NCBI GenBank assembly: GCA_002118135.1
Contig: BDIU01000121.1
Location: 159,446 to 223,445, forward strand
DNA: 64,000 nucleotides
Source of the DNA: Trebouxia sp. TZW2008
Taxonomy: Eukaryota > Chlorophyta > Trebouxiophyceae > Trebouxiales > Trebouxiaceae
Reading direction: 5' to 3'
Position 1 is the stretch's first letter; every line of letters begins with the position of its first letter. Positions 1 to 64,000 of this stretch are shown here, in pieces. Position numbers and translations under genes: made by a program. The notes below the pieces were generated by a model. The model was not told the origin of the DNA. It did not search any database and was given only the letters and a program-made list of their open reading frames with translations.

Positions 1-130
1 ACGTCGTCGCAAACTTGCAGGATTCCGGGCAGGTTTCTCTTGAGAACACGCACAGTCGAAAGCTTTGCCGTATCGATGTACAAGTGTTCTGCCTTGAAGG
101 CCTTGTCTGCATCGGCAGAGACAAACTCAG

Positions 131-3100
131 ATGCAGCCTGGTTTCTACCCATATGGGTCCAACCCCATGATGTCTCCTTACGAGTGGTCGCAAGGAATGC
201 AAATGGCTGGAGTGCCCGCAACTGGCCTGTACATGTCTGGCCCTCAGTCTGGGACGCAGGGACCTTGGAACTGGAACCATGCAATGTCTGGCACATTTCC
301 GCAAGTTCCTGGGCGTACCACAAACAGGCCACAAACAGGACCTGCCATCCGCAGCCTCCAGCAGGCTATTCAGGCAAGAACGCAAGTCTGGCAAATGTCA
401 AGATGGCAGAAATGTTGTCTACACATGATTGCAGTGCATCACAGAGGACTACACTGCAGCAAATGAGACTTCACAACTTGGTCTCAGCCCAGGCCTGGCG
501 TAGCGCTCCGTCAGCCTGACATTGCAAGCATGATGGTGGAGGAGCACTTGCTGCTCTGAAAGCAGCAGTCCTGAGCTGCTTCTACTCACCAAAGCCCCCG
601 CTATGGCGCCTAAATGCGCTAACTAGTGCATTTGCCTGAGATCTTGCCATTCAATGCTACCTCCTGCACACAAGTCATCTAAGGGTGAATGTTCAAGCGC
701 TGCTGCACCTGCATGCCACAATGACATGCTGAGGCATAGCCTTTTCTTTGCGTGTGCAGGAGCAGTTCAGCAATCTGCCATCAGCAGCAGCTCTGGCTGT
801 AGAGATGCACATCAGCATGTCAGTGCGGCATGCAGATGCAGCAGCGCTTGAGCTTGTGTCCTTAGATGACCTGTTTGCAGCAGCTAGCATTGAATGGTAA
901 GGTCCCAGGCAAATGCACTAGCTAGCGCCTTTGCTACAATGTGTACTCTATGACTGAAGCTGGCAAAAGGGGACGTACACTTCGTATGAGATGCACACAA
1001 CACTGGCAGGCTGTTGCAAGGCTACAGTCAAACGTAATCACAAAGCAGCAATGCAGGTGCAGTATGACATCATGCCGCAATAGTAGCATACCTCTTACGC
1101 TGAACATGTGTGCAGGAGCATGCGTTTGAAGGTGTTGCCGCCTAATGTTGTGACATCACTCCCCTTGCAGAGCGCATGTGCAGAAAGCCTGAAGCAGTTG
1201 CAGCAGGTGAGCCCTTGCCTTTGCTGCCTTGCTGAAACATCACATTACTGGAGGTAGCTCCCAGAGAAGAGTGTTATTTCAGTGTATAGACTGCTGTTCT
1301 TTGTGTTGCTGTCATTGTCTCCTTAGAGAAGTATATTGATCAATCTGCAACAGGATGAGCCTCTGCTGACAATATTCTCCTGTGTTTCAGGCCTATCTGA
1401 CAGGTCAAGAAACGCCTTCATTGTATGTGACATACTACTGGGACAGCAAAGTACCTCAGCAGCATGTGTCCATACTCTCAGCGCCCCTGGAGGCTGCGTT
1501 GCAACAACTGGTAGCTCAGCCTTCTCTTGGGAAGCCCAAGGTGTCAAATGCAGTGCCAAATCTCAGTGGGCTGAACTTAGCAGCGCCCGGCGGGCAGGTT
1601 GGCTTTGTTGATAGTGAGGTAGAGGAATGGATCGAAGCTGGCGGCATTGAGAGGGTCCATGCTGCATATCATAAGGTTAGCAACTTGAGCCTGTGCTTGC
1701 ACTTTAGACATGAAGTCACGCGCAAGCACATCATTGTTGCATCAAGCAAACAAAATGGCAGACAGATGTTGTTGATGTTGCGGTAGAGGAATGAATTGAG
1801 GCTGGTGGCTTTGAGAGGGTCCACAATGCATATCACAAGGTCAGCAGGACCTTGTGATATGCATTGTTTTGCATGGCATGTATCAAGCTCTGATCCCTTG
1901 TCTGTGTTAACAAGTCTAGGCGTCAGCTCTGACACCAATTACTACGTCATTTGTCAGAAAGCACTCTACCTGATCTTGAGCATCAGCATCATTATTGTCC
2001 AACAGCTTGCAAATAAGGCAGCAGTAAGTCCTGTTGCCCCAAGAAAGTACACGCTTGCTGTGATTTCAGGCTGCCTCTACTCCCAGAGGCTCCAATGTTG
2101 ACGCCTAGACGGCCCAGATTTTCTGTTTCTGCTTGAGGTTTCACATGTTGCATAGTCAAGTGCTCTGGGTCTTGAAGCTACGTTGTTGGCTTATCTGCCG
2201 CGGTTTGAGAGCTTGCAAGACTCAGAGATAGACAGTGTCTGCTCAAAGCCTTAGTTGTGGAGGGCTCTGGGGATGGTGTTGCTGCAGCTTCTGATCACAA
2301 TCCCCAAGGTCAAGAGTTGCACAGTGACTCCACGATATGGCACGGGTGATGGAATGAACCGCTGGCCAAATACTGATGATCTCATGCACTGTGCTTCAGG
2401 CCCAGGCTCTTGTCAATGGAAAGGCCTCTAAGGCTGGTGTTGCTGCAGCTTCTGGTCAAAAGCAGTCCTGTGAGGGGTCGAGTTCTGGCTGCCATGATGG
2501 CCTAATGAAGCAGAAGCAGCAGCCCAAGCAGAAGGAGCAGAAGTCTGCAAATGCTAGCAGCAATGCTTTTGCCATTCGCTGACTCGTGCTTCTTCTGCTT
2601 GGGCGGCTGCTTCTGCTTCTTCTTGACATCACGGCTGCCAGAGCTTGTCTCCTGAGAGCATCTTTGCCATTGATGCACCAAATGCAACATGTGTGTGAAA
2701 CAGTACAACTTGCTGTCAAACTCTAAGGCCATGTACTTGTAACTGTCATCATGCATCGACACATGGTGATACCCTGATTTTGCATGCGTCAAGGCAAACC
2801 AAGCATGAGGTGTGACATAGGCAAGGAACTCTGACATCTGTTGATAGGAAGAGCCTGGGCCTGGAGCACAGTGTATTGCGAAGATTATCAGCATTTAGAC
2901 AGCAACCCTTCCCATCACCTGTGCCCTACGGTGCAGTCACCACACTTTTGAAGTTTGACTCAAGGTCAAAAATGTGTGCTTGAACAAAACAAGGCATCTG
3001 TGGTTTGACAAAAACACTTCATGAAGCTGGTTCTTGACTTTGGGTATCACTATGCAGGATCTCAGCAGACTGTCTCAAAATTATGCTGGTCTTGAATGTC

Positions 3101-6100
3101 AGCCCGTCTATCAGCTTTGCATTGCAGCAGCTTGTCTGTCAACAAATCGAGCCTGAAGACAGTACATGCATGATTTGGCTATCTTACAAAATACCAAGAG
3201 CTCTGACTCGTGAAGCTGTATCTGTGTGTTTGCAGGATCTCAGCAGACTGTCTCAAGATTATGCCGGTATTGATGTCAGCCCATCTATCAGCTTTGGACT
3301 GCGACAGCTTGTGCCTCAACAGACAGACCCTGAAGTTGATCACCAGTATGCATACATGTCAAGTTATGGGATCAGAACTCAGCAAAACAGTCAGCAGCCA
3401 TTTAGTCAGCTGACCAACAGCAGCTCAGACCAGCTGGCTAGTCCAGACCATTTGAACTACTTTAGGCAGCTTGTTGTCAAGAACACTCATTCTGACAACG
3501 TCCAGTTGATAGACGTCAGGTTTAGTCAGAAGTTGCCCATGTGGCCAAACACCATGGCTCTTATTGATGATGCAGGCATTGTCTCAGTTGTGCAACATTC
3601 ACAAAATAATGCACCTATAGGTTTTGGTCGGCAAGATCAGCATCACTTGCATCAGTCGGGTCATGCTAGTAGTCCTGCGCAAGATCAGCAAAAGAAACAG
3701 AAAAGAAAAAACAAAAACCAGCCCAAAAGTCAGCAAAATCAGCAGCAGCAGTCCAGTCTCAGCTCTCCAGGCAAATCTAGTACAGGCAGTTCAGGAGAGG
3801 CTTCAGCTGACAAGCAACCCCCAGATCTAGCCCAAGGGGGTCAGCAAGGGGGTCAACAGGGGGGTCAGCAAGGGGTCCAACAGGGCATTCAGGGGGTGAC
3901 CTTGCGGCAGGGGGAGGAATACGGCGTTACTGTTGTGTTGGACTGCCTTGACGGTCCTCACAGAAGGTAAGCCAGGCTGCATCAGCTTGCCTTGAAAAGA
4001 AGACAATGGGTCATGTCAGGAGCTGTCATTGATCCTTGAAGACTAGACAGGGGGCTTAACAGGGCGTATCAAGCACACATGGTGTGCTTTGTCAAAGCAT
4101 TTGTCTCATAGTATGGCACTTGATCTTGGAGCCCAATTGGCTGATCTGCATAGAGGCTGCTGACTGTGCCACCAAGCTGCGGCATTTATATGCTGAGCCA
4201 TGCGTCCTGCTACGCAAATGCTCATTCAGTAACACAGCTTGTGCATTTCATGTAGGCGGGAGTGTGGTGTATTGCCTCAGCTAGTCCTCTTCACCTTCTT
4301 AGTCAACCACACCAAAGCTGATACTAAAGTCAGCCGAGTTGGCAGTGGCGAGGTGAGTAACTCAGGGAGTGCTCACAGCAGCCGGCCAAGCAGTGCGGCG
4401 GCCACCGCTAGGACCCACACCCCACCGCCATGGCCGATGGCCACCGCTGGCCAGAAGCCAGCTGAAACCATCACAATGGCAGATGGCTCCTCTGCAGAAG
4501 TGGTGGTTGTAGGTATGCTGGGCCTCTCCACTCACCAATCACTCAAAGCAATCTGCTGTTTCAGGACCACTGCCACAGCAACCCAACAAAAGGTCATGGT
4601 ATGAATGTCAGGCACTACACAGTCTTGGGAGCTCAGTAATTGTGCAGTGTCTGCATGCATGTGAACCGTCTTGGCTGTTTGTAAGCCCTGTCTTATCAAT
4701 CAGTCAGACTGCTGACACAATGGCTCAGGCAAAGCTCTTTGCACCTCCACAAGCTGTTGCTGTGAGTGCGCTGCATCTTTATGGGCTCTTTGTGAGGATG
4801 CAGCATACTCAGAGCAGTATTTAACAGCTGCAGAACAGCTTGGTTGCTGCATCATGTTGATGCTAGGTGTGATATCGTACCCTTCAACAACCTTTCCCCT
4901 GTCAGACTAAGCTTTTTCCATTCAACTCCATGGTCCTCAACGCTAACTTCAAGGCAAACCTTGCACTCAGATGTATGCCATGTGATCGCTTAGCCTTGCA
5001 GCAATATTTGATATGCAGCAGATGCAAAATGGACAGACAACATATCAGGTGAAGATGCTCTGACAATGATCAAATGTTGCCACATGAGGTGGTCTGCAGT
5101 GTTGATGCACGCTCAGATCTTTGTGTGCTGCACTGCAGCAAGCCAGATGTGGCGCATCAGCGGCAGACCCTTCATGACATGGCAACAAGTGATTGCTGCA
5201 CAAGATTGGTTGATGTGTTGAAGCACAGCTCGGTTTTGTGTAGTGCACTGCAGCAAGGCAGCTCTCTGTGTGCCTAGTGAGCAAGGCAGATGTGGCACTT
5301 CAGTGACAGATGCTGCCTGCCAGTGTTTGCTGCACAAGGTGGGTTTGACGTGACACATGCACATCCAAGATATTGTGTGGTGCAATGCAGCAAGGCAGGT
5401 TTCTGTGTGCCTAGTCAGCAAGGCACATGCGGCAGATCAGCGGCAAATGCTCAGTGTCAAGGTCAACAGTAATCGCTGCACGACTTTGGCCTGTGGTGTT
5501 GACGTAAAGCTAAGTTGTCTGTGTGGTGCAATGCAGCAAGGCAGGTTTCTGTGTGCCTAGTCAGCAAGGCAGATGCGGCAGATCAGCGGTAAATGCTCAG
5601 TGTCAAGGTCAACAGTGATCGCTGCACAACTTTGGCCTGTGGTGTTGACGTAAAGCTAAGTTGTCTGTGTGATGCCTTGCAGCAAGGCAGGTCTCTGTGT
5701 GCCTAGTCAGCAAGGCAGATGCGGCAGATCAGCAGCAAATGCTCAGTGTTGAGGCCAAGCCTTTTGTCCCAGACCACCTCAAGGCCCTGTTTGACATGCG
5801 GCCAGCCCACTTTGTGTCGTGCCAGAGGCCCCTAGACATTCTTTTTGGCCGCTGGTGAGCTCAAAGCCTTTTGTTACAGACTCTCTCAACAGTGTATGCA
5901 ACCAGCAATCAGCACACTTTGCGCTGAGTCAGAAGCTCTGAGACGTTTGCTTTGGTTGCTGTTTAGCTGAAAGCGCTTTGTCCCAGACCATCTCAACATC
6001 CTCTTGGACCAGCGGCCAGCCCACTGTATGTCATGCCAGAGGCCCCTAGGCATGCTGTGTGGTCAATGACAAGCTCAACAGCCAGATTTGCATTGAGATG

Positions 6101-9100
6101 TGTCTGCTGGTGTCAAGAGTCAGGTCTGGAATGTGCACATGCAGCGCATGCCTCTCATGCAATGCATAAAGTGGCTAATTGACCAACAATTTGACTGCAA
6201 GTGCTTCAGGTATACCGTAGGGTTGATACAGACAATGTCAAGGGTGACAGCAAAAGCATTTGTGCTGTGCCTGCTGAAGCATTATCCATGTGTGCATTGT
6301 GAGGCGCATGCCAGTGCGACAGAGAAACATCTCCCTCTTTCCTTACACACATTTGACCTGAGTTGATGGTTAGCTATCTATGGTACTTCAGGCTGCATGA
6401 AAGTGACAGCAGGGTTTTTGCCGCTTATGGCACCGACTCAGTGAATGCAGGCTGAGTGATAGTGACAGCAAAAGCGAGCAAGCTTGCAGGCAAAGCTCAG
6501 TCTCATCGTTGCCTGAGGGGTGGTCGTTGAAAGACATCTCAACAGTACTTTCTTGGCAAGGCTAAGATCTGGATGTCGCCACAGTGCAGGAGATCGCAAG
6601 CCAGACTGTCCTGAGCGATCCGTCTTGTTCATGGATTGCCTCTTGTGATGCAGGCTGAGTGATAGTGACAGCACAAGTGTGCAAGCTTACAGGCAAAGCT
6701 CAGTGTCACCTTTACCTGAGGGGTGGTCCCTAAAAGATACCTCAGCAGCTGTCCGCAAGTGGGTGCGTCTGTTGCGCCTGGAGGAGACTGCACTTCATCA
6801 AGACATCAAAAGGCAAGCATTGTTGTTGCGCAACTGTCAGATTCCCAACTGCAATTTGCGTCCTGCTCGAATTGCATTGTGTTTGTCCCTACTTACTTCT
6901 AGTGCGCTGGGATACTTTGAAGCAACCGCTGTTTCCTTAAAGTTTGAAAGAAAAAACCACCATCATTGTTTCTTTGCTTCTGCAATTGTGATGCATCTGT
7001 GCTTCCTGTCCATGAAGCTTGACATGTATATACACATCTTGCAGCAGTCTGTCACGCAAGCTGCATTTTATTTAGGAAGTTGTGATCAATTTAGCACAGA
7101 CGTCTTGGCACGATGCGATTTGTGTGTAAATGAGACATGGAATGAAGCATGCATTCTAGATTGTATTGTGCCCATGAGCATATTGTTGCAAGGCTGCTTT
7201 CTTGTCTGAATCACCTTCTTGCAGCAACAGCTGGCATGTGATTTTGCCATGCATGCACTAAATTTTATTGTTTCTAATTTCCATTTGCCAATATAGAATG
7301 TGACTGACTTCGCATGGCACAACGTTCATGAAATGCAAAAGTCTGATCCCCATGCAGGTTTGACATGTTCAATGTCAAGCTCAGTCAAGTCAAGTTCTAC
7401 CCCAACCAGCGCTCTTACTACCTCAAGGATTTGGGCAAAGATGAGCCAACTGAAAAGCAGAACTTCCCATACAGGTGAGACGTTTTCAAAGTCTCTGAAT
7501 GGTTGCCTGCAGCTGTCAGCAGATGTTGTGCGCAGTTTTGTTGTTCATTTGAGTTCATGGGAGGGGCAGCTCTGTGTCCCTGGCAGTAGGCAAAGCTGTG
7601 TGTCCAAGCTGCAGTAATGCTCACACTTGCTCAGCTCAAAGCCAGTTGCTGTGTGCTCTGGGGCTTTGACTTGACTGAAGGTTCTCCTCATGTGGGAATG
7701 TCTGCGTTGTAGCACCAACGCCAGGCCATACAAATGCCTAAAGTTGCTACAGTATGACATCTGGTATGGTCAGTTGCTGAAGCTACATCTGTTGCATCCC
7801 TGCTCTGGGGCTTCTCAGATACGCCATAGGCCTGAAGTCTGCGTCACTGTCCTAGGTTGCTTTATAGCTTGGTACATTGCAGATTCAATGGGACCATGCT
7901 ACTCATTCAGTTCAGTGAGCTGCATGCAGAGGAACCAATTTCATGATGTTGCGTCATGCAGTTATCAGTTTCAATGATGATGCTTCCAAGCATCCATGCT
8001 TGAGAGTGGATGTTGTGCCAGCGCAAGCATCAAGACCTGGACGACAAGCCTTGTGTTTTGACTGGGTATCAAAACCATTTCAATTTTGAGTGCTTTTGTG
8101 CAAGGGGTCCAAAGCTGCAGAGCCTGACCAAAAGCTTCCAGAAGAATGGCAAACAATCTCTGCCATTCTTTGCCTTACAGGTACTAGCAGAAACTGCCAA
8201 GTTTTGCCTTTTAGCATGCAGAGCGCTTGACCATCACTGCATTCACCACCATTCACCTGAAAGGCCACTTGCTCAACATTGTCTCATGCAAAGACTGCCA
8301 CCATGCGCAGTCTGAAAGCCCTTTTGCTGTCACTTGCAAAGTCCTGCTGAACATGTCGTGTGCTGTTGCTGTAGCAGATTATTTGGGACAGTGCTTGATC
8401 ACGCATGCCTTTGTCTGCGCTGTAGTTCCATGGTGCAAGAGCTTGTACAGGCTGTGGCACTTGATCTTGCCTTGGCTCTGTTGCACATGAGGTGTCAGGT
8501 TGATCTCCCCGCTTCATTCTTTCATTCATTGTAAACGTGGGCTGGGCAGGCTCAGCAGGCCCATCTAGGTATGTACAGAAGCAATCAACTGTCTCCAACC
8601 AGTTCAAACATGCATATTAGGAATTGGGTGTGCAAGATGTCTATTATGGCAGAGTGTTGCATGAGCTTTCCTCGTTTTGCTGCCCCCTCTCCCCTCCTTC
8701 CTCACCCCCCGCCCACAATCTATGTGGAAGCCTGAGACATCACCTGATTTCTATCCAGTTGTTGCCAGAAGCCCTAAGCTTTTCTTATGCTGCCGGTTTT
8801 GTCTTTCCTGATGTGTTTCTCAACGATTCTGATGCATTGCAGGTTCCAGGGTTGGTGGAGAAGAGACCCAACTTGGTTATTGGAGACCTGGTCTACCTCA
8901 GGTTACTCCATGCCTTGATAGCTTGATGCATGTTATGGCCAGATGCTAACTACATAGGAGGCAAAGCTTTGTGTTGTGCATTTCTTAGTCTACATCAAGT
9001 CATCCCATGTCATTCAAAGCATCCATCTGCAAGCACCATTCTTGCCTGCCTTGCAGCAGCACAAAGAATATGCAGATTTAGCTCTGCCTTTACTTGGCCT

Positions 9101-12100
9101 TGCCACTGCCAGATTTCATGTCTAAAACATTGTACTGCACTGAAATTTGTGCAAGACTGTTGGTGTATTTGACAAGCTTTTGCTTGCGAAGACTCACTCA
9201 GAGCAGCAACAGGCTGTCAGCATGAGGCCTGACATGCTTCACCATCGCAAAACGTTCCTGGGCTTCTCAAAGCACTGCGTATGGGCTGAGCTGTTGCACA
9301 GGTTTGCTGGCAGTGCATACAAGGTGTGCAATATGTTGGTGGTACCACACTGTGTCTAAAGCTCCACATATTCATCACTGTCTTCCTTCTTTGTCTCAAG
9401 TGATGTATCTGACTAGAGCCATGGCCCAGGTTTGCTGGCAACGCATACAAGGAGTGGAGTGGGTGGGTGCTCCCGCACTATGTCTAATGCTCCAGATACG
9501 CATCACAGTCTTCCTGCTCTGTTTCAAGTGATGTCTGTGACCAGAGCTGTGGCACAGGGGTTGCCAGCAGTGCATACAAGCAGTCCCTGACACCAGCAAA
9601 ATGCTGCCACACTGTGTCTGAAACTTCCATACTCCCCACATTAGAAAAGTCTTCCCTTGCTATCAACTGCTGCACCTGACTTGTGGCGCAGGTTTGCTGG
9701 CGGTGCATACAAGGAGTGGAGTGGGTGGGTGGTTGTTACACAAGACGCTCAGTGCATGCTGGCAGTGCCTCAATTGGACTCCGACCAAGGTTGGTCATTA
9801 CTAGCAGTATGCAAGCCTTGCTTGAAGTCTCTGCCTCAATGGCGCCCTTGTGCGCATCAGCAGCAAGAGTTGTATGCAGCCCACTGCTCTCCTGTACTGC
9901 CTGCAGCTCAAGTCTGTTGCAGTGCAGTGTAGCAATTGTTATGACAATGTCACCAATGATCAGCAGGCAGCCACAACTTCTGATGTCTTGTAGCATTGCT
10001 GTTGCAGATGTTGGGAGCTGTGTGTTGGTGCATATGAGCTTCACCTGTGACAGGACACCTTTCAGGCGCATGCTGCGTGCTCTGCATGCTGTGACCAAGC
10101 ACCTACACACAATGTGGATTTCATCAACAGTCAATAGGCGGACTTCCTGATGTCTTGTAGCATTGATGTTGCAGATTTTGGGAGCCATGGGTTGGTTCAT
10201 GTGCGCTTCACCTTTGACAGGACACCCTTCAGGCGCATGTTGCATACTCTGCATGCTGTGGCCATGCACCCACACACCATATGGATGTAGTCAACGTTCC
10301 CCAGGCACAGTCTCGGATATCTTGCGGTTGCAGATGTTGGGAGCCGTGGGCTGGTCCACGTACGCTTCACTTTTGACAGGACGCCCTTCAGGCGCATGCT
10401 GCGTGCTTTGTATGCTGTGGCTACGCACCCACGCACAATGCAGCTGCTGCCACCACAACCTGTCAGCACCACCTTGAAAGGTGATGGCTTGTCTAGTCCC
10501 TGACTTGCTGCCTTATATCCATTGCAACCCATACCAACCCCAGCTCAACAAGGCTGGCCTGGCCCGCACTGCGCCGTGATGTGCTGTGCACTATCGTGCT
10601 GTACTGTTCTCATCATTGCCTGCCCAAGAGATCAACGTCAATCTCTGTCAGCGAGCTGCATTCAAAATGCTGGCATTTGCAGCACACATTTCTGCTTTGC
10701 TGACAATGACTGAGCGCACTCATTTCTGCTTTGCCTCTTCGTGTCCTGCTCCAATTTGTCTGCCTCTCACGCTTCAAATGGTGCTGCCTGTACATTGTGA
10801 CCCTGTGCTACCCTTGTCTCCCTACCATGTCACGACTGCATGGGCACTTATCTCACTGTCACATCATGACTTGCAGGTGGAGGGGCAGGGGCAGGGCCAG
10901 AGGGCAGCAGCCCTGGCGCTAAAGCTGGCCTGCCCAGTGATGGCCTGTTCAAAGCCGCCCTCACAGCTCAAGCTGCACAGGTCTGCAAGCAATTCCTGTT
11001 GTGATGATGTACTGTGGTCCTTGTGGTCCTGCATCTCAGGAAAGTACAGTCCTAAGTCACAGTCTGTACATGCTGTGGACTGCAGCTTTTGATGAATATC
11101 AATTAAGGAAGCCTGATACGTGTTGTTGAGACAGCATAGCCCATTGTGGCTGGCCACCAGCTGCACCTGTGCTGCTGTTCAAGCAGCCTTATGCCGAGTG
11201 GTTCATGCAACTGTGAAGGGCACCAAGACTGCACAACTGCCAAGCCAGCAAAAGCTCAACAGGAAAGCCAGATTGCTGGAGGAGCTGGCAGCACAGAAGC
11301 TGAACACTCAGCAGCGCCATATGGTGGCAATCTGCTCTTGGCTGAGTAGCTTTGCACAAGTGCTCAATGTGACTGTGAAGGGCAACAAGGCTGAACAGCT
11401 GCAAAGTCAGTACGCACCAAAGTGAGACTCCAGTTCAAGCATTCATCAACACTCATCATCAACTTGGAACTTCTGTCTGTGCAATTCTTCCTCAAGTGAG
11501 CAATCAGCGATGTGACTATGAAGGGCACCAAGACTGCACAGCTGCCAAGCAAGCAGAAGTTGAACAGGAAAGCTGGATTCCTGGAGGAGTTGGGAGCACA
11601 GAAGCTGAACAGTCAGCAGCGAGAAGCAGTGGCGTCTGTGCTGGTGGGCGCAGGGGGGGGGTTGCATCCCCTCACCCTGTTTGGGCCCCCTGGCACTGGC
11701 AAGACAGTCACTCTTGTTGAGAGCGCTCTCCAGGTGTGCTGCAAAGTCATTATGCATTCACACAAATTGCAGCAGTCGCTATTCAAGCTAAACAAGCTGT
11801 GGGGGGGGGACGGGGGGGGGGGAAGGCGCCTGTGCTGGTGGGCGCAGGTGGCCCCCCCCCCTCACCCTCTATGGGCCTTCGGGCAAGACAGCCATCCTGG
11901 TTGAGTGCGCTCTTCAGGTGAGCTGCAAGGTCATCATGCACTCTCAAGTTCAACATGGCTAGTCAAGCGTTATAAGAGGGGTACAGGGGGGTTGGGGAGT
12001 TGCCCTGACTCGATTTGGGCCCCTGGCACCGGCAAGACAATCACCCTTGTTGAGAGCGACCTTTAGGTGTGCCTTGACAAAACAAGCACTCCAGTTGTAC

Positions 12101-13666
12101 CACACCGACGGACACTGTTGGCACTTGCATGCAGTTGGAATTGGCCTGTACAGCACTTGGCTTGCAACTGGCCAGTAGACACAAGACTACACGAGTACAG
12201 CACAAAATTGTTGAGGCCGCTCTAGATGAGTCAGGACATAATCCCACCACGCATTCAAAGTGGACATTCCAGTACACAATCACGATCGGAGTACATTTGA
12301 GCAAGCACCAAACTGGTAGTGGAGAAATGACTGAATCCTCGTTGGTGAGCAGCAAAGCGGCAGAAGTCATTTGGTCAAAATGTTTTGCAGGTGTATAGGA
12401 CAGTGAAAGGGGCTCGGCTGCTGATGTGTGCCCCTCAGAACTACAGTGCAGATCTGCTGTATCGTGCCCTGGCCGCTGCGGGCATCACCACTGACTACAT
12501 GGTCAGGCTGGTTGACCCTCGCATCCCACCTGCACAGGTGGGAATTTGCTCTCCAGTTGCTGTTTCTGGCAGTAAGTTTGGCAAGAGGCAAAAATTTCCC
12601 TCCAACTGCTCAAGTTGCACTTGCTGCTGCTGGCAACAGCACTCATGAACAAGAGACTTTTGCACAGAGCATGCATGTCACTATTGACTCCATGGTCAGG
12701 CTGGTTGACCCTCGCACCCCTCCAGCACAGGTCACATACCTCTCTCAGTTTGCAGCCCATGGCAATGGCTTTTGCATTCGCACACTCCTCACTTGTTCAG
12801 ATGTGTGATTGAGGATTGTTGAGGCACCTGATGCCACAAGTGCCGATAGAACCAAGAGGTTGTCTAGCTTCTCCATTTCAGTACATCTTTAGCTCATTGT
12901 GTGAGTTTGCACGCCCAGACTGTGTGATGCTGTAAGCACCATCACCCACCTTCTGCGCAATCTAGCTCCTGTGCCAATCAGTCAAGGCCATGGTGTAACA
13001 CGGTTCTGCATGCAAGGCACAACTTCGCATGCATGAAATATCTTGTGGCTGCAGTACCCAGCCATCCCTTTTCACAATACATTTTGGACCAAATACACGT
13101 GACAAATTCATTGGACCTAGTGCTTCCACATCGCTTGCTTTGTTCATGGTCAGATGTAGATGTCAACAAGTGTTGCAGCAACACTGTTCAACTTACCTTC
13201 ATGGGTGAACTTGAAAGCTCTTTTGCTCAATCAGCAGCTTGCAAACAGGTGCAAGAGGACGTCAGGCCCAAGTGCCTGTTTGATGATGACACCAACTACT
13301 TTGGACTGCCTAGCCCGGAGCAGCTGGCCAGCTACTATGTGGTGGTCTGCACTTGTGGCGCTGCCGGTGATCACTGTCTTTGATCCTTATCCTGCTGTTG
13401 ACTGTCACTGAGCCGTGTGCTGTTGGTCACTGTCACTGACTCTTGTTGTGCTGCTGCTGCTGCTGCTGTTGCTAGCTTGCGCTTGTGCACATGTGGCAAT
13501 GCTGTTGAGCACTGTTGTTGAGGCTAGTGCTGTTGCTGCTGCTGCTGCTCCCGGTGATCACTGTCTCTACATCATGTGCTGTTGTTGTTGCTGCAGCTGC
13601 TGTTTCTGCCGATGAGCACCGTTTCTGACTCTTGTGCTGTTGCTGTTGCTGCAATCGTTGCTGCAA

Positions 13667-13710
<44 letters not shown>

Positions 13711-13920
13711 GCCGCCGGTGATCACTGTTTCTGCATCTTGTGCTGTTGGTGTTGCTGCAACTGTTGCTGCTGCTGGTGATCACTGTCTCTATATTTTGTG
13801 CTGTTGATGTTGCTGCAACTGCTGCTGCTGCTTTTCTGCTGGTGAGCATTGTCACTGACTCTTGTGCTGTTGCTGTTGCGCACCAGCTCTGAGTCACTGC
13901 TGTTGCCCACTTCCACTGAG

Positions 13921-13961
<41 letters not shown>

Positions 13962-16900
13962 AACATTGCAGGATTAGACTCAGCACCAGGTTCAATGACT
14001 GCAAGCACCAGCACAAGACCTTGGTCTAGCGAGTCTTGTACTGGGACTCACAGTCACTGGGTGCGGTGCTGCTGCTGCAGCTGTTGCTATTGCTGCTGCT
14101 GCTGCTGCTGCTCCTGCTCCTGCTCCTGCGTAGCATGCTACGATAGCAGCACGTCGTACCAAAACCTGGCTGACTGGTATATCCTTGGTCAGATGCATAT
14201 GGGTGCTGCACAGGCATCCTGCGGGAGGGTGCGTATGGCAGCTACTATGCTGAGGCCTGCAAGGAGCAAGTGAAGCAGAAGAGCACTGGTCTAAGGCCCT
14301 TGGAGTTCTCTCATGTCATGATTGATGAAGCAGGACAGGTCAGCTCTGCTTCTCCTTGCATGCTATACGCGTGTTGCATTGCAGTCAGTCTGCCACTTGT
14401 TTCTCCGTCCGTCCATGATTGCTCACTCGCAAACTAGTCACTCAACTGCTCATTGCCCGCCTGTCAACTCACTCACCCTGCAACCCAGCTACCTTGTTGC
14501 CAGTGAGATGTCAAGATCATCCATGAGGCTGGCATATTTTGATTCCTGACTCATACACCTACTTGTGCCATGTGCCTGATATCTGGAGCAGGCTCCAAAT
14601 GACGCAGTTGTCAATAACATGCCACAAGCTTGTGATAAACAGGTTGACATGGCATATTCAGCAACAGCAGCAATTTTTTGGCAAGCATGCTGAAGTGATC
14701 CCATAGACTGGATTCAGCTGCGCAGTCTGTATGTGAGCTGGTACAGTCAGGCTAGACTGTAATCAACAGACCAAGATTGCTGTTGAGCAGACAAACTGCA
14801 CCTGAAGGCAAAAGCTGCTTTGCCCTGTGTACATGTTGTTGCACCCTTCGTAACAAAGTGTGTGTCCACGCAATACATAATCTGCCTGTGGCCATACGGT
14901 TGACCAGGCATAGCTGAGTCCAAACTGATGTTGTTGAGCATAGACAACTGAGAACAGGGATTTCAGCTCAAGGTCTGCCCATAGGAAAACCAGGAACATT
15001 TCTCTACCTTCAAGAAAGGAAAGACCTCTTGACAAATGCTGTTGCCTTTCTGCAGCTGTGGTGTGCATGGTGCAGTGATATGGCACTGTCTTCAACAAGC
15101 CCGAATTTGCAATGCTGCTTATGATACTTGTGTCAGTGTCAAGACTGCTCGTGACAGATGAAGATGTGTCATGATGAAGTGTGCTTGTGTTTGCAGGCAC
15201 TGGGGCCTGAGGCTTTGATCCCGCTGACGCTGCTTGCCCCCAAGGATAGCTGCGCCATGCTGTGTGGAGACCCAAGGTCAGCCTGTGAATCTCCTGCATA
15301 ATTGCTGCACATTTCCCTTTGTGTTGCTATGCTGCATCCCTCTTTTTGCCTTGCTGCCCATCTTCCAAACTTGCTGGTTTTGAGATTTTCCAGCTGTCTT
15401 TCCTGCCGCCCACAGCTCCTTTCCAAGCTCTTCTTTTGGACTGCACAGGTATATCTTTTCTGGTCGCTCATTTTGCCAAAGTGGCTGAGACTGGTTGCTT
15501 TTTTGATATACACTGCTTCAACTGCAGGCAGTTGGGACCAGTGCTGCACTCCACAGCAGCTGAAGCTCATGGCCTCAAGACATCTCTGCTGGAGGCCTTT
15601 GTGCAGTACCATGGGACTCAGCAAGCACTGTACACAGAACAAGGCCTAGCACCCTGCCTAGGTATTCCTAAGCATATTTTGCTCAACCTTAGCATAGTCA
15701 GATCCTCGTGATCACTGTTGTGGCTCCACTTTTATGTTGAATTTCGATACTCTGTGCAATTTGTGCTGAATGCATGATCACTGCTGAAGTCTGAGTCTGC
15801 TAAGACATCTCTGCTGGAAGCCTGTGCGCAGTTGCACAAAACTCAGCTCCAGCTGTACACAGATCAAGGCCTAGCACCTTGCCTGGGTACTCCTTAGCAT
15901 AGGTCCTGCAAGCCCAGCACATTCAGAAGTTGATGGTCATGTTGCATTCTGATACTCTGTGCAGTTTGTGCTGGATGCGCGTTCACTCCTGAAGTCTGAG
16001 TCTGATAAGGCATCTTTGCTAGAGGTCTTTGTGCAGTATCATGGGATTCAGCTCCAGCTGTACACAGATCAAGGCCTGGCGCCCTGCCTAGGTAATTGGA
16101 CCTTTGCAATGTCAATCTGACTTTGCATTGTAGACACTGCTGGTTTGAAGCCAACCCTGCATTGCTGAGGTGACTTTGTGCTGCACACACGCTGGTGCAA
16201 TCCAGTGATGCGAATTTGCAAGTGCTAAAGTGTAAAGTTCAACAACCCAGTCAGGCCTGCAGTGATGTGTCCCTGGTCAAAAGTCAGGCTTACAGTGCAA
16301 TTGTGATATGATCTTTCTTCTGCAGGCATATTTGGCTGGCTGGACTTTGCCCTGCAGGCATTGCTGATAGGACTTCTCTTTTGCGCTGTAGGCATCCTGG
16401 TGCACAACTATTGCAGCCACCAGCGTCTGCTGGAGCTGCCCAGCAGGCTGTGTTCAGGCAATTGTGCTGGCATACTTGGCTGATTGCAGGCATTGCTGAT
16501 GTTGAGTTGCACTGCAGCTGATGCGGCTTGGCAGCGCAGGCTTGCTGGTGTACTGCATTGCTATGATTGGCATTGCAGACATTGCTGATATGACTTCTTT
16601 TTGCGCTGCAGGCATGCTGGTCCACAACTATCGCAGCCACCAGCGCCTGCTAAAGCTGCCCAGCCGCCTCTGCTATGACGACCAGCTGCTGGCATATTTG
16701 GCTGGCAGGGCTCTGCCCTGCAGGCAGCTAATGTCACTATTATTCTGTTGTTCATGTTACATTGCACCGCAGCCAATGCGCCTCAGCCCTCCAGGCATGT
16801 TGGTGCAACCTTGATGCAAAGGGCATTGCTGACGTGAGTTTGCCCCTGCAGGCATGTTGGTGCACAACTACAGAAGCCATCAGCGTCTGCTGGAGCTGCC

Positions 16901-19900
16901 CAGCCGCCTCTACTACGACAACCAGCTGCTGGCATCAGCTGACCCCCAACTGGTCACTGCACCTGCCTGGAGCGAGCTGCACAGGCGCAGGTCAGTATAT
17001 TGCTGCTGCATGATCACCTTGTACACAATCCTTGGCACTTCCTTGTCTGGCACACCAGTTGTGACACTGCAGTTACAGCGGTATGTGCTGTGCATCATTA
17101 CATCACCCTGTACCAAGCTGCACAGGCACAGATCGAAGGCCTGCTGCGATGTCACTATGTTGCAGACTTGCCACCCCTTGGCATGCCAGTTGCACTCCTG
17201 TTGATTTATGCAGTAACAACAAGATGTGCAAATCTCATTTTCGGACATTTGGCGGGAGAAGACCGTGCCGGCACAGGTCAGCCTCTCTGTCACCATCTTC
17301 TGCATTACTTTTCAGTCATCTGCATTGCTACGTACATGATGTGTGCTGAGTGATGGTCTGCAAGGCAAACGCAATCTGCAACGGTACAGTGCCACCAAGT
17401 AGCTGACTGTCAAGTGATGCACTTCCAAAGCCCGCTGCTTCAGGGGCATGTGTTTATTCACTGCCGGCAACCCTTGAGGTCTGAGACTGTCAGAACGGGT
17501 TTAGGTCAAGGTTGAGGTGTCATCTGCAGGGAGGAAGAGGAGCAATGGGATGAAGCAGAAGAGCAACATGAGCAGAATGGCGGGTCTGATGCACAGCAAG
17601 CTGAAGCTGATGCCCCTGCTGGTCCTGATGCTAGTGGTGACAGCCCAGATGACAACCAACTGCCAGTCAACACACTCTTTTATGGTGTGCGTGGTCAACA
17701 GGTAAATCAACGCCTTGCTACCACTATATCTGACTGTGCTTTCACAAATGACAATGGACTGCCATTGAGCACCCTTTTCTTGGGGTGCAGGGTGTGCAGG
17801 CATATTATGGCTACACTTGTTGTAAAAAGTCTTTTGCTGTACATTGCTGACCTGATACCCATGTAAGTGCCGCCCGACTTGGTATGCTCCAGTGCACCAA
17901 TAAGATACAAACCCGTCTGTAGATGAGGGATGGTGATGCACCCAGCTACTACAGCCCAGTGGAGGCGTCTGCACTGGTCAAGCTGCTCCAGGGTCTATTG
18001 GTCTGGAAGCATATTCTCTCTCAGATTTTGGATGTTTTGCATTTCCTGCTTTCCCACTTGCTGGTCACTTAGATGCCTGTGATTTGTGACCCAATGCCTT
18101 GATGTGCAGATGAGGGACGGTGATGCACCCAGCTATTACAACCCAGTGGAGGCATCAGCACTGGTCAAGCTGCTCCAGGGTCTGTTGGCCTACAAGACCC
18201 CAGGCGGGCAGGCAGTGACAGTGCAAGACATTGGGGTCATTGCCACCTACAGAAATCAGGTCAGACGCTACTGCATATCTCCCTTGCATTTGCCTCATCA
18301 TTACTTCTATGCAATTACTTGGCTAACTTTGGTGTGCACATCTGCATTTGCCTCTGTAGTGCAGTGATCAGGTGTTGGTCTATTCATTGATTCCAAACGT
18401 GTGCGAGACAGGCTCAGCAGGCCCAGCTAGGTATATACTGGAGCAATCAACCATCTGCAACTGGTTTGGTCCTGTGCTATCCTGAACCATTTGCATTGAG
18501 CATGGAGGGGAGGTTGGCTTTGCCTCTGCAGCTACCATCGTGTTTGTCTCTGCAATTGCCTTTCAGCACAGTCCAGGGCCAATAGCGCGTGAAATGAGAC
18601 AGAACTTCAAGGACCTTGCCGCAAACAGCATTAGTCAGCCCCAAAACAGCAGCTTCAGGTTTGACCAGACTGCAGTTACACTAAAGGTTATATGACATGC
18701 AGGTGAAGAAGCTGAGACTACTGCTGCGAGCGCGTGAGCTGGGCGCTGTGCGAGTGGGTACTGTAGACGACTTCCAGGGGCAAGAAGCGCGCATCATCTT
18801 CATCTCCACAGTTTTGTCCAGGTACTCCAAAGCGTGGGGCCATCCACCTGTCCTTTAAGCATGCTGTTTCTTCTGTTTGTGCCTTTCATGCTTGTGTCCC
18901 TCATGTTTGTGCCCTCATGTTTGTGCCTTTATATTTGTGCAACTCATGTCTTCCACCTCAAGGAACCAATGCATGTTTCTGAGCATACCGTGAACAGTGA
19001 TGCTTTGCCAACATGGAGATAGGCAAGCATTGTATGTGTATTGGGCCAGGCTCTGTCTTACTGAGGAGTTGAAGTCCTGTGCAGGCCATCCAGAGAGACA
19101 AATGGCATGTCAAAGGGTGTTGCTGGCATGGCGCAAAGTGCTGCAGCTGATCCTGCAGTAGGCTTCTTCAGAAATCCCAACCGCTTTAATGTGGCTATCA
19201 CCCGGGCTCAAGCCCTCATGGTAGTCCTAGGGCATCCCTTGGTCCTCATGCAGGTACAGCGTTTGTGTGTTTGGTTCTTGGCCTTTACTTGTTTTGCATC
19301 TAGTCACATGTGCCATGAAAATAAATGGTTCATTGCTGCCCTTGATGTGATGTGACTTGGCACTGATGCACTAAGCTCATAAATCTTTGCCATGTCTGCA
19401 AAGCAAAGTCTCATCAGCCAAGTACGGTTGTAGAGGAAAGTTCTGATTGGAGGTGCAAAATCCGGTCTACTTTGCATTTCTGTCATGGACTTCCCACTGC
19501 AGACAAGGCTGGCTGATCAGACTATTCCCAGCAGGCGTTGCTGATGTGACTTGGGGCTACATTGCCTAGGCTGACGTGACCTTGCCATTTCTGCAAGGCA
19601 AAGTACCACCACTCAGTATGTCTGCAGTGGAAAGTTCATGCTGGAGGTTCAGAATCAGGTCTATAGGCGTCAGCAGAGTTGCCTTCGGTGATTATTTGAA
19701 CATAATAGTAGGTTCTATTTATGTCTGCATGCGATGGTACTGGCTCAAGCGTTATTCCATTTGTGTGCTGCATCTCTCTGTCAGGTACAATGGCTTGCTC
19801 ATGTGCTTCCGTCTGAGTATCATCTCCCCCTTGCTGCACGCCTTTTCGTTTTGGAGTTTCAGCACCGCAGTGAAACCAATTGTCCTGACATCTGTTTCAT

Positions 19901-21697
19901 TCTGATCTGCGTCGCATCGACAGCGTCAGTCAAGCTCAGCAACTACTGTGCACAGGCCAGACAGGCTGCCCCCTATGCAGCTTGCTCGAGCAGTAAGTAA
20001 CTTGACAATGCAACCTGAGCAGACACAATGGCAATGGTTGCAAAGACAGCCCGTACTCCAACGTCTTTGTGGTGGAGGGAGGGGGGAAAGGGGGAGAGGA
20101 GGGGGTTACAGTGAGGCCCTACAGGGGCCCCTACCTGGATGTTGAAGGCTGCCCGTCATGCACATGCATTGAGTCACATGAATGAAAGAAAACTCTTCTG
20201 CGGGATCCCAACTGGAGTGAGCTGGTGAAGTACTGTGCGGCAAGGGGGGCTTATAGGGGGGCCGGCTCAGAGTCCCTGGGCTTCCGGGTCAGCATGCAAG
20301 TGCATGGTATCAAATTATTGAAGCAAGTGGTGTCTGATGCAGGATCTCAACTTCATTTGGGATGTGACCAGCATGCAGGTGCATTGAACGACATGAACAA
20401 ACAAACCCGGTATTTGGCTGCAGGACCCCAACTGGAGTGAGCTGGTGAAATACTGTGCGGCCCGGGGGGCCTACAGGGGGGCTGGCTCAGACTCTCTGGG
20501 TCTACTGGTCAGGAACCAACCAGCAGAGGACAGCTATCTGCCTGGGGAGGATCAAGGTACATGCCTGCAAAAGACGTCATCTTTGCATATGACCACTATG
20601 TTTTGCTGTCTTATCTATGCCAATTTTGTAGCACCCATCAAAAAGCCAGCCAGCAGAGGACAGCTAGCTGCCTGGGGAGGATCCACTTATTGTAGTTATC
20701 ATGTTATGCCACTCTTTACATGTTTGCTGTCATTCAGCCACATACGAGCCATACAGGAGCCAGCCAGCTGAGGCCAGCTACCTGCCTGGGAAGGCTCAAG
20801 GGAAGATTCTGCGTTCGCATTTTCATGCAACATTGTTCTTTGCTCTTTTGTTGTGAGTCTCGTGACTTGAGCCATTGGCTGACCATCAAGGGACCAGTCA
20901 GCAGAGGACAGCTACCTGCCCAGGGAGCATCAAGCTTCATGCCTGTATATTTGATTCTATACATGATTATCTGTGTGCATTTGTATGTCCCTTGTGGGTT
21001 CAGCTCAGACTAAGCCACCAAAGAGGCAACCAGTAGAAGACAGCCATCCGATGAGGGTAAATGCTTGACAGCCCTATGAGCACAGGTTGTTGTCACAGTG
21101 ATTGGTGCTGACTTGACTGCAGCAGCTGGTGAGTCTTGCATTCTAGGTACCAACATCAGTGTTGTATACAGTAAACTCTCTTTGCGACAACTGCTTTGGT
21201 TACATTGAATTGTCCTTACTGAGAGAGACCACTGCAGTCAAATGCCAGTGATTGGTAACTAATGGCGTTGTCGTGACATCAAGATTGTCCTTACATTGAG
21301 TGTCCTTACAAACAGAGTTTACTGTATCAATATTACATTGGCCAGCATGAAAGGGCTGGTGGTGCTCGTTACGGCACTTGTGTAAAGCCCCATGCAACTT
21401 GCTGCAGAAGATCATGGGGAGGACGACAGTCTGAAGATCCAGCAGGCTGTGAGTCACATTGCAATGTGTTGCAGGGTGCTTGCATGAGTACTGCAACCCT
21501 GCCATCTAATGCACATGAAACCTGTTGCAGAGGAAACAGGGGAGGAGGACAGTTTGGAAATCCAGCAGGCTGTGAGTCACATTGCAGAGGCAGCCTTGCT
21601 GGGTGTTGGTGACGCCAGCAAGATGTATCCTGAAACGCTTGAGGAGATGTATGAGTCCTACAGCGCCAATGAAATGGAGTTCCGTGTAATTCTGTAG
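131..21697 (+). CDS. MOV10/SDE3/Armitage-family superfamily-1 RNA helicase, about 27 exons
   Basis: ATP-dependent 5'-to-3' RNA helicase of the UPF1-like SF1 group; in plants and animals this family acts in RNA silencing and retroelement restraint. C-terminal exons follow human MOV10 motif by motif: [11 protein letters not shown] (about 8838-8870), [18 protein letters not shown] (10370s), Walker [16 protein letters not shown] (11680-11725), [10 protein letters not shown] (12430s), [10 protein letters not shown] (13340s), DEAGQ Walker B (14325-14339), GDPRQLGPVL split across 15276/15528, [12 protein letters not shown] (16860s), [10 protein letters not shown] (18140s), [15 protein letters not shown] (18768-18812), [15 protein letters not shown] (19178-19222), [11 protein letters not shown] (20424 on), and a last exon 21530-21697 ending EMEFRVIL. 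N-terminal exons (131-373, 760-896, 1173-1206, 1391-1675, ~2400, 3236-3966, ~4254-4512) are Q/S/G-rich and phase-compatible where checked up to 1675; linkage of the first ones is inferred, and an in-frame AG precedes the ATG at 131, so the gene may begin before the window. Introns carry numerous exon-derived relics. Confidence 0.85.
374..759 (+). other. Probable GC-AG intron 1 of the helicase gene
   Basis: The exon ending at 373 is followed by GCAAGA and the next exon opens after a GTGTGCAG acceptor at 759. Both junctions are phase 0, joining LQQAIQ to [12 protein letters not shown]. No GT donor gives an equally good join. The intron contains an inverted copy of the downstream exon. Confidence 0.55.
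663..735 (-). repeat. Inverted partial copy of exon 760-896
   Basis: The sequence at 663-735 is close to the reverse complement of 807-879, which lies inside the exon encoding [12 protein letters not shown]...[13 protein letters not shown]. The arms are about 70 bp and the spacer about 70 bp, so the pre-mRNA could fold into a hairpin that engulfs the exon. Confidence 0.7.
1783..1841 (+). repeat. Relic copy of the 3' end of exon 1391-1675
   Basis: About 60 bp downstream of the exon is a near copy of its last ~60 nt, including the CA(T/C)AAG|GT donor. An in-frame stop (the exon GGAATGGATC became GAATGAATTG) makes it non-coding. Confidence 0.7.
1823..1867. repeat. Perfect 20-bp inverted repeat with 5-nt loop at an exon relic
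   Basis: Arm 1823-1842 (ACAATGCATATCACAAGGTC) is followed by AGCAG and then its exact reverse complement at 1848-1867. The left arm is the relic donor junction of the preceding exon, so the palindrome was built on exon-derived sequence. It is not followed by a U-run and is not a terminator. Confidence 0.9.
2509..2680. repeat. Inverted repeat derived from the Q/K-rich exon
   Basis: The candidate exon at about 2400-2545 contains GAAGCAGAAGCAGCAGCCCA followed by AGCAGAAGGAG. From about 2587 to 2680 the same text occurs as its reverse complement, extending to the GGCTGCCATGATG-like part. This is a second inverted exon copy in the same gene. Confidence 0.65.
2640..2890 (-). pseudogene. Reverse transcriptase fragment (retroelement relic)
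   Basis: The minus-strand frame from about 2880 down to 2680 contains a stretch resembling the RT palm region just before the YxDD box: [16 protein letters not shown], then KYMALEF and KLYCFTHM. In DIRS/LTR-type RTs this segment typically reads DLKSGYHHIPxH...KYLxFxW...YxFTVLPFGL. The catalytic YxDD, the fingers and all other domains are absent, and the following text merges into the inverted exon copy. This is a small degenerate piece, not a working element. It sits in an intron of the helicase gene in opposite orientation. Confidence 0.5.
3055..3165 (+). repeat. Relic copy of the 5' part of exon 3236-3966
   Basis: AGGATCTCAGCAGACTGTCT at 3057 recurs at 3235, and similarity continues through SPSISF(A/G)L(Q/R)QLVxQQxxPE for about 110 bp. 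The upstream copy lies within the intron before the true exon and diverges afterwards. Confidence 0.7.
3834..3895 (+). repeat. In-frame GGQQ repeat in helicase N-terminal exon
   Basis: Short tandem GGTCAGCAAGGG-like units encode repeated GGQQ, following a lysine/glutamine-rich stretch (about 3684-3760). This is low-complexity coding sequence within the large exon 3236-3966. Confidence 0.8.
5085..5770 (+). repeat. 146-bp tandem array made from the start of exon ~5712-5854
   Basis: The word TTCTGTGTGCCTAGTCAGCA recurs at 5401, 5547 and (one mismatch) 5693, a period of 146 bp; older degenerate units extend back to about 5085. Each unit carries the acceptor region and the start of the exon encoding [20 protein letters not shown]; only the last unit continues into a full exon. 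The middle units read the same codons with a stop (CAG CGG TAA). Confidence 0.85.
5968..6060 (+). repeat. Relic copy of exon ~5712-5854 (3' part)
   Basis: The segment encoding [20 protein letters not shown] at about 5770 is echoed downstream by a copy reading [20 protein letters not shown]. The copy has no matching GT donor and is not needed for protein continuity. Confidence 0.7.
6455..6550 (+). repeat. Relic copy of exon ~6690-6812
   Basis: GCTGAGTGATAGTGACAGCA and the following ~90 bp (CCTGAGGGGTGGTC, then ACCTCAGCAG-like text) occur at 6449-6550 and again at 6652-6750. Only the second copy continues into [20 protein letters not shown]. Confidence 0.75.
6813..7357 (+). other. GC-AG intron of the helicase gene
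   Basis: The exon ending AAAAG at 6812 is followed by GCAAGC. The next exon starts at 7358 with GTTTGACATG. The phase-2 join rebuilds IKR|FDMFNV, matching the conserved LEE...DIRRYDM region of MOV10 proteins. This supports the GC donor strongly. Confidence 0.75.
8537..8615 (+). repeat. Interspersed repeat family B, copy 1 (truncated)
   Basis: Shares CAGGCTCAGCAGGCCCA, then CTAGGTATGTAC and AGCAATCAACTGTCTCCAAC with copies at 18405 and 27602. It is shorter at the 3' side. No terminal inverted repeat or coding capacity was seen. Confidence 0.75.
9299..9718 (+). repeat. Four-copy tandem array of a short helicase exon
   Basis: CAGGTTTGCTGGCAGTGCAT followed by ACAAGG occurs at 9299 and, with changes, at about 9428, 9555 and 9690 (period about 130 bp). 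The unit includes surrounding intron text (SHS-rich, CTCCA(C/G)ATA). At the family level it lies where MOV10 has its short YxGxVHxV strand after VPGLAEKRP. Which copy is spliced cannot be decided from sequence. Confidence 0.7.
10005..10470 (+). repeat. Triplicated exon encoding the [18 protein letters not shown] segment
   Basis: Three direct copies at about 10010-10110, 10185-10290 and 10345-10460 (period about 175 bp) each encode F-T-(C/F)[15 protein letters not shown], the RFSFNRTPLRR-like segment just upstream of helicase motif I. The third copy has the longest open continuation (HVRFTFDR...[21 protein letters not shown]) and is the likely expressed exon. Protein-level conservation in all three is notable. 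Confidence 0.8.
11195..11330 (+). repeat. Upstream relic of the helicase motif-I exon
   Basis: The text encoding [17 protein letters not shown], then [15 protein letters not shown] at 11219-11325 repeats the exon at 11516-11640 ([17 protein letters not shown], then [15 protein letters not shown]) but breaks off before the Walker A loop. Part of the start is duplicated again at 11370-11400. Confidence 0.8.
11640..12070 (+). repeat. Walker A exon and two decayed downstream copies
   Basis: The intact exon ends at 11732 with [22 protein letters not shown] copy at 11826-11918 keeps GTGCTGGTGGGCGCAG and GCTCTTCAG|GTGAGC but has lost bases in the P-loop. Another at 11990-12067 keeps CCTGGCACCGGCAAGACAAT and a TAG|GTGTGC end. 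G and C homopolymer runs of 8-13 accompany the decayed copies. Confidence 0.85.
12680..12730 (+). repeat. Relic copy of the 3' end of exon 12391-12537
   Basis: CATGGTCAGGCTGGTTGACC followed by CTCGCA(T/C)CCC and GCACAG|GT occurs in the exon end (12498-12537) and again at 12690-12729, including the donor site. Confidence 0.85.
13360..14135 (+). repeat. CTG-rich intron built around a repeated splice-donor unit
   Basis: The intron begins at the exon end GCTGCCGGTGATCACTGTCT (13358-13377). The GGTGATCACTG-type word returns at about 13550, 13715 and 13778, and as GATGAGCACCG/GGTGAGCATTG at 13611 and 13842, each followed by a variant of CTCTTGTGCTGTTG and then CTG runs. Pure (CTG)n tracts lie at about 13669-13710 and 13923-13961, with a shorter one near 14086. 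The minus strand reads as polyglutamine/serine, which is an artefact. Confidence 0.85.
15780..16092 (+). repeat. Two relic copies of the motif-III exon 15528-15661
   Basis: Copies at about 15796-15893 and 16004-16093 repeat the [16 protein letters not shown]...[11 protein letters not shown] part of the exon with its [16 protein letters not shown] donor. Both lack the [15 protein letters not shown] start. Surrounding intron text (TGATCACTGTTG, GATACTCTGTGCA) is duplicated too. Confidence 0.8.
16385..16705 (+). repeat. Two relic copies of the [15 protein letters not shown] exon
   Basis: Partial copies at 16391-16455 and 16612-16695 precede the true exon 16852-16990. The second reads [20 protein letters not shown] and compared with the true exon has about 11 changed codons, about 8 of them synonymous. 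It keeps the acceptor CTGCAG|GC but loses the exon's 3' half and donor. Confidence 0.85.
17749..17792 (+). repeat. Relic of the 3' end of exon 17530-17701
   Basis: The text around GACTGCCATTGAGCACCCTT resembles the exon end CAACTGCCAGTCAACACACT followed by CTTTTATGGTGTGCG, 60-70 bp downstream of it. Confidence 0.5.
17922..18000 (+). repeat. Duplicate of the exon encoding [19 protein letters not shown]
   Basis: A copy of the first ~79 nt of exon 18110-18258 (after a GTCTGTAG acceptor). Six substitutions, five synonymous; the only amino-acid change is Ser for Asn. The copy stops before [16 protein letters not shown] and has no clear in-phase donor, so it is truncated but was, or is, constrained as coding sequence. 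Confidence 0.85.
18405..18512 (+). repeat. Interspersed repeat family B, copy 2
   Basis: Begins ACAGGCTCAGCAGGCCCAGC and continues TAGGTATATACTGGAGCAAT, then CTGTGCT, CCTGAACCATTTGCATTGAG and CATGG. Aligns along ~105 bp with the copy at 27602. It lies in an intron of the helicase gene. Confidence 0.8.
20206..20297 (+). repeat. Duplicate of the [21 protein letters not shown] exon
   Basis: A copy of exon 20424-20551 with about eleven differing codons, most of them synonymous. Its acceptor position reads CTGCGG instead of CTGCAG, so it should not be spliced as is. A GTCAGC follows it. Confidence 0.85.
20516..21056 (+). repeat. Five-copy ladder of an exon 3' end ([10 protein letters not shown])
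   Basis: CCAGCAGAGGACAGCTATCT plus GCCTGGGGAGGATCAAG ends exon 20424-20551. Degenerate copies follow at about 20643, 20756, 20890 and 21015, spaced roughly 115-135 bp, mostly ending in a donor-like position. The last ([17 protein letters not shown]) could serve as a small exon; the others have no role I can see. Confidence 0.8.
21169..21324. mobile_element. MITE family A, copy 1 (156 bp), TA-flanked
   Basis: Starts CAGTAAACTCTCTTTG and ends CAAACAGAGTTTACTG, an 18-bp inverted repeat including the flanking TA with one mismatch, with TA on both sides (21167-21168, 21325-21326). Subterminal GTCCTTACATTGA-type words are also repeated. TA duplication and CAGT ends are typical of Tc1/mariner-pogo non-autonomous elements. 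It contains no ORF. In the helicase's penultimate intron. Confidence 0.85.
21403..21466 (+). repeat. Relic copy of the start of the last helicase exon
   Basis: GCAGAAGATCATGGGGAGGA and following text through CCAGCAGGCTGTGAGTCACATTGCA repeats 21527-21592, the beginning of the terminal exon, and then diverges. Confidence 0.85.
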
Positions 21698-22313
21698 CCT
21701 GATCATCTCGTGCTGAATTACTCAAGTTAAAAGTGCATCCGTGTTTTGCGGGCTTGGTGAACATATTGAGGGCAATGACAGGCCTTTGGCACAGCAAACA
21801 CTTGCTGGTGTCCAGCCTACTTAGTGGGTTGATACTCTTCTGAACCGTGCTGCCACTGTAATACATTCAGTATCGTGTGCTCAGGCATGCAATTGCTAAT
21901 AGCCTGCTTGCCATGGTCGATGCTAAGGAAGCACGTCTGTCGGCATTTGTCATTGCCATAAGGGCTGGCATGTTGATGAGCATAAGTGTCGTTGCCGTGT
22001 ACTGCAGCTCGGGCAATGGAGTAAGATCATGAGTGATGGCATGCATACTGCTTGTGTCATGCATTACTGTACAGGCAAAAGCGTGTAGGTCACTGACCAT
22101 ACAGCATACAACATTGTGTCAAGCTTGACAGTGTCTTCGTGGGTTCATTCATGACGGTTGGGTGAAGCCTTGTGTTGCCAGGATGTCACAGATTTTTGGC
22201 AACGGCACAGCTGTATTTACTACAGAACTTAGTCATGTTCTGCAGAGTGCAGTGCACCTGAGAACTGCAGAGAGCATTCTGTCTGCTCACCGTTGCGGAC
22301 CTTGATTGATGGC
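21698..22313. other. Intergenic region between helicase and GLTP gene
   Basis: Presumed 3' UTR of the helicase and upstream region of the GLTP gene. A TGTAA motif (the usual green-algal poly(A) signal) occurs near 21856 but cannot be assigned firmly. No ORF with family character, RNA gene or repeat recognised. Confidence 0.5.
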
Positions 22314-23418
22314 ATGTCGAGCTCATTGTTTGTCCGAATCTCGGCTTTACTGCAGAAGGTGCGAGGTCCTGACGGCACTCCTGAGACAGAAGTGTTTCTG
22401 ACCGTGTGTCGGCAGATCATCCCCGTGATCGGTACGCGAGCCAACTCAGCTGGCACGCTTGCCGCGTCGTTTCTGATCTGAGCATCTCTTCAGCGTGCAG
22501 AAAAGTTTGGAACAAGTTTTCTGATCGTCAGAAGCGATATACAAGGCAACATAGACAGGCTAGCCTCAAGGCAACAGACTGACCCGTCACGATATCAGCA
22601 GCTATATCCAATTGTGCTTGATGAAGCCAAGAAAGGAGACATTGGCAGCACGTCCTGTACGAAAGGACTTCTATGGCTGCAAAGGTATGCTCACTGTAGC
22701 CTCAATTCTTGCCTGGCGTTTATTGGTCATCCTTGAAGTAGCTGCAAGGTCTTGAGCCTCTGATCAGGGACTCAGATCTGCTATCAGATATAGACAGTAA
22801 TGCAGCATGTTCATAGCCATGCAAGAAGCTGCTGGGAAGCAAAGGACCGTCTGTTTCATGCAGGGCCATGGGCTTTGTCGCAAGTCTGCTGAGACGCTTA
22901 TATGATGATAGACAAGTCACTTTGGCGACTGCAGCCAGTGAAGTGTATACAGCAACGCTGTATCATTATCATGGCTGGATAACATCTGCAGCCTTCACAG
23001 TCGCACTCAAGGTGAGGCATACCGCACAATTTCTTTGCCTGTGACCACAGCAAATTGCTGCTAGCTCAAGTTTCCAGAAGCATCACTATTGCTATGCTAT
23101 GCATTGTGTTGGTTCAAAGCAGCAGCAATCCTGGGCCAACTTCTTGAACAGAGGCTCCCGTCATGACGCCTAATGGCGTAGACTTATCTTTTTCTTTTCT
23201 GCATTGTATGTCTTATCTGCAACAGTCGCACATTGCAAAAGCAGTCTCTGTGTATGCAGCTGGTTCCAAGCAGAGAGACCTTTCTAGAAAAGCTAGGGAC
23301 ACCAAACGAACAGCTATATCAGGAGATGGCAGCATTCCTGAATGATTTCCAGCCAGTATTACAAGACATTCATGCATTTTTCGTACAGCATGACCTTGAT
23401 GACCCTACACGAGTATGA
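22314..23418 (+). CDS. Glycolipid transfer protein (GLTP) domain protein, 202 aa, four exons
   Basis: Predicted cytosolic lipid carrier of the all-helical GLTP fold. Exons 22314-22431, 22501-22684, 22864-23011 and 23260-23418 join in phase (118+184+148+159 nt) to give 202 aa, the usual family length. Visible signatures: FLTVCRQIIPVI, EKFGTSFLIVRSDIQGNIDR (the SDI..N headgroup motif, Asp plus Asn four residues on), TKGLLWLQR (Trp that stacks on the sugar in GLTP), ATLYHYHGWI (conserved His) and a C-terminal helix region. Asp/Asn/Trp/His match the glycolipid-binding type; the Lys at GLTP position 55 is replaced by Arg here. The start was set at the first ATG in the open frame (22314); an upstream 5' exon cannot be excluded. 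Introns are short and show no exon relics, unlike the neighbouring helicase. A second GLTP-fold gene lies 15 kb away on the other strand. Confidence 0.9.
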
Positions 23419-24251
23419 CAGCTGCTGTCAGACAGCATGTCGAGGCTTCCTGAGCAGCACGTACATGCAACATGTTGCCATTGTACATGTGAAGGGCATG
23501 CCTGTCATTGTTGGCGCCATCTGTATAAGAATGTGCTGCTGTTTGTTAATAATGATAATCCTCTTACACTTGCCAGCAAATACTGCTAGGTGTGTGGGGC
23601 ACAAGTCTTATCTTAGTGTCTGTTGCTGTTTGTTGATGCACAAGTTTGCAGGGTCTGCACACACATTCTAGGTTTGCAGACTACTGTCAATTTAAACTGC
23701 AAGTTTGCAAATCTAAACAAGACCAAGGGCTCCACAGGGACAAGCTATCTGGTGCTTTTTCTGTCATGTCACGTCACAGTGATGCAAATTTGCAAATAGT
23801 TTGCATCCTACTGGGGATGCCAGCCTTGCTTTGCAGCAGCTATGATCTATGGCATTTGTCATGATAGCAAAATCTGCCAAGTGATTTGTCATTCATCACT
23901 TGACACACGATCTGATGATCTGATTTAGTGGTTTGTGCCCTGTGCATTACCTAGCCATTGACCGCTGTTGTGCTATCTGCTATGACACGATTTTCAGTAT
24001 CCTGCCAATGTTTCTTCACGAGCAGCTCGCGCTAAGTGTTGAAGCACGGGAAACGGGCCGAAACGCCGGTACAGGACGCGGAATCTAAAGCATGCCAAGG
24101 AGATTAGAATCAGGCCATAATCCTAAGAAGTTGTGCGTGAACTTGCTGACGATCTGCGCATTCTTTGTATCTCGCGCATCCTTGTTTGATAACGCGCGCA
24201 ACTTAACGTGTTGAAATTTGACTGCAACACCGATCTCAGACCTACGCAAAC
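23419..24251. other. Intergenic region, no gene seen
   Basis: Between the GLTP gene and the secreted-protein gene. Contains short TTTGCAAAT-like repeated words (23645-23800) and AT-richer stretches. No supported coding sequence or RNA gene. Confidence 0.5.
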
Positions 24252-25777
24252 ATGAGAGCTAGCGCGTCCACTATGCTGTTGGTGTTGACCGGGATGGCAT
24301 GTTGTTTAGGATATGCTGCAGCGGCCGGGCAGGTAAGCGAAATGTTCTTCACCTACATCATTTGCATGTGAATCTGATGTTATCAACTTTTGGCTTTCAC
24401 GCTAGCTTGGACCAAGAAGCAGCTGCCAAACGCGCGGCGATAGCACTGCTTCGACGCCATGCCGGCGCCCGAGCGGGCCAAGATAACAGCGACTTGGAAT
24501 AGATACTGAAAAGTGCAATGCCTTTGTTGCAGTTCCCCACTGTAGGTCCTGCACCTGATATTGTGGGCGTGTGGGTCGACGACGTCGATATCGGAGCGAT
24601 CTCCACCGATGGCAGCTTCATCTACCAGAGCGCAATCATCGGGGAAAGCCCCTACATCGGTCGCTACTTGAGCCACCAGTACGTTCATCAGCTTGTGTGC
24701 ATGGACTGAACGCACTCGACTTTTGCGTGCTTGCTTGACGCCTGTGGCACAGCTGACATGCCACAGAAGCCAAATTGCAGACCTTCTGAAGTGACTGGTG
24801 CTATTGCAGGTGTAACCCAGATGGCTCATGGTACACTGACTACATTCAATACTTCTTTGATGACAATGGCAATGTCAACGCAACCAGTCCCGGATGTGAG
24901 TCCACACCTTGTGCAGTACCGCCTGGCATCTGTGCACAAGCCCATCGCATGTGCCCTGATACATGCATGCATATGTCACTGCAGCTGGCTGATGCCAATT
25001 TGACATCCCCACCTTCTGCAAGATGCTTCGCTCCCCCTGTCATTAACAAGCATGTGTCATCAAGGGACTGAACAATGCCTGCATCTGTTGCAGGTGGAAC
25101 TGGATACTTTGTTGATGGAGTGGTGAGTGGTGCTACATGCTGCCTGAGCTATGTCACATCCCATGCTGCTGTCATGCCACCTGCTGTTTTCTGAGCTATG
25201 CCACAATCAATGCTGCTGCAATGCCACTTCCATCTCACCTCCCTTGGTCTGAGCTACATCACAGTCAATGCTGCTGTCAAGCCGCTTCACTTTTCACTTT
25301 GCCCTAACTGCGCAATACACGTCAATGTTTGCCATCACCACCTTCGTGCTTCTTCTCACCTCATAGCCAGTTGTCTGCTCATTATACATGAGTGTTTGCC
25401 ATCACTGCGCCATGTCTCGTCTCACTCCATCCCTACCTGTGCAGAACATGTCAGTCTTACAAGCTCTCAAACACTCCTCACTCAGTGTTCATTGTCTGTG
25501 CATACACATCAGTCTTTGCAATCGCTGAAACACTTTTCAACTCACCCTCCACTTGTCCATGCAGTACACATCCGTCTTTGCCATCACTGAGACAGAAGCC
25601 TGCCCAATCAGTCCTACCGCTCAGACCGAGAGTGTGTTCCACACCATGGTGCCCGGCAGCACTTTGGGAGCCCTACTGAATGGGACATTCTGTGCCCAAA
25701 CACGCCGAGGTGTGCTTGAGCACCCTATCTTGCCATATGACACACCAGCCTCAAACGCAGCATTGGGTACCCCCTGA
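24252..25777 (+). CDS. Small predicted secreted protein, unknown family, about five exons
   Basis: Exon 1 (24252-24331) encodes a 27-residue signal peptide-like leader (MRASASTMLLVLTGMACCLG...AAAGQ) with GTAAGC after it. Proposed following exons: 24532-24679 (FPTVGPAPDIVGVWVDDVDI...RYLSH), 24811-24894 (NPDGSWYTDYIQYFFDD), a tiny exon about 25095-25122 (GTGYFVDGV) and 25563-25777 (YTSVFAITETEACPIS...ending AALGTP, stop). Phases agree at the junctions checked, including Q|CNPDG. An alternative exon at 24408 (LDQEAAAKRAAIALLRRHAG) runs into a stop at 24500 and is less likely. A few cysteines and one NGTF/NATS glycosylation-type pair are visible. I do not recognise the family; the leader and absence of a TM suggest secretion or a cell-surface role. 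Confidence 0.65.
25150..25290 (+). repeat. Three-copy repeat in last intron of the secreted-protein gene
   Basis: AGCTATGTCACATCCCATGC followed by TGCTGTCATGCCAC recurs with changes at about 25147, 25194 and 25254 (period 47-60 bp). Confidence 0.6.
25317..25595 (+). repeat. ~60-bp ladder of truncated starts of the last exon
   Basis: The start of the last exon, TACACATCCGTCTTTGCCAT followed by CACTGAGAC (25564), is preceded by degenerate copies at about 25317, 25384, 25443 and 25502, spaced 59-67 bp. Several keep a CAG or ACA acceptor-like lead. Only the final copy continues into the exon. Confidence 0.75.
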
Positions 25778-26867
25778 TCAAGGACCCCAACCTGTTATGC
25801 AAGCTGTGCTCAATACAAGTTGTGACCAGTGGAAGTGGTGACCCATACATACAGATGTTGTTGACCAGTTGAGAGACAGCGAAGTTATACAGTCCAGGCC
25901 TAGCTAGAGACGTACAGCGATCGAAGTAGAGCAGAGTCCAGAGTGAACCTGGTTTAAGCCTTGTGCAGCTAAGACTGTTGTAGGCTCAAAGGAGTGTTGA
26001 AGTTGATGTGCTACAGGTGATATATTCCTACTGAGTGCAATCTAGGCTTATGCCAAAACCTGTATTGAGTTAGAGTCAGCTGCTGACAGCTGCGTGAGTT
26101 GACAACAGGCACTGAAGTTTGTGCGTGTGACTGCTTATATTGCTATCCTAATGCCTACATAGTTGCAGTGTTACCCTTGTGATACCACAATCCCTGAACT
26201 GAGGCGTAGTGCCTGTGACGTTCAAAAGCTGAAACTCTGTAAATATGAATGGTGACAACGACGCGCTGATGATGAAATCGGTTGCATCGGACGGTGACTT
26301 GCAAGCATGTGCGCGTGGTTCTGGCTGAAGTTGATGCAACCTAGACGATGCTCTGCCTCTATGCATATTATGTGCACGCATGCATCCTACTATTTTGTGC
26401 TTTTGCATTCCTTTCAGTACAGTGCTTGACTCGATGACAGTGGGCTAGTGTTGCCTGAGCAAGAGGAACCATAGCTTGCCCAGTGAAATTGTTACTGATG
26501 AATTATTTTGAAATGTTGAAACCAAAGGCTTGCCCTTTAAAGTGCCTTTTGTCCTCATACGCGCCACTTAGATGAAGAGGCTGAGTCCTGCTGTGGTTTG
26601 CAACACTCAAACAAAGCCTGAGTAATATGGGTCATGCCACGCTCCCCACAGTATCATTACTCAAGATGCTCATACTCTTATATGCACAGACAGACTGACA
26701 TGACCCAAGACAGTCGGCACCAATCAAAAAGACTACAAATAACCCTAGACAACAAACACTCACCAAACCCAACACCCAATGCGCCCAACAAACATACTAT
26801 ACATAATCAGCATAAACAGCAGGACTTTCATATTGAAACTAAATGGGCTGTCACAGTGCTTTATGTG
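25778..26867. other. Convergent intergenic region
   Basis: Separates the 3' ends of the secreted-protein gene (+) and CDP-DAG synthase gene (-). An A/C-rich stretch lies at about 26690-26830. No coding sequence, repeat family member or RNA gene supported. Confidence 0.5.
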
Positions 26868-29800
26868 CTATAGACTAGCATTACAGCTGTTTGTATTCAA
26901 GAAGGCGTTGCTTCTGGCCTTTATTGTTTCTGTGATTTCATTGACAAGATCTTCTGGTAGGAGTTCATCGCCAGCCAGAATGTTTGCCAGTTTGCTGAAG
27001 AGTTCAAGCTGTTGCCTGGGACCCAGCTGCAACATGGATGTCAAAACACCACCAACAGCCAGAGTCTCTCTGGCAACATAGTTGTTGAAGTAGAGATAGC
27101 TGAAAGTTGCCATCACAATCTGCAGGTGTCAAAATGAGCCAGTCAGACAAACATTGTCATGAACATGTTCCTGGGTCTTCACATGATGAGGCGGTGGTAA
27201 CTTGCAACCAATCAAACAAGTTTTAGTGTCTTAAGGATCCAACATAAAGGTGATACAGACAATGTCAAGAAAGTCATTCTATCCAAATGTCAAAAATGTT
27301 CGCAAACTTTGCAACATTCATCAAGCAGGCACATGTTCACAGGTATGTTCTTGAAGGAATGATGGGATGCGGGCGTGTAGATCTGGGCGTGTCCATCACA
27401 TTCTTCTGATGCAATGCAATGCAAAGACAACACTCAACCCTTGCCTGTAGCTGTTGGCACAGGCTGTGAAAGCAAAGCAGAGGTGATCAGAGGTGAGCTG
27501 CTCAGCAGACTGCAAGGGCTGAGCGCATTGTGATCAATGGCAATACAGCACAGCGCCTTTCATAGCCACATCACAACACTCAAGCAATCAATCACGAGTG
27601 TTAGACAGGCTCAGCAGGCCCAGCTATGTACATACTGAAGCAATCAACTGTCTCCTACCAGTTCAGTCCTGTGCTGACCTAAATCATCTGTACTGAGCAT
27701 GGGGAGAAGTGAGGTCCTTATACATGGTTGTCTGCCAAATTACAACTGGCTTGAAAAGCTGGCACCAACATAGACAGTTGTGTCAAATCAGCAGCGCCTG
27801 TGATGCTTGCACTCAATGCATTGCACACAAAGATGCTGATGAGCTTGATCACAAAGCAAGCATATGAAGTAGCTCTTGCATACCTGGCAATCCATTCGGT
27901 CTGTCATGCCTCCATGGCCAGGTATGCTGTCGCCAAAGTCTTTGATCTTGAAGCCTCGCTTGAATCCACTTGCAAAGAAGCCCCCAAAGGGTGCAATAAT
28001 CGAAGCAAAGGCAGCCAGCACCATTGCATGAAACTGCGCCAAGGCAAAGACCTCTGAAGGAGCAGATGCTGTTGCTGTGCACAAAGCAATGCTGCTGAGC
28101 AAAAAGACAACAAGACAGACAGCTTTGCCACAAGCAATCAAAGCTGCAAGCATGCTGCACTACTGCTCAACACAATCACAGCACCCGCCGCCACAACGGC
28201 CTGTGCACTGCACATCAATACAGTTTGACTGTAGATGATGATACAGACTCAGGCACCAAGGTGCCTATATTAAAGCAATATGCCAGGGCTAGCTGGAAAT
28301 GCCCTTGCCTTTGAACAGGGTCACATTGCTTGCATGCCTCTCAGGATGCCAGCTTGTAGTAAGTCAGCCCAATATACACTCGATAACCCAGAACCTGTTC
28401 TCAACTGTTATTACTGAACAAGAAAGTGTTAAATCTTGTATGTTTTCTTGCTCACCTGCATTGGCCGTGCCACAAAGGACACTTGGCCCAGGGATGTGAG
28501 CCAAGGACCAATAAGGTGCATGCCCTGCCCGGTCTGCCACCACTGTAGCAAGTAGTCTTGCAACTGAAGTGGCAGGCCATCTTGCAGCTCGTACACGCTA
28601 TACTGAGTCAGCTTGTACAGGTCATCTGGCTCGCAGTCCAGCCAGCTGTACACAGACAAGTCCTGCAAGCACAGTCATCTGCTTCACTTGCTGATGCGAC
28701 CCAGAGTGTACTTGCGAGGCGAAGCTGACATGCAATCATGTAATAGTGTCATTCTGGGCACATTGCAAGAGTTTCAATTGCAGCCCTGCAGCCAGATGCT
28801 CAGGGACACAAGTCCTGTGTGTGGCACTCTAACATGCGAATGGATGCTAATGCACTGAAGCTCCAAAAAATGTGGCCACGCATCAGCTGCAGATAACACT
28901 GCAGGTGCAAGGCAGACCATGCACCAGATAGACGACCACTACAGGACTGGCAAGCTGACAGAGTGGCGCTGTTGCTATACAAGGCAAGACAGAACCTCAG
29001 CCACACACACCGAGCACCTTTTGCAATGTCACTCATCGGCTGTTCCACTATTGTCATTGTTGCCATACAGAATGCCTCCATCAGACTACTGTTCAGCATA
29101 AACTGCGACAATGCTGCATTGTCATGACTTGACTTATTGCAAGTCACATCTGAGGCAACGGTGAAGCCACTCACTGTGCGCGGACATGTCATCCACTTGA
29201 ACCTGGACATGTAGCCTGAGAGGTACCAGGAGGCCACTACAGTGGTGAAGCAGCCCCCTATGAACCCCTCCCAAGTCTTTTTTGGGGACAGCTGAATCAG
29301 CTTCCTGTGCCCAAAACATATGCCTGCAGCACATGAACAATGCTATTAATAAATCACACAGCCTAGCACAAGGTGTACAAGTCTTGTCTCGCCAGGTTGG
29401 CTTGCTTTGAGCATCACACACTTGCATTCAAATGCCAACAGCTGATGTTTCTGCTGTTTTGAACCAGGAGATGAAGCAAGTTGATGTATGCACACAGCAT
29501 GGTGTGTGTCAATGCTGATTGTACCAGGCTAAACGTAAGATCCAGCAGATACAGATGTAGTGTCACTGCTGATCATGCTTGGCCTGTGCTTGTCAAGTCT
29601 CTGTCATGTGCACAACAGTTCTGGTGAGAAGCTTGCAAGCACATGGATGCACACTTGTGACTGCAACAACAACCAGACCTATCAAATCGCCACATCCAGG
29701 TCAGCCTGGACACGAGTTTGTGATGCTGGACTTACCAAAAAGGTATGCTCCTATGTCGTTGATGATGACGAGGGAGCATGGCAACAGGAACCATATAAGG

Positions 29801-31113
29801 CCATCAAAAATGTTGCTGACAAAAAAGCTCGAGGGGATGAAGACAACTAAAAGGATCATGTGTGTCCAGGCGTATTGACCAAACTGGAATGTATACATTC
29901 GTTTTTGCAACCTCAAGACAAAGGTCACAAAGCCTGCACAGCAAAAGCATTTGTGAGACAAGCAACTCCCCAGCAGGTATGCATCAAGCATAATGGGCAC
30001 AAACAAAATGAGGTGGGGAGGATGGGCACTGACTTTGTAAATTGCATAGCATCCAGCAATCAGGCAGCATGTCTGGCTGTACCAAGATGACAGCTCAGAA
30101 AGCTGACCTGCTGTGTAGAGCGAGTATGCTACCAAAGAATGCCGTCGCAATATCCAGCCAAAGATATGCGCTAGCTTGGCGTTTGATGTGATTTCCACAA
30201 CTAGCTGGTTCTTGACAAACCTGCGGACATACATGCGGTTTCCTGCTCTTGCACATGCGAGCAATGCTGTAAGTTCACACAAAAGCAGGCAGTGTAATCC
30301 AGTTGGCAAGGGAGCGCAAGGAAATGTGCACACACTTGAATATTGATTAAGATGTGGGGTTGTAGGGCCTGCATGCATTAACATCAGACATGTGCTGCAT
30401 ACAGGTGCCAGTGTCTGAGCCATTTGCTGTGTAGATGGCTGCATGCCTTTTCATCTGCCTTTGCAGAGTCTCGATGATGTGCTTGTAGCGTATATGCAAG
30501 GAGTTTACATCTGCATGTTCACCTCAGGTACATCCAGAATGCTGCCACAGCAAAGAAGTACCACTGCTGCGAGTAGCCAAGCTTGGCTTTGCGGAATCCT
30601 CTGCGCCCTTGCCGCTGTTCAGCTTCAATTGCATGCTCCTGTTGAGCTTTCTGTGCGAGCCGGAAAAGCTCCCGCACCATGGCAAACTACAGTCATATGC
30701 TGGTGTAAGTGAAACGTATGCTGACTTTGCATACGCAAGTGCCATGGTAGCTTACCTGTATACAGAATATCATGAACATCAATGGCACATGCCCTGCCCA
30801 TATGAAGCCGAGAAAGCTGCCAATCAGCACAAAAGTTGATACAGTTCTGACTCGGAAGGATCTGATTTGGTTGACCTATAGTGCATAGAAAACAAAGTGG
30901 AGAGAGGAGGATCTGACATCTGTCAGATGCCACAGTGACGTTGTCCAAAGCTCTGCTTTCAGAATCGATGCAACCTGCTGTCTCACAGTGAGCACTCACC
31001 CTCTTCTGCTCTTTAGTAGGGGAAGGCTCCTGATGGTCAGCCTCATCGTCGGTTCTTGGCTCAACGTTGGCATCCGAGTCATATGCCTGAGACAGGCCAA
31101 GTTGCTGCGGCAT
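26868..31113 (-). CDS. Phosphatidate cytidylyltransferase (CDP-diacylglycerol synthase), eukaryotic type
   Basis: Catalyses CTP + phosphatidate to CDP-diacylglycerol + PPi, precursor of phosphatidylinositol, phosphatidylglycerol and cardiolipin; integral membrane enzyme, eukaryotic CDS1/CDS2 type (ER). Start ATG at 31113 ([20 protein letters not shown]; acidic N-terminus as in the family). Exons read on the minus strand include [19 protein letters not shown] (about 30860), [20 protein letters not shown] (30685-30527), [10 protein letters not shown] and [23 protein letters not shown] (about 29890-29740), [20 protein letters not shown] (29318-29250, the CDP-synthase signature region), SVYELQDG (about 28600), [20 protein letters not shown] and [14 protein letters not shown] (about 27998-27880), and NNYVARETL to the stop at 26868. 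Multiple hydrophobic segments fit 7-8 TM helices. All landmark motifs are present, so it looks functional. Confidence 0.92.
27602..27715 (+). repeat. Interspersed repeat family B, copy 3
   Basis: ACAGGCTCAGCAGGCCCAGC, then TACTGAAGCAATCAACTGTC and CAGTCCTGTGCTGACCTAAA, then CTGAGCATGG. Same orientation in the window as copies 1 and 2, here antisense within an intron of CDP-DAG synthase. Confidence 0.8.
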
Positions 31114-31524
31114 GCCGCCGCAGCGCGTCGCCCTAACTGTGGCAACACAGTTTGAAAGCTTGAGTTGACGTCAAGATCGCTGTGCCACCTAACTCAGGTG
31201 AGAATCCTCAACGCTGCGATGCAGATATGCTGTGCGCGCGCAACGACTGATCCTGCAATGCGGTCAACGACAGTACCGGAAGGTGGTCAACCTGCCTCTG
31301 CAGCTGTGTTGCCGATACAAGCTTTGACTTGCTTTGCTTTTGACCACAATCGTACATTGCGGTAGGTCAGCGCAGGAAGTTCTTCATTGACCGCTTAAAG
31401 CTTGCACATTTGCGAATGCTTTCCTGGTCCACGCAGCGCGACATACCCCTCTCGTGTAGAACATATTGGCGCTGTGTCTTGAGCACTTGCATGCGACGGC
31501 TGCACTGATGTGTTTGCGCACCTG
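31114..31524. promoter_or_regulatory. Divergent promoter region (CDP-DAG synthase / methyltransferase)
   Basis: About 410 bp lies between the two start codons on opposite strands, so it must hold both 5' UTRs and promoters unless upstream non-coding exons exist. No TATA-like box could be assigned. Confidence 0.5.
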
Positions 31525-32878
31525 ATGACGGATTCCCAAGATGTGTTTGAGTCTGCCCTATTTGACAACGAAAAGTATGCAGCCACACGCTGAAAACAGC
31601 ATCAACAAAGCAACAAAGCAGCAAAGCTGTATAAGTCAGGTTTACTGCTCTGCAGCTATGAGCTTCAGAACATGATGTTTGGAAGTCACAGTATCAACAT
31701 CCTGTGTTCGCCAAGCGCAACAAGTGAGCCAGCATTCTGTGTATCTCCACGCTCGTTTTGTCTGGAACTTTTCAACTTTGCTGCAAGAGCATACACAGCA
31801 TGACTGTCAACGTGTTGGTGTGTAGCGGACCATGACCTCACAGGCCAGATCCTCTGGCCTGCAGCAAGCTTGCTGGCAAGATACTTAGCAGTAAATGAGG
31901 CTGTTCTGCAAGGCTGCAACTGTGCATGCGAACTTGGAGCTGGCTTAGGGCTTGTAGGCTTGGTAGCTGCACAAACATGCTCAGTAGTTCTCACAGACCA
32001 TAATGATGTGGTTCTGAGGGTGCTCGCCAAAAATGCAGCGCTGAACCAAGCAAAACACAGTATCAGGTATTGCAATTTTGTCAATCATCACAAATGGCTC
32101 ATGTCTCATGGCAGCGTAATCTGTGTTTGTAGATTTATCCATGTGCTCCTGAGGCAGCTGAGGTGTATGTTGCAGCTGCATGAAGCTGGAATGGACAGCA
32201 CAGGCAGATATTGATGAATTGATCCTAGCATCTCCAGATCAACAGGTATACTTGCAGAAATAGAATACAGGCTGACCAGCTGCTCAGCTGATGTTTGCTC
32301 ATGCATTTCACCATCAACTATTCAGCTGAAACTGCGCTGCTGGGAATTTGTTCATGTCAGATGATCAAGTGATGTGCCTAATCCATTGCGGTGTTGAAGC
32401 GGTGCTGATGCTGGCACAGTGTTCAGTGTGCAGGGGTATGATGTTGTGCTAGGCGCTGATGTGTGTTACAGTCTAAAGGCCTTGCCGGCTTTGTTCAGCG
32501 TTGCATCCCAGCTGCTGTGCAAGAAACCTACAAGCAGATTTCTGCTGGGTTATGTCTCAAGGTAAATCATCAATGCTACAGTCTGACACCTCACACCTAC
32601 ATGATATGAGCTGCAACATTGAGTGTTAGTTTGACCCACAATTGTCGGCATCATTGCTTATGTCCTGCTGGAGTGTTACATCTACCCACAGTTAAGGACA
32701 TCTTGGCTTACTTGCTGCAGAGCTTACTCAATTGACAAACAGCTTCTGATTGAAGCTGAGAAAGCTGGCTTGATTATGGAAGAAGTAGTGGACACAAGAG
32801 CAGATGTTGGCGGCAGTCTACAAGGCCTTATATACTCCATCAAGCATGCTGACTGCAGCAAGCATGCAGCTATTTGAT
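31525..32878 (+). CDS. Lysine/protein methyltransferase of the METTL21/FAM86-like (family 16) type
   Basis: SAM-dependent methyltransferase, likely modifying a protein lysine. Exon 1 begins MTDSQDVFESALFDNEN (31525-31574), exon 2 YELQNMMFGSHSINIL (31656-31723), exon 3 31826-32066 with TGQILWPAASLLARYL, then CELGAGLGLVGLVAA (motif I, SAM binding; E-x-G-x-G-x-G) and VVLTDHNDVVLRVLAKN (motif post I, acidic D). A later exon (about 32434-32561) has GYDVVLGADVCYS, the (D/E)xxY-type motif equivalent of this family, and the last exon (32722-32878) AYSIDKQLLIEAEKAGL, then a short tail. Phases agree for exons 1-3. One exon between 32067 and 32433 was not resolved. Start chosen at the ATG of the only open exon that joins in phase. 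Substrate not predictable. Confidence 0.8.
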
Positions 32879-33808
32879 CTTAGCAAAGCAGAGCTTTCAT
32901 CCGTTAGGTGTTGCCTGCTGCCTATCAAAGGCAGCGTAGATGGCTTTCATAGACTCAGGTGCTCCACTTGACATTTTGATGATATGTCATGAGCGCATGC
33001 CAGTGAAGTCACCAACAACAAATTGATACGTTTGAAGAATCTACACATTGCATGTCGTGCCACCTGGCCCGAAGGGCTGATTTCTTTCACAGCTGCTGGC
33101 TGAGCAATAGATTGGCTTTTCTCAGGTTGATGTCGTGAGCACATGAGCAACAGCTCATGAGCTGTTGAGATGTAGCACTCATTGCTGCTGGGCTAGCTGA
33201 GACACTGCCCTGCAGCACCTGTTTTGAGTTCAGGGACATGTCAGTACCACTAACATCAGTGGTCAGGCTCATAAGCTGGGTCATGGTGTGTTTATGTGAG
33301 ACAATGGGTCCCCCCTCATGTTTCAAGGAGCCAACAGGTGAATGACATCATCATGCACGGCTCCAAATCGTAAAATCTTGTTTGCCACGGTGCTCAAAAA
33401 CTTCGTGGTGGACAGGGCGCTCTGCGCACTTGGCAGTGTGCGCCCATACCCTCCCCCGGGGGGTGGGCTCACACCCTGTAATTGCACTAATCAATGAGCA
33501 AAGTTTGCACTTGCTCATAAATTTCAAAACGACGCTTGCGACACCTTCCATGAGACGCTGAAATGCTGTCACTGGCAAGCATACTGGCTTGATTGCATGT
33601 GTCGCTGGATATGCGGGTCGTAAAATGTGCGCGATCTCTCTTGAGCAGTCCTTTGCAAGTATTGCGGCGACAGGACTTCGCGATCTTTGCATGCGCGCTT
33701 CCTTCTCTGACTTCAAGTGAGATAGCAAGGCCGTGCGGACAAATAAACATAATGCAACAGCTGAATCAAACGATGTCGTTGCTGCGTTAGAAAGCAAGGT
33801 CGCTAGCC
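32879..33808. other. Intergenic region
   Basis: Between the methyltransferase stop and the next ATG, both + strand. A C/G palindrome (CCCCCGGGGGG) is near 33454. ORFs here have no family character. Presumed promoter of the downstream gene. Confidence 0.45.
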
Positions 33809-36800
33809 ATGGTGAGTTCGCAGTCTCTGCTGTCGGCACTGTTTCTTGTCTATTCTATTGTGGTCACTCTTCAACATACATATGCTGTGTGCCTGCAGCA
33901 CTGTGCAGCAGGTGACACTTTGTTGGGGCGGGCGCCTGTCTGGCTGTCATGCATTATATTATTTCTGCTTGGTGGCATAGTTGGAGGAGTAGCTGGGGCC
34001 GTAGGGGTTCTGTTCAGGCAGCGTAAACTCAGACGAGCACAGTATACCCCAAGCAATTCGCTGTATGGAGGCCTGTATCAGTCAAAGGCTGCTGTGGCAC
34101 AGGTCAGGATCAGCAGTGCTGATAACCCCCGGCACAAACGTGCTCTTTCTTGCGTTGAGTGTGCTGTACAAGCCAGGAATGTGACATTCACAAGCACGAT
34201 TGGCTTCAGGGTAAGGACAGGCAATACAACAGCTCTTGGCGCCCTGCTCCTTCCATGACTAACTCAGGCTTTGGCATTGCACCAGCGTCAAGCAAGGCAG
34301 CATCTTCTACAGATTTCCAAAATGCCCACAAGAGTCCCATGCATGAGAGGCTTCTTCAAGAAGAGGCTATGAGGCGCTCTGGAGCTTCTGGACCGCTAGG
34401 AATGGGGGTTGTTATGCAAAGTAAGCCTGTCAAGCTGATGTGTACAGTTTGCAATGACTAGAGCAAAGCTCCAGAATAGACTGCAAGCTACATTGCTGCC
34501 GTGCTGCCCGCAACTCCTTACTGCTGTCCACGTATCAAGTCTTCAAGTCTCACACATATCGACACATGCAACTAATTTATGAAGCAGCAACATAACCACC
34601 AACAATCATCCAAAAGGCGTATCAAGTCAGCACCGCTGCACTGCAAAGATGTTGCTGACGTATGTTTGCACTTGTTCTATCAGGCATGAGCAAGGAGCCT
34701 GGCGAGCTGAAGCGAGGGGGTTCACCCCAATTGCATGCCTTCAACAAACGGCCTTTTGGGGGCGCACTCACAGCTGATGTTGAAGATGTGGTGCCAGACT
34801 TGGCTGCTGACAATGAGCCAAATGCAGCTGTCAACAGCGCAAGCTGGATTGCAGCTATGCGAAGGAACCAAGACATCAAAGAAAACATTGCATCTGGCGT
34901 CAATCTTTCTCCTGGCCCAGAGAAGGTGAGGGAGATGCAATCCTGAAGAATTGTCGTGTGTCCCCCCTGGATACATTGCGTAACAGCTTACAAACCTGTA
35001 AGCACAATACTTTGGCATTGCAAAGCCTTGCTCTACTCACTTAGTGTTTTGTGCTGACAAAATTGCAATATTTTGTGCCTACCCATGAGCTCTCTAATGT
35101 CAGCGTGCATGTCACTGCTGACCACAGGAGGTTGCGCACAATTCAGCTGCTCGGTTGCGTGGTCTGACAAATTGTAGTTACAAATTTCCTGGACTGACTA
35201 AAAGCAAGCATTTTGACTTGGTCTGGATTGCAATGCAGGGCATGCAGCCTCCGCACATTGCTGCCAGACGTCCTGCACTTGAGCAGTCGTACGCTCTGCA
35301 AGCCATTCAAGCCAGCAACAGACAAGGTCAGCCCATCTTGCCTTCAGCTGGCAACACCATGAATGCCACATGTGACAGCCGTACAGTACTTCTGTTCGTA
35401 AGGAGACTCAATGTAAGGACATTTCAATGTAGAGGCAATGCAACTGGAAATCAATCACTGCATTCTGACTGCTGTGGCACCTCTGAGAATGGACAATTTG
35501 ATGTAAGGACAAATTTCTTGGGAACCAAAGCAATTATATCAAAGACAAGTCATTGTACTTGATGTGTTTTATTCTGCTCCAGCAGCAATATTGCAGCCTT
35601 TAGACAGCATCTTGCTGAAGTGTCTGCCACTGCTTACAAGATTGCAGCTTGATGCCCATCAAGTTGGCCCCAACAATAGTCATGTCATGCAGGTGCAGGC
35701 AATGATTTGGCGTCAAGAGGTCCAGCAATGCTAGCTTCCGGCGGTCAGTATGCAGAGTTCAGCAGCACGCCACCTCTTGCAACAGGCGTGGCTTCTGGCA
35801 GTGCTTCTCCTGCTTCAGTCGGCAAGTACAATGGCCCAGGTGAGCTGATCTACCCAATCAAGCCCTTGTCAAGACACACTGTGTATCTGGTGGCATATAT
35901 TGTTCCAGCTAGCTGACATCACTTCTGCAGTGGCGCAAGGCAGCATGCAATCAGCAGCCAGGGTAGCTGGCTAGGGTAGCCTTGCACACCCTGAGGAATG
36001 TTTAGGCCAAACAAGCTGATTTCCAACCCTGTAAAGTGGAAAGCTGCGTCTGGGTACAATGCAGCACTTATGATGTGTTGTGCTTGCGTGCCTGCTATCA
36101 GCAATGCTTCAGGGAATAACTAAATTCTGCACCATGCAGTTGCATCTGTGCCAGCAGTGCAGTCGCCCACGTCACACCCAGCCCCAGCCCTTTCTGACCA
36201 ACACCTGCTGCCAATGGCACCACCGCCACCAAGGAACAGCATCACACTGGGGCCGCAGCCGTCTCTCTCCCCACCACCACCAGTGGGAAGGCATGCAAGT
36301 GGCAACCCTGCAGCACAGCAGTGGCAGCCACCGTCAGGACCCCCCAGCAGGGGCATTCTTGGGACAGCCCCTCCTCCTCCTGCCCCTCCCCTGCCCCTTG
36401 CAATGCCTAGTAGAAGTAATGGAGCTGAGAGAGGTGCATTTGCCCAGCCACCGACCCCACCTCTTGTGCTTGGTCAGGGTGTTGGGGCCAGCAGGGGTGC
36501 CCCACCCCCACCCCCACCTCCTGTTCCTGGTCAGGGTGTTGGGTCAGCTAGAGGTGCTCCACCCCCACCTCCTCCCCCGCCCCCAGGCCCAGGTTCCCTG
36601 GGCAAGCAGTCAATGCAGAATGCTCCTTTGCCCAATCGCAGCACACAGCAGATGTCAAGTCAACAGCAGGTATGCTAATGCAGACCCTCCTTTGCCCAAT
36701 CTGCAATGCACAGCAGACGTCAAGTCTGCAGCAGGTATGGCAAGAGCCACAGGTCTGGGTGTAGGCCTATGGCAAGCTGACAACCAAGGAATGCTTACAG

Positions 36801-38178
36801 AACAAATGCGCTTTCATAAGACCATAATGCTGCCTGTCACGTAAGCAAGCTGTGAGCTGACTGTGATCAGTGACTGAGCATGTTGGCATTTAGGATTTTA
36901 CTGACAGCTGTCAGGTACCTGAGCTGTTCTCACCCTAACAAAAGTCTGAGTGGTTGCTGCTAATGCTGCAACATAGCCAAATGCTTCCTCAATGTCCAAG
37001 ACGCTAACTGATGATCACCATAGCCAACACAGGCATAATTGTCCAGACCTTCAATCATATAGCTGTGCAGCAAAGGCATGTTAGATGCACTGTTTCGGCA
37101 TTTCTTTCAGAGCTTGAAAACGCCTGCAGGGGCAAGCAAGCTCAAATGGTGGAGGCAAGCAACCAGCAGCGGGTGCGGGCATGCTGTCCATTGCTGAGCA
37201 GGCAGCACAGATGGCTGCAAGGAGGGGCAAACCTCCCTTGGCACAGACAAGTTTTGCCAGCTCAGGCAACATGGTGATCCTCTTCTGTCTCTCTCACAAG
37301 ACTTGCGCACAGTGTCCATGTCATGAGCTAATAATGGCAGCAAGTGGTCTCATATTAAAAAGTTTTGGGTTCTTCACATGCCAAGATGCTTTACGCCTGT
37401 TCTGGTTCTGCACCACAGGACTGTGAAACTAGCCGTCCTATCATGTGGACCGCAGTCATCCTCATTTTGAAAGACTCTTACGACTGTGTGTGCAGGGTTG
37501 TGCCATGCCATTGTGCCTGCAACGTTTTGGCCTATCATCTTTGCACACAGTTCTTGTGCATCGCAGACAAAAGCTGATGCAAGCAAGCAGTCACCCCACT
37601 CAGCAGCAGCGCCAAGTCTGAAGAGTAGCGCATCTATTGCCACTCCAGCTGCTGCTCACAAGCATGCTCCGAGTGAAGCCTATGAGCTGGAGGACCTGGA
37701 TGAGGACTGGGTAGCCATGCTGAATGTGCTGGACAGCAGACTGCTAGAGGTCAGTCTTAACCTGTTGATCTGCTGTTTGACGGATCATTCTGTAGCTTGC
37801 ATATCTGCAAACAAGCTGTCACTGCATGGTGATATTGCTGTATATGCTTGCAGCCAAGACCATTAAAGTCTGCTTTTTGAGCATCAGGCAGAATGTTCAA
37901 CCAGCATGAACTTTTGAAGACAGCTTTCTGCTCAATTGTGTTGTACAATCTTCTTGCATGTCTGTCCTCCTACTGTGCAACAGCCCGTGGTGAGTTCATA
38001 CAGACATTAAGGTATTCAACTGTGTTTGCTGACATGCCAGGTTGGAAAACCGACAATGATGGCCAAGGAGCGAGCTGTGGCTGTGCGCAGCCTGCTGATT
38101 TCAACTGGGAGAGACAAGCCAGACATTGCACTGCAGAAGGCTATTGAGGACATCGAGCGTTACAGAAGGATTCACTGA
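33809..38178 (+). CDS. Unrecognised signal-peptide/single-TM protein with proline-rich region
   Basis: No family recognised. Exon 1 (33809-34102, 98 codons) encodes a signal peptide-like start (SLLSALFLVYSIVVTL), a short lumenal segment with Cys, then a TM helix (VWLSCIILFLLGGIVGGVAG) followed by a basic stop-transfer (RQRKLRR). Later exons: 34210-34420 (SSWRPAPSMTNSGFG...), 34684-34925, 35129-35160 and 35239-35325 (phases agree), about 35697-35838, a proline-rich exon about 36137-36668 with several (P)5-9 tracts, a WH2-like exon ending about 37270 (GMLSIAEQAAQMAARRGKPP), about 37565-37748 (ELEDLDEDWVAMLNVLD) and a last exon 38041-38178 (AIEDIERYRRIH, stop). The order SP, TM, cytosolic Pro-rich tract recalls plant class I formins, but no FH2 domain follows. 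Pro tracts suggest profilin or SH3-type binding; function unknown. Confidence 0.6.
35384..35557. mobile_element. MITE family A, copy 2 (degenerate, inverted relative to copy 1)
   Basis: TA at 35382-35383, then CAGTACTTCTGTTCGTAAGG. Subterminal words GTAAGGACA and CAATTTGATGTAAGGACAAA are the reverse complements of those in copies 1 and 4. The far end (TCATTGTACTT) is worn. Located in an intron of the SP/TM gene. Confidence 0.65.
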
Positions 38179-38481
38179 CTGCCGTAGTGGCCTGACTTGT
38201 TCTTTATCAAATGCCGAAAGACAGCACCGCATGGGTAACACTGTTTGAACTTCTAGATCTGTTGTACACACATACACTAGCACTTACACTGATCTGGCCA
38301 CCATGAGCTGCATAAGCAGACACACTTTCAAGTTCACCTGTTGGCTTGGCAAAACCGCCAGAATAAGTCATACGTTTGCAAGAAGCTGTGAGCTGTTTGC
38401 AGAAACATGTCTGTGCTGAAGCTGGGGGAAAACACAAACATATATACAACACAACAGCCATGTATTGACTTGGTGTTGGCA
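38179..38481. other. Short convergent intergenic region
   Basis: About 300 bp between two convergent stop codons; must hold both 3' ends. Nothing else recognised. Confidence 0.5.
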
Positions 38482-39857
38482 TCATCCGGTCCATGTTGTG
38501 TCTGACTTTGGCATGGATGTGCCACCAAAAAGTGCCTCAGCTTGCTGCACAATCTGGTTTGATGCAGGAATGAATTTGGCTGAATATGTCCTCGCGCTTT
38601 GCTCTGCATTGCACAGTAAGAGTCAACAACCCTCCATGTTGGCCTGAGCAAGCCGTGCTGCAACTGTACGTATTTTTTTACAAGTGCATAACAGAGCTGC
38701 ACACGAGGCACACAGTTATTCAAAAATGTACATCGACTGCTTCAACAGCCAAGTTTCTGACAGTATCAACAGTGAGACGACATACACATCTTCATCAAAT
38801 CAACTGGTAAGCACTGGCGGATCAGAACGCAATGCGTAAAGACCTGTAGAAACTCACCTGTTTCTCCAATGCTTTGCAAAAAGCCTGCTCGTGTGGGCAA
38901 GGTGTACATGCTCGTCTTGACTGCTGTCCTCACAAAGAAGTTGTGAACAGGCGCCATTGTGTTGCCATACGCATTTGCAGCTGCAGTGTGAAGGGTGCAT
39001 GCATTGTCTGCAGCCAAGTTCTGAAGCAGCTGTGATATGAACGATATTGATGACAAAAGCCGATGAAGGTTGCGGGAACAGCTGTTCTTGATAGTCACTG
39101 TGCCAGCCTGCAATACAAACAATATGTCAGTGAGCCAAGGCAAGCACCGTCCCAGTCTCTTGCAAATCTGCAAACCGCATGATTTGTATCAGCCAACCAG
39201 TTGCATGCATGTACACTGAGATCATCAAGCTGACAATGGTTTCATGTGCAAGTATTTGCATGCACGTATGCGTGCAATGCAATGCCTTGTGGAGCGGCAC
39301 TGCACTCAAGGTTACCATGCTTGAGGGTCTCGACTATTGTCATTGCTTGTGCAGCACTGACCTTTTTATCAGCAGCAACCACAGCCGTCAGGGTTGGAAG
39401 ACTGGAAGAGATTTTCTCCAGAGACTCTTTCTGCAAGACACAAGGCTGTTGCTGAGTCTAATCAATCAGATCATGCAGATATGCGTTACCTTGTGCACCA
39501 TGTCTTTTTGAGCAAAGGCAAAAGCTTGACCTGCAGGGTGGTGGCAGAAGGTGTTGGAAGTATACCTTTGCAATGAGCTCTGACTTTGCAAAAGCGAAGA
39601 CTGCACCTGCACATAGTTTGGGCCTCTTGTTGGGCAACGATTCGCTCATGACATTGCTGTATGACGCCGAAAGGCGCTGTTGCAGAGTCAATCAAGCGGC
39701 AGTTATGTCACTGAAGCTTACCGAGCCGGTCAAAAACAGGCAAAATAGCGTCGCATGCCTTTGCAAACTGAAGAGTAGACAATTCGCCAGAGGTGTCAAC
39801 GCTCTGAAAAGCTCTAGCTAAACCCGGGAGGAAGATGCCCTCTTGTTGCGTTCCCAT
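38482..39857 (-). CDS. ACD11/CPTP-type GLTP-fold protein (probable ceramide-1-phosphate carrier), 205 aa
   Basis: Second GLTP-superfamily gene. Five exons on the minus strand (39857-39722, 39606-39566, 39430-39362, 39107-38858, 38603-38482; 136+41+69+250+122 nt) join in phase to 205 aa plus stop, essentially the length of plant ACD11. Signatures: LARAFQSVDTSGELSTLQFA, ILPVFDRLG, SELIAK (the SDI..K headgroup motif with Asp replaced by Glu, Lys kept), NSCSRNLHRLL (two Arg four apart, as in phosphate-binding CPTP/ACD11), MAPVHNFFVRTAVKTSMYTL (conserved His) and LPTRAGFLQSIGET. The Lys/Arg/Arg set defines the ceramide-1-phosphate class as opposed to the Asn/Trp glycolipid class of the gene at 22314. 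The Asp-to-Glu change at the sphingoid-amide contact is unusual. ATG at 39857 begins MGTQQEGIF, no targeting signal. Confidence 0.9.
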
Positions 39858-40567
39858 CGACGAGACCTTCGAACCGCAGATCAATGCTGCAGTAACGCAA
39901 CAACAGTAGTATGATCAATTTGAATCAAGGCAAAGCAATGTCAACGAAGAGTGCTGACGGCTGAACAACTGCGCATTGATTGCTTTGCATTCACCCTGTC
40001 AGCTAATAGGTGACATAAGTGCGGTTGTCTGAGGTCTTCTTCTTCATTTAGCTCTGTCTAGCATTGTCAATCTCATGCCTGGCGTCAATGTGATCAACAA
40101 GATTAGAAGGTTCAATCTTTTGCATTGCATTCAAAGCACCATTGACGAGCAATCACAGTCGTTGCAATGAGTTGTGCATGCACAGGTGCAACAAGCCAAG
40201 CAAGGATGACCATAGCCCATGTCTGACTGACATTCCCATCCTGCTGCATTTGCCAATCAGCATGCGCCTCTTGGGCGGCCAACAGCATGGAGAGACCTTC
40301 CATTGGGCTCATTTGCATACATTCATTGATCAAATTGGGTGAGCAGCATTCAGACACATAAGAGTCTACTCAATGCTGCTGACGTGACTACAACTTGCCG
40401 GGCATCATTTGCTGCAAAAGGCAACATTTCCTTTCAATGATTAGAGCAAGATTGCACAGCTGCTATGGCGAAGAAGAATCTCTCTTTGGCAAGCTGCATC
40501 TTCTGTGCAAAGCAGCATGCATGGCAGGTTTCTATCGCAAAGCGCCACCTGTTCAAGGACAAGTTTA
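39858..40567. promoter_or_regulatory. Divergent promoter region (ACD11-like / GEN1-like)
   Basis: 710 bp between opposite start codons. Presumed to hold both promoters and 5' UTRs; no individual element assigned. Confidence 0.45.
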
Positions 40568-43500
40568 ATGGGCGTTTCGGAGCTTTGGCCTTTGTTACGA
40601 GGAGAAGGCGTCACCCAATCGTGGTCGGCGTCCGAGGGAACCCACGCCCATCTTGTCAGGGAAGTTGAAGGCAAAACAGTTGCGATCGATTTGTCGGCGT
40701 GGATCATCCAGGCCACATGTCAGCCAAACTTAGCCGAGGCATTCAGCGATCGCGATAGCCAAGCTCTTATCGTGACGTTCAACCGGGTGAGGATCATCTG
40801 CGATGGAAAGAGCAGATCAACTACGGGCTGCAACCATAGCGATAAGCTATTTGCCAGACATGTACCCACTAGTACCTTGCGTGCGTAGGTGGTGAACTAT
40901 CTACGCTATGGGTGTGTTCCGGTCGGCATTGTTGAGGGCAAACCTCCAGCTGAAAAGCTTGAGAGGCTGCAGCAAAGGTCTGTTGCAAAGATCTCATTTC
41001 ACCTTCGTTTTCAGCATATAGCATGCGCGGGAAGAGCAGTTGCCAGTGCCAAGTCTTCTGATGGGCTGCATGCAGATTCAGAATGCGTACTGGCTATGCT
41101 GGTGGCGGTGGAGGTAACAGGCACTTCACCAGTATGGGATCTCAAGTGGCAAGCCTTCTGCAGAGCATGGTAAGTGTCTGGCTTGCTGCAGCTGCAAGCT
41201 GCTGCCTAACACAAGTAAACATTGCTGTTGATTGAAGTTGCTCAAGAGCCACCAGCCGCACAGAGCAGAGTCTGACAGCAATTGCTAGAACACACCAGAA
41301 CTAGCCGGCATGACCTGACAGTTGTACTTTCAGTTCCTGTAAGCAGTTGGGCTTTGATTCTTCTAACCCCATGTCAATTTCTGGTTTGTTGGGTCATGTG
41401 GAGAGTTGAGCATGCTTAGCATGCTTAGCACCCCACCTGTCCAATCCTTCCACTTAATTGATCACATTTTACATGAATAACCCCGCCCTTTGCACCAATG
41501 CTTGACTGCTCTGCACTCTACAGTAAATACTCGTCTGCAGCTACTTCAAGCACATCAGAGGCTGTCAAAGACGGCCACAAGAGCGACTGCCTTTGTTGAA
41601 CTTGACGGGCACACTGGCTTACATCATTGACCCTAACAGTAGCATACACAGCAGCTTCTCCTTATAACCACTGCAGTGTTTTACAAGAGAAATGTCTGTA
41701 TATGAAAGGGGTGTCATGCAGTCAGAATGCAGCAATCGGCTCCTGATTGCACTCTCCTTAAAATAGGAATTCCTGTTATATTGAGTGTCCTCATTGGTTA
41801 GAGTTACTGTACAACTGAAGTGTGTGGGCCATTGCCATGCAGGGTGTGCCAGTTGTGCAATCCCCAGGTGAAGGGGAGGCTATGTGTGCTGCTCTGAACA
41901 AAGCTGGTCTGGCTGACGCATGCGCCACCTTTGATGGCGATGTGCTGCTTTTTGGAGCGCACACAGTCTTCCACACCCTCAAACTGCAGGTCAGCTGTAC
42001 TGTAATTCATGCGACATGATTGGCAGTGGCACATTGTCATCATCTTTTGCACTGCATTGCTTTCAGTTTGATCAGACCCTGCAGGTCAGTCTCATTGAAG
42101 TGAGCATATGTCTTAATGTCATCTGCAAAGGCACTGCTGTCAATGTCAGCTGCGCTTCATTGTCTATAAATTACTGCAAGTCATCCTCTAAGGTGTGCTG
42201 AATTGATTGCGATCATTTCCTGCCCTGTATAGCAGACTGCACTGTTCTGACATGCACTGAGCATACCAAAGAAGAGGATCCTCGAGCATTACTCTGAGGG
42301 CCACAACGAGCAGCAAGCCATCCCAAAGGAGTTGCATGCATCTGCATCTTCATGATTTGCGTTATTCATTCGTCACAGACGCTTACTAGGCAGGCTTTGA
42401 GACCCACTGACTAGGTATGTACGTGTTGATGATGTGCTTTAGAGCAATGAACCTCAGAGCTCAGAGGAGCTCAAGACTGAGCTGGTAGGCGTCTAAAATG
42501 TGCTTGGCATTGAGTCATCATGACACATGTATGGTCTGCAAACTTTGTGTTGTATGACATGTGGCATGCATGTGCCACGTATGGCATGCAACCGCAAACT
42601 TTATGTGGTATTGCATATGCATGCGATGTGGGATATGCATCTGCAAGCCATTGTTAGTGTGCTTCAGACCAATGAGCCACAGAACTCAGAGGCGCTTAAA
42701 GTGGAGCTAGCAGGCATTCAGAGCGTGCTTGGCATTGAGTCAGGCGGTGCAGATGCACTCATCGCCCTGTCTCTGCTGTGTGGGGGTGACTACGCTATTA
42801 AGGGAGCTGAGCATGTGGGCTCCAAGTCAGCACTGAAGCTGCTGCAGCATCTGTTGCAAGACACAGAGGTGGCCGCTCTCTGGCAAATTAAGTGTAGTAT
42901 TTTCTACACACCTTTTGCATGCTACTCAGACTCTTCCTGTCAATGGACAGCGTACACCTTGTACAGTATATCCTGTACCCTGCAGAGCTGTTAGTACAGC
43001 AGTGATACAGCAGAGTCTGTACTGCACCAGCCAGGTTTTCCCCTCTTGTGTAAGTGCTTCATACAATCATTCTTGCGTGCACAGCCATACTGGTAACTTT
43101 AAAGTCTGCCGCAAGCAGAAATGCAAGGCAACAATGCTTTCTGCAAAGCTGTGCAGCGCCAGTCTGACCTCTTTTGGTGCAACTGTATGACTTTTAGAGA
43201 CAACCCACTGCTTCTGTAATGCCATGCAAACACGGAACTTGCCACCATGATGATCTTTGTAGGCTGATGGTAAGGCATTGGATGATCTGAGTCAGCTGGT
43301 GTCCCTGACCCCTGATCCTGAGCTGAGGAGGACAACTCACTGCTGCTCCACACACAGCAGGGTTTTCAAACCTCACTAGCAAGTATGTAGATGATGACGC
43401 TGGTGCTGTCAATGGTGATGCTGATGTTTGTAATGATGGTGGTGATGATATGTACAGGATGATGGTGAAGTGCTGGATGATCTGAGCCAGCTAGTGTCCC

Positions 43501-46500
43501 TTCCTCCTGACCCTGAGATGGAGCTGCTGTCTGCTCAAGGCTGCACAGGTACTGCATGCTGTTACTGCTATTGTGCTGCGTGGTCACCTCCTTGTGCCGT
43601 TCCCTTATCCCCATTCTCTGCTGATGCTCACTGCCTTTGGTGTCTCCTTGCTGGTGTCTATTTTCTGGCATTGCCTACCTTCCTGTCTCCTCCCACTTAA
43701 CTAGCTTCTGCTGTGGATTGCTGTTCCTGCCAATCAATCTTTCTTGACTCTGTTTACTGCTGTCAGATGGAGCTGCTGTCTGCTCAAGGCTGCACAGGTA
43801 TTACATGCTGCTAGGACATCTCCATGGCTACTACACAGACCCTGAGACAAAGACGAGCTGCTGCTTTTGTTGTACTGTGCGCAATTACCTTCTCTTTAGC
43901 TCTCCCCTCCTGCTCACACTCCTCAAGTATCCTGCTTTCACCTGCTTCCCTGTCCGTCTCCTGCCTTTCACCATCTGTGCCTCAATGTATGGATGCATTG
44001 TAGGTTGCAGGCAGTGCAAGCATGCAAGGCAGTCAGCCTAGAACATTCAGGAGCACAGCAAGCACAACCCATGTGGATGCGAGTCGCAAGCTGTGTAAGC
44101 ATGCAGCCTAAGTGTGTGAATGCACTGCAGGTTGTAGGCATTGCAAGCATGCAGGCAACCGGGCAACCAAGATCCAGAAGCACAGCAAGCGCAATCCGTG
44201 TGAGTGCTGTCCAGTCAGTTTTGTGCAAGAGCACCAGACCTGTGTGGCTCGGCCTGAGGCAGCCGCAGCCTGTGAGTGTGACTTCCACACCAAGGAGCTA
44301 CAGCGAGCTGTTGATAAGGTGACTGTATAGTCTGCATATTTTCCTCCCCTCACTTGAAGTCAGGCGCTTTTGACAAGCGCCTTGGTACAGCCTTGAAATC
44401 ATCGCCTGTGAAGCTGTGTTTAGTGTCTGATAGCCTGTCAAGCAAGCAAGATTTTGGTTTGGCAATTGTTGCCTAGACTTGAAAAGAGGGGCATATGATA
44501 ACATACACAACAAATTGTGTACAGGTGTTGCTGAAGATGGAATAGAGCAAAGCACACAGGGACCCAGTCTCGCCTGATGCCTTCTTTGATGCTTACAGCC
44601 TGCATTGTTATAGTGATGTCAGCAGCAGCATCAATCGATCAACTTCACAAAGTCATCTCAGACGTTGCACGCCGCTGTGGATGTATGACATCAGACCTGC
44701 ATGCAGGCTGTGAGGCGGATACAAGCGACACCTGGTTTTGAACAGAAGGCGTCAGAAGCTGCAGCCGCTTATCACAGTCAGCGCCAGCTGGCGGCCACAG
44801 CTGTGGAGCTGGTGAGGAAGAGGTACGGCGTGCCTGCTGGCCGTCCCCTAGCCTGGACGCACCGACCAGACGTCCAGAAGGTGTGGATCTGCGCCTGTCG
44901 TCTTGAGTGCATTCAGCATTTATTTGTGTATGTGCATCTTTTGTAACCTTTCAATTGCCTCTTCATTGGCCAGATACCCGAAAGGTCAATGTTTTGTCAT
45001 CTCAAAATGCCTATAGCATTGCTTGCACAACCAGGGTAATTTGTCATGTCATCATCACCTGTTCTGAAAGCCATCACGTAACCTGACAGCTGGCAAATGA
45101 TGTCCTTTCCTGATCTGGTTACACAGACGTTGAGTGCCTTCAGGCCATCACTGCAAGCAGCAAAGAAGCTGACAAAACATTGGTCAATGCCGCTGTCTGC
45201 TGAGATGGGACAAGAAAGAGAGGTTTCCAGCCTTGAGATTGTATTCCAGTCGAATGAGACTTCACATGCAGACTTTCTTGTAATACTTTTGAGTTGGGTC
45301 AACAGACCTGTCTGCTGAAAGCATTCTCCGACAAGATGTGTTGTGATACCTTAGGTGGCGAAGCAGCTGCACGGCTTGAGTGAGGAGGCTGTGCGCAGCA
45401 AACTGCTGCCCCTGCTCATGCTGCTTGACAATCTAGCATGAAAAGGGATGACACCGAGTTTATGCTTTCAGGTGGCAGATCAGCTGCATTGGTTGAGTGA
45501 GGAGGCTGTCTACAGCAAGCTGCTGCCGCTGATGATGCTGCTTGACAATTTAGTACCAAAAGGGGTGACACTGACTTGATGCTTTCAGGTGGCAGGTCAG
45601 CTGCATTGGCTGAGTGAGGAGGCTGTGCGCAGCAAGCTGCTGCCCCTGCTCATGCAGTGGGATCTGTGTCACCCCCACCATGTAAGCTCCGCTGCACTCA
45701 CCCTTCCACTTCCACGCCCCTCACCAAGCCCCTGCCTTGAGTCCTGAACTGTGTCATTGTCCCATGCATGTGAGCCTTGCTACTTGCAACGCCCCTCAGC
45801 CCCCTTCAGCCTTCCGCAGCTTGGCTGCACTGTGTGAGTTCTGCTTGCGACACAGCCTGTGCGTGATGCAATGATTTTGCTCGGGCTTGCCTGACAATAA
45901 GATGAGGTGATTGTCACGACCTGCAGCATGGCTGATGTGGCATGAGTCTTCTGCGGAGACGTCTGTCAAACAAGCATGCAGGCTAACAAGGCATTCATTG
46001 TAAGCGGAAGCACTCACGACACAACCTGACACGACATAACACAACACAACACAGACACAAGTGAAGAACAAGCTGTTGATTGCTTGCAGGCAGAATGTGA
46101 GTTTGAAGGGGAGGCTATCAGCAAGGTGCATGTGCAGAAGGCAGAGAAAGAAGAAGACTGCTGGCGCTACATGCTGAAATGGCGCCGCCTGCCTCATGTC
46201 AATGCAGAGGTGCTCTTCTTCCAGACTAAAGCAACAAAGTGTGTCTTCTGGAACTGCTACGTAGCCTTTGCTCCACCCCAGTGCCCATTTCTATTCCCCC
46301 CGTCCTGCCTCCAAAGTGCCCTTGAGAGGGCAAACCCTCACTACTTTTGTGTACATGTTTCAGCTTTGTGACCTGGTGTCTGGCAGCAAACTCTACTTGC
46401 TGCTACATGCTTAACTCGCCTGCTGCACATCAAACCAGAGGTGCTCTTCTTCTTCTTGAATGTGCAGTGATGTATATCAGACACATTTGCTTAGCCTCAG

Positions 46501-49500
46501 CTGCCCAGAACTGCAGATATCACATGTGCTGGTGGGAAGAAGAAGGAAAGGAAGACATGGTCATTATGGTTCAATGAGTTGTATGGTCTCGTCACAGGTT
46601 ACGGGCCAATTCCTTGCAATTAGATTCAACTGTATTTGTGCTGACCAAACAATATGTTGTCCATTTTATATGACACTATTTGATTGTGACATGTATCTGA
46701 TTCATTGAGCTCAGCATCATGCAGACGGCACACAATTACAGTCAATGGCTGAAGAGGTTCAGCAAGAGGCAAGGTGTGAGAAGAAGACAGCAATTCAGGA
46801 TGTGAAAGGAAGCTGGCAATGGTTCACTTGCTTAGCACAGCTTTTCATGCAGATGGTGGATAGTGACAATGAATGGCTGAAGAAGAGTGACAGTGAGAAG
46901 AGGGCTGTGAAGATGAGCCTGGTCAAGCAGCACTGCCCACAACTGATCACCAAATTTGAACAGGAACAGAGGGACAAGCTGACAAAGAAGAGCAAGGCCA
47001 GCTCAAAGAAGGCCTCTGCCAAGGTAAACCAAAATCTGCCCATACCCAAGGAATTTTTTGAGTGCAATTGTGTGCACATTGCAATAGCACATGTGGAATG
47101 CACAACAGACAAGGCTTCTGCAATCATAAAAATTGCCATCATGCCGACAGCAGTGATCTCATATACATTCTGCTACAGACATTCTCATTTTGAACTTATG
47201 GTGCTACTGTCTGCAGGCTGGCAAGCCAACATCAGCTCTGATGACCAGCTTCTACACCCAACAGAAGAAGCCAACAGTCCAGGCCTCACTGTCTGCAAAA
47301 TCATCAGCAGATGATTCAGGTTTGACGCAGCCAGCAGGACACCTTCCAAGAGGCTTGGCCGCAGTGCAGCATGCAACAGTGCAGCAACCTCACCTTAGCT
47401 CTCAGCAGCAGCAGCAGCAGTTGTCTCACACGCAGCCGCTAAGAAGGTGTGTCAGCACAAACAATGATGAGAACCAGCATTCGTTTTTCACAATGCAGCT
47501 ATTGATGGGCAGAAGTGGTGCACGAAGTCATGTTGATGGACACGCACAGACGCCAAAGAGCAGAAGCACTATGACGTATCACTTACCACCTGACAGTGGG
47601 GGTTCTGATAATGACCGAGGTGCATCAGAGTCTGCAGGGCAGCTCAAGGCAGGGCTGTCAGCCAACAGCCCTAGAGCAGGGCTGACTGGCAATAGCCCTA
47701 GGGAAGGGCTAATTGACGGCAGCCCCAGGGCAGGGTCTTCCCAGGAAGGCCCTAATGTACTGTCAGCAGGCATCTTCAGCAGCCCTGGGGCTGTCCCAAG
47801 AAGCCCTGGCAGAAGGGCTGTTACAGACAGCCCTTACAGAAGCACTGCAATTCATGCATCTCCCAAGCGTACTGCTGGTGCATGCAATGAGGAGGTCATA
47901 GTCATCAGTCCAGACAGCCAGACACAGGAGGATGTTGAGATCAATCTACTGAGCTGCTCACCTGCTAAGCGGTGAGTCTATCTTCTGCAGAACTGCTTGC
48001 TTTGATGTGGGGTGTTGATTGCATTGCGCCAGATGTTGCGTACAGCAAGCAGGTAATTTCATCAGTCCAAACAATCAGTCACAGGAGAATGTCGAGATCA
48101 ATCTACTGAGCTGCTCACCTCTCAAGCGATGAGTCTGTCCTATACAGAACTGCTTCATTTGATTTAGGATCTCAACTGCATTGCGATGTCACGGAGGTGA
48201 TAGTCGTCAGTCCAGGCAATCAGTCACAGAAGGATGTTGAGATTGACCTCGCCAAGGGGCTCACCTGCTAAGCAGCGAGTCTCTCCTCTGCAGAACAACA
48301 AGATCTGATCTTGAGTGTTGACTGCATTGCGTGAGTGTTGTGTGCAGACAAGTGATGTGTTGGTCTGCAGACTACCTTATGATCAGATGTTGATTGCTGA
48401 CTGCATTGCACAGGATGCTGCAGCTCTGCATGCTACAGAGCATGGGCACTGTTTCACAGCAGCTTGACTTTTGGGACTGACTTATTGTTCATGCAAGCTG
48501 GGGGAAGTTTCACACTTGCTGCCATATTGTAGGCGTAGGGGCGGTGGTTTTCCTTCTGTTTCAGCGTTTCAAATTGCCAGTTGTTGGCACAATAGACTTA
48601 CATCATTTCAGTGCTGCAATTTTTATACGTGCTGGGGTTGCAGCGACCTCAGCACAAGTGATCAGCCTGATTAAACTGGCCAAAACTTGCAAAACTCTCG
48701 CTCTCTCTCTCAGACACTTGTGCTCCGTTCTGCCTCATCTAACTCAGCGTGCATCATTCCGCCCATGGAGGCTAGTGTCTCATGCGTGTCAAACTTGAGT
48801 TGTGTCCCGTCCAGTGGTGTCAGTTGCTGATCATCAATAGGTCACAACTTGGCTGCGCCTGCTTCTTCTTCCTGCTCTTCTCCTATTTTTCTTCTTCCTG
48901 TGGTTGCATACATTGCTCTTTCCAATCTTCTAATCCAATCAAACGCCTCCCTCATCTCCCAGCCTTGCACTGCCTTCCTCCTGATTTTGCTCCTTCTTCT
49001 TCTTCTTTTGCTTCTTGTTCTTCTTCTTTGACTACTTCTTGTTCTCTGCGAGTTCTTCTTGTTCTCTTTTTGCAGGAGGAAAACGCCTCCCTCATCTCCT
49101 GCCGTCATGACACCATCACTGACACGAGCTCACACCCTCAGGCCAGCTGGGCAAGAAGAAGAGGAGGCAACATCACAGGAGAACCACAGTGATGATGACC
49201 ACACAGCTATGACAGAGGCTGCAAGTGCTGGTCACGCGGCAGGTTGGCAGGAGAGTGGCCTTGTCTCTGGCGCTGCTGGCAACAGCCCCACAGCTGCAGC
49301 AAGCAGCCCTTCAGCTACTGACAGGCTGGCAGGAACGGCTGAAAGGCCCAGGGCACATCGTTTGCACAATCTTGCAAGTCACAGCATCGGTGAATCATCT
49401 ACGGCAGGTCCATCTGCTGATGCATCAGGCGGCCAGCAGCAACAGAGCAGCATGCATAGCATAGAGAATCAGCAGCAGAGCAGTGTCCATAGCATATGGT

Positions 49501-51133
49501 ATCAGCGACAGGCCAGCATGCATAGCATACGGGATCAGCAACAGGCCAGCATGCCTGAAGCATGGCAGGCAAGGACTAATGCGTCAGGCAGCCAGCAGCA
49601 ACTGGGTAGTATGTGTAGCAAAGGGCATGAGCAGCAGGCTGACATGCCTGAAGCAGGGCAAGCAAGGCCAAAAGCATCAGGCAGCCAGCAGCAACAGGCC
49701 AGCATGCATAGCATAGGGCATCACCAACAGGCTGGCATACCTGAAGCAGGGCAGGCAAGGACACGGCAGGTCAGTAGGCGCGGTAAGGGCAGGGGCAGGG
49801 CTGGTTTCAGGCTGCCCTTGCCAGACAGCCCTGCTGCCTCAGCCACCTTGGACTCAGATCGATTTGGCTTTGCGAGGCTGCCGTCATCCAGGTGTGCCTT
49901 GTGACCTAGTCATTGGCTTTGAGCCACAGAGGTCACTTGGGCATGAGAGTATCTGTGACACCATTTACACCTAAGCTGATGCATATGCCGCACAATTCTG
50001 CACAGGATATAGAAAGTCGTCGTCTTCGCTGGGTGACACTGGGCACATGAGCTCAATGCTGTCAGTCCAAATATTCAACTGCTGTGCAGCTTTTTTGTTG
50101 CATGACCCTGCAGTGCCAAGTGCAGCGGACTGAGCGCTCAGACATGTAAGTGTATGCATTGCTTCAGACAGCCTTTTGCTTTGAAGTCCAGCATATGCCA
50201 CAAAACCGCTGCACAGCAGTTGAAGTTTTAGACTGACAGCATTCCTGGGATGCCTGCAGCAAATGATTGCCACCAGTTCACTCTGCTAATCACGAGCTGC
50301 ACTTGTCAGTGCTTTTTGATTGTCTCCTGCCAGCACGGACCACCTGACACAGATCAGAGCACTTTCTGCGCTTGGCTGCTTGTAACTGACAGCAACGCTT
50401 GACAGTAAAATGTTGCTGACAATGTCTGAGTCCATGTCTGTGCTTGACTTTTGCATGCAGGCAAAATTTGGAAGCGGGCAGACTTGAGGACCCAGCTGCT
50501 CTCGGCCGTGTGGATGGTCTCATACAGCAGGAAGCACTGTTGAATCAACCCAGCACTCCCTCAAATCAGGTCACCAATGCTGCTGCTGATGCTGCACCTG
50601 ACACTGCCAGGACCCCGTCAAACCAGCTCACCAATGCAGCTGCTGCTGGTGCTGCTGGTGCTGGTGCTGATGCACCTGACACAGCCAGTACTGACGGGTG
50701 GAGAGACCTAGAGGTGTCGCTATCACCTGCTGATGACACCCCAGCAAGAAGAGCAGCAGACTGGCGACAAGCAGAACTGCGTGATGCTATTGCCACACCT
50801 GGGCTTTTGAATGGTCAGTTGCACAGCAGTGAGCAGGGTTTACATTCTCAGCTACAGTCGCAAGTCTTGCAGCGGCAATTGTGGGATGCTGCTGCCTCTC
50901 CTCCTGCTCATGGGCAGAGTATGCAAGGAGCTTCAGCAGCAGCAGAAGTTAACGGCACAGACAGAGTGCGAGCAAATGCAACTCCAGCACAACAGGGTTC
51001 TAGCTTACATTGGCAAAGCAGAGTTGATGCCAGTCTCATTGACCTGGTGACACCCTCTTCTGGAGTTGCTAGCACAGTTGCCACACCTACCTTCTCAGAG
51101 ACTGACGAGGTGTGTGACTTGACATCATCATGA
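40568..51133 (+). CDS. GEN1/SEND1-like XPG-family structure-specific nuclease, chromodomain-like segment and long disordered tail
   Basis: Predicted nuclear Holliday-junction resolvase/flap nuclease (Rad2/XPG class IV). Exons: 40568-40786 MGVSELWPLLR, EGKTVAIDLSAWIIQ (XPG-N, first catalytic Asp); 40889-40977 VVNYLRYGCVPVGIVEG; about 41074-41170 RHFTSMGSQVASLLQSM; 41843-41990 GVPVVQSPGEGEAMCAALNK and FDGDVLLFGAHTVF (XPG-I; EGEA and DGD metal ligands); about 42650-42868 LIALSLLCGGDYAIKG and HVGSKSALKLL (H2TH region; consensus GVxGVG is degraded to GAEHVG); Cys-rich 44130-44321; 44701-44880 ending LAWTHRPDVQ; 45592-45683 LHWLSEEAVRSKLLPLL; 46091-46209 chromo-like (RYMLKWRRLP). The tail (46745-51133) is disordered, with a PIP-like SALMTSFY (47230s), many SP sites, SIM-like EEVIVIS, and the end EVCDLTSS. 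GEN1-like order is kept throughout. Intermediate exon borders are approximate. Confidence 0.85.
41521..41809. mobile_element. MITE family A, copy 3 (289 bp), TA-flanked
   Basis: TA then CAGTAAATACTCGTCTG at 41519-41537; ends GGTTAGAGTTACTG then TA (41810-41811). Internal TTGAGTGTCCT and GTCAGAATGCAG words are shared with copies 1 and 4. Longer than the others and with weaker ends. Intron of the nuclease gene, just upstream of the XPG-I exon. Confidence 0.65.
42437..42520 (+). repeat. Relic copy of exon ~42650-42868 start
   Basis: GTGCTTTAGAGCAATGAACC and following text (CAGAGCTCAGAGGAGCTCAA, GTGCTTGGCATTGAGTCA) repeats 42659-42742 of the true exon. Its frame contains a stop (GTCTAAAAT). Confidence 0.85.
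43262..43800 (+). repeat. Three copies of the LDDLSQLVSLxPDPE exon region
   Basis: The copy at 43262-43325 (ALDDLSQLVSLTPDPELR), the likely true exon at 43456-43551 (VLDDLSQLVSLPPDPEMELL then SAQGCT|GT), and a third copy of only its last ~33 nt with donor at 43767-43800. Confidence 0.8.
43999..44070 (+). repeat. Relic of the Cys-rich exon start
   Basis: AGGTTGCAGGCAGTGCAAGC plus ATGCAAGGCAGTCAGCCTAG and GAGCACAGCAAGC repeats the start of the exon at about 44130 (GTTGTAGGCATTGCAAGCAT). A TAG interrupts it. Confidence 0.75.
45353..45690 (+). repeat. Triplicated VAxQLHxLSEEAV exon
   Basis: Copies at 45354-45437, 45474-45555 and 45592-45683. All encode LSEEAVxSKLLPL; only the last ends with MQWDLCHPHH and a GTAAGC donor. 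Intron text (GTGACACTGA, TGATGCTTTCAG) is duplicated with each unit (period about 120 bp). Confidence 0.9.
46433..46460 (+). repeat. Short relic of the end of exon 46091-46209
   Basis: ACCAGAGGTGCTCTTCTTCT echoes GCAGAGGTGCTCTTCTTCCA at 46204, spanning the exon/intron boundary. Confidence 0.55.
47640..47960 (+). other. Cluster of Ser-Pro sites and SIM-like motif in the GEN1-like tail
   Basis: Encodes repeated NSPRAG, NSPREG, GSPRAG, then SSPG, RSPGR, DSPYR, ASPKR, followed by EEVIVISPDSQTQEDVE and CSPAKR. S-P-x-(K/R) fits the CDK consensus and V-I-V-I next to acidic residues fits a SUMO-interacting motif. Yen1/GEN1 nucleases are known to be cell-cycle regulated; function here is inferred. 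Confidence 0.5.
48055..48290 (+). repeat. Two relic copies of the exon end at 47875-47972
   Basis: Copies at about 48055-48132 and 48183-48283 repeat the EVIVISPDSQTQEDVEINLL-encoding text and GAGTCT(A/G)TC intron start. Each is broken by a stop or frameshift. Confidence 0.85.
48940..48985 (+). repeat. Relic of the start of exon 49075-49891
   Basis: AAACGCCTCCCTCATCTCCC at 48940-48961 repeats AAACGCCTCCCTCATCTCCT at 49080-49100 just after the acceptor of the downstream exon. The text between is pyrimidine-rich (CTTCTT)n. Confidence 0.75.
49430..49760 (+). repeat. In-frame degenerate QQQASMHSI repeat in the nuclease tail
   Basis: At least seven related ~10-residue units (QQQSSMHSI, QQQASMPEA, QQADMPEA and similar) are encoded in one exon. 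The frame is preserved, so it grows as coding sequence, unlike the intronic ladders. Confidence 0.8.
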
Positions 51134-52195
51134 GCAATCAGGCAGTCAATCATGCACCTAGTACAGTACAGATCAGCTGACACTCCGGCAAAGCTTGCAG
51201 CAATGCATTCGTCGCTCAATGTGGTGTTTTCAAGTCTAGCGAGGTATCTGTACCACTTTTCATTGTTTGCATGCAATGTCAATTGTCGGTCAAAGGCAGT
51301 TGTCATTGGGCATTTGCGTTGTTTCAGAGTGTGCAACAACGGGTTTTGGTTTAAGCTGTGCATAGGCCAAGAGTTGCTGTATTGAGACTTGCCATTGTCC
51401 AGCTTTTGCTTGCGAAAAAAGGCATTCACATGGTTGCATGGAGGCAGGAGACTGGCAACAACGCGTTTTGGGACCAGTGGCTGTGTCGTCGCATGCAAGG
51501 TTTAGCATACAATTCTGCGATAGGCAAGTTCATTTTGCGCAACAGCTGATACCCAGGACACATTTTGATGGGCGTAAGGCCAAAAGTTGCATTGCATAGC
51601 AGACACCATCCAGGTCTTGCCTGATTCTGAAGGAGATGAAAAGATCATTAAATCTACACACACAGCGTGTTGTAAGAAGCATCCACGATCGAGGGCATTA
51701 TTTACTGCAAAGCATCTTGGGGCTCCAGAAAATGCTCAGCAGACGGCAAAATCTGCTTTGAACGCCCTGTTGCTTACAATGACCATGTAGCAATGCACCA
51801 CACAGCACCTATTGCTGCAGTCTGGGTTCTGGATGAAGGTATGTGACATCGCAAGTTGGCAGTACGCCAGTCAAAAGTGTAGGAAGCAATCTAAGTCAGC
51901 TGCACACGTAAAAGCTGCACACATGCATGAAACGCAATGAGTACCACCTATAAGCTATCTATGGTTGATGAGCAAGTATAGCTTGATGCAGTGTCACTGT
52001 GTGGGAAAACAACACACAAGATAGTTTCGTCCACTTGCAGGTCGCTGGATGGTGAGCTTGGTGAGCCTAGTACAGTGTTTAGCCTAGTACAGCTGCATAC
52101 ATGCTGCATACCAGCAGCAGTATTCATTGATGCAGCATCAGGCACAATGCCTATGGTGCTTGACTGCTGTTGATTTGCTACCTCTGGTGTACAAA
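51134..52195. other. Convergent intergenic region
   Basis: Between the nuclease stop and the Cpn10 stop. Short ORFs have no recognisable character; no repeat family member or RNA gene seen. Confidence 0.5.
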
Positions 52196-52703
52196 TCAGC
52201 TTGTCAACACCCCTAGCAACTCCTCATCTCTGAACAGGAAGTAGCTGCAGCACAAGCACGATCAGTGATCAAAGGCACAACATGTCAGGTGCATAGCATG
52301 TCATCACACACGAGATTGACCAAAATGCTGAACGTGAGCAACTTACTCTTTTCCGTCCAGCTTCAACTGTGTGCCTCCGTAGTCTGGCAATAGCACTTTG
52401 TCGCCCTCTTTAACCGCAACAGGGATGATCTCCCCGTTCGTGAGCGTTCGTCTGCCCTGACCTACTGCCAACACCTTGCCTTCGTTGTACTGCATCAACA
52501 ACACAGCCAAGGCATTAATGACGACGGTCGAAACGGGATCGGATACATCAAGTCGGCCTACAGCGCCAGCAACGGTATTGACTATTGATCGTCACCTTGC
52601 TGGTAGCGGACTCCGGCAGTAAGACTCCACCGACCGATTTGTTTGGCGCAGTAAGCTTCTCAATTAGCACTCTGTCCAGCAAAGGTATGAGACGCTTTGC
52701 CAT
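52196..52703 (-). CDS. Chaperonin 10 (GroES/Hsp10), mitochondrial type, 99 aa
   Basis: Co-chaperonin capping Cpn60 in organellar protein folding. Three exons, 52703-52596, 52489-52347 and 52244-52196 (108+143+49 nt), join in phase to exactly 99 residues plus stop, the normal single-domain length. Sequence landmarks: [25 protein letters not shown] (mobile loop before the hydrophobic ILLP-type contact, here VLLP), [32 protein letters not shown] and the C-terminal [13 protein letters not shown]. The short N-terminus without a chloroplast transit peptide and single domain argue for the mitochondrial form rather than plastid Cpn20. The first ATG in the open frame that starts at the conserved N-terminus was chosen; 266 bp separates it from the divergent importin gene. 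Confidence 0.95.
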
Positions 52704-52969
52704 GCTGCACGCGTCAAGTGATTCAGCAAAGCACGATAGCAATGAGCTGCGCAAGGAGCAAACGCAGAACTTTCGGAGCATGCTGCGGCGATTACTATTT
52801 AGGCAGGCGAAGAAGAGCAATGCAGGAGCTGCCATTGCAGCGTTTCGGCTTGCAGCCAGCCCGACCGATCTCGTTGCGCGGATCAGGCGGATTGCCGGGA
52901 CGACGACACTTCATCGTATCGTCGCTATTTTCGTCGCGTTGTCGCTTTGAGCCACCGTCCACCCTTGCA
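52704..52969. promoter_or_regulatory. Compact divergent promoter (Cpn10 / importin)
   Basis: 266 bp between opposite ATGs. Contains CG-rich words (TTCGTCGCGTTGTCGC near 52930) but no element I can name with confidence. Confidence 0.55.
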
Positions 52970-55900
52970 ATGGATTTGAACACGCTATGCACGGTATTAC
53001 AAGCCAGTCTGAGTCCGGACATGGCTACGAGGAAAACCGCCGAGGACCAGCTGAACAAAGTATGCAACGCAAAACATATGCATTCGATCCAAGCCCCTGT
53101 GCTTCAGAATGTTTGACGCAGTGTTCCGGACTGTGCTTGATCGCTCACGCTTTGCACGTTGCAACGCGACGCGCAAGCTTCAATAAACGCTCGATGTCAT
53201 CCATGTGGCAGGTTCAGCACGCAAACGGCTATCTAATCAACCTCCTGAGAGTTGCTGTCGAGGATTCTCTCGATACAACGCTGAGACAAGTTGCTGCGAT
53301 TCAAATCAAGAACATAGTCAAGCGCGGCTGGGATCCTGAAAGTACGTATAATACACCACGGTCAAGCTCCATGAGTTGCGACAGCATCTGATTTCTGGCG
53401 AGCTTGGCTTGACCATCTCGTTGCCAACTATCTTGATGACTTGCAGATGGTGACAGCCCAATACCCATAGCAGACCAGCAGGCACTGCGAGATAGCTTGC
53501 TAGAGGGCCTCATTAGGTATGCAGAAGGTTTGGATGCTGCCTTGTCATGCAAGGCTGATGTAAGGCTTGATACAGAGGAACATCGATGACTTGCACAGGG
53601 CACCCCGAATTGTGCAAACCCAGCTGGGAGAATGCATGAAAAGCATTGTCCTAGTTGACTTCCCAGAAAAGTGGCCTTCTCTCCTGCCTCAGCTGGCCCA
53701 GAACCTCCAGTCACAGGTGCGCAGTAAAACCTCGATGTCCAACTGCCCTGACACATTGGTCATTTGATGCATCATGACATGCACTGCCATCGTAAGCAAA
53801 TCTGTGAAATTGCTTATGGAAGACTTGAGCCTTCAGGATAGCAGCATTGCATGTGTGAGGATTACACTGCTTTATAACAAGGCCAGCCATGTTTGTTATG
53901 CCTTGTCTTATATGCTGTCAGCAGCTCTGATCCTGGCTCTGATGCAACGCTGCAGGAGGAGCAAAGATTGTATGGGGCACTGTATGCACTTCGCTTGCTG
54001 ACCAGAAAGTATGAGTTCAGAGATGCAGAGGAACGAGTCCCTCTGGATCACATTGTCAAGACCACGTTTCCTACTTTGCTGCAAGTCTTCCAGGTATACC
54101 TCAAAATGTCTGTTTGCTATGTGTTATATGACCGCCTCTTGATTATGCTCAGTGACTGATGTGATTAGCATACATACACTGCAGGCAGCAGCACACCTTC
54201 TGTCACAGACTGCAGTCATGATTGCACAATGCATGGCATGACATAGAAGCCTGCGCCAGGCACATTAGTCCCTTCCGCACATGCTCTTGTTTGTGAGCTT
54301 GCGGTGTATGGTTGTGTGCTGCATGCATTGCTGTTTTCTGCATGCGAGGGGACAACATCATCATCTTGATACACCAGTACATGGGAAATGTGACTATTGA
54401 TAGCAGGCCTTGAGTGCAGGCTGCATAGCCACTTTGCCGTTGCTTATACCCGTTGTTGACTGCACACCGTCCGTTCTGCTTCTTCCATACTGCATTGGGT
54501 TACACTGCTTCACACCAGCTTGCTGAAAACGTTGCAGGTCCCTTGAGAACTTGCAGCGCCTGCACAGGGGCCCGTCATTGGCAGCAACCACATCAGGAGC
54601 ATTTCTTGCATCACAATGACGGTCATGCCTCTGCTGTGATTACAGGGCTTGCTGCAGTCAGGCTCGCAGGCTGAGGTTATTGCAGAGCTGCTCAAGCTGA
54701 CCTGCAAGGCCTTTTGGTCAGCTACCTACATGGCCATTCCAGATCTGCTGCTACAGCAAGACCAGTTTGTGGGTTGGATGACCTGCATCCACTCCTTCAT
54801 GGAGATGCCTGTGCCCAAGGTGTGTTTTGCTACTATCTCTTCGTGAGATGCCCATGTACATGGCCATTCCAGATCTGCTGCTCCAACAAGACCAGATGTT
54901 GCATGGATGGCTTGCATTCACTCCCTCATGCAGATGCCTGTGCCTAAGGTGCGTTGCAGCATTGTGTCTTTGCAATCAGCACAATAGCTGCAGGTGCCTT
55001 GAATTTCACAGGGTTGTAAACTGCATGATGTGCATACTTTGTTATTGAAAGCATAGGCTGAGTCACCTGCATCTACTCACTCATGGACATGCCTGTGCCT
55101 AAGGTATGTTGCACTGCAGGAGGGACAGCCCCAGGATGTAGAGGCACGAGCAGCGTGGCCCTGGTGGAAGGCCAAGAAGTGGGTGCTGCACATCACCTAT
55201 CGCCTCTTCAGCAGATATGGGGACCCCAAAGCCAGCCGCAGCGGCACTGATGGCAACTTCATCATGCTTTTCAGCCAACAGTGCAGCCTGCAGTTCCTGA
55301 ATGCCCATATTGGCCTCATGGCACAATTCTCACAGGTAAGCTTTGGCCTTTGTGTGGCTGCGACGAAGGTGATGGCACTGTACGCATCGATCAGGATGAT
55401 GCGTTTCTGTTCAGCTGCTGTGGGGACCCCAAAGCTAGCAGCAGCAGCACTGATGGCAGCTTCATCATGCTGTTCAGTTAGTAGGGTAGCCTGCAGTTCC
55501 TGCATACCCACACTGGCCTCCTGGCACAGTACTCACAGGTAAGCTGTAGCAGCGCCCATGTCTAGCCGCAAAGTCGCCAGTGCATCTTACAAAAACTTTG
55601 GGTCCCTGTCATGCCAGTCAGGAGGCTATCTGTAGTGTTCACAGCAACAGGCTCTTCCTCCATAGTGTATGCTGCATATCCAGATTTGCACTGGGAGTTG
55701 CACGTGGAGTGGCTCGTGCTCAGGGTACTCAATCTCTTTCTGCAGTCGGTAATGTACAGCTTCACCCTGTCAGCCACTCGAAGCAGATCAAGACACACAT
55801 ACATGTGCGGCTGACCTGGTGCATCCTGCCTGTCATGTACTGGAATCTGAGCTTGTTTGCATGCAGGGTGAAGTGGCTCTTGCTCTGGGTACTCAATCTT

Positions 55901-58526
55901 TCTCTGCATTATGTGACTGTAGGCTTTCGGCTCAAAGATGGTTGAAGCCAGACATCAATGCTTTTGACACATCTTGACATCAATGTTTTTTCCTGTTCCT
56001 CATTTGCTTCAATCTGGGCTTGTTTGCACGCAGGGTGAATGGCTCTCGCCCAGGGTACTCAACCTCTCGTTGCAGTATCTGACCCACGGCTTGACCCTGT
56101 CAGCGACCTGGAAGCAAATGAAGCCCCACGTCAATGCGCTGCTCACGCGGTGTGTCCTGCCCCTCATGTGCTTTAATGATGAGGATGATGAACTGTGGAG
56201 GGAGGACCCTCAAGAGTACATCAGAAAGGTAGACACCAGAGACAGCAACATGTGTATTGGCAACTCTCAGACAGTTGTTGCATGTTTGTTGCGCAATTTC
56301 AGCTGAAAATACACAGGGCCATTTCTCTCTTCCAAAGCTGGACTTGTTAGTCATTACATGCAACTTGTATGCAAGCTTTGAAGCCAGGCAGTTTGCATGA
56401 ACCATGGTGTTGACATGACATTGCACATGTCCAACATGATGCCAAGGCAAGCTTGGTATATTGGAACAATTTCAAGACGCTGCATGCAACGCACTGCCCT
56501 TGAATGCACAGAAGTGCATGGCAGAAAGTGGGTTGTATCTGATGAGGCCTCAATTCACTGTGCTGCTACAGGGGTATGACATCATTGAGGATATGTACAG
56601 CCCCAAAACCTCAGCCACAAATTTTGTGCATGAGCTATGCACATGCAGAGGCAAGGAAAACCTAGCACCCCTTTTGCAACTCATCAAGTCCACCTTTGAC
56701 GCTTTTACGGTAAGCTTTCCTCGGACCAAGTTCTGCCGTCAGCGCATGCGTGTAATGGCTTGACTGCTATCACGCTGTTGAACTGTTGAAGCCCTGTAAG
56801 TCATACAGTAAACCCTGGTTGTAATGACTGCTTTGGCTACCCAGACATTTGTCCTTACATTCAATTGTCCTTACTCAGGAGGACCTCTGCAGTCAGAATG
56901 CAGTGATTGGGTACCAATGGCTTTGTCCTTACAACAAGATTGTCCTTACACTGAGTGTCCTTACAAAAAGAGTTTACTGTACTACTCAGCCTGTTGTCCT
57001 TACACTGAGTGTCCTTACAAAAAGAGTTTACTGTACTACTCAGCCTGTTGTCCTTACACTGAGTGTCCTTACAAAAAGAGTTTACTGTACTACTCAGCCT
57101 GTTGCAAAGGTTTTCTTTCTGCAGTCACACTGTCATTGTAAAGTCTTCCTGCACTATCCAGGCTTGCATCCAAGTGCCACTGCTGGCCAAAGTGCAAGTG
57201 TCAAGTTGCCATGATGCACAAGCACGGCTGACATTTGCTACTGCTCAGCCTGTTGCAGAGGTTGTGTTTCTGCAGTCGTTGTCAAGTTTTTGCTGCACTA
57301 TCCAGGCTTGCATCCTGGCGTCACTGCTGGCCAAAGTGTAAGTGTCAAGCTATCAAAGTGATGCATGAGCATAGCTGATACTTGCCCAAGTGTAGCCTGC
57401 ACTTGCTGGAGATCTGTCTACAGATTGTGATGGTGCCTGTGGCACAACAACGGTGTATGGCCAACCAAGCTGCCTTGCTGCAGGCAGCTCAGCAGCAGAA
57501 CCAAGTGACACAAGAGGTGGCTCGCCAGACAGACGGTGTCTTGTTAGCTGTGGGGGGTCTTTCAAGCGTGCTCAAAAAGAAGGTACGTCAGAGTCATTGG
57601 CAGGACACTAAGCTGCATGGCCCGTCAAGTGTTCTCCAGCTCTGCTGCAGCCGCATCTGATTGATAAGCACGATTGTCTGACTTTGTACAATTGGTGTTG
57701 TGTGGTGGGCACAGCCAGAAGCTACGTGGTGACTTTGCAACCATCACATACTGTCAACGCATGATGACTGCTTGTGAGTCTCACACACTCAGCATTTGAA
57801 CCAATCACATCATTGTGCTCAGCACAACAGTGATTGTACTTGTTCTTATGCAACACCTATACAAGCACCAGTTGGAGGGACTGTATCTGGCAAAAGTCAT
57901 GCCCAGTTTTGACAGTCCTTATTGTTACCCGAGAAGAAAGGCCTGTTGGGTGGCAGGGCAGTATGCAATCATCGCATTGCAACCATCTGTATCATCAGTT
58001 TGAATTGTATGTGTCAATGCAGGAGCCGTACAAGCACCAGTTGGAGGGACTGTTGCTGGCAAATGTCATGCCCTGTTTTGACAGTCCTTATGGACACCTG
58101 AGGGCAAAAGCGTGTTGGGTGGCAGGGCAGTATGCAGACATTGACTTTGCCGAGGGTGCTGGACAGGGCCAAGCTTTCACTAGCCTCTTCAACAAAGTCG
58201 TCAATGCCTTCCAGGACCCTGACTTGCCGGTGAGCCTTCTTTCTGGTGCACAGCAACTTGCTCATTGCTTGCCTGCCTGCTTGCTCGTGTCTGCCTCTTG
58301 GGCGGCAGGGCATTGTGCCTATATTGACTTTGCTGAGGGTGCTGGTCAGGGCTAAGCCTTCACTAGTCTCTTCAACAAAGTGGTCAATGCCTGTCAAGAC
58401 TCTTACTTGCCGGTGAGATTTGAACTTGTGCACAGCAACTTGCTGAATACATGCCTGTTGGTGTGCCTGTGATCGGCTCGCTTATTTGCTGGCTGTTCAT
58501 GCCTGATTGCCTGCCTGTCTGTCTTT

Positions 58527-58590
<64 letters not shown>

Positions 58591-61500
58591 CTGTCCGTCC
58601 GTCTGTCCGTCCAATCATCTGTCTGTCTGTGTCAATTTGTGACTGCCTGCCTGCCTACGTGTCTGTCTGTCTGCGTGTGCCTGCCTGCCTGCCTGTCCAT
58701 CCGTCTGTCTACCTACCCTTTTCAGGCGTTCTGGCAGTACTTTACGAGACTGCCTGTTCAAGCCTTCCTCGGTGCAATCAATGCAGGCTGCTGCAGCACT
58801 CCGATCATCCTTCTGGCTTGCTTCCAGAACATATTTCTCCTCTCTGCGAGCAACATGTTCAGCCTTGGGACATACGACTCTAATGCTGGGCATGTGCTGC
58901 AGGTGCGTGTGGATGCTGTGGTTGCACTGCGCAACTTCATTGATGGCTATGATGAAGAGGGTTTGCAGCAAGTGAAGCCCTTGATCCCGCAGCTGCTGGA
59001 CGTCTTCTTCCAGCTCATGCAAGAGGTCAGTGTTACAGCTCTCAATCGTGAATACCGTTCTGAGCATGACGTTGGCACATCTGTTTTGTCTCCAGCTTTC
59101 ACGAGTCAAACTGCACGCTGATGCTACATGCATCCTGCTTGCGAACAAGTTGGGACAAGTCAAATCTTGGCGCAGTGTCCAAGTCTTGTCATCCACGGCA
59201 AAAGTGTGTTGGATGCCATTCAGCACTCAGGCAGCTGCTATTTAGCCCTAGACTTTTTTTGTGTGGCTGGGCATGCTGCCTTCAGGACAAGTGCTAGCCA
59301 CTGAGAAGTATCCTGGTTTGCTTACTAAGCATTCACTGTGCAGGTTGACAACGAGGATCTGATCTTCACCCTGGAAACAGTGGTCGAGCGCTTTGGTGAG
59401 GAAATGGCGCCCTATGCTGTTGGCCTCACACAGCATCTGGCTGCTGCCTTCTGGCGCATGCAGGTCAGCACCATCATCAGCACCTCATCTGACTGCATGT
59501 ACATCACTTTGCTGTTATTGATGATATTTGTGATAGACATGCTTGTGCCTGGCTGCAGCCTTTTGTCTACATGCAAGTGGGCATCACTACAAGTACTGGA
59601 CGTTTGCCCATGAAGTCTTGGCCCCCTGTGCTGTGCTTCGTCTGATTCCCTGTGTCATGCAAGATGCTGCCCTTTGCTGTTGGCTTCACTCCTGGACACC
59701 TAATAAGTGCCCTGCATGAACAATTCAGCGTCACGGCGACCTTTCAACTGCGGCTCTTAGACACGACCAAAGTCTCAACTATGTCTTGCCATGCAGGGTT
59801 CAGATGAAGCAGAGGATGCAGAGGACATTGGCGCACTTGCCGCTTTTGGGTGCTTGCGGGCTCTCAGCACAGTCTTGGACAGTGTCAGCCGGCTGCCGCA
59901 GCTGTTTCCCCAGCTGGAAGACATCCTATTCCCGATCATGCAGGCCATGTGCAGTGAGGATGGCCAGGACGTGTTTGAGGAAATCCTTGAGATCATATCA
60001 TACTTTACATACTTTCCTCCAGAGGTGATGGGCTCAAGCACTAGTGCATTTGTTCTGCCTACTATCCTGTATTTGGGTAATTGCACAAATACAGGTGCAG
60101 CTGCTCAAATTTGTGTGCTATTGAAGCTCTGGCACGCAGCATTTGCATGCTGCTACGATGCAGCATTGCAATATATACTGCAGATCTCCCCTTGCAAGTA
60201 GAGCTTATGGCCCCTGCTGCACAGCGCCTACAATGAGTGAGCAGCAGAGTATGGGCCAACAGCCTTGACCTGGTTGCTGCCAAGCCATGCTGTTGCAGTA
60301 CTGAATACTGGCATGTGCTGCAGATCTCCCCTCGCATGTGGAGCTTATGGCCCCTGTTGCACAGCGCCTACAATGACTGGGCAGCAGAGTATTTGGACAA
60401 CATCCTTGTGCCACTGGACAACTTCATTTCCAAGGGCACTGAGGTCTTCCTGGCCTGCAAGAATCCTGACTATCTTGCTGAGGTGTGAGCGGCTTCTATG
60501 CACGACTTACGTTATCAGAGCACAGTCAGACCTTGCAAAATCAGGGAACATATTGGTTGTCTGTGGCAAAGGTAGTTGTGAAGCTCACATGCGTCATAGG
60601 AGCATCTCACCATTAGGCTGTGATGCTTTGCCCTGTCAAGCCTGTGGTGTCAACAAGGATGGCCTAGTCAGATGTCAGACATCAGTCAGGCTGCTCTTTG
60701 ACAACTACTTCAGCAGCCTGTTGCATCTTGATCTTATTTTACATCTGCTGTGCATTACCTGTTACTGGCCTGAAGACTCCCTATCGCAAATACTTGAGCC
60801 CAAGCACATTCAGGATTTCAGCTACCTGAAAACTTTACCAACCTGAGTACAGCACTTCCCGTGATGTCAAAGCGTGATCTATCCCTGATTGACTGCACCT
60901 TCTTTACAGCGTCAGAAATGGCATGCCCGCATGCAATGCATTATGCCAGCATAAGGTCCTATGCACAGTGACGCATGCAATGGACTCCATGCATTAGTAT
61001 CAGACAATGATCGATCTGCAGGCCAGCCAGATGGCAAGCAAAGCGCTGCAGTCTGAAGACCTGGGAGAGGATGAAATGCAGCCTGCTCCCAAGCTACTGG
61101 AAGTCATCTTGCAGAACTGCAGAGGTCAAGTTGATCAATGCTTGCCGCTATATATCCAGGCAAGACCATCTGAGCTTAGCCACTTCCGTTCTGGCTGGTT
61201 GAGCTATCTGCATGGACACTGTGCATGCACTGGAAGGAGTCTTGTTAGTTTTTGAAGATTGTTTGAGCTCCAAAGATGGAGATCAAACAATCTTCCAGCT
61301 CCCAGAGTTGCAGGCTTGCATACCTTTTCTGCCCAAAAACCAGCAGCAGCATGGTAGTAGACATTGTCTGATTGCACAAAGACACAATGCCTGGACTGTG
61401 CCGAAGCCTCAAACCCTCTCAGAAAGCAGGTGGTGTCTATATGTTCACGTCGTGTATCTCTCGAGATCAGCCCATTACCATGACTAGCACCCCAATCAGC

Positions 61501-63476
61501 CCATTGCCCATCAGCTGACACAGCTACCAACAGTAAGTCTCCTTGCAACAGTGCGGCAACCTAGCTTAAGTTGACAATGCGCTTTGTTTTGCACGCCCAT
61601 GCATGCAAGCACCCTTCACGATGCCTTGGCCTTCACAATTTCACAATGCTCAATTTTGAATGCCACCATTGTAACCTGATGTGCTGCAGTGGGTATGGCA
61701 AAAGCTTCCTCACGTAAAGGAGCGGCGCTCCAAGGATCTCCTGCTCAATGTGATGGCCACTGCACTTTACTACAATGCGTCCTTGACAGTGGCTTTCTTG
61801 CAGCAGCAGCAACAGCTGCTCCCCTTCCTAACAACCTGGGCAAAGGTACAATGCTACAACAACAGTCTCTGCACAAGTCTGCCTTTGGCATCATAAATGA
61901 ATGCTTTGTAGCCTCGCTGTCAAGTGATACTGTTATTGAATGTTGTTGTGTGATGTATGCTACAAACAGGCTGCTGGCGCAAACGCACTTTGTCTGCTCA
62001 TGCCAAACAGTGCTGGTTGCAGTGGTGCTTCAAGCAGCACAACAATCAGCCGATGGCGCCTCAACTTGTCATTTGCCACCCAATGAACATGCCATGTTGC
62101 AGATGATATTTGCAAGCAAACCAGGCGGCAGCCCACGACATTTTGGACGCATGTATGACAAAAAGGTGAACCTGCTGGGTCTCATCTCTCTGATGGCCCT
62201 TCCTGAGCAAGCTACCCCTCCACAATTGCAAAGCGCTTGGCCACAAATGATGGCTGGCACAATGCGCCTTTTGACGACTCTCAAGGAGCAACAGGTCTGA
62301 GATTACTTTTGCGTATTGTCTTGCAACCTGATTTTGCACCATGCAAAGTCCATGCATGACTCATTGTGCTGGTCTTCAAATTTCATGCCCTTCACAAATA
62401 GTTACGCATCTCCTCATCCCACAATCTTGTGGTAGCAAGCAACCCAAGTTGACTTGCATGCAAGCGACTCCCAAAGCTGGTGCTACCAAACATAAGAGCA
62501 CACATGCATTGTGCTTGTAAAGTTTCAGGTTTGAGGCAATTAAGTCTATATGTCACCTAGTAAGCTCAAGAGACTTTGCGCAGGATGCCAATGCGCACTT
62601 GCAAGAAAGTGGGAGTGATGCCGAAAGTGAAGGGACAGATCTAGCAGCAGATGATGAAGCCGATCTAGATGATGAGGAAGATGAAGAGCAGGATGATGAG
62701 TACATGCAAAGACTAGCCAATGAAGCCAGAAAACACAAGGCATGGCATTGTTCCTAGAATTTGGTGACTTGTCGTAAACTTTACGCTCCACTGCAAATTG
62801 CTCAATGCTCATCAAGGCAGCATCAGAAGTCGGGCACCTCTTGGCCTTTCTTCTTCATCTTTGCATCAACTTTTGTCTAGTCATGTCTACACTGTGTGCT
62901 TTAAGTAGGGAGCTAGCTGCTGACATCAAGATTTGCATCATATGCAAAGGTTTGTATGGCCCTAAACTTTCTGAATTCAAAGCTCAAAGCCGATTGGTGC
63001 TTTCAGGGCGAGCGACATGTTGAGGAGGAGTCGTCCGAAGATGAATGGAGCGATGAGGAGGACGCAGACACGCCGATAGATGACATAGATCCTTTCGTCA
63101 GTTTTGCCAATACAATCAAGCAATTGCAAGCAACAAGTTCCTCAAGATGTCAGGTGAGGATCATGCCTTTTTGCCATATCTCATATGAGTGCACTTGCTT
63201 AATTAAGAAATGCGTGCATCCAGGTTATCCTTATACGACATGTCTTTGGAATGCTAAGTCTTCAAAAACGATGTCCTCCTTGCAACAACATGTTGATGCT
63301 ATTGGGGCTGCATATCATATGTAGCCATATTGCTGCTAATGCTTACACCTCTTAGTGTACACAAATCCCACAAAGACATGGCACTGCAGGCCTTGACACA
63401 AGGCATGGATTCAGTCGCTCAAACAGCATTGCAAGGTATGTTGCAATATGCTGACAAGAGCAAGGAATCAAAGTAG
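52970..63476 (+). CDS. Importin-7/8 (SAD2-like) nuclear transport receptor, about 21 exons
   Basis: Importin-beta family karyopherin: binds cargo and RanGTP and crosses the nuclear pore. Start [18 protein letters not shown]; then [16 protein letters not shown] (53282-53332, importin N-terminal region), [13 protein letters not shown] (53660-53698), [37 protein letters not shown] (55170-55229), [20 protein letters not shown] (56160-56219), [29 protein letters not shown] (58087-58140), [19 protein letters not shown] (58229/58901), [16 protein letters not shown] (59371-59418), [14 protein letters not shown] (about 59982-60024), [30 protein letters not shown], acidic [18 protein letters not shown] (62650s), [20 protein letters not shown], and a last exon to the TAG at 63474. 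Motif order equals human IPO7/8 and plant SAD2. Size is inflated by introns full of exon relics and one MITE. Confidence 0.92.
54850..55104 (+). repeat. Two relic copies of importin exon ~54648-54819
   Basis: TACATGGCCATTCCAGATCT to GTGCC(C/T)AAG|GTG(T/C)GT is repeated at 54855-54949 (frameshifted) and the last ~50 nt again at 55055-55104. Each ends with a plausible GT donor. Confidence 0.9.
55417..55545 (+). repeat. Relic copy of importin exon 55113-55335
   Basis: Repeats GGGGACCCCAAAGC(C/T)AGC through CTCACAG|GTAAGC. A TTAGTAGG insertion replaces CAGCCAACA and creates a stop. Confidence 0.9.
55690..55950 (+). repeat. Two relic copies of importin exon 56033-56228
   Basis: Both upstream copies (about 55690-55835 and 55864-55948) carry GGCTC(G/T)TGCTC-GGGTACTCAATCT. 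The first also keeps the CTGTCAGCCACTCGAAGCAG and GTGCATCCTGCCTGTCATGT parts. Stops are present. Confidence 0.85.
56806..56979. mobile_element. MITE family A, copy 4 (174 bp), TA-flanked
   Basis: TA-CAGTAAACCCTGGTTG at 56804 and AAAAAGAGTTTACTG-TA ending 56979/56981. Interior GTCCTTACA(T/C)TGAGTGTCCTTACA and CTGCAGTCAGAATGCAGTGA are near-identical to copy 1. In an importin intron. Confidence 0.85.
56941..57108 (+). repeat. 54-bp tandem triplication of the MITE 3' end
   Basis: The word CTGAGTGTCCTTACAAAAAG recurs at 56951, 57005 and 57059, exactly 54 bp apart; the unit runs from GTCCTTACA to CTACTCAGCCTGTT and includes the MITE terminus plus ~17 bp of flank. The resulting open frame (18-residue repeat) is an artefact of a period divisible by three. 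Confidence 0.95.
57150..57355 (+). repeat. Direct duplication in the importin intron
   Basis: CTATCCAGGCTTGCATCC to CACTGCTGGCCAAAGTG(C/T)A AGTGTCAAG occurs at 57158-57208 and 57299-57350, with the shared lead CTCAGCCTGTTGCA(A/G)AGGTT. Origin (exon or intron) not determined. Confidence 0.75.
57850..57985 (+). repeat. Upstream relic of importin exon 58022-58229
   Basis: CACCAGTTGGAGGGACTGTA to GACAGTCCTTATTG and GCCTGTTGGGTGGCAGGGCA repeats the exon's start ([10 protein letters not shown] ... ACWVAGQY) with frame-breaking changes. Confidence 0.9.
58300..58415 (+). repeat. Downstream relic of importin exon 58022-58229
   Basis: Repeats the exon's second half (ATTGACTTTGC(C/T)GAGGGTGC, CTCTTCAACAAAGT, TTGCCGGTGAG donor) with a TAA created in GGGCTAAGCC. 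Together with the upstream relic the exon is flanked on both sides. Confidence 0.9.
58505..58722 (+). repeat. CTGG/CTGT/CTGC tetranucleotide microsatellite
   Basis: Runs of GGCT, then GTCT/GTCC, then GCCT units in an importin intron. Both strands give long Cys/Leu or Asp/Arg/Gln ORFs that are artefacts. Confidence 0.95.
60178..60262 (+). repeat. Relic of importin exon 60324-60483
   Basis: CTGCAGATCTCCCCTTGCAA then GAGCTTATGGCCCCTGCTGC and ACAGCGCCTACAATGA repeats the exon start ([18 protein letters not shown]) with its acceptor, and then a second partial lead-in. Confidence 0.9.
61160..61689 (+). other. GC-AG intron in the importin gene
   Basis: The exon ends DQCLPLYIQ at 61159 and is followed by GCAAGA. 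The next exon begins [10 protein letters not shown] at 61690 after GCTGCAG. Phase 0 both sides; the nearby GT after CAGAG (61124) would be out of phase. Confidence 0.7.
62740..63006 (+). other. Probable GC-AG intron in the importin gene
   Basis: ANEARKHK ends at 62739, followed by GCATGG; the next exon [14 protein letters not shown] starts at 63007 after TTTCAG. Phase 0 at both ends; a stop follows soon after 62739 and no in-phase GT was found. Confidence 0.5.
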
Positions 63477-64000
63477 TCAATTTGGCGTTGTCATATCATG
63501 GCGGACACATGTCCACAGTCCCATAGTTGTGACTCAGTGGTCACTCTTGAGTGATCAGGCATGAGAGCACATGCAATGATTCTTTGTTCAAGAATCTTGA
63601 GCTTGACTAGTGTGGTGGCGTACAATACATTTAGAAGCTGCTTTACCCCATAAAGATATAGTGTTACTTGTCTCCTATTGCACAGAGCAATTGACGCGCC
63701 ATGTGAGAAGTTAATGGACTAGTATGGTTGATGTTTTGTGCAAAACTTGCCCAACAATTGCTCATGTTCAAGGGTATGTACGTCACGTATATTGCTTTTG
63801 AATTCAAATAGCATGGTGTACAAGCTAAGTAGCCAAGTACTTTTTGCTACTTATCTACAACAAGGATGACAACCACCTTGTATGAGCCACGCCAACACAC
63901 TCAGGGTCAAAAACGGGAGAGACCCCACCCTGCCAAAGTAAGGCGAAACAACTTGAAAACGCAGGCTAGTCACATGAAAGTCGATGCAAGATCATAGCCA
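63477..64000. other. Downstream of the importin gene
   Basis: No supported gene. A/T-richer than the genes; presumed 3' UTR and intergenic sequence to the window edge. Confidence 0.5.

Follow-up and report, generated by a model that had tools for sequence, protein, structure and literature searches.

Partial exon copies in introns across a Trebouxia genome, probable remnants of short local tandem duplications

The closest anatomy that we found described is that of a potato gene, in which a short tandem duplication across an acceptor is reported to have made one new intron (PMC4974935). The copies presented here from Trebouxia, a green alga of lichens, resemble this case in that the duplication spans the acceptor and a partial exon copy is left in intronic sequence. 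Unlike the potato case, which concerns one intron of one gene, they occur across the sampled genome and are mostly decayed. Tandem duplication of exons, including mutually exclusive exons (PMC9013439, PMC5740500), likewise involves local direct duplication of exon sequence together with splice sites, but the Trebouxia copies are often partial and decayed. Introners, elements whose insertion makes introns (PMC9860276), also add intron sequence genome-wide, whereas each Trebouxia duplicate corresponds to the sequence next to it. Direct repeats of 4–30 bp that lie close to splice sites and are read as insertion scars (PMC11782384) share the position at intron borders; unlike these, the exon–intron arms in Trebouxia have a median length of 91 bp and are diverged. 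Among the titles listed by literature searches, which took in few subscription papers, there was no report of genome-wide exon-edge duplication of this kind. The term ‘intron’ is absent from the main text of one Trebouxia genome paper (PMC11523091), and in another (PMC12712428) ‘tandem’ and ‘exon’ are absent and ‘intron’ occurs in the reference list alone.

The window, that is, the whole stretch of 64 kb that was analysed (positions 159446–223445, GC content about 50%), belongs to a genome of 68.5 Mb in 527 contigs. Domains were located by Pfam on stop-masked frames (plus strand at 1–30, 40–50 and 52–62 kb and minus strand at 24–34 kb of the window), which revealed MOV-10, AAA, GLTP, CTP-transferase, XPG and importin domains. 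MOV-10, AAA_11, XPG_N and Xpo1 are among several single-exon matches scoring under the curated cut-off. The helicase gene (about 0.76–21.7 kb) we take to be SDE3/MOV10, the importin gene (53–63.5 kb) is presumably importin-7, and the protein encoded at 52.2–52.7 kb presumably Cpn10; these names rest on domains, translations and named matches. A gene for a GEN1-type nuclease lies at 41–52 kb. The importin is 84% identical to that of Trebouxia sp. C0004 and 79% to that of C0010, its best named relatives. Identities are 53–65% for the helicase (Trebouxia C0004, C0010 and C0005) and 44–70% for the nuclease (Trebouxia C0010, C0006, C0004, C0005 and A1-2). No match to the importin was found when viral contigs were scanned once.

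Self-BLAST of the window detected 65 direct pairs of similar segments at offsets below 500 bp against a single inverted pair within 1 kb; at separations above 8 kb, seven direct and four inverted pairs were found. The pairs are located mainly in the helicase (40), nuclease (13) and importin (12) genes. One pair was found in the GLTP region (21.8–26.8 kb), one at 31.5–39.7 kb, and none in the CTP-transferase gene or in Cpn10, in agreement with the first-pass annotation, to which the GLTP genes and Cpn10 had appeared free of copies by eye.

For the helicase, nuclease and importin, 84 exons were predicted, many of which agree with tblastn matches of proteins from the relatives; 54 are backed in this way. 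A few of the 54 (for instance 16326–16449, 55497–55538 and 58309–58344) are probably copies themselves. At least one direct copy inside 1 kb, not within backed exons, exists for 23 of the 54, a number that includes 16326–16449. The earlier observation of copied exons is confirmed for these three genes; it is not confirmed for the secreted-protein gene named along with them, for which a candidate at about 24–26 kb lies in a pair-poor region. The copies are listed in Table 1.

Table 1. Partial exon copies and tandem arrays in the helicase, nuclease and importin genes (window positions).
Feature	Position	Strand	Evidence and remarks
Donor-end copy, downstream of helicase exon 1391–1675	1769..1846	+	Self-BLAST, 83%; in-frame stop in copy
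Acceptor-end copy, upstream of helicase exon 3236–3728	3053..3158	+	Self-BLAST, 85%
Tandem array, period about 146 bp, of exon and intron sequence, upstream of helicase exon 5683–5854	5114..5612	+	Self-BLAST; TRF 5374–5749, 95% matches
Donor-end copy, helicase exon 5683–5854	5971..6083	+	Self-BLAST, 79%
Upstream copy, helicase exon with start near 6654	6445..6545	+	Self-BLAST, 86%
Copies in tandem (128-bp period) upstream of helicase exon 9692–9789	9286..9584	+	Self-BLAST, TRF; 70–81%
Copies upstream of helicase exon 10334–10480	9976..10280	+	Self-BLAST, 80–83%; TRF period 167 bp
Two donor-end copies, helicase exon 11518–11733	11825..12072	+	Self-BLAST, 73–83%; extra upstream copy 11367–11406
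Donor-end copy, helicase exon 12391–12537	12678..12732	+	Self-BLAST, 89%; terminates at CAG|GT
Two donor-end copies, helicase exon 15528–15661	15802..16094	+	Self-BLAST, 74–84%
Two decayed upstream copies, helicase exon 16852–16990	16353..16695	+	Self-BLAST; one taken for an exon by the gene finder
Acceptor-end copy, helicase exon 18110–18259	17918..18004	+	Self-BLAST, 91%; pair and spacer match only themselves genome-wide
Upstream copy, helicase exon 20424–20556	20157..20292	+	Self-BLAST, 79%
Three donor-end copies, helicase exon 20424–20556	20646..20683, 20754..20801, 20889..20945 (span 20646..20945)	+	Self-BLAST
Acceptor-end copy, helicase exon 21531–21685	21391..21463	+	Self-BLAST, 84%
Acceptor-end copy, nuclease exon 42668–42825	42433..42517	+	Self-BLAST, 78%; contains stop
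Acceptor-end copy, nuclease exon 43458–43548	43248..43325	+	Self-BLAST, 78%
Donor-end copy, nuclease exon 43458–43548	43765..43813	+	Self-BLAST, 94%
Acceptor-end copy, nuclease exon 44155–44318	43979..44075	+	Self-BLAST, 78%
Head-to-tail upstream copies, period 117 bp, nuclease exon 45589–45681	45344..45538	+	Self-BLAST, TRF; 84–85%
Donor-end copy, nuclease exon 46090–46209	46402..46452	+	Self-BLAST, 77%
Donor-end copy, importin exon 54646–54819	54857..54955	+	Self-BLAST, 86%; second copy 55065–55110
Donor-end copy, importin exon 55120–55335	55407..55545	+	Self-BLAST, 84%; two in-frame stops
Two upstream copies at spacings of 164 and 166 bp, importin exon 56034–56251	55704..55917	+	Self-BLAST
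Acceptor-end copy, importin exon 58023–58229	57860..57967	+	Self-BLAST, 88%
Donor-end copy, importin exon 58023–58229	58298..58457	+	Self-BLAST, 83%; contains stop
Acceptor-end copy, importin exon 60324–60482	60178..60267	+	Self-BLAST, 89%; contains stops

Outside the window, 20 scattered 10-kb stretches (200 kb from 19 contigs), hand-picked away from the helicase matches of the genome, contained 217 direct near pairs (<600 bp) and one inverted pair, the orientation and adjacency expected of short local tandem duplication. Randomised sequences (first-order, one per stretch) gave no near pairs at all, and 100 kb of the Escherichia coli K-12 genome, a prokaryote without introns, gave two direct ones. 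Near pairs are present in all 20 stretches, with an overall density of about one per kb. With a more sensitive word size their number ranges from 1 to 51 per stretch (index of dispersion 10.4), and one of six Cpn60/TCP1 gene loci is free of pairs. The initial observation of many local exon copies in neighbouring introns is confirmed, with pairs above chance, and the phenomenon is spread over the genome. An introner-like element, which should have the same sequence at many unrelated loci, is not supported by the single pair searched genome-wide (17918–18191, 274 bp including its spacer), which matched itself alone.

Pairs were classified with a self-trained gene finder, seeded with Cpn60/TCP1 and helicase profile matches and applied to 294 kb. 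Predictions with a coding score below 12 were dropped (below 30 for the overall fourfold/zerofold set and the decay simulations; the comparison of exon, copy and relative had no score limit). It predicted 443 introns and assigned 74.7 kb to exons, 156.9 kb to introns and 62.4 kb to intergenic sequence. The 349 near direct pairs comprise 146 exon–intron, 76 intron, 19 intergenic and 2 mixed pairs as well as 106 exon–exon pairs, a class that is inflated because the gene finder reads some decayed copies as exons. A non-exonic copy was found for 114 of the 399 predicted exons of at least 40 bp, and 79 of the 443 introns hold an arm whose partner is at least partly outside. Local duplicates make up 19.7% of exon bases, 4.4% of intergenic bases and 18.6% of intron bases, and recognisable exon–intron pairs 11.0% of intron bases; the two intron values are lower bounds because old copies fade. 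These values do not support exon copies as the main source of intron sequence, as which the first reading had taken them.

Short local tandem duplications, mostly from some past time in the Trebouxia genome, are in our view the likely source of the exon-edge copies, which would be their remnants. The duplicated unit would span a splice site; one exon would then be kept in the mRNA and under selection, while the exon fragment remaining in the intron would decay. Because one arm is conserved, boundary-spanning duplicates should be recognisable for longer than intron-only ones, and for the same reason visible similarity should tend to stop at the splice motif. The molecular event may have been slippage, unequal exchange or end-joining of staggered breaks, presumably in a past wave of duplication. 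In Caenorhabditis elegans, HELQ-1 is reported to be linked to the prevention of tandem duplications (PMC8654963). The data display direct orientation, adjacency, spanning of boundaries, a spacing of repeated copies that is more even than after permutation, decay of copies alongside constraint on exons, and a number of exon–intron pairs that exceeds random placement only slightly.

This number was obtained from 148 representatives of the 349 pairs. When the same pairs were placed randomly in genes, 57.2±6.1 exon–intron pairs resulted, compared with 68 observed, so a strong preference for exon edges is not needed. Intron-only pairs are rarer than with random placement (28 versus 53.9±6.2) and exon–exon pairs commoner (42 versus 27.0±4.7). 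Both deviations could come from constrained exons prolonging the visibility of duplicates. The exon arm reaches the boundary in 60 of the 68 pairs, compared with a fraction of 0.70 under random placement. There may thus be a modest preference for exon edges, but the dedicated exon-edge process originally envisaged is not supported.

The boundary itself is usually included in the copies, as already noticed at first sight: the acceptor is carried by 48 of 59 upstream copies and the donor by 46 of 58 downstream copies. These counts, like those of stops and splice dinucleotides below, refer to 117 of the 146 exon–intron pairs, kept after overlapping arms had been dropped. A duplicated unit that leaves part of an exon behind in an intron has to include the boundary, and therefore upstream copies have the acceptor and downstream copies the donor. 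Free insertion of exon pieces carries no such requirement, although randomly placed arms already reach the boundary at the fraction of 0.70 given above.

The fate of the copies was analysed by comparison with Trebouxia relatives. In 33 exon/copy pairs from the three window genes (at least eight codons, good match to the relative, overlapping arms dropped, some pairs sharing an exon), the copy has 137 changes and the exon only 16; in one pair the gene finder probably mistook the copy for the exon. All three sequences agree at a further 498 residues and all differ at 36; at 84, exon and copy agree with each other against the relative, some of these having changed in the relative. With overlapping arms again dropped, synonymous, non-synonymous and stop differences between codons number 53, 45 and 4 in 22 pairs of at least 88% identity, 170, 209 and 8 in 40 pairs of 80–88%, and 163, 249 and 8 in 35 pairs of 60–80%, with 26, 70 and 4% expected for random changes. 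Stops occur in 17 of the 117 copies. The splice dinucleotides are retained in 38 of 48 (AG) and 36 of 46 (GT) copies, which is near the neutral expectation. It is presumably the exon and not the copy that is present in the mRNA. General functionality of the copies is rejected on account of their decay; a minority may still be constrained.

The ratio of fourfold to zerofold divergence, determined after removal of overlapping arms, is 2.33 (2.04–2.68) overall, 2.21 (1.87–2.56) for upstream and 2.07 (1.69–2.57) for downstream copies. Our calculation predicts about 1.8–2 where a constrained exon is paired with a dead copy and far more for two functional copies. The overall value, slightly over the dead-copy expectation, hints at slight constraint on some copies. 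It is one of two observations in favour of a variant in which tandem duplication was followed by exon-to-copy gene conversion, or by partial use of the copies as exons, so that similarity outlasted the diverged intron part; the other is the presence of sharp acceptor edges at high arm identity (see below), for which the variant would account. Against it speak the loss of AG and GT at a neutral-like rate, the stops and the strong skew of changes towards the copy, and we regard it as rather doubtful.

Families of three copies give information on the spacing of the duplicates. In 23 spaced triples (out of 34 unique among 93), the median difference between the two spacings is 20%, compared with 54% after permutation (p about 0.001). 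The difference is below 15% in nine and above 40% in eight of the 23 triples, eight of which come from a single stretch (L021). Offsets to the nearest copy are mostly 60–240 bp, the fullest 20-bp bin being 160–180. Some arrays have retained whole-unit similarity, head to tail, according to TRF: 5374–5749 (95% matches), 9968–10440 (79%) and 45353–45655 (84%). In contrast, the intron part is unrecognisable in most spaced exon–intron pairs. Templated insertion of random exon pieces is disfavoured since the copies carry the adjacent boundary and repeated copies are spaced more evenly than permuted ones, although the missing flank similarity speaks in its favour.

Very young copies are scarce. Identities of 95% or more occur in none of the 127 exon–intron pairs of at least 50 bp and in only six of the 297 pairs that make up the four main classes, and the fullest 5% bin of the exon–intron identity spectrum is 80–85%. 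Two simulations with constant birth placed 7% and 10% of exon–intron pairs at 95% identity or above. This scarcity disfavours a steady ongoing process, which the first-pass annotation had suspected, and a past wave fits better unless young duplicates have been collapsed in the assembly. The best of four simulations (parameters chosen by the analyst), with one-sided constraint and events at 0.10–0.20 substitutions per site, resembles the observed identity spectrum. Its median ratio of arm length to offset is 0.46 for pairs of at least 50 bp (observed 0.43 for all exon–intron pairs), and its donor-edge fractions are 0.22 and 0.44 (observed 0.22 and 0.46). Against the account speak a median identity above the simulated one (80.9 versus 78.4) and a lower number of gap opens per 100 bp of arm (1.14 versus 1.64 simulated).

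A rarity of young duplicates is also what collapse would produce if the pairs were an artefact of assembly. But the copies have many private differences and stops and cover a range of identities, no N occurs in the stretches L001–L034 or in the window, and pairs at about one per kb overall are present in every one of the 20 stretches from 19 contigs. Such an artefact is thus very unlikely.

The edges of the arms are not distributed evenly. Once overlapping arms had been dropped, 69 of 190 acceptor-side edges fell into the last 10 bp before the exon (0.36; shifted control 8.7) with a mode at −5, and 35 of 160 donor-side edges into the first 10 bp of the intron (shifted control 8.7), although these counts overstate the number of events because pairs within arrays are not independent. 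Relative to the splice sites, the edges cluster near −5 (TGCAG) and +5/+7. The acceptor pile-up of 0.36 exceeds that in the event-age simulations (0.16–0.25 in four settings). Another decay simulation gave 0.10–0.24 in the nine settings with more than ten edges, and 0.56, 0.17 and 0 in three sparse settings with nine, six and one edges, respectively.

Similarity beyond the arms was analysed for 147 of the 349 pairs (gap 40–260 bp). It exceeded the 95th percentile of the control in 12%, 18% and 30% of the exon–intron pairs of three identity classes, and was present in 53% of the intron/intergenic pairs. In a set of 60 pairs with identities of 85% or more (gaps 40–450 bp, overlapping arms dropped), similarity of the spacer to the upstream flank was found in 19 and to the downstream flank in 21 (z >4), many of them in arrays. 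Mostly unrelated flanks of exon–intron pairs were also observed with non-overlapping arms separated by gaps of at least 20 bp, and among up to 34 ungapped exon–intron pairs of at least 83% identity. The sharp acceptor edges and the mostly absent similarity of flanking intron sequence are not accounted for by tandem duplication and decay as simulated. Possible sources are selection against a second functional acceptor, exon-to-copy gene conversion, fast intron turnover or a true bias for splice boundaries.

In the last case, a splice-boundary-specific process, templated or RNA-linked, would place a copy of the exon end, as far as the splice motif, in the adjacent intron, and flanking intron sequence would never have been duplicated. 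The clustering of edges at the splice motifs, an acceptor sharpness above that of the simulations, a boundary reach above random placement, and intron flanks that are mostly unrelated despite the many arms at 80–94% identity would all be consistent with such copying. Nearly all copies are, however, adjacent and direct, repeated copies are more even in spacing than permuted ones, intron-only duplicates exist, and some arrays hold intron and exon sequence together. Nor did 353 probes for exon–exon junctions reveal a clean isolated case. Of 24 raw matches spanning a junction, the majority coincide in part with one of the two exons themselves and extend 13–22 bp; two are Cpn60 paralogues, and about ten are located in the repeat-rich stretches L018, L019 and L028 or in a triplet-rich stretch of the window, in which the predicted intron itself may be wrong. 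Seven of the probes were re-examined with their matches. Four array matches (L018, L019) lie outside both exons. These four aside, an origin of the copies from spliced RNA is improbable.

A splice-boundary process keeps some probability because of the acceptor sharpness and the missing flank similarity, yet we hold it to be unlikely. By this account, to which we give little credence, duplication in Trebouxia would be, or have been, linked to splice boundaries and chiefly to 3′ splice sites; exon ends would be copied as far as the motif into neighbouring introns, which would lengthen them and supply ready-made pseudo-exons.

The birth of introns by duplication of AG/GT-containing exon segments, also brought up in the first-pass annotation, predicts a duplicate over both splice sites with an offset equal to the intron length. 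Two of the 443 predicted introns have this signature, and in arrays such as L018 and L028 one exon end has a copy directly adjoining the other exon. At the sensitivity used, the signature is absent from the other 441, and intron birth of this type is most improbable as an explanation. Of the original interpretation, the copies as many, local, direct, boundary-spanning and scattered over contigs are retained, whereas their roles as main intron source, exon-edge process, ongoing process and intron birth are not.

For the tandem duplications that we favour, the density found here (349 near direct pairs in 294 kb, 114 of 399 exons with a non-exonic copy) would, if it holds across Trebouxia, make the genus a natural laboratory for intron growth via local duplication. 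The rate at which boundary-spanning duplications yield new exons or introns could then be studied, as could the tolerance of splicing to nearby decoy splice sites. For annotation, a warning arises from the several decayed copies that were read as exons by the gene finder.

The density of local duplicates was uneven among the genome stretches sampled in addition to the window. Per 10 kb, L021 carried 51 pairs and L028 carried 35, which is far above the other sampled stretches.

When nearest-copy offsets were binned by 20 bp for the window and stretches L009–L034, the most populated bin was that at 160–180 bp. This is close to a nucleosome repeat length. An array in L018 has a copy spacing of about 165–175 bp; several of its units contain, without interruption, an exon–exon junction as it would be spliced in the gene predicted there, and the gene model at this site may be wrong.

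Similar arrangements may occur in other genes of the same assembly. On four contigs (C33, C157, C193 and C275), kinesin profile matches that share a strand and are separated by at most a few hundred bases correspond to the same positions of the profile. Read by eye, these would represent exon copies at the protein level.

Within the window, a perfect tandem repeat in a predicted importin intron is among the few very young duplicates. Stretches rich in TGC/CTG triplets, in the helicase gene and at one further site, account for a spurious exon call and for repeat pairs. Only one near inverted pair was found in the window.

Coordinates of repeat features in the window and in sampled stretch L018
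Feature	Position	Details
Inverted pair	window 2324–2411 / 2849–2940	76% identity
Triplet-rich stretches, helicase gene	window 13534–14129	
Triplet-rich stretch	window 50.6 kb	
Tandem repeat, predicted importin intron	window 56940–57104	54-bp unit, ~3 copies
Array	L018:5874–6631
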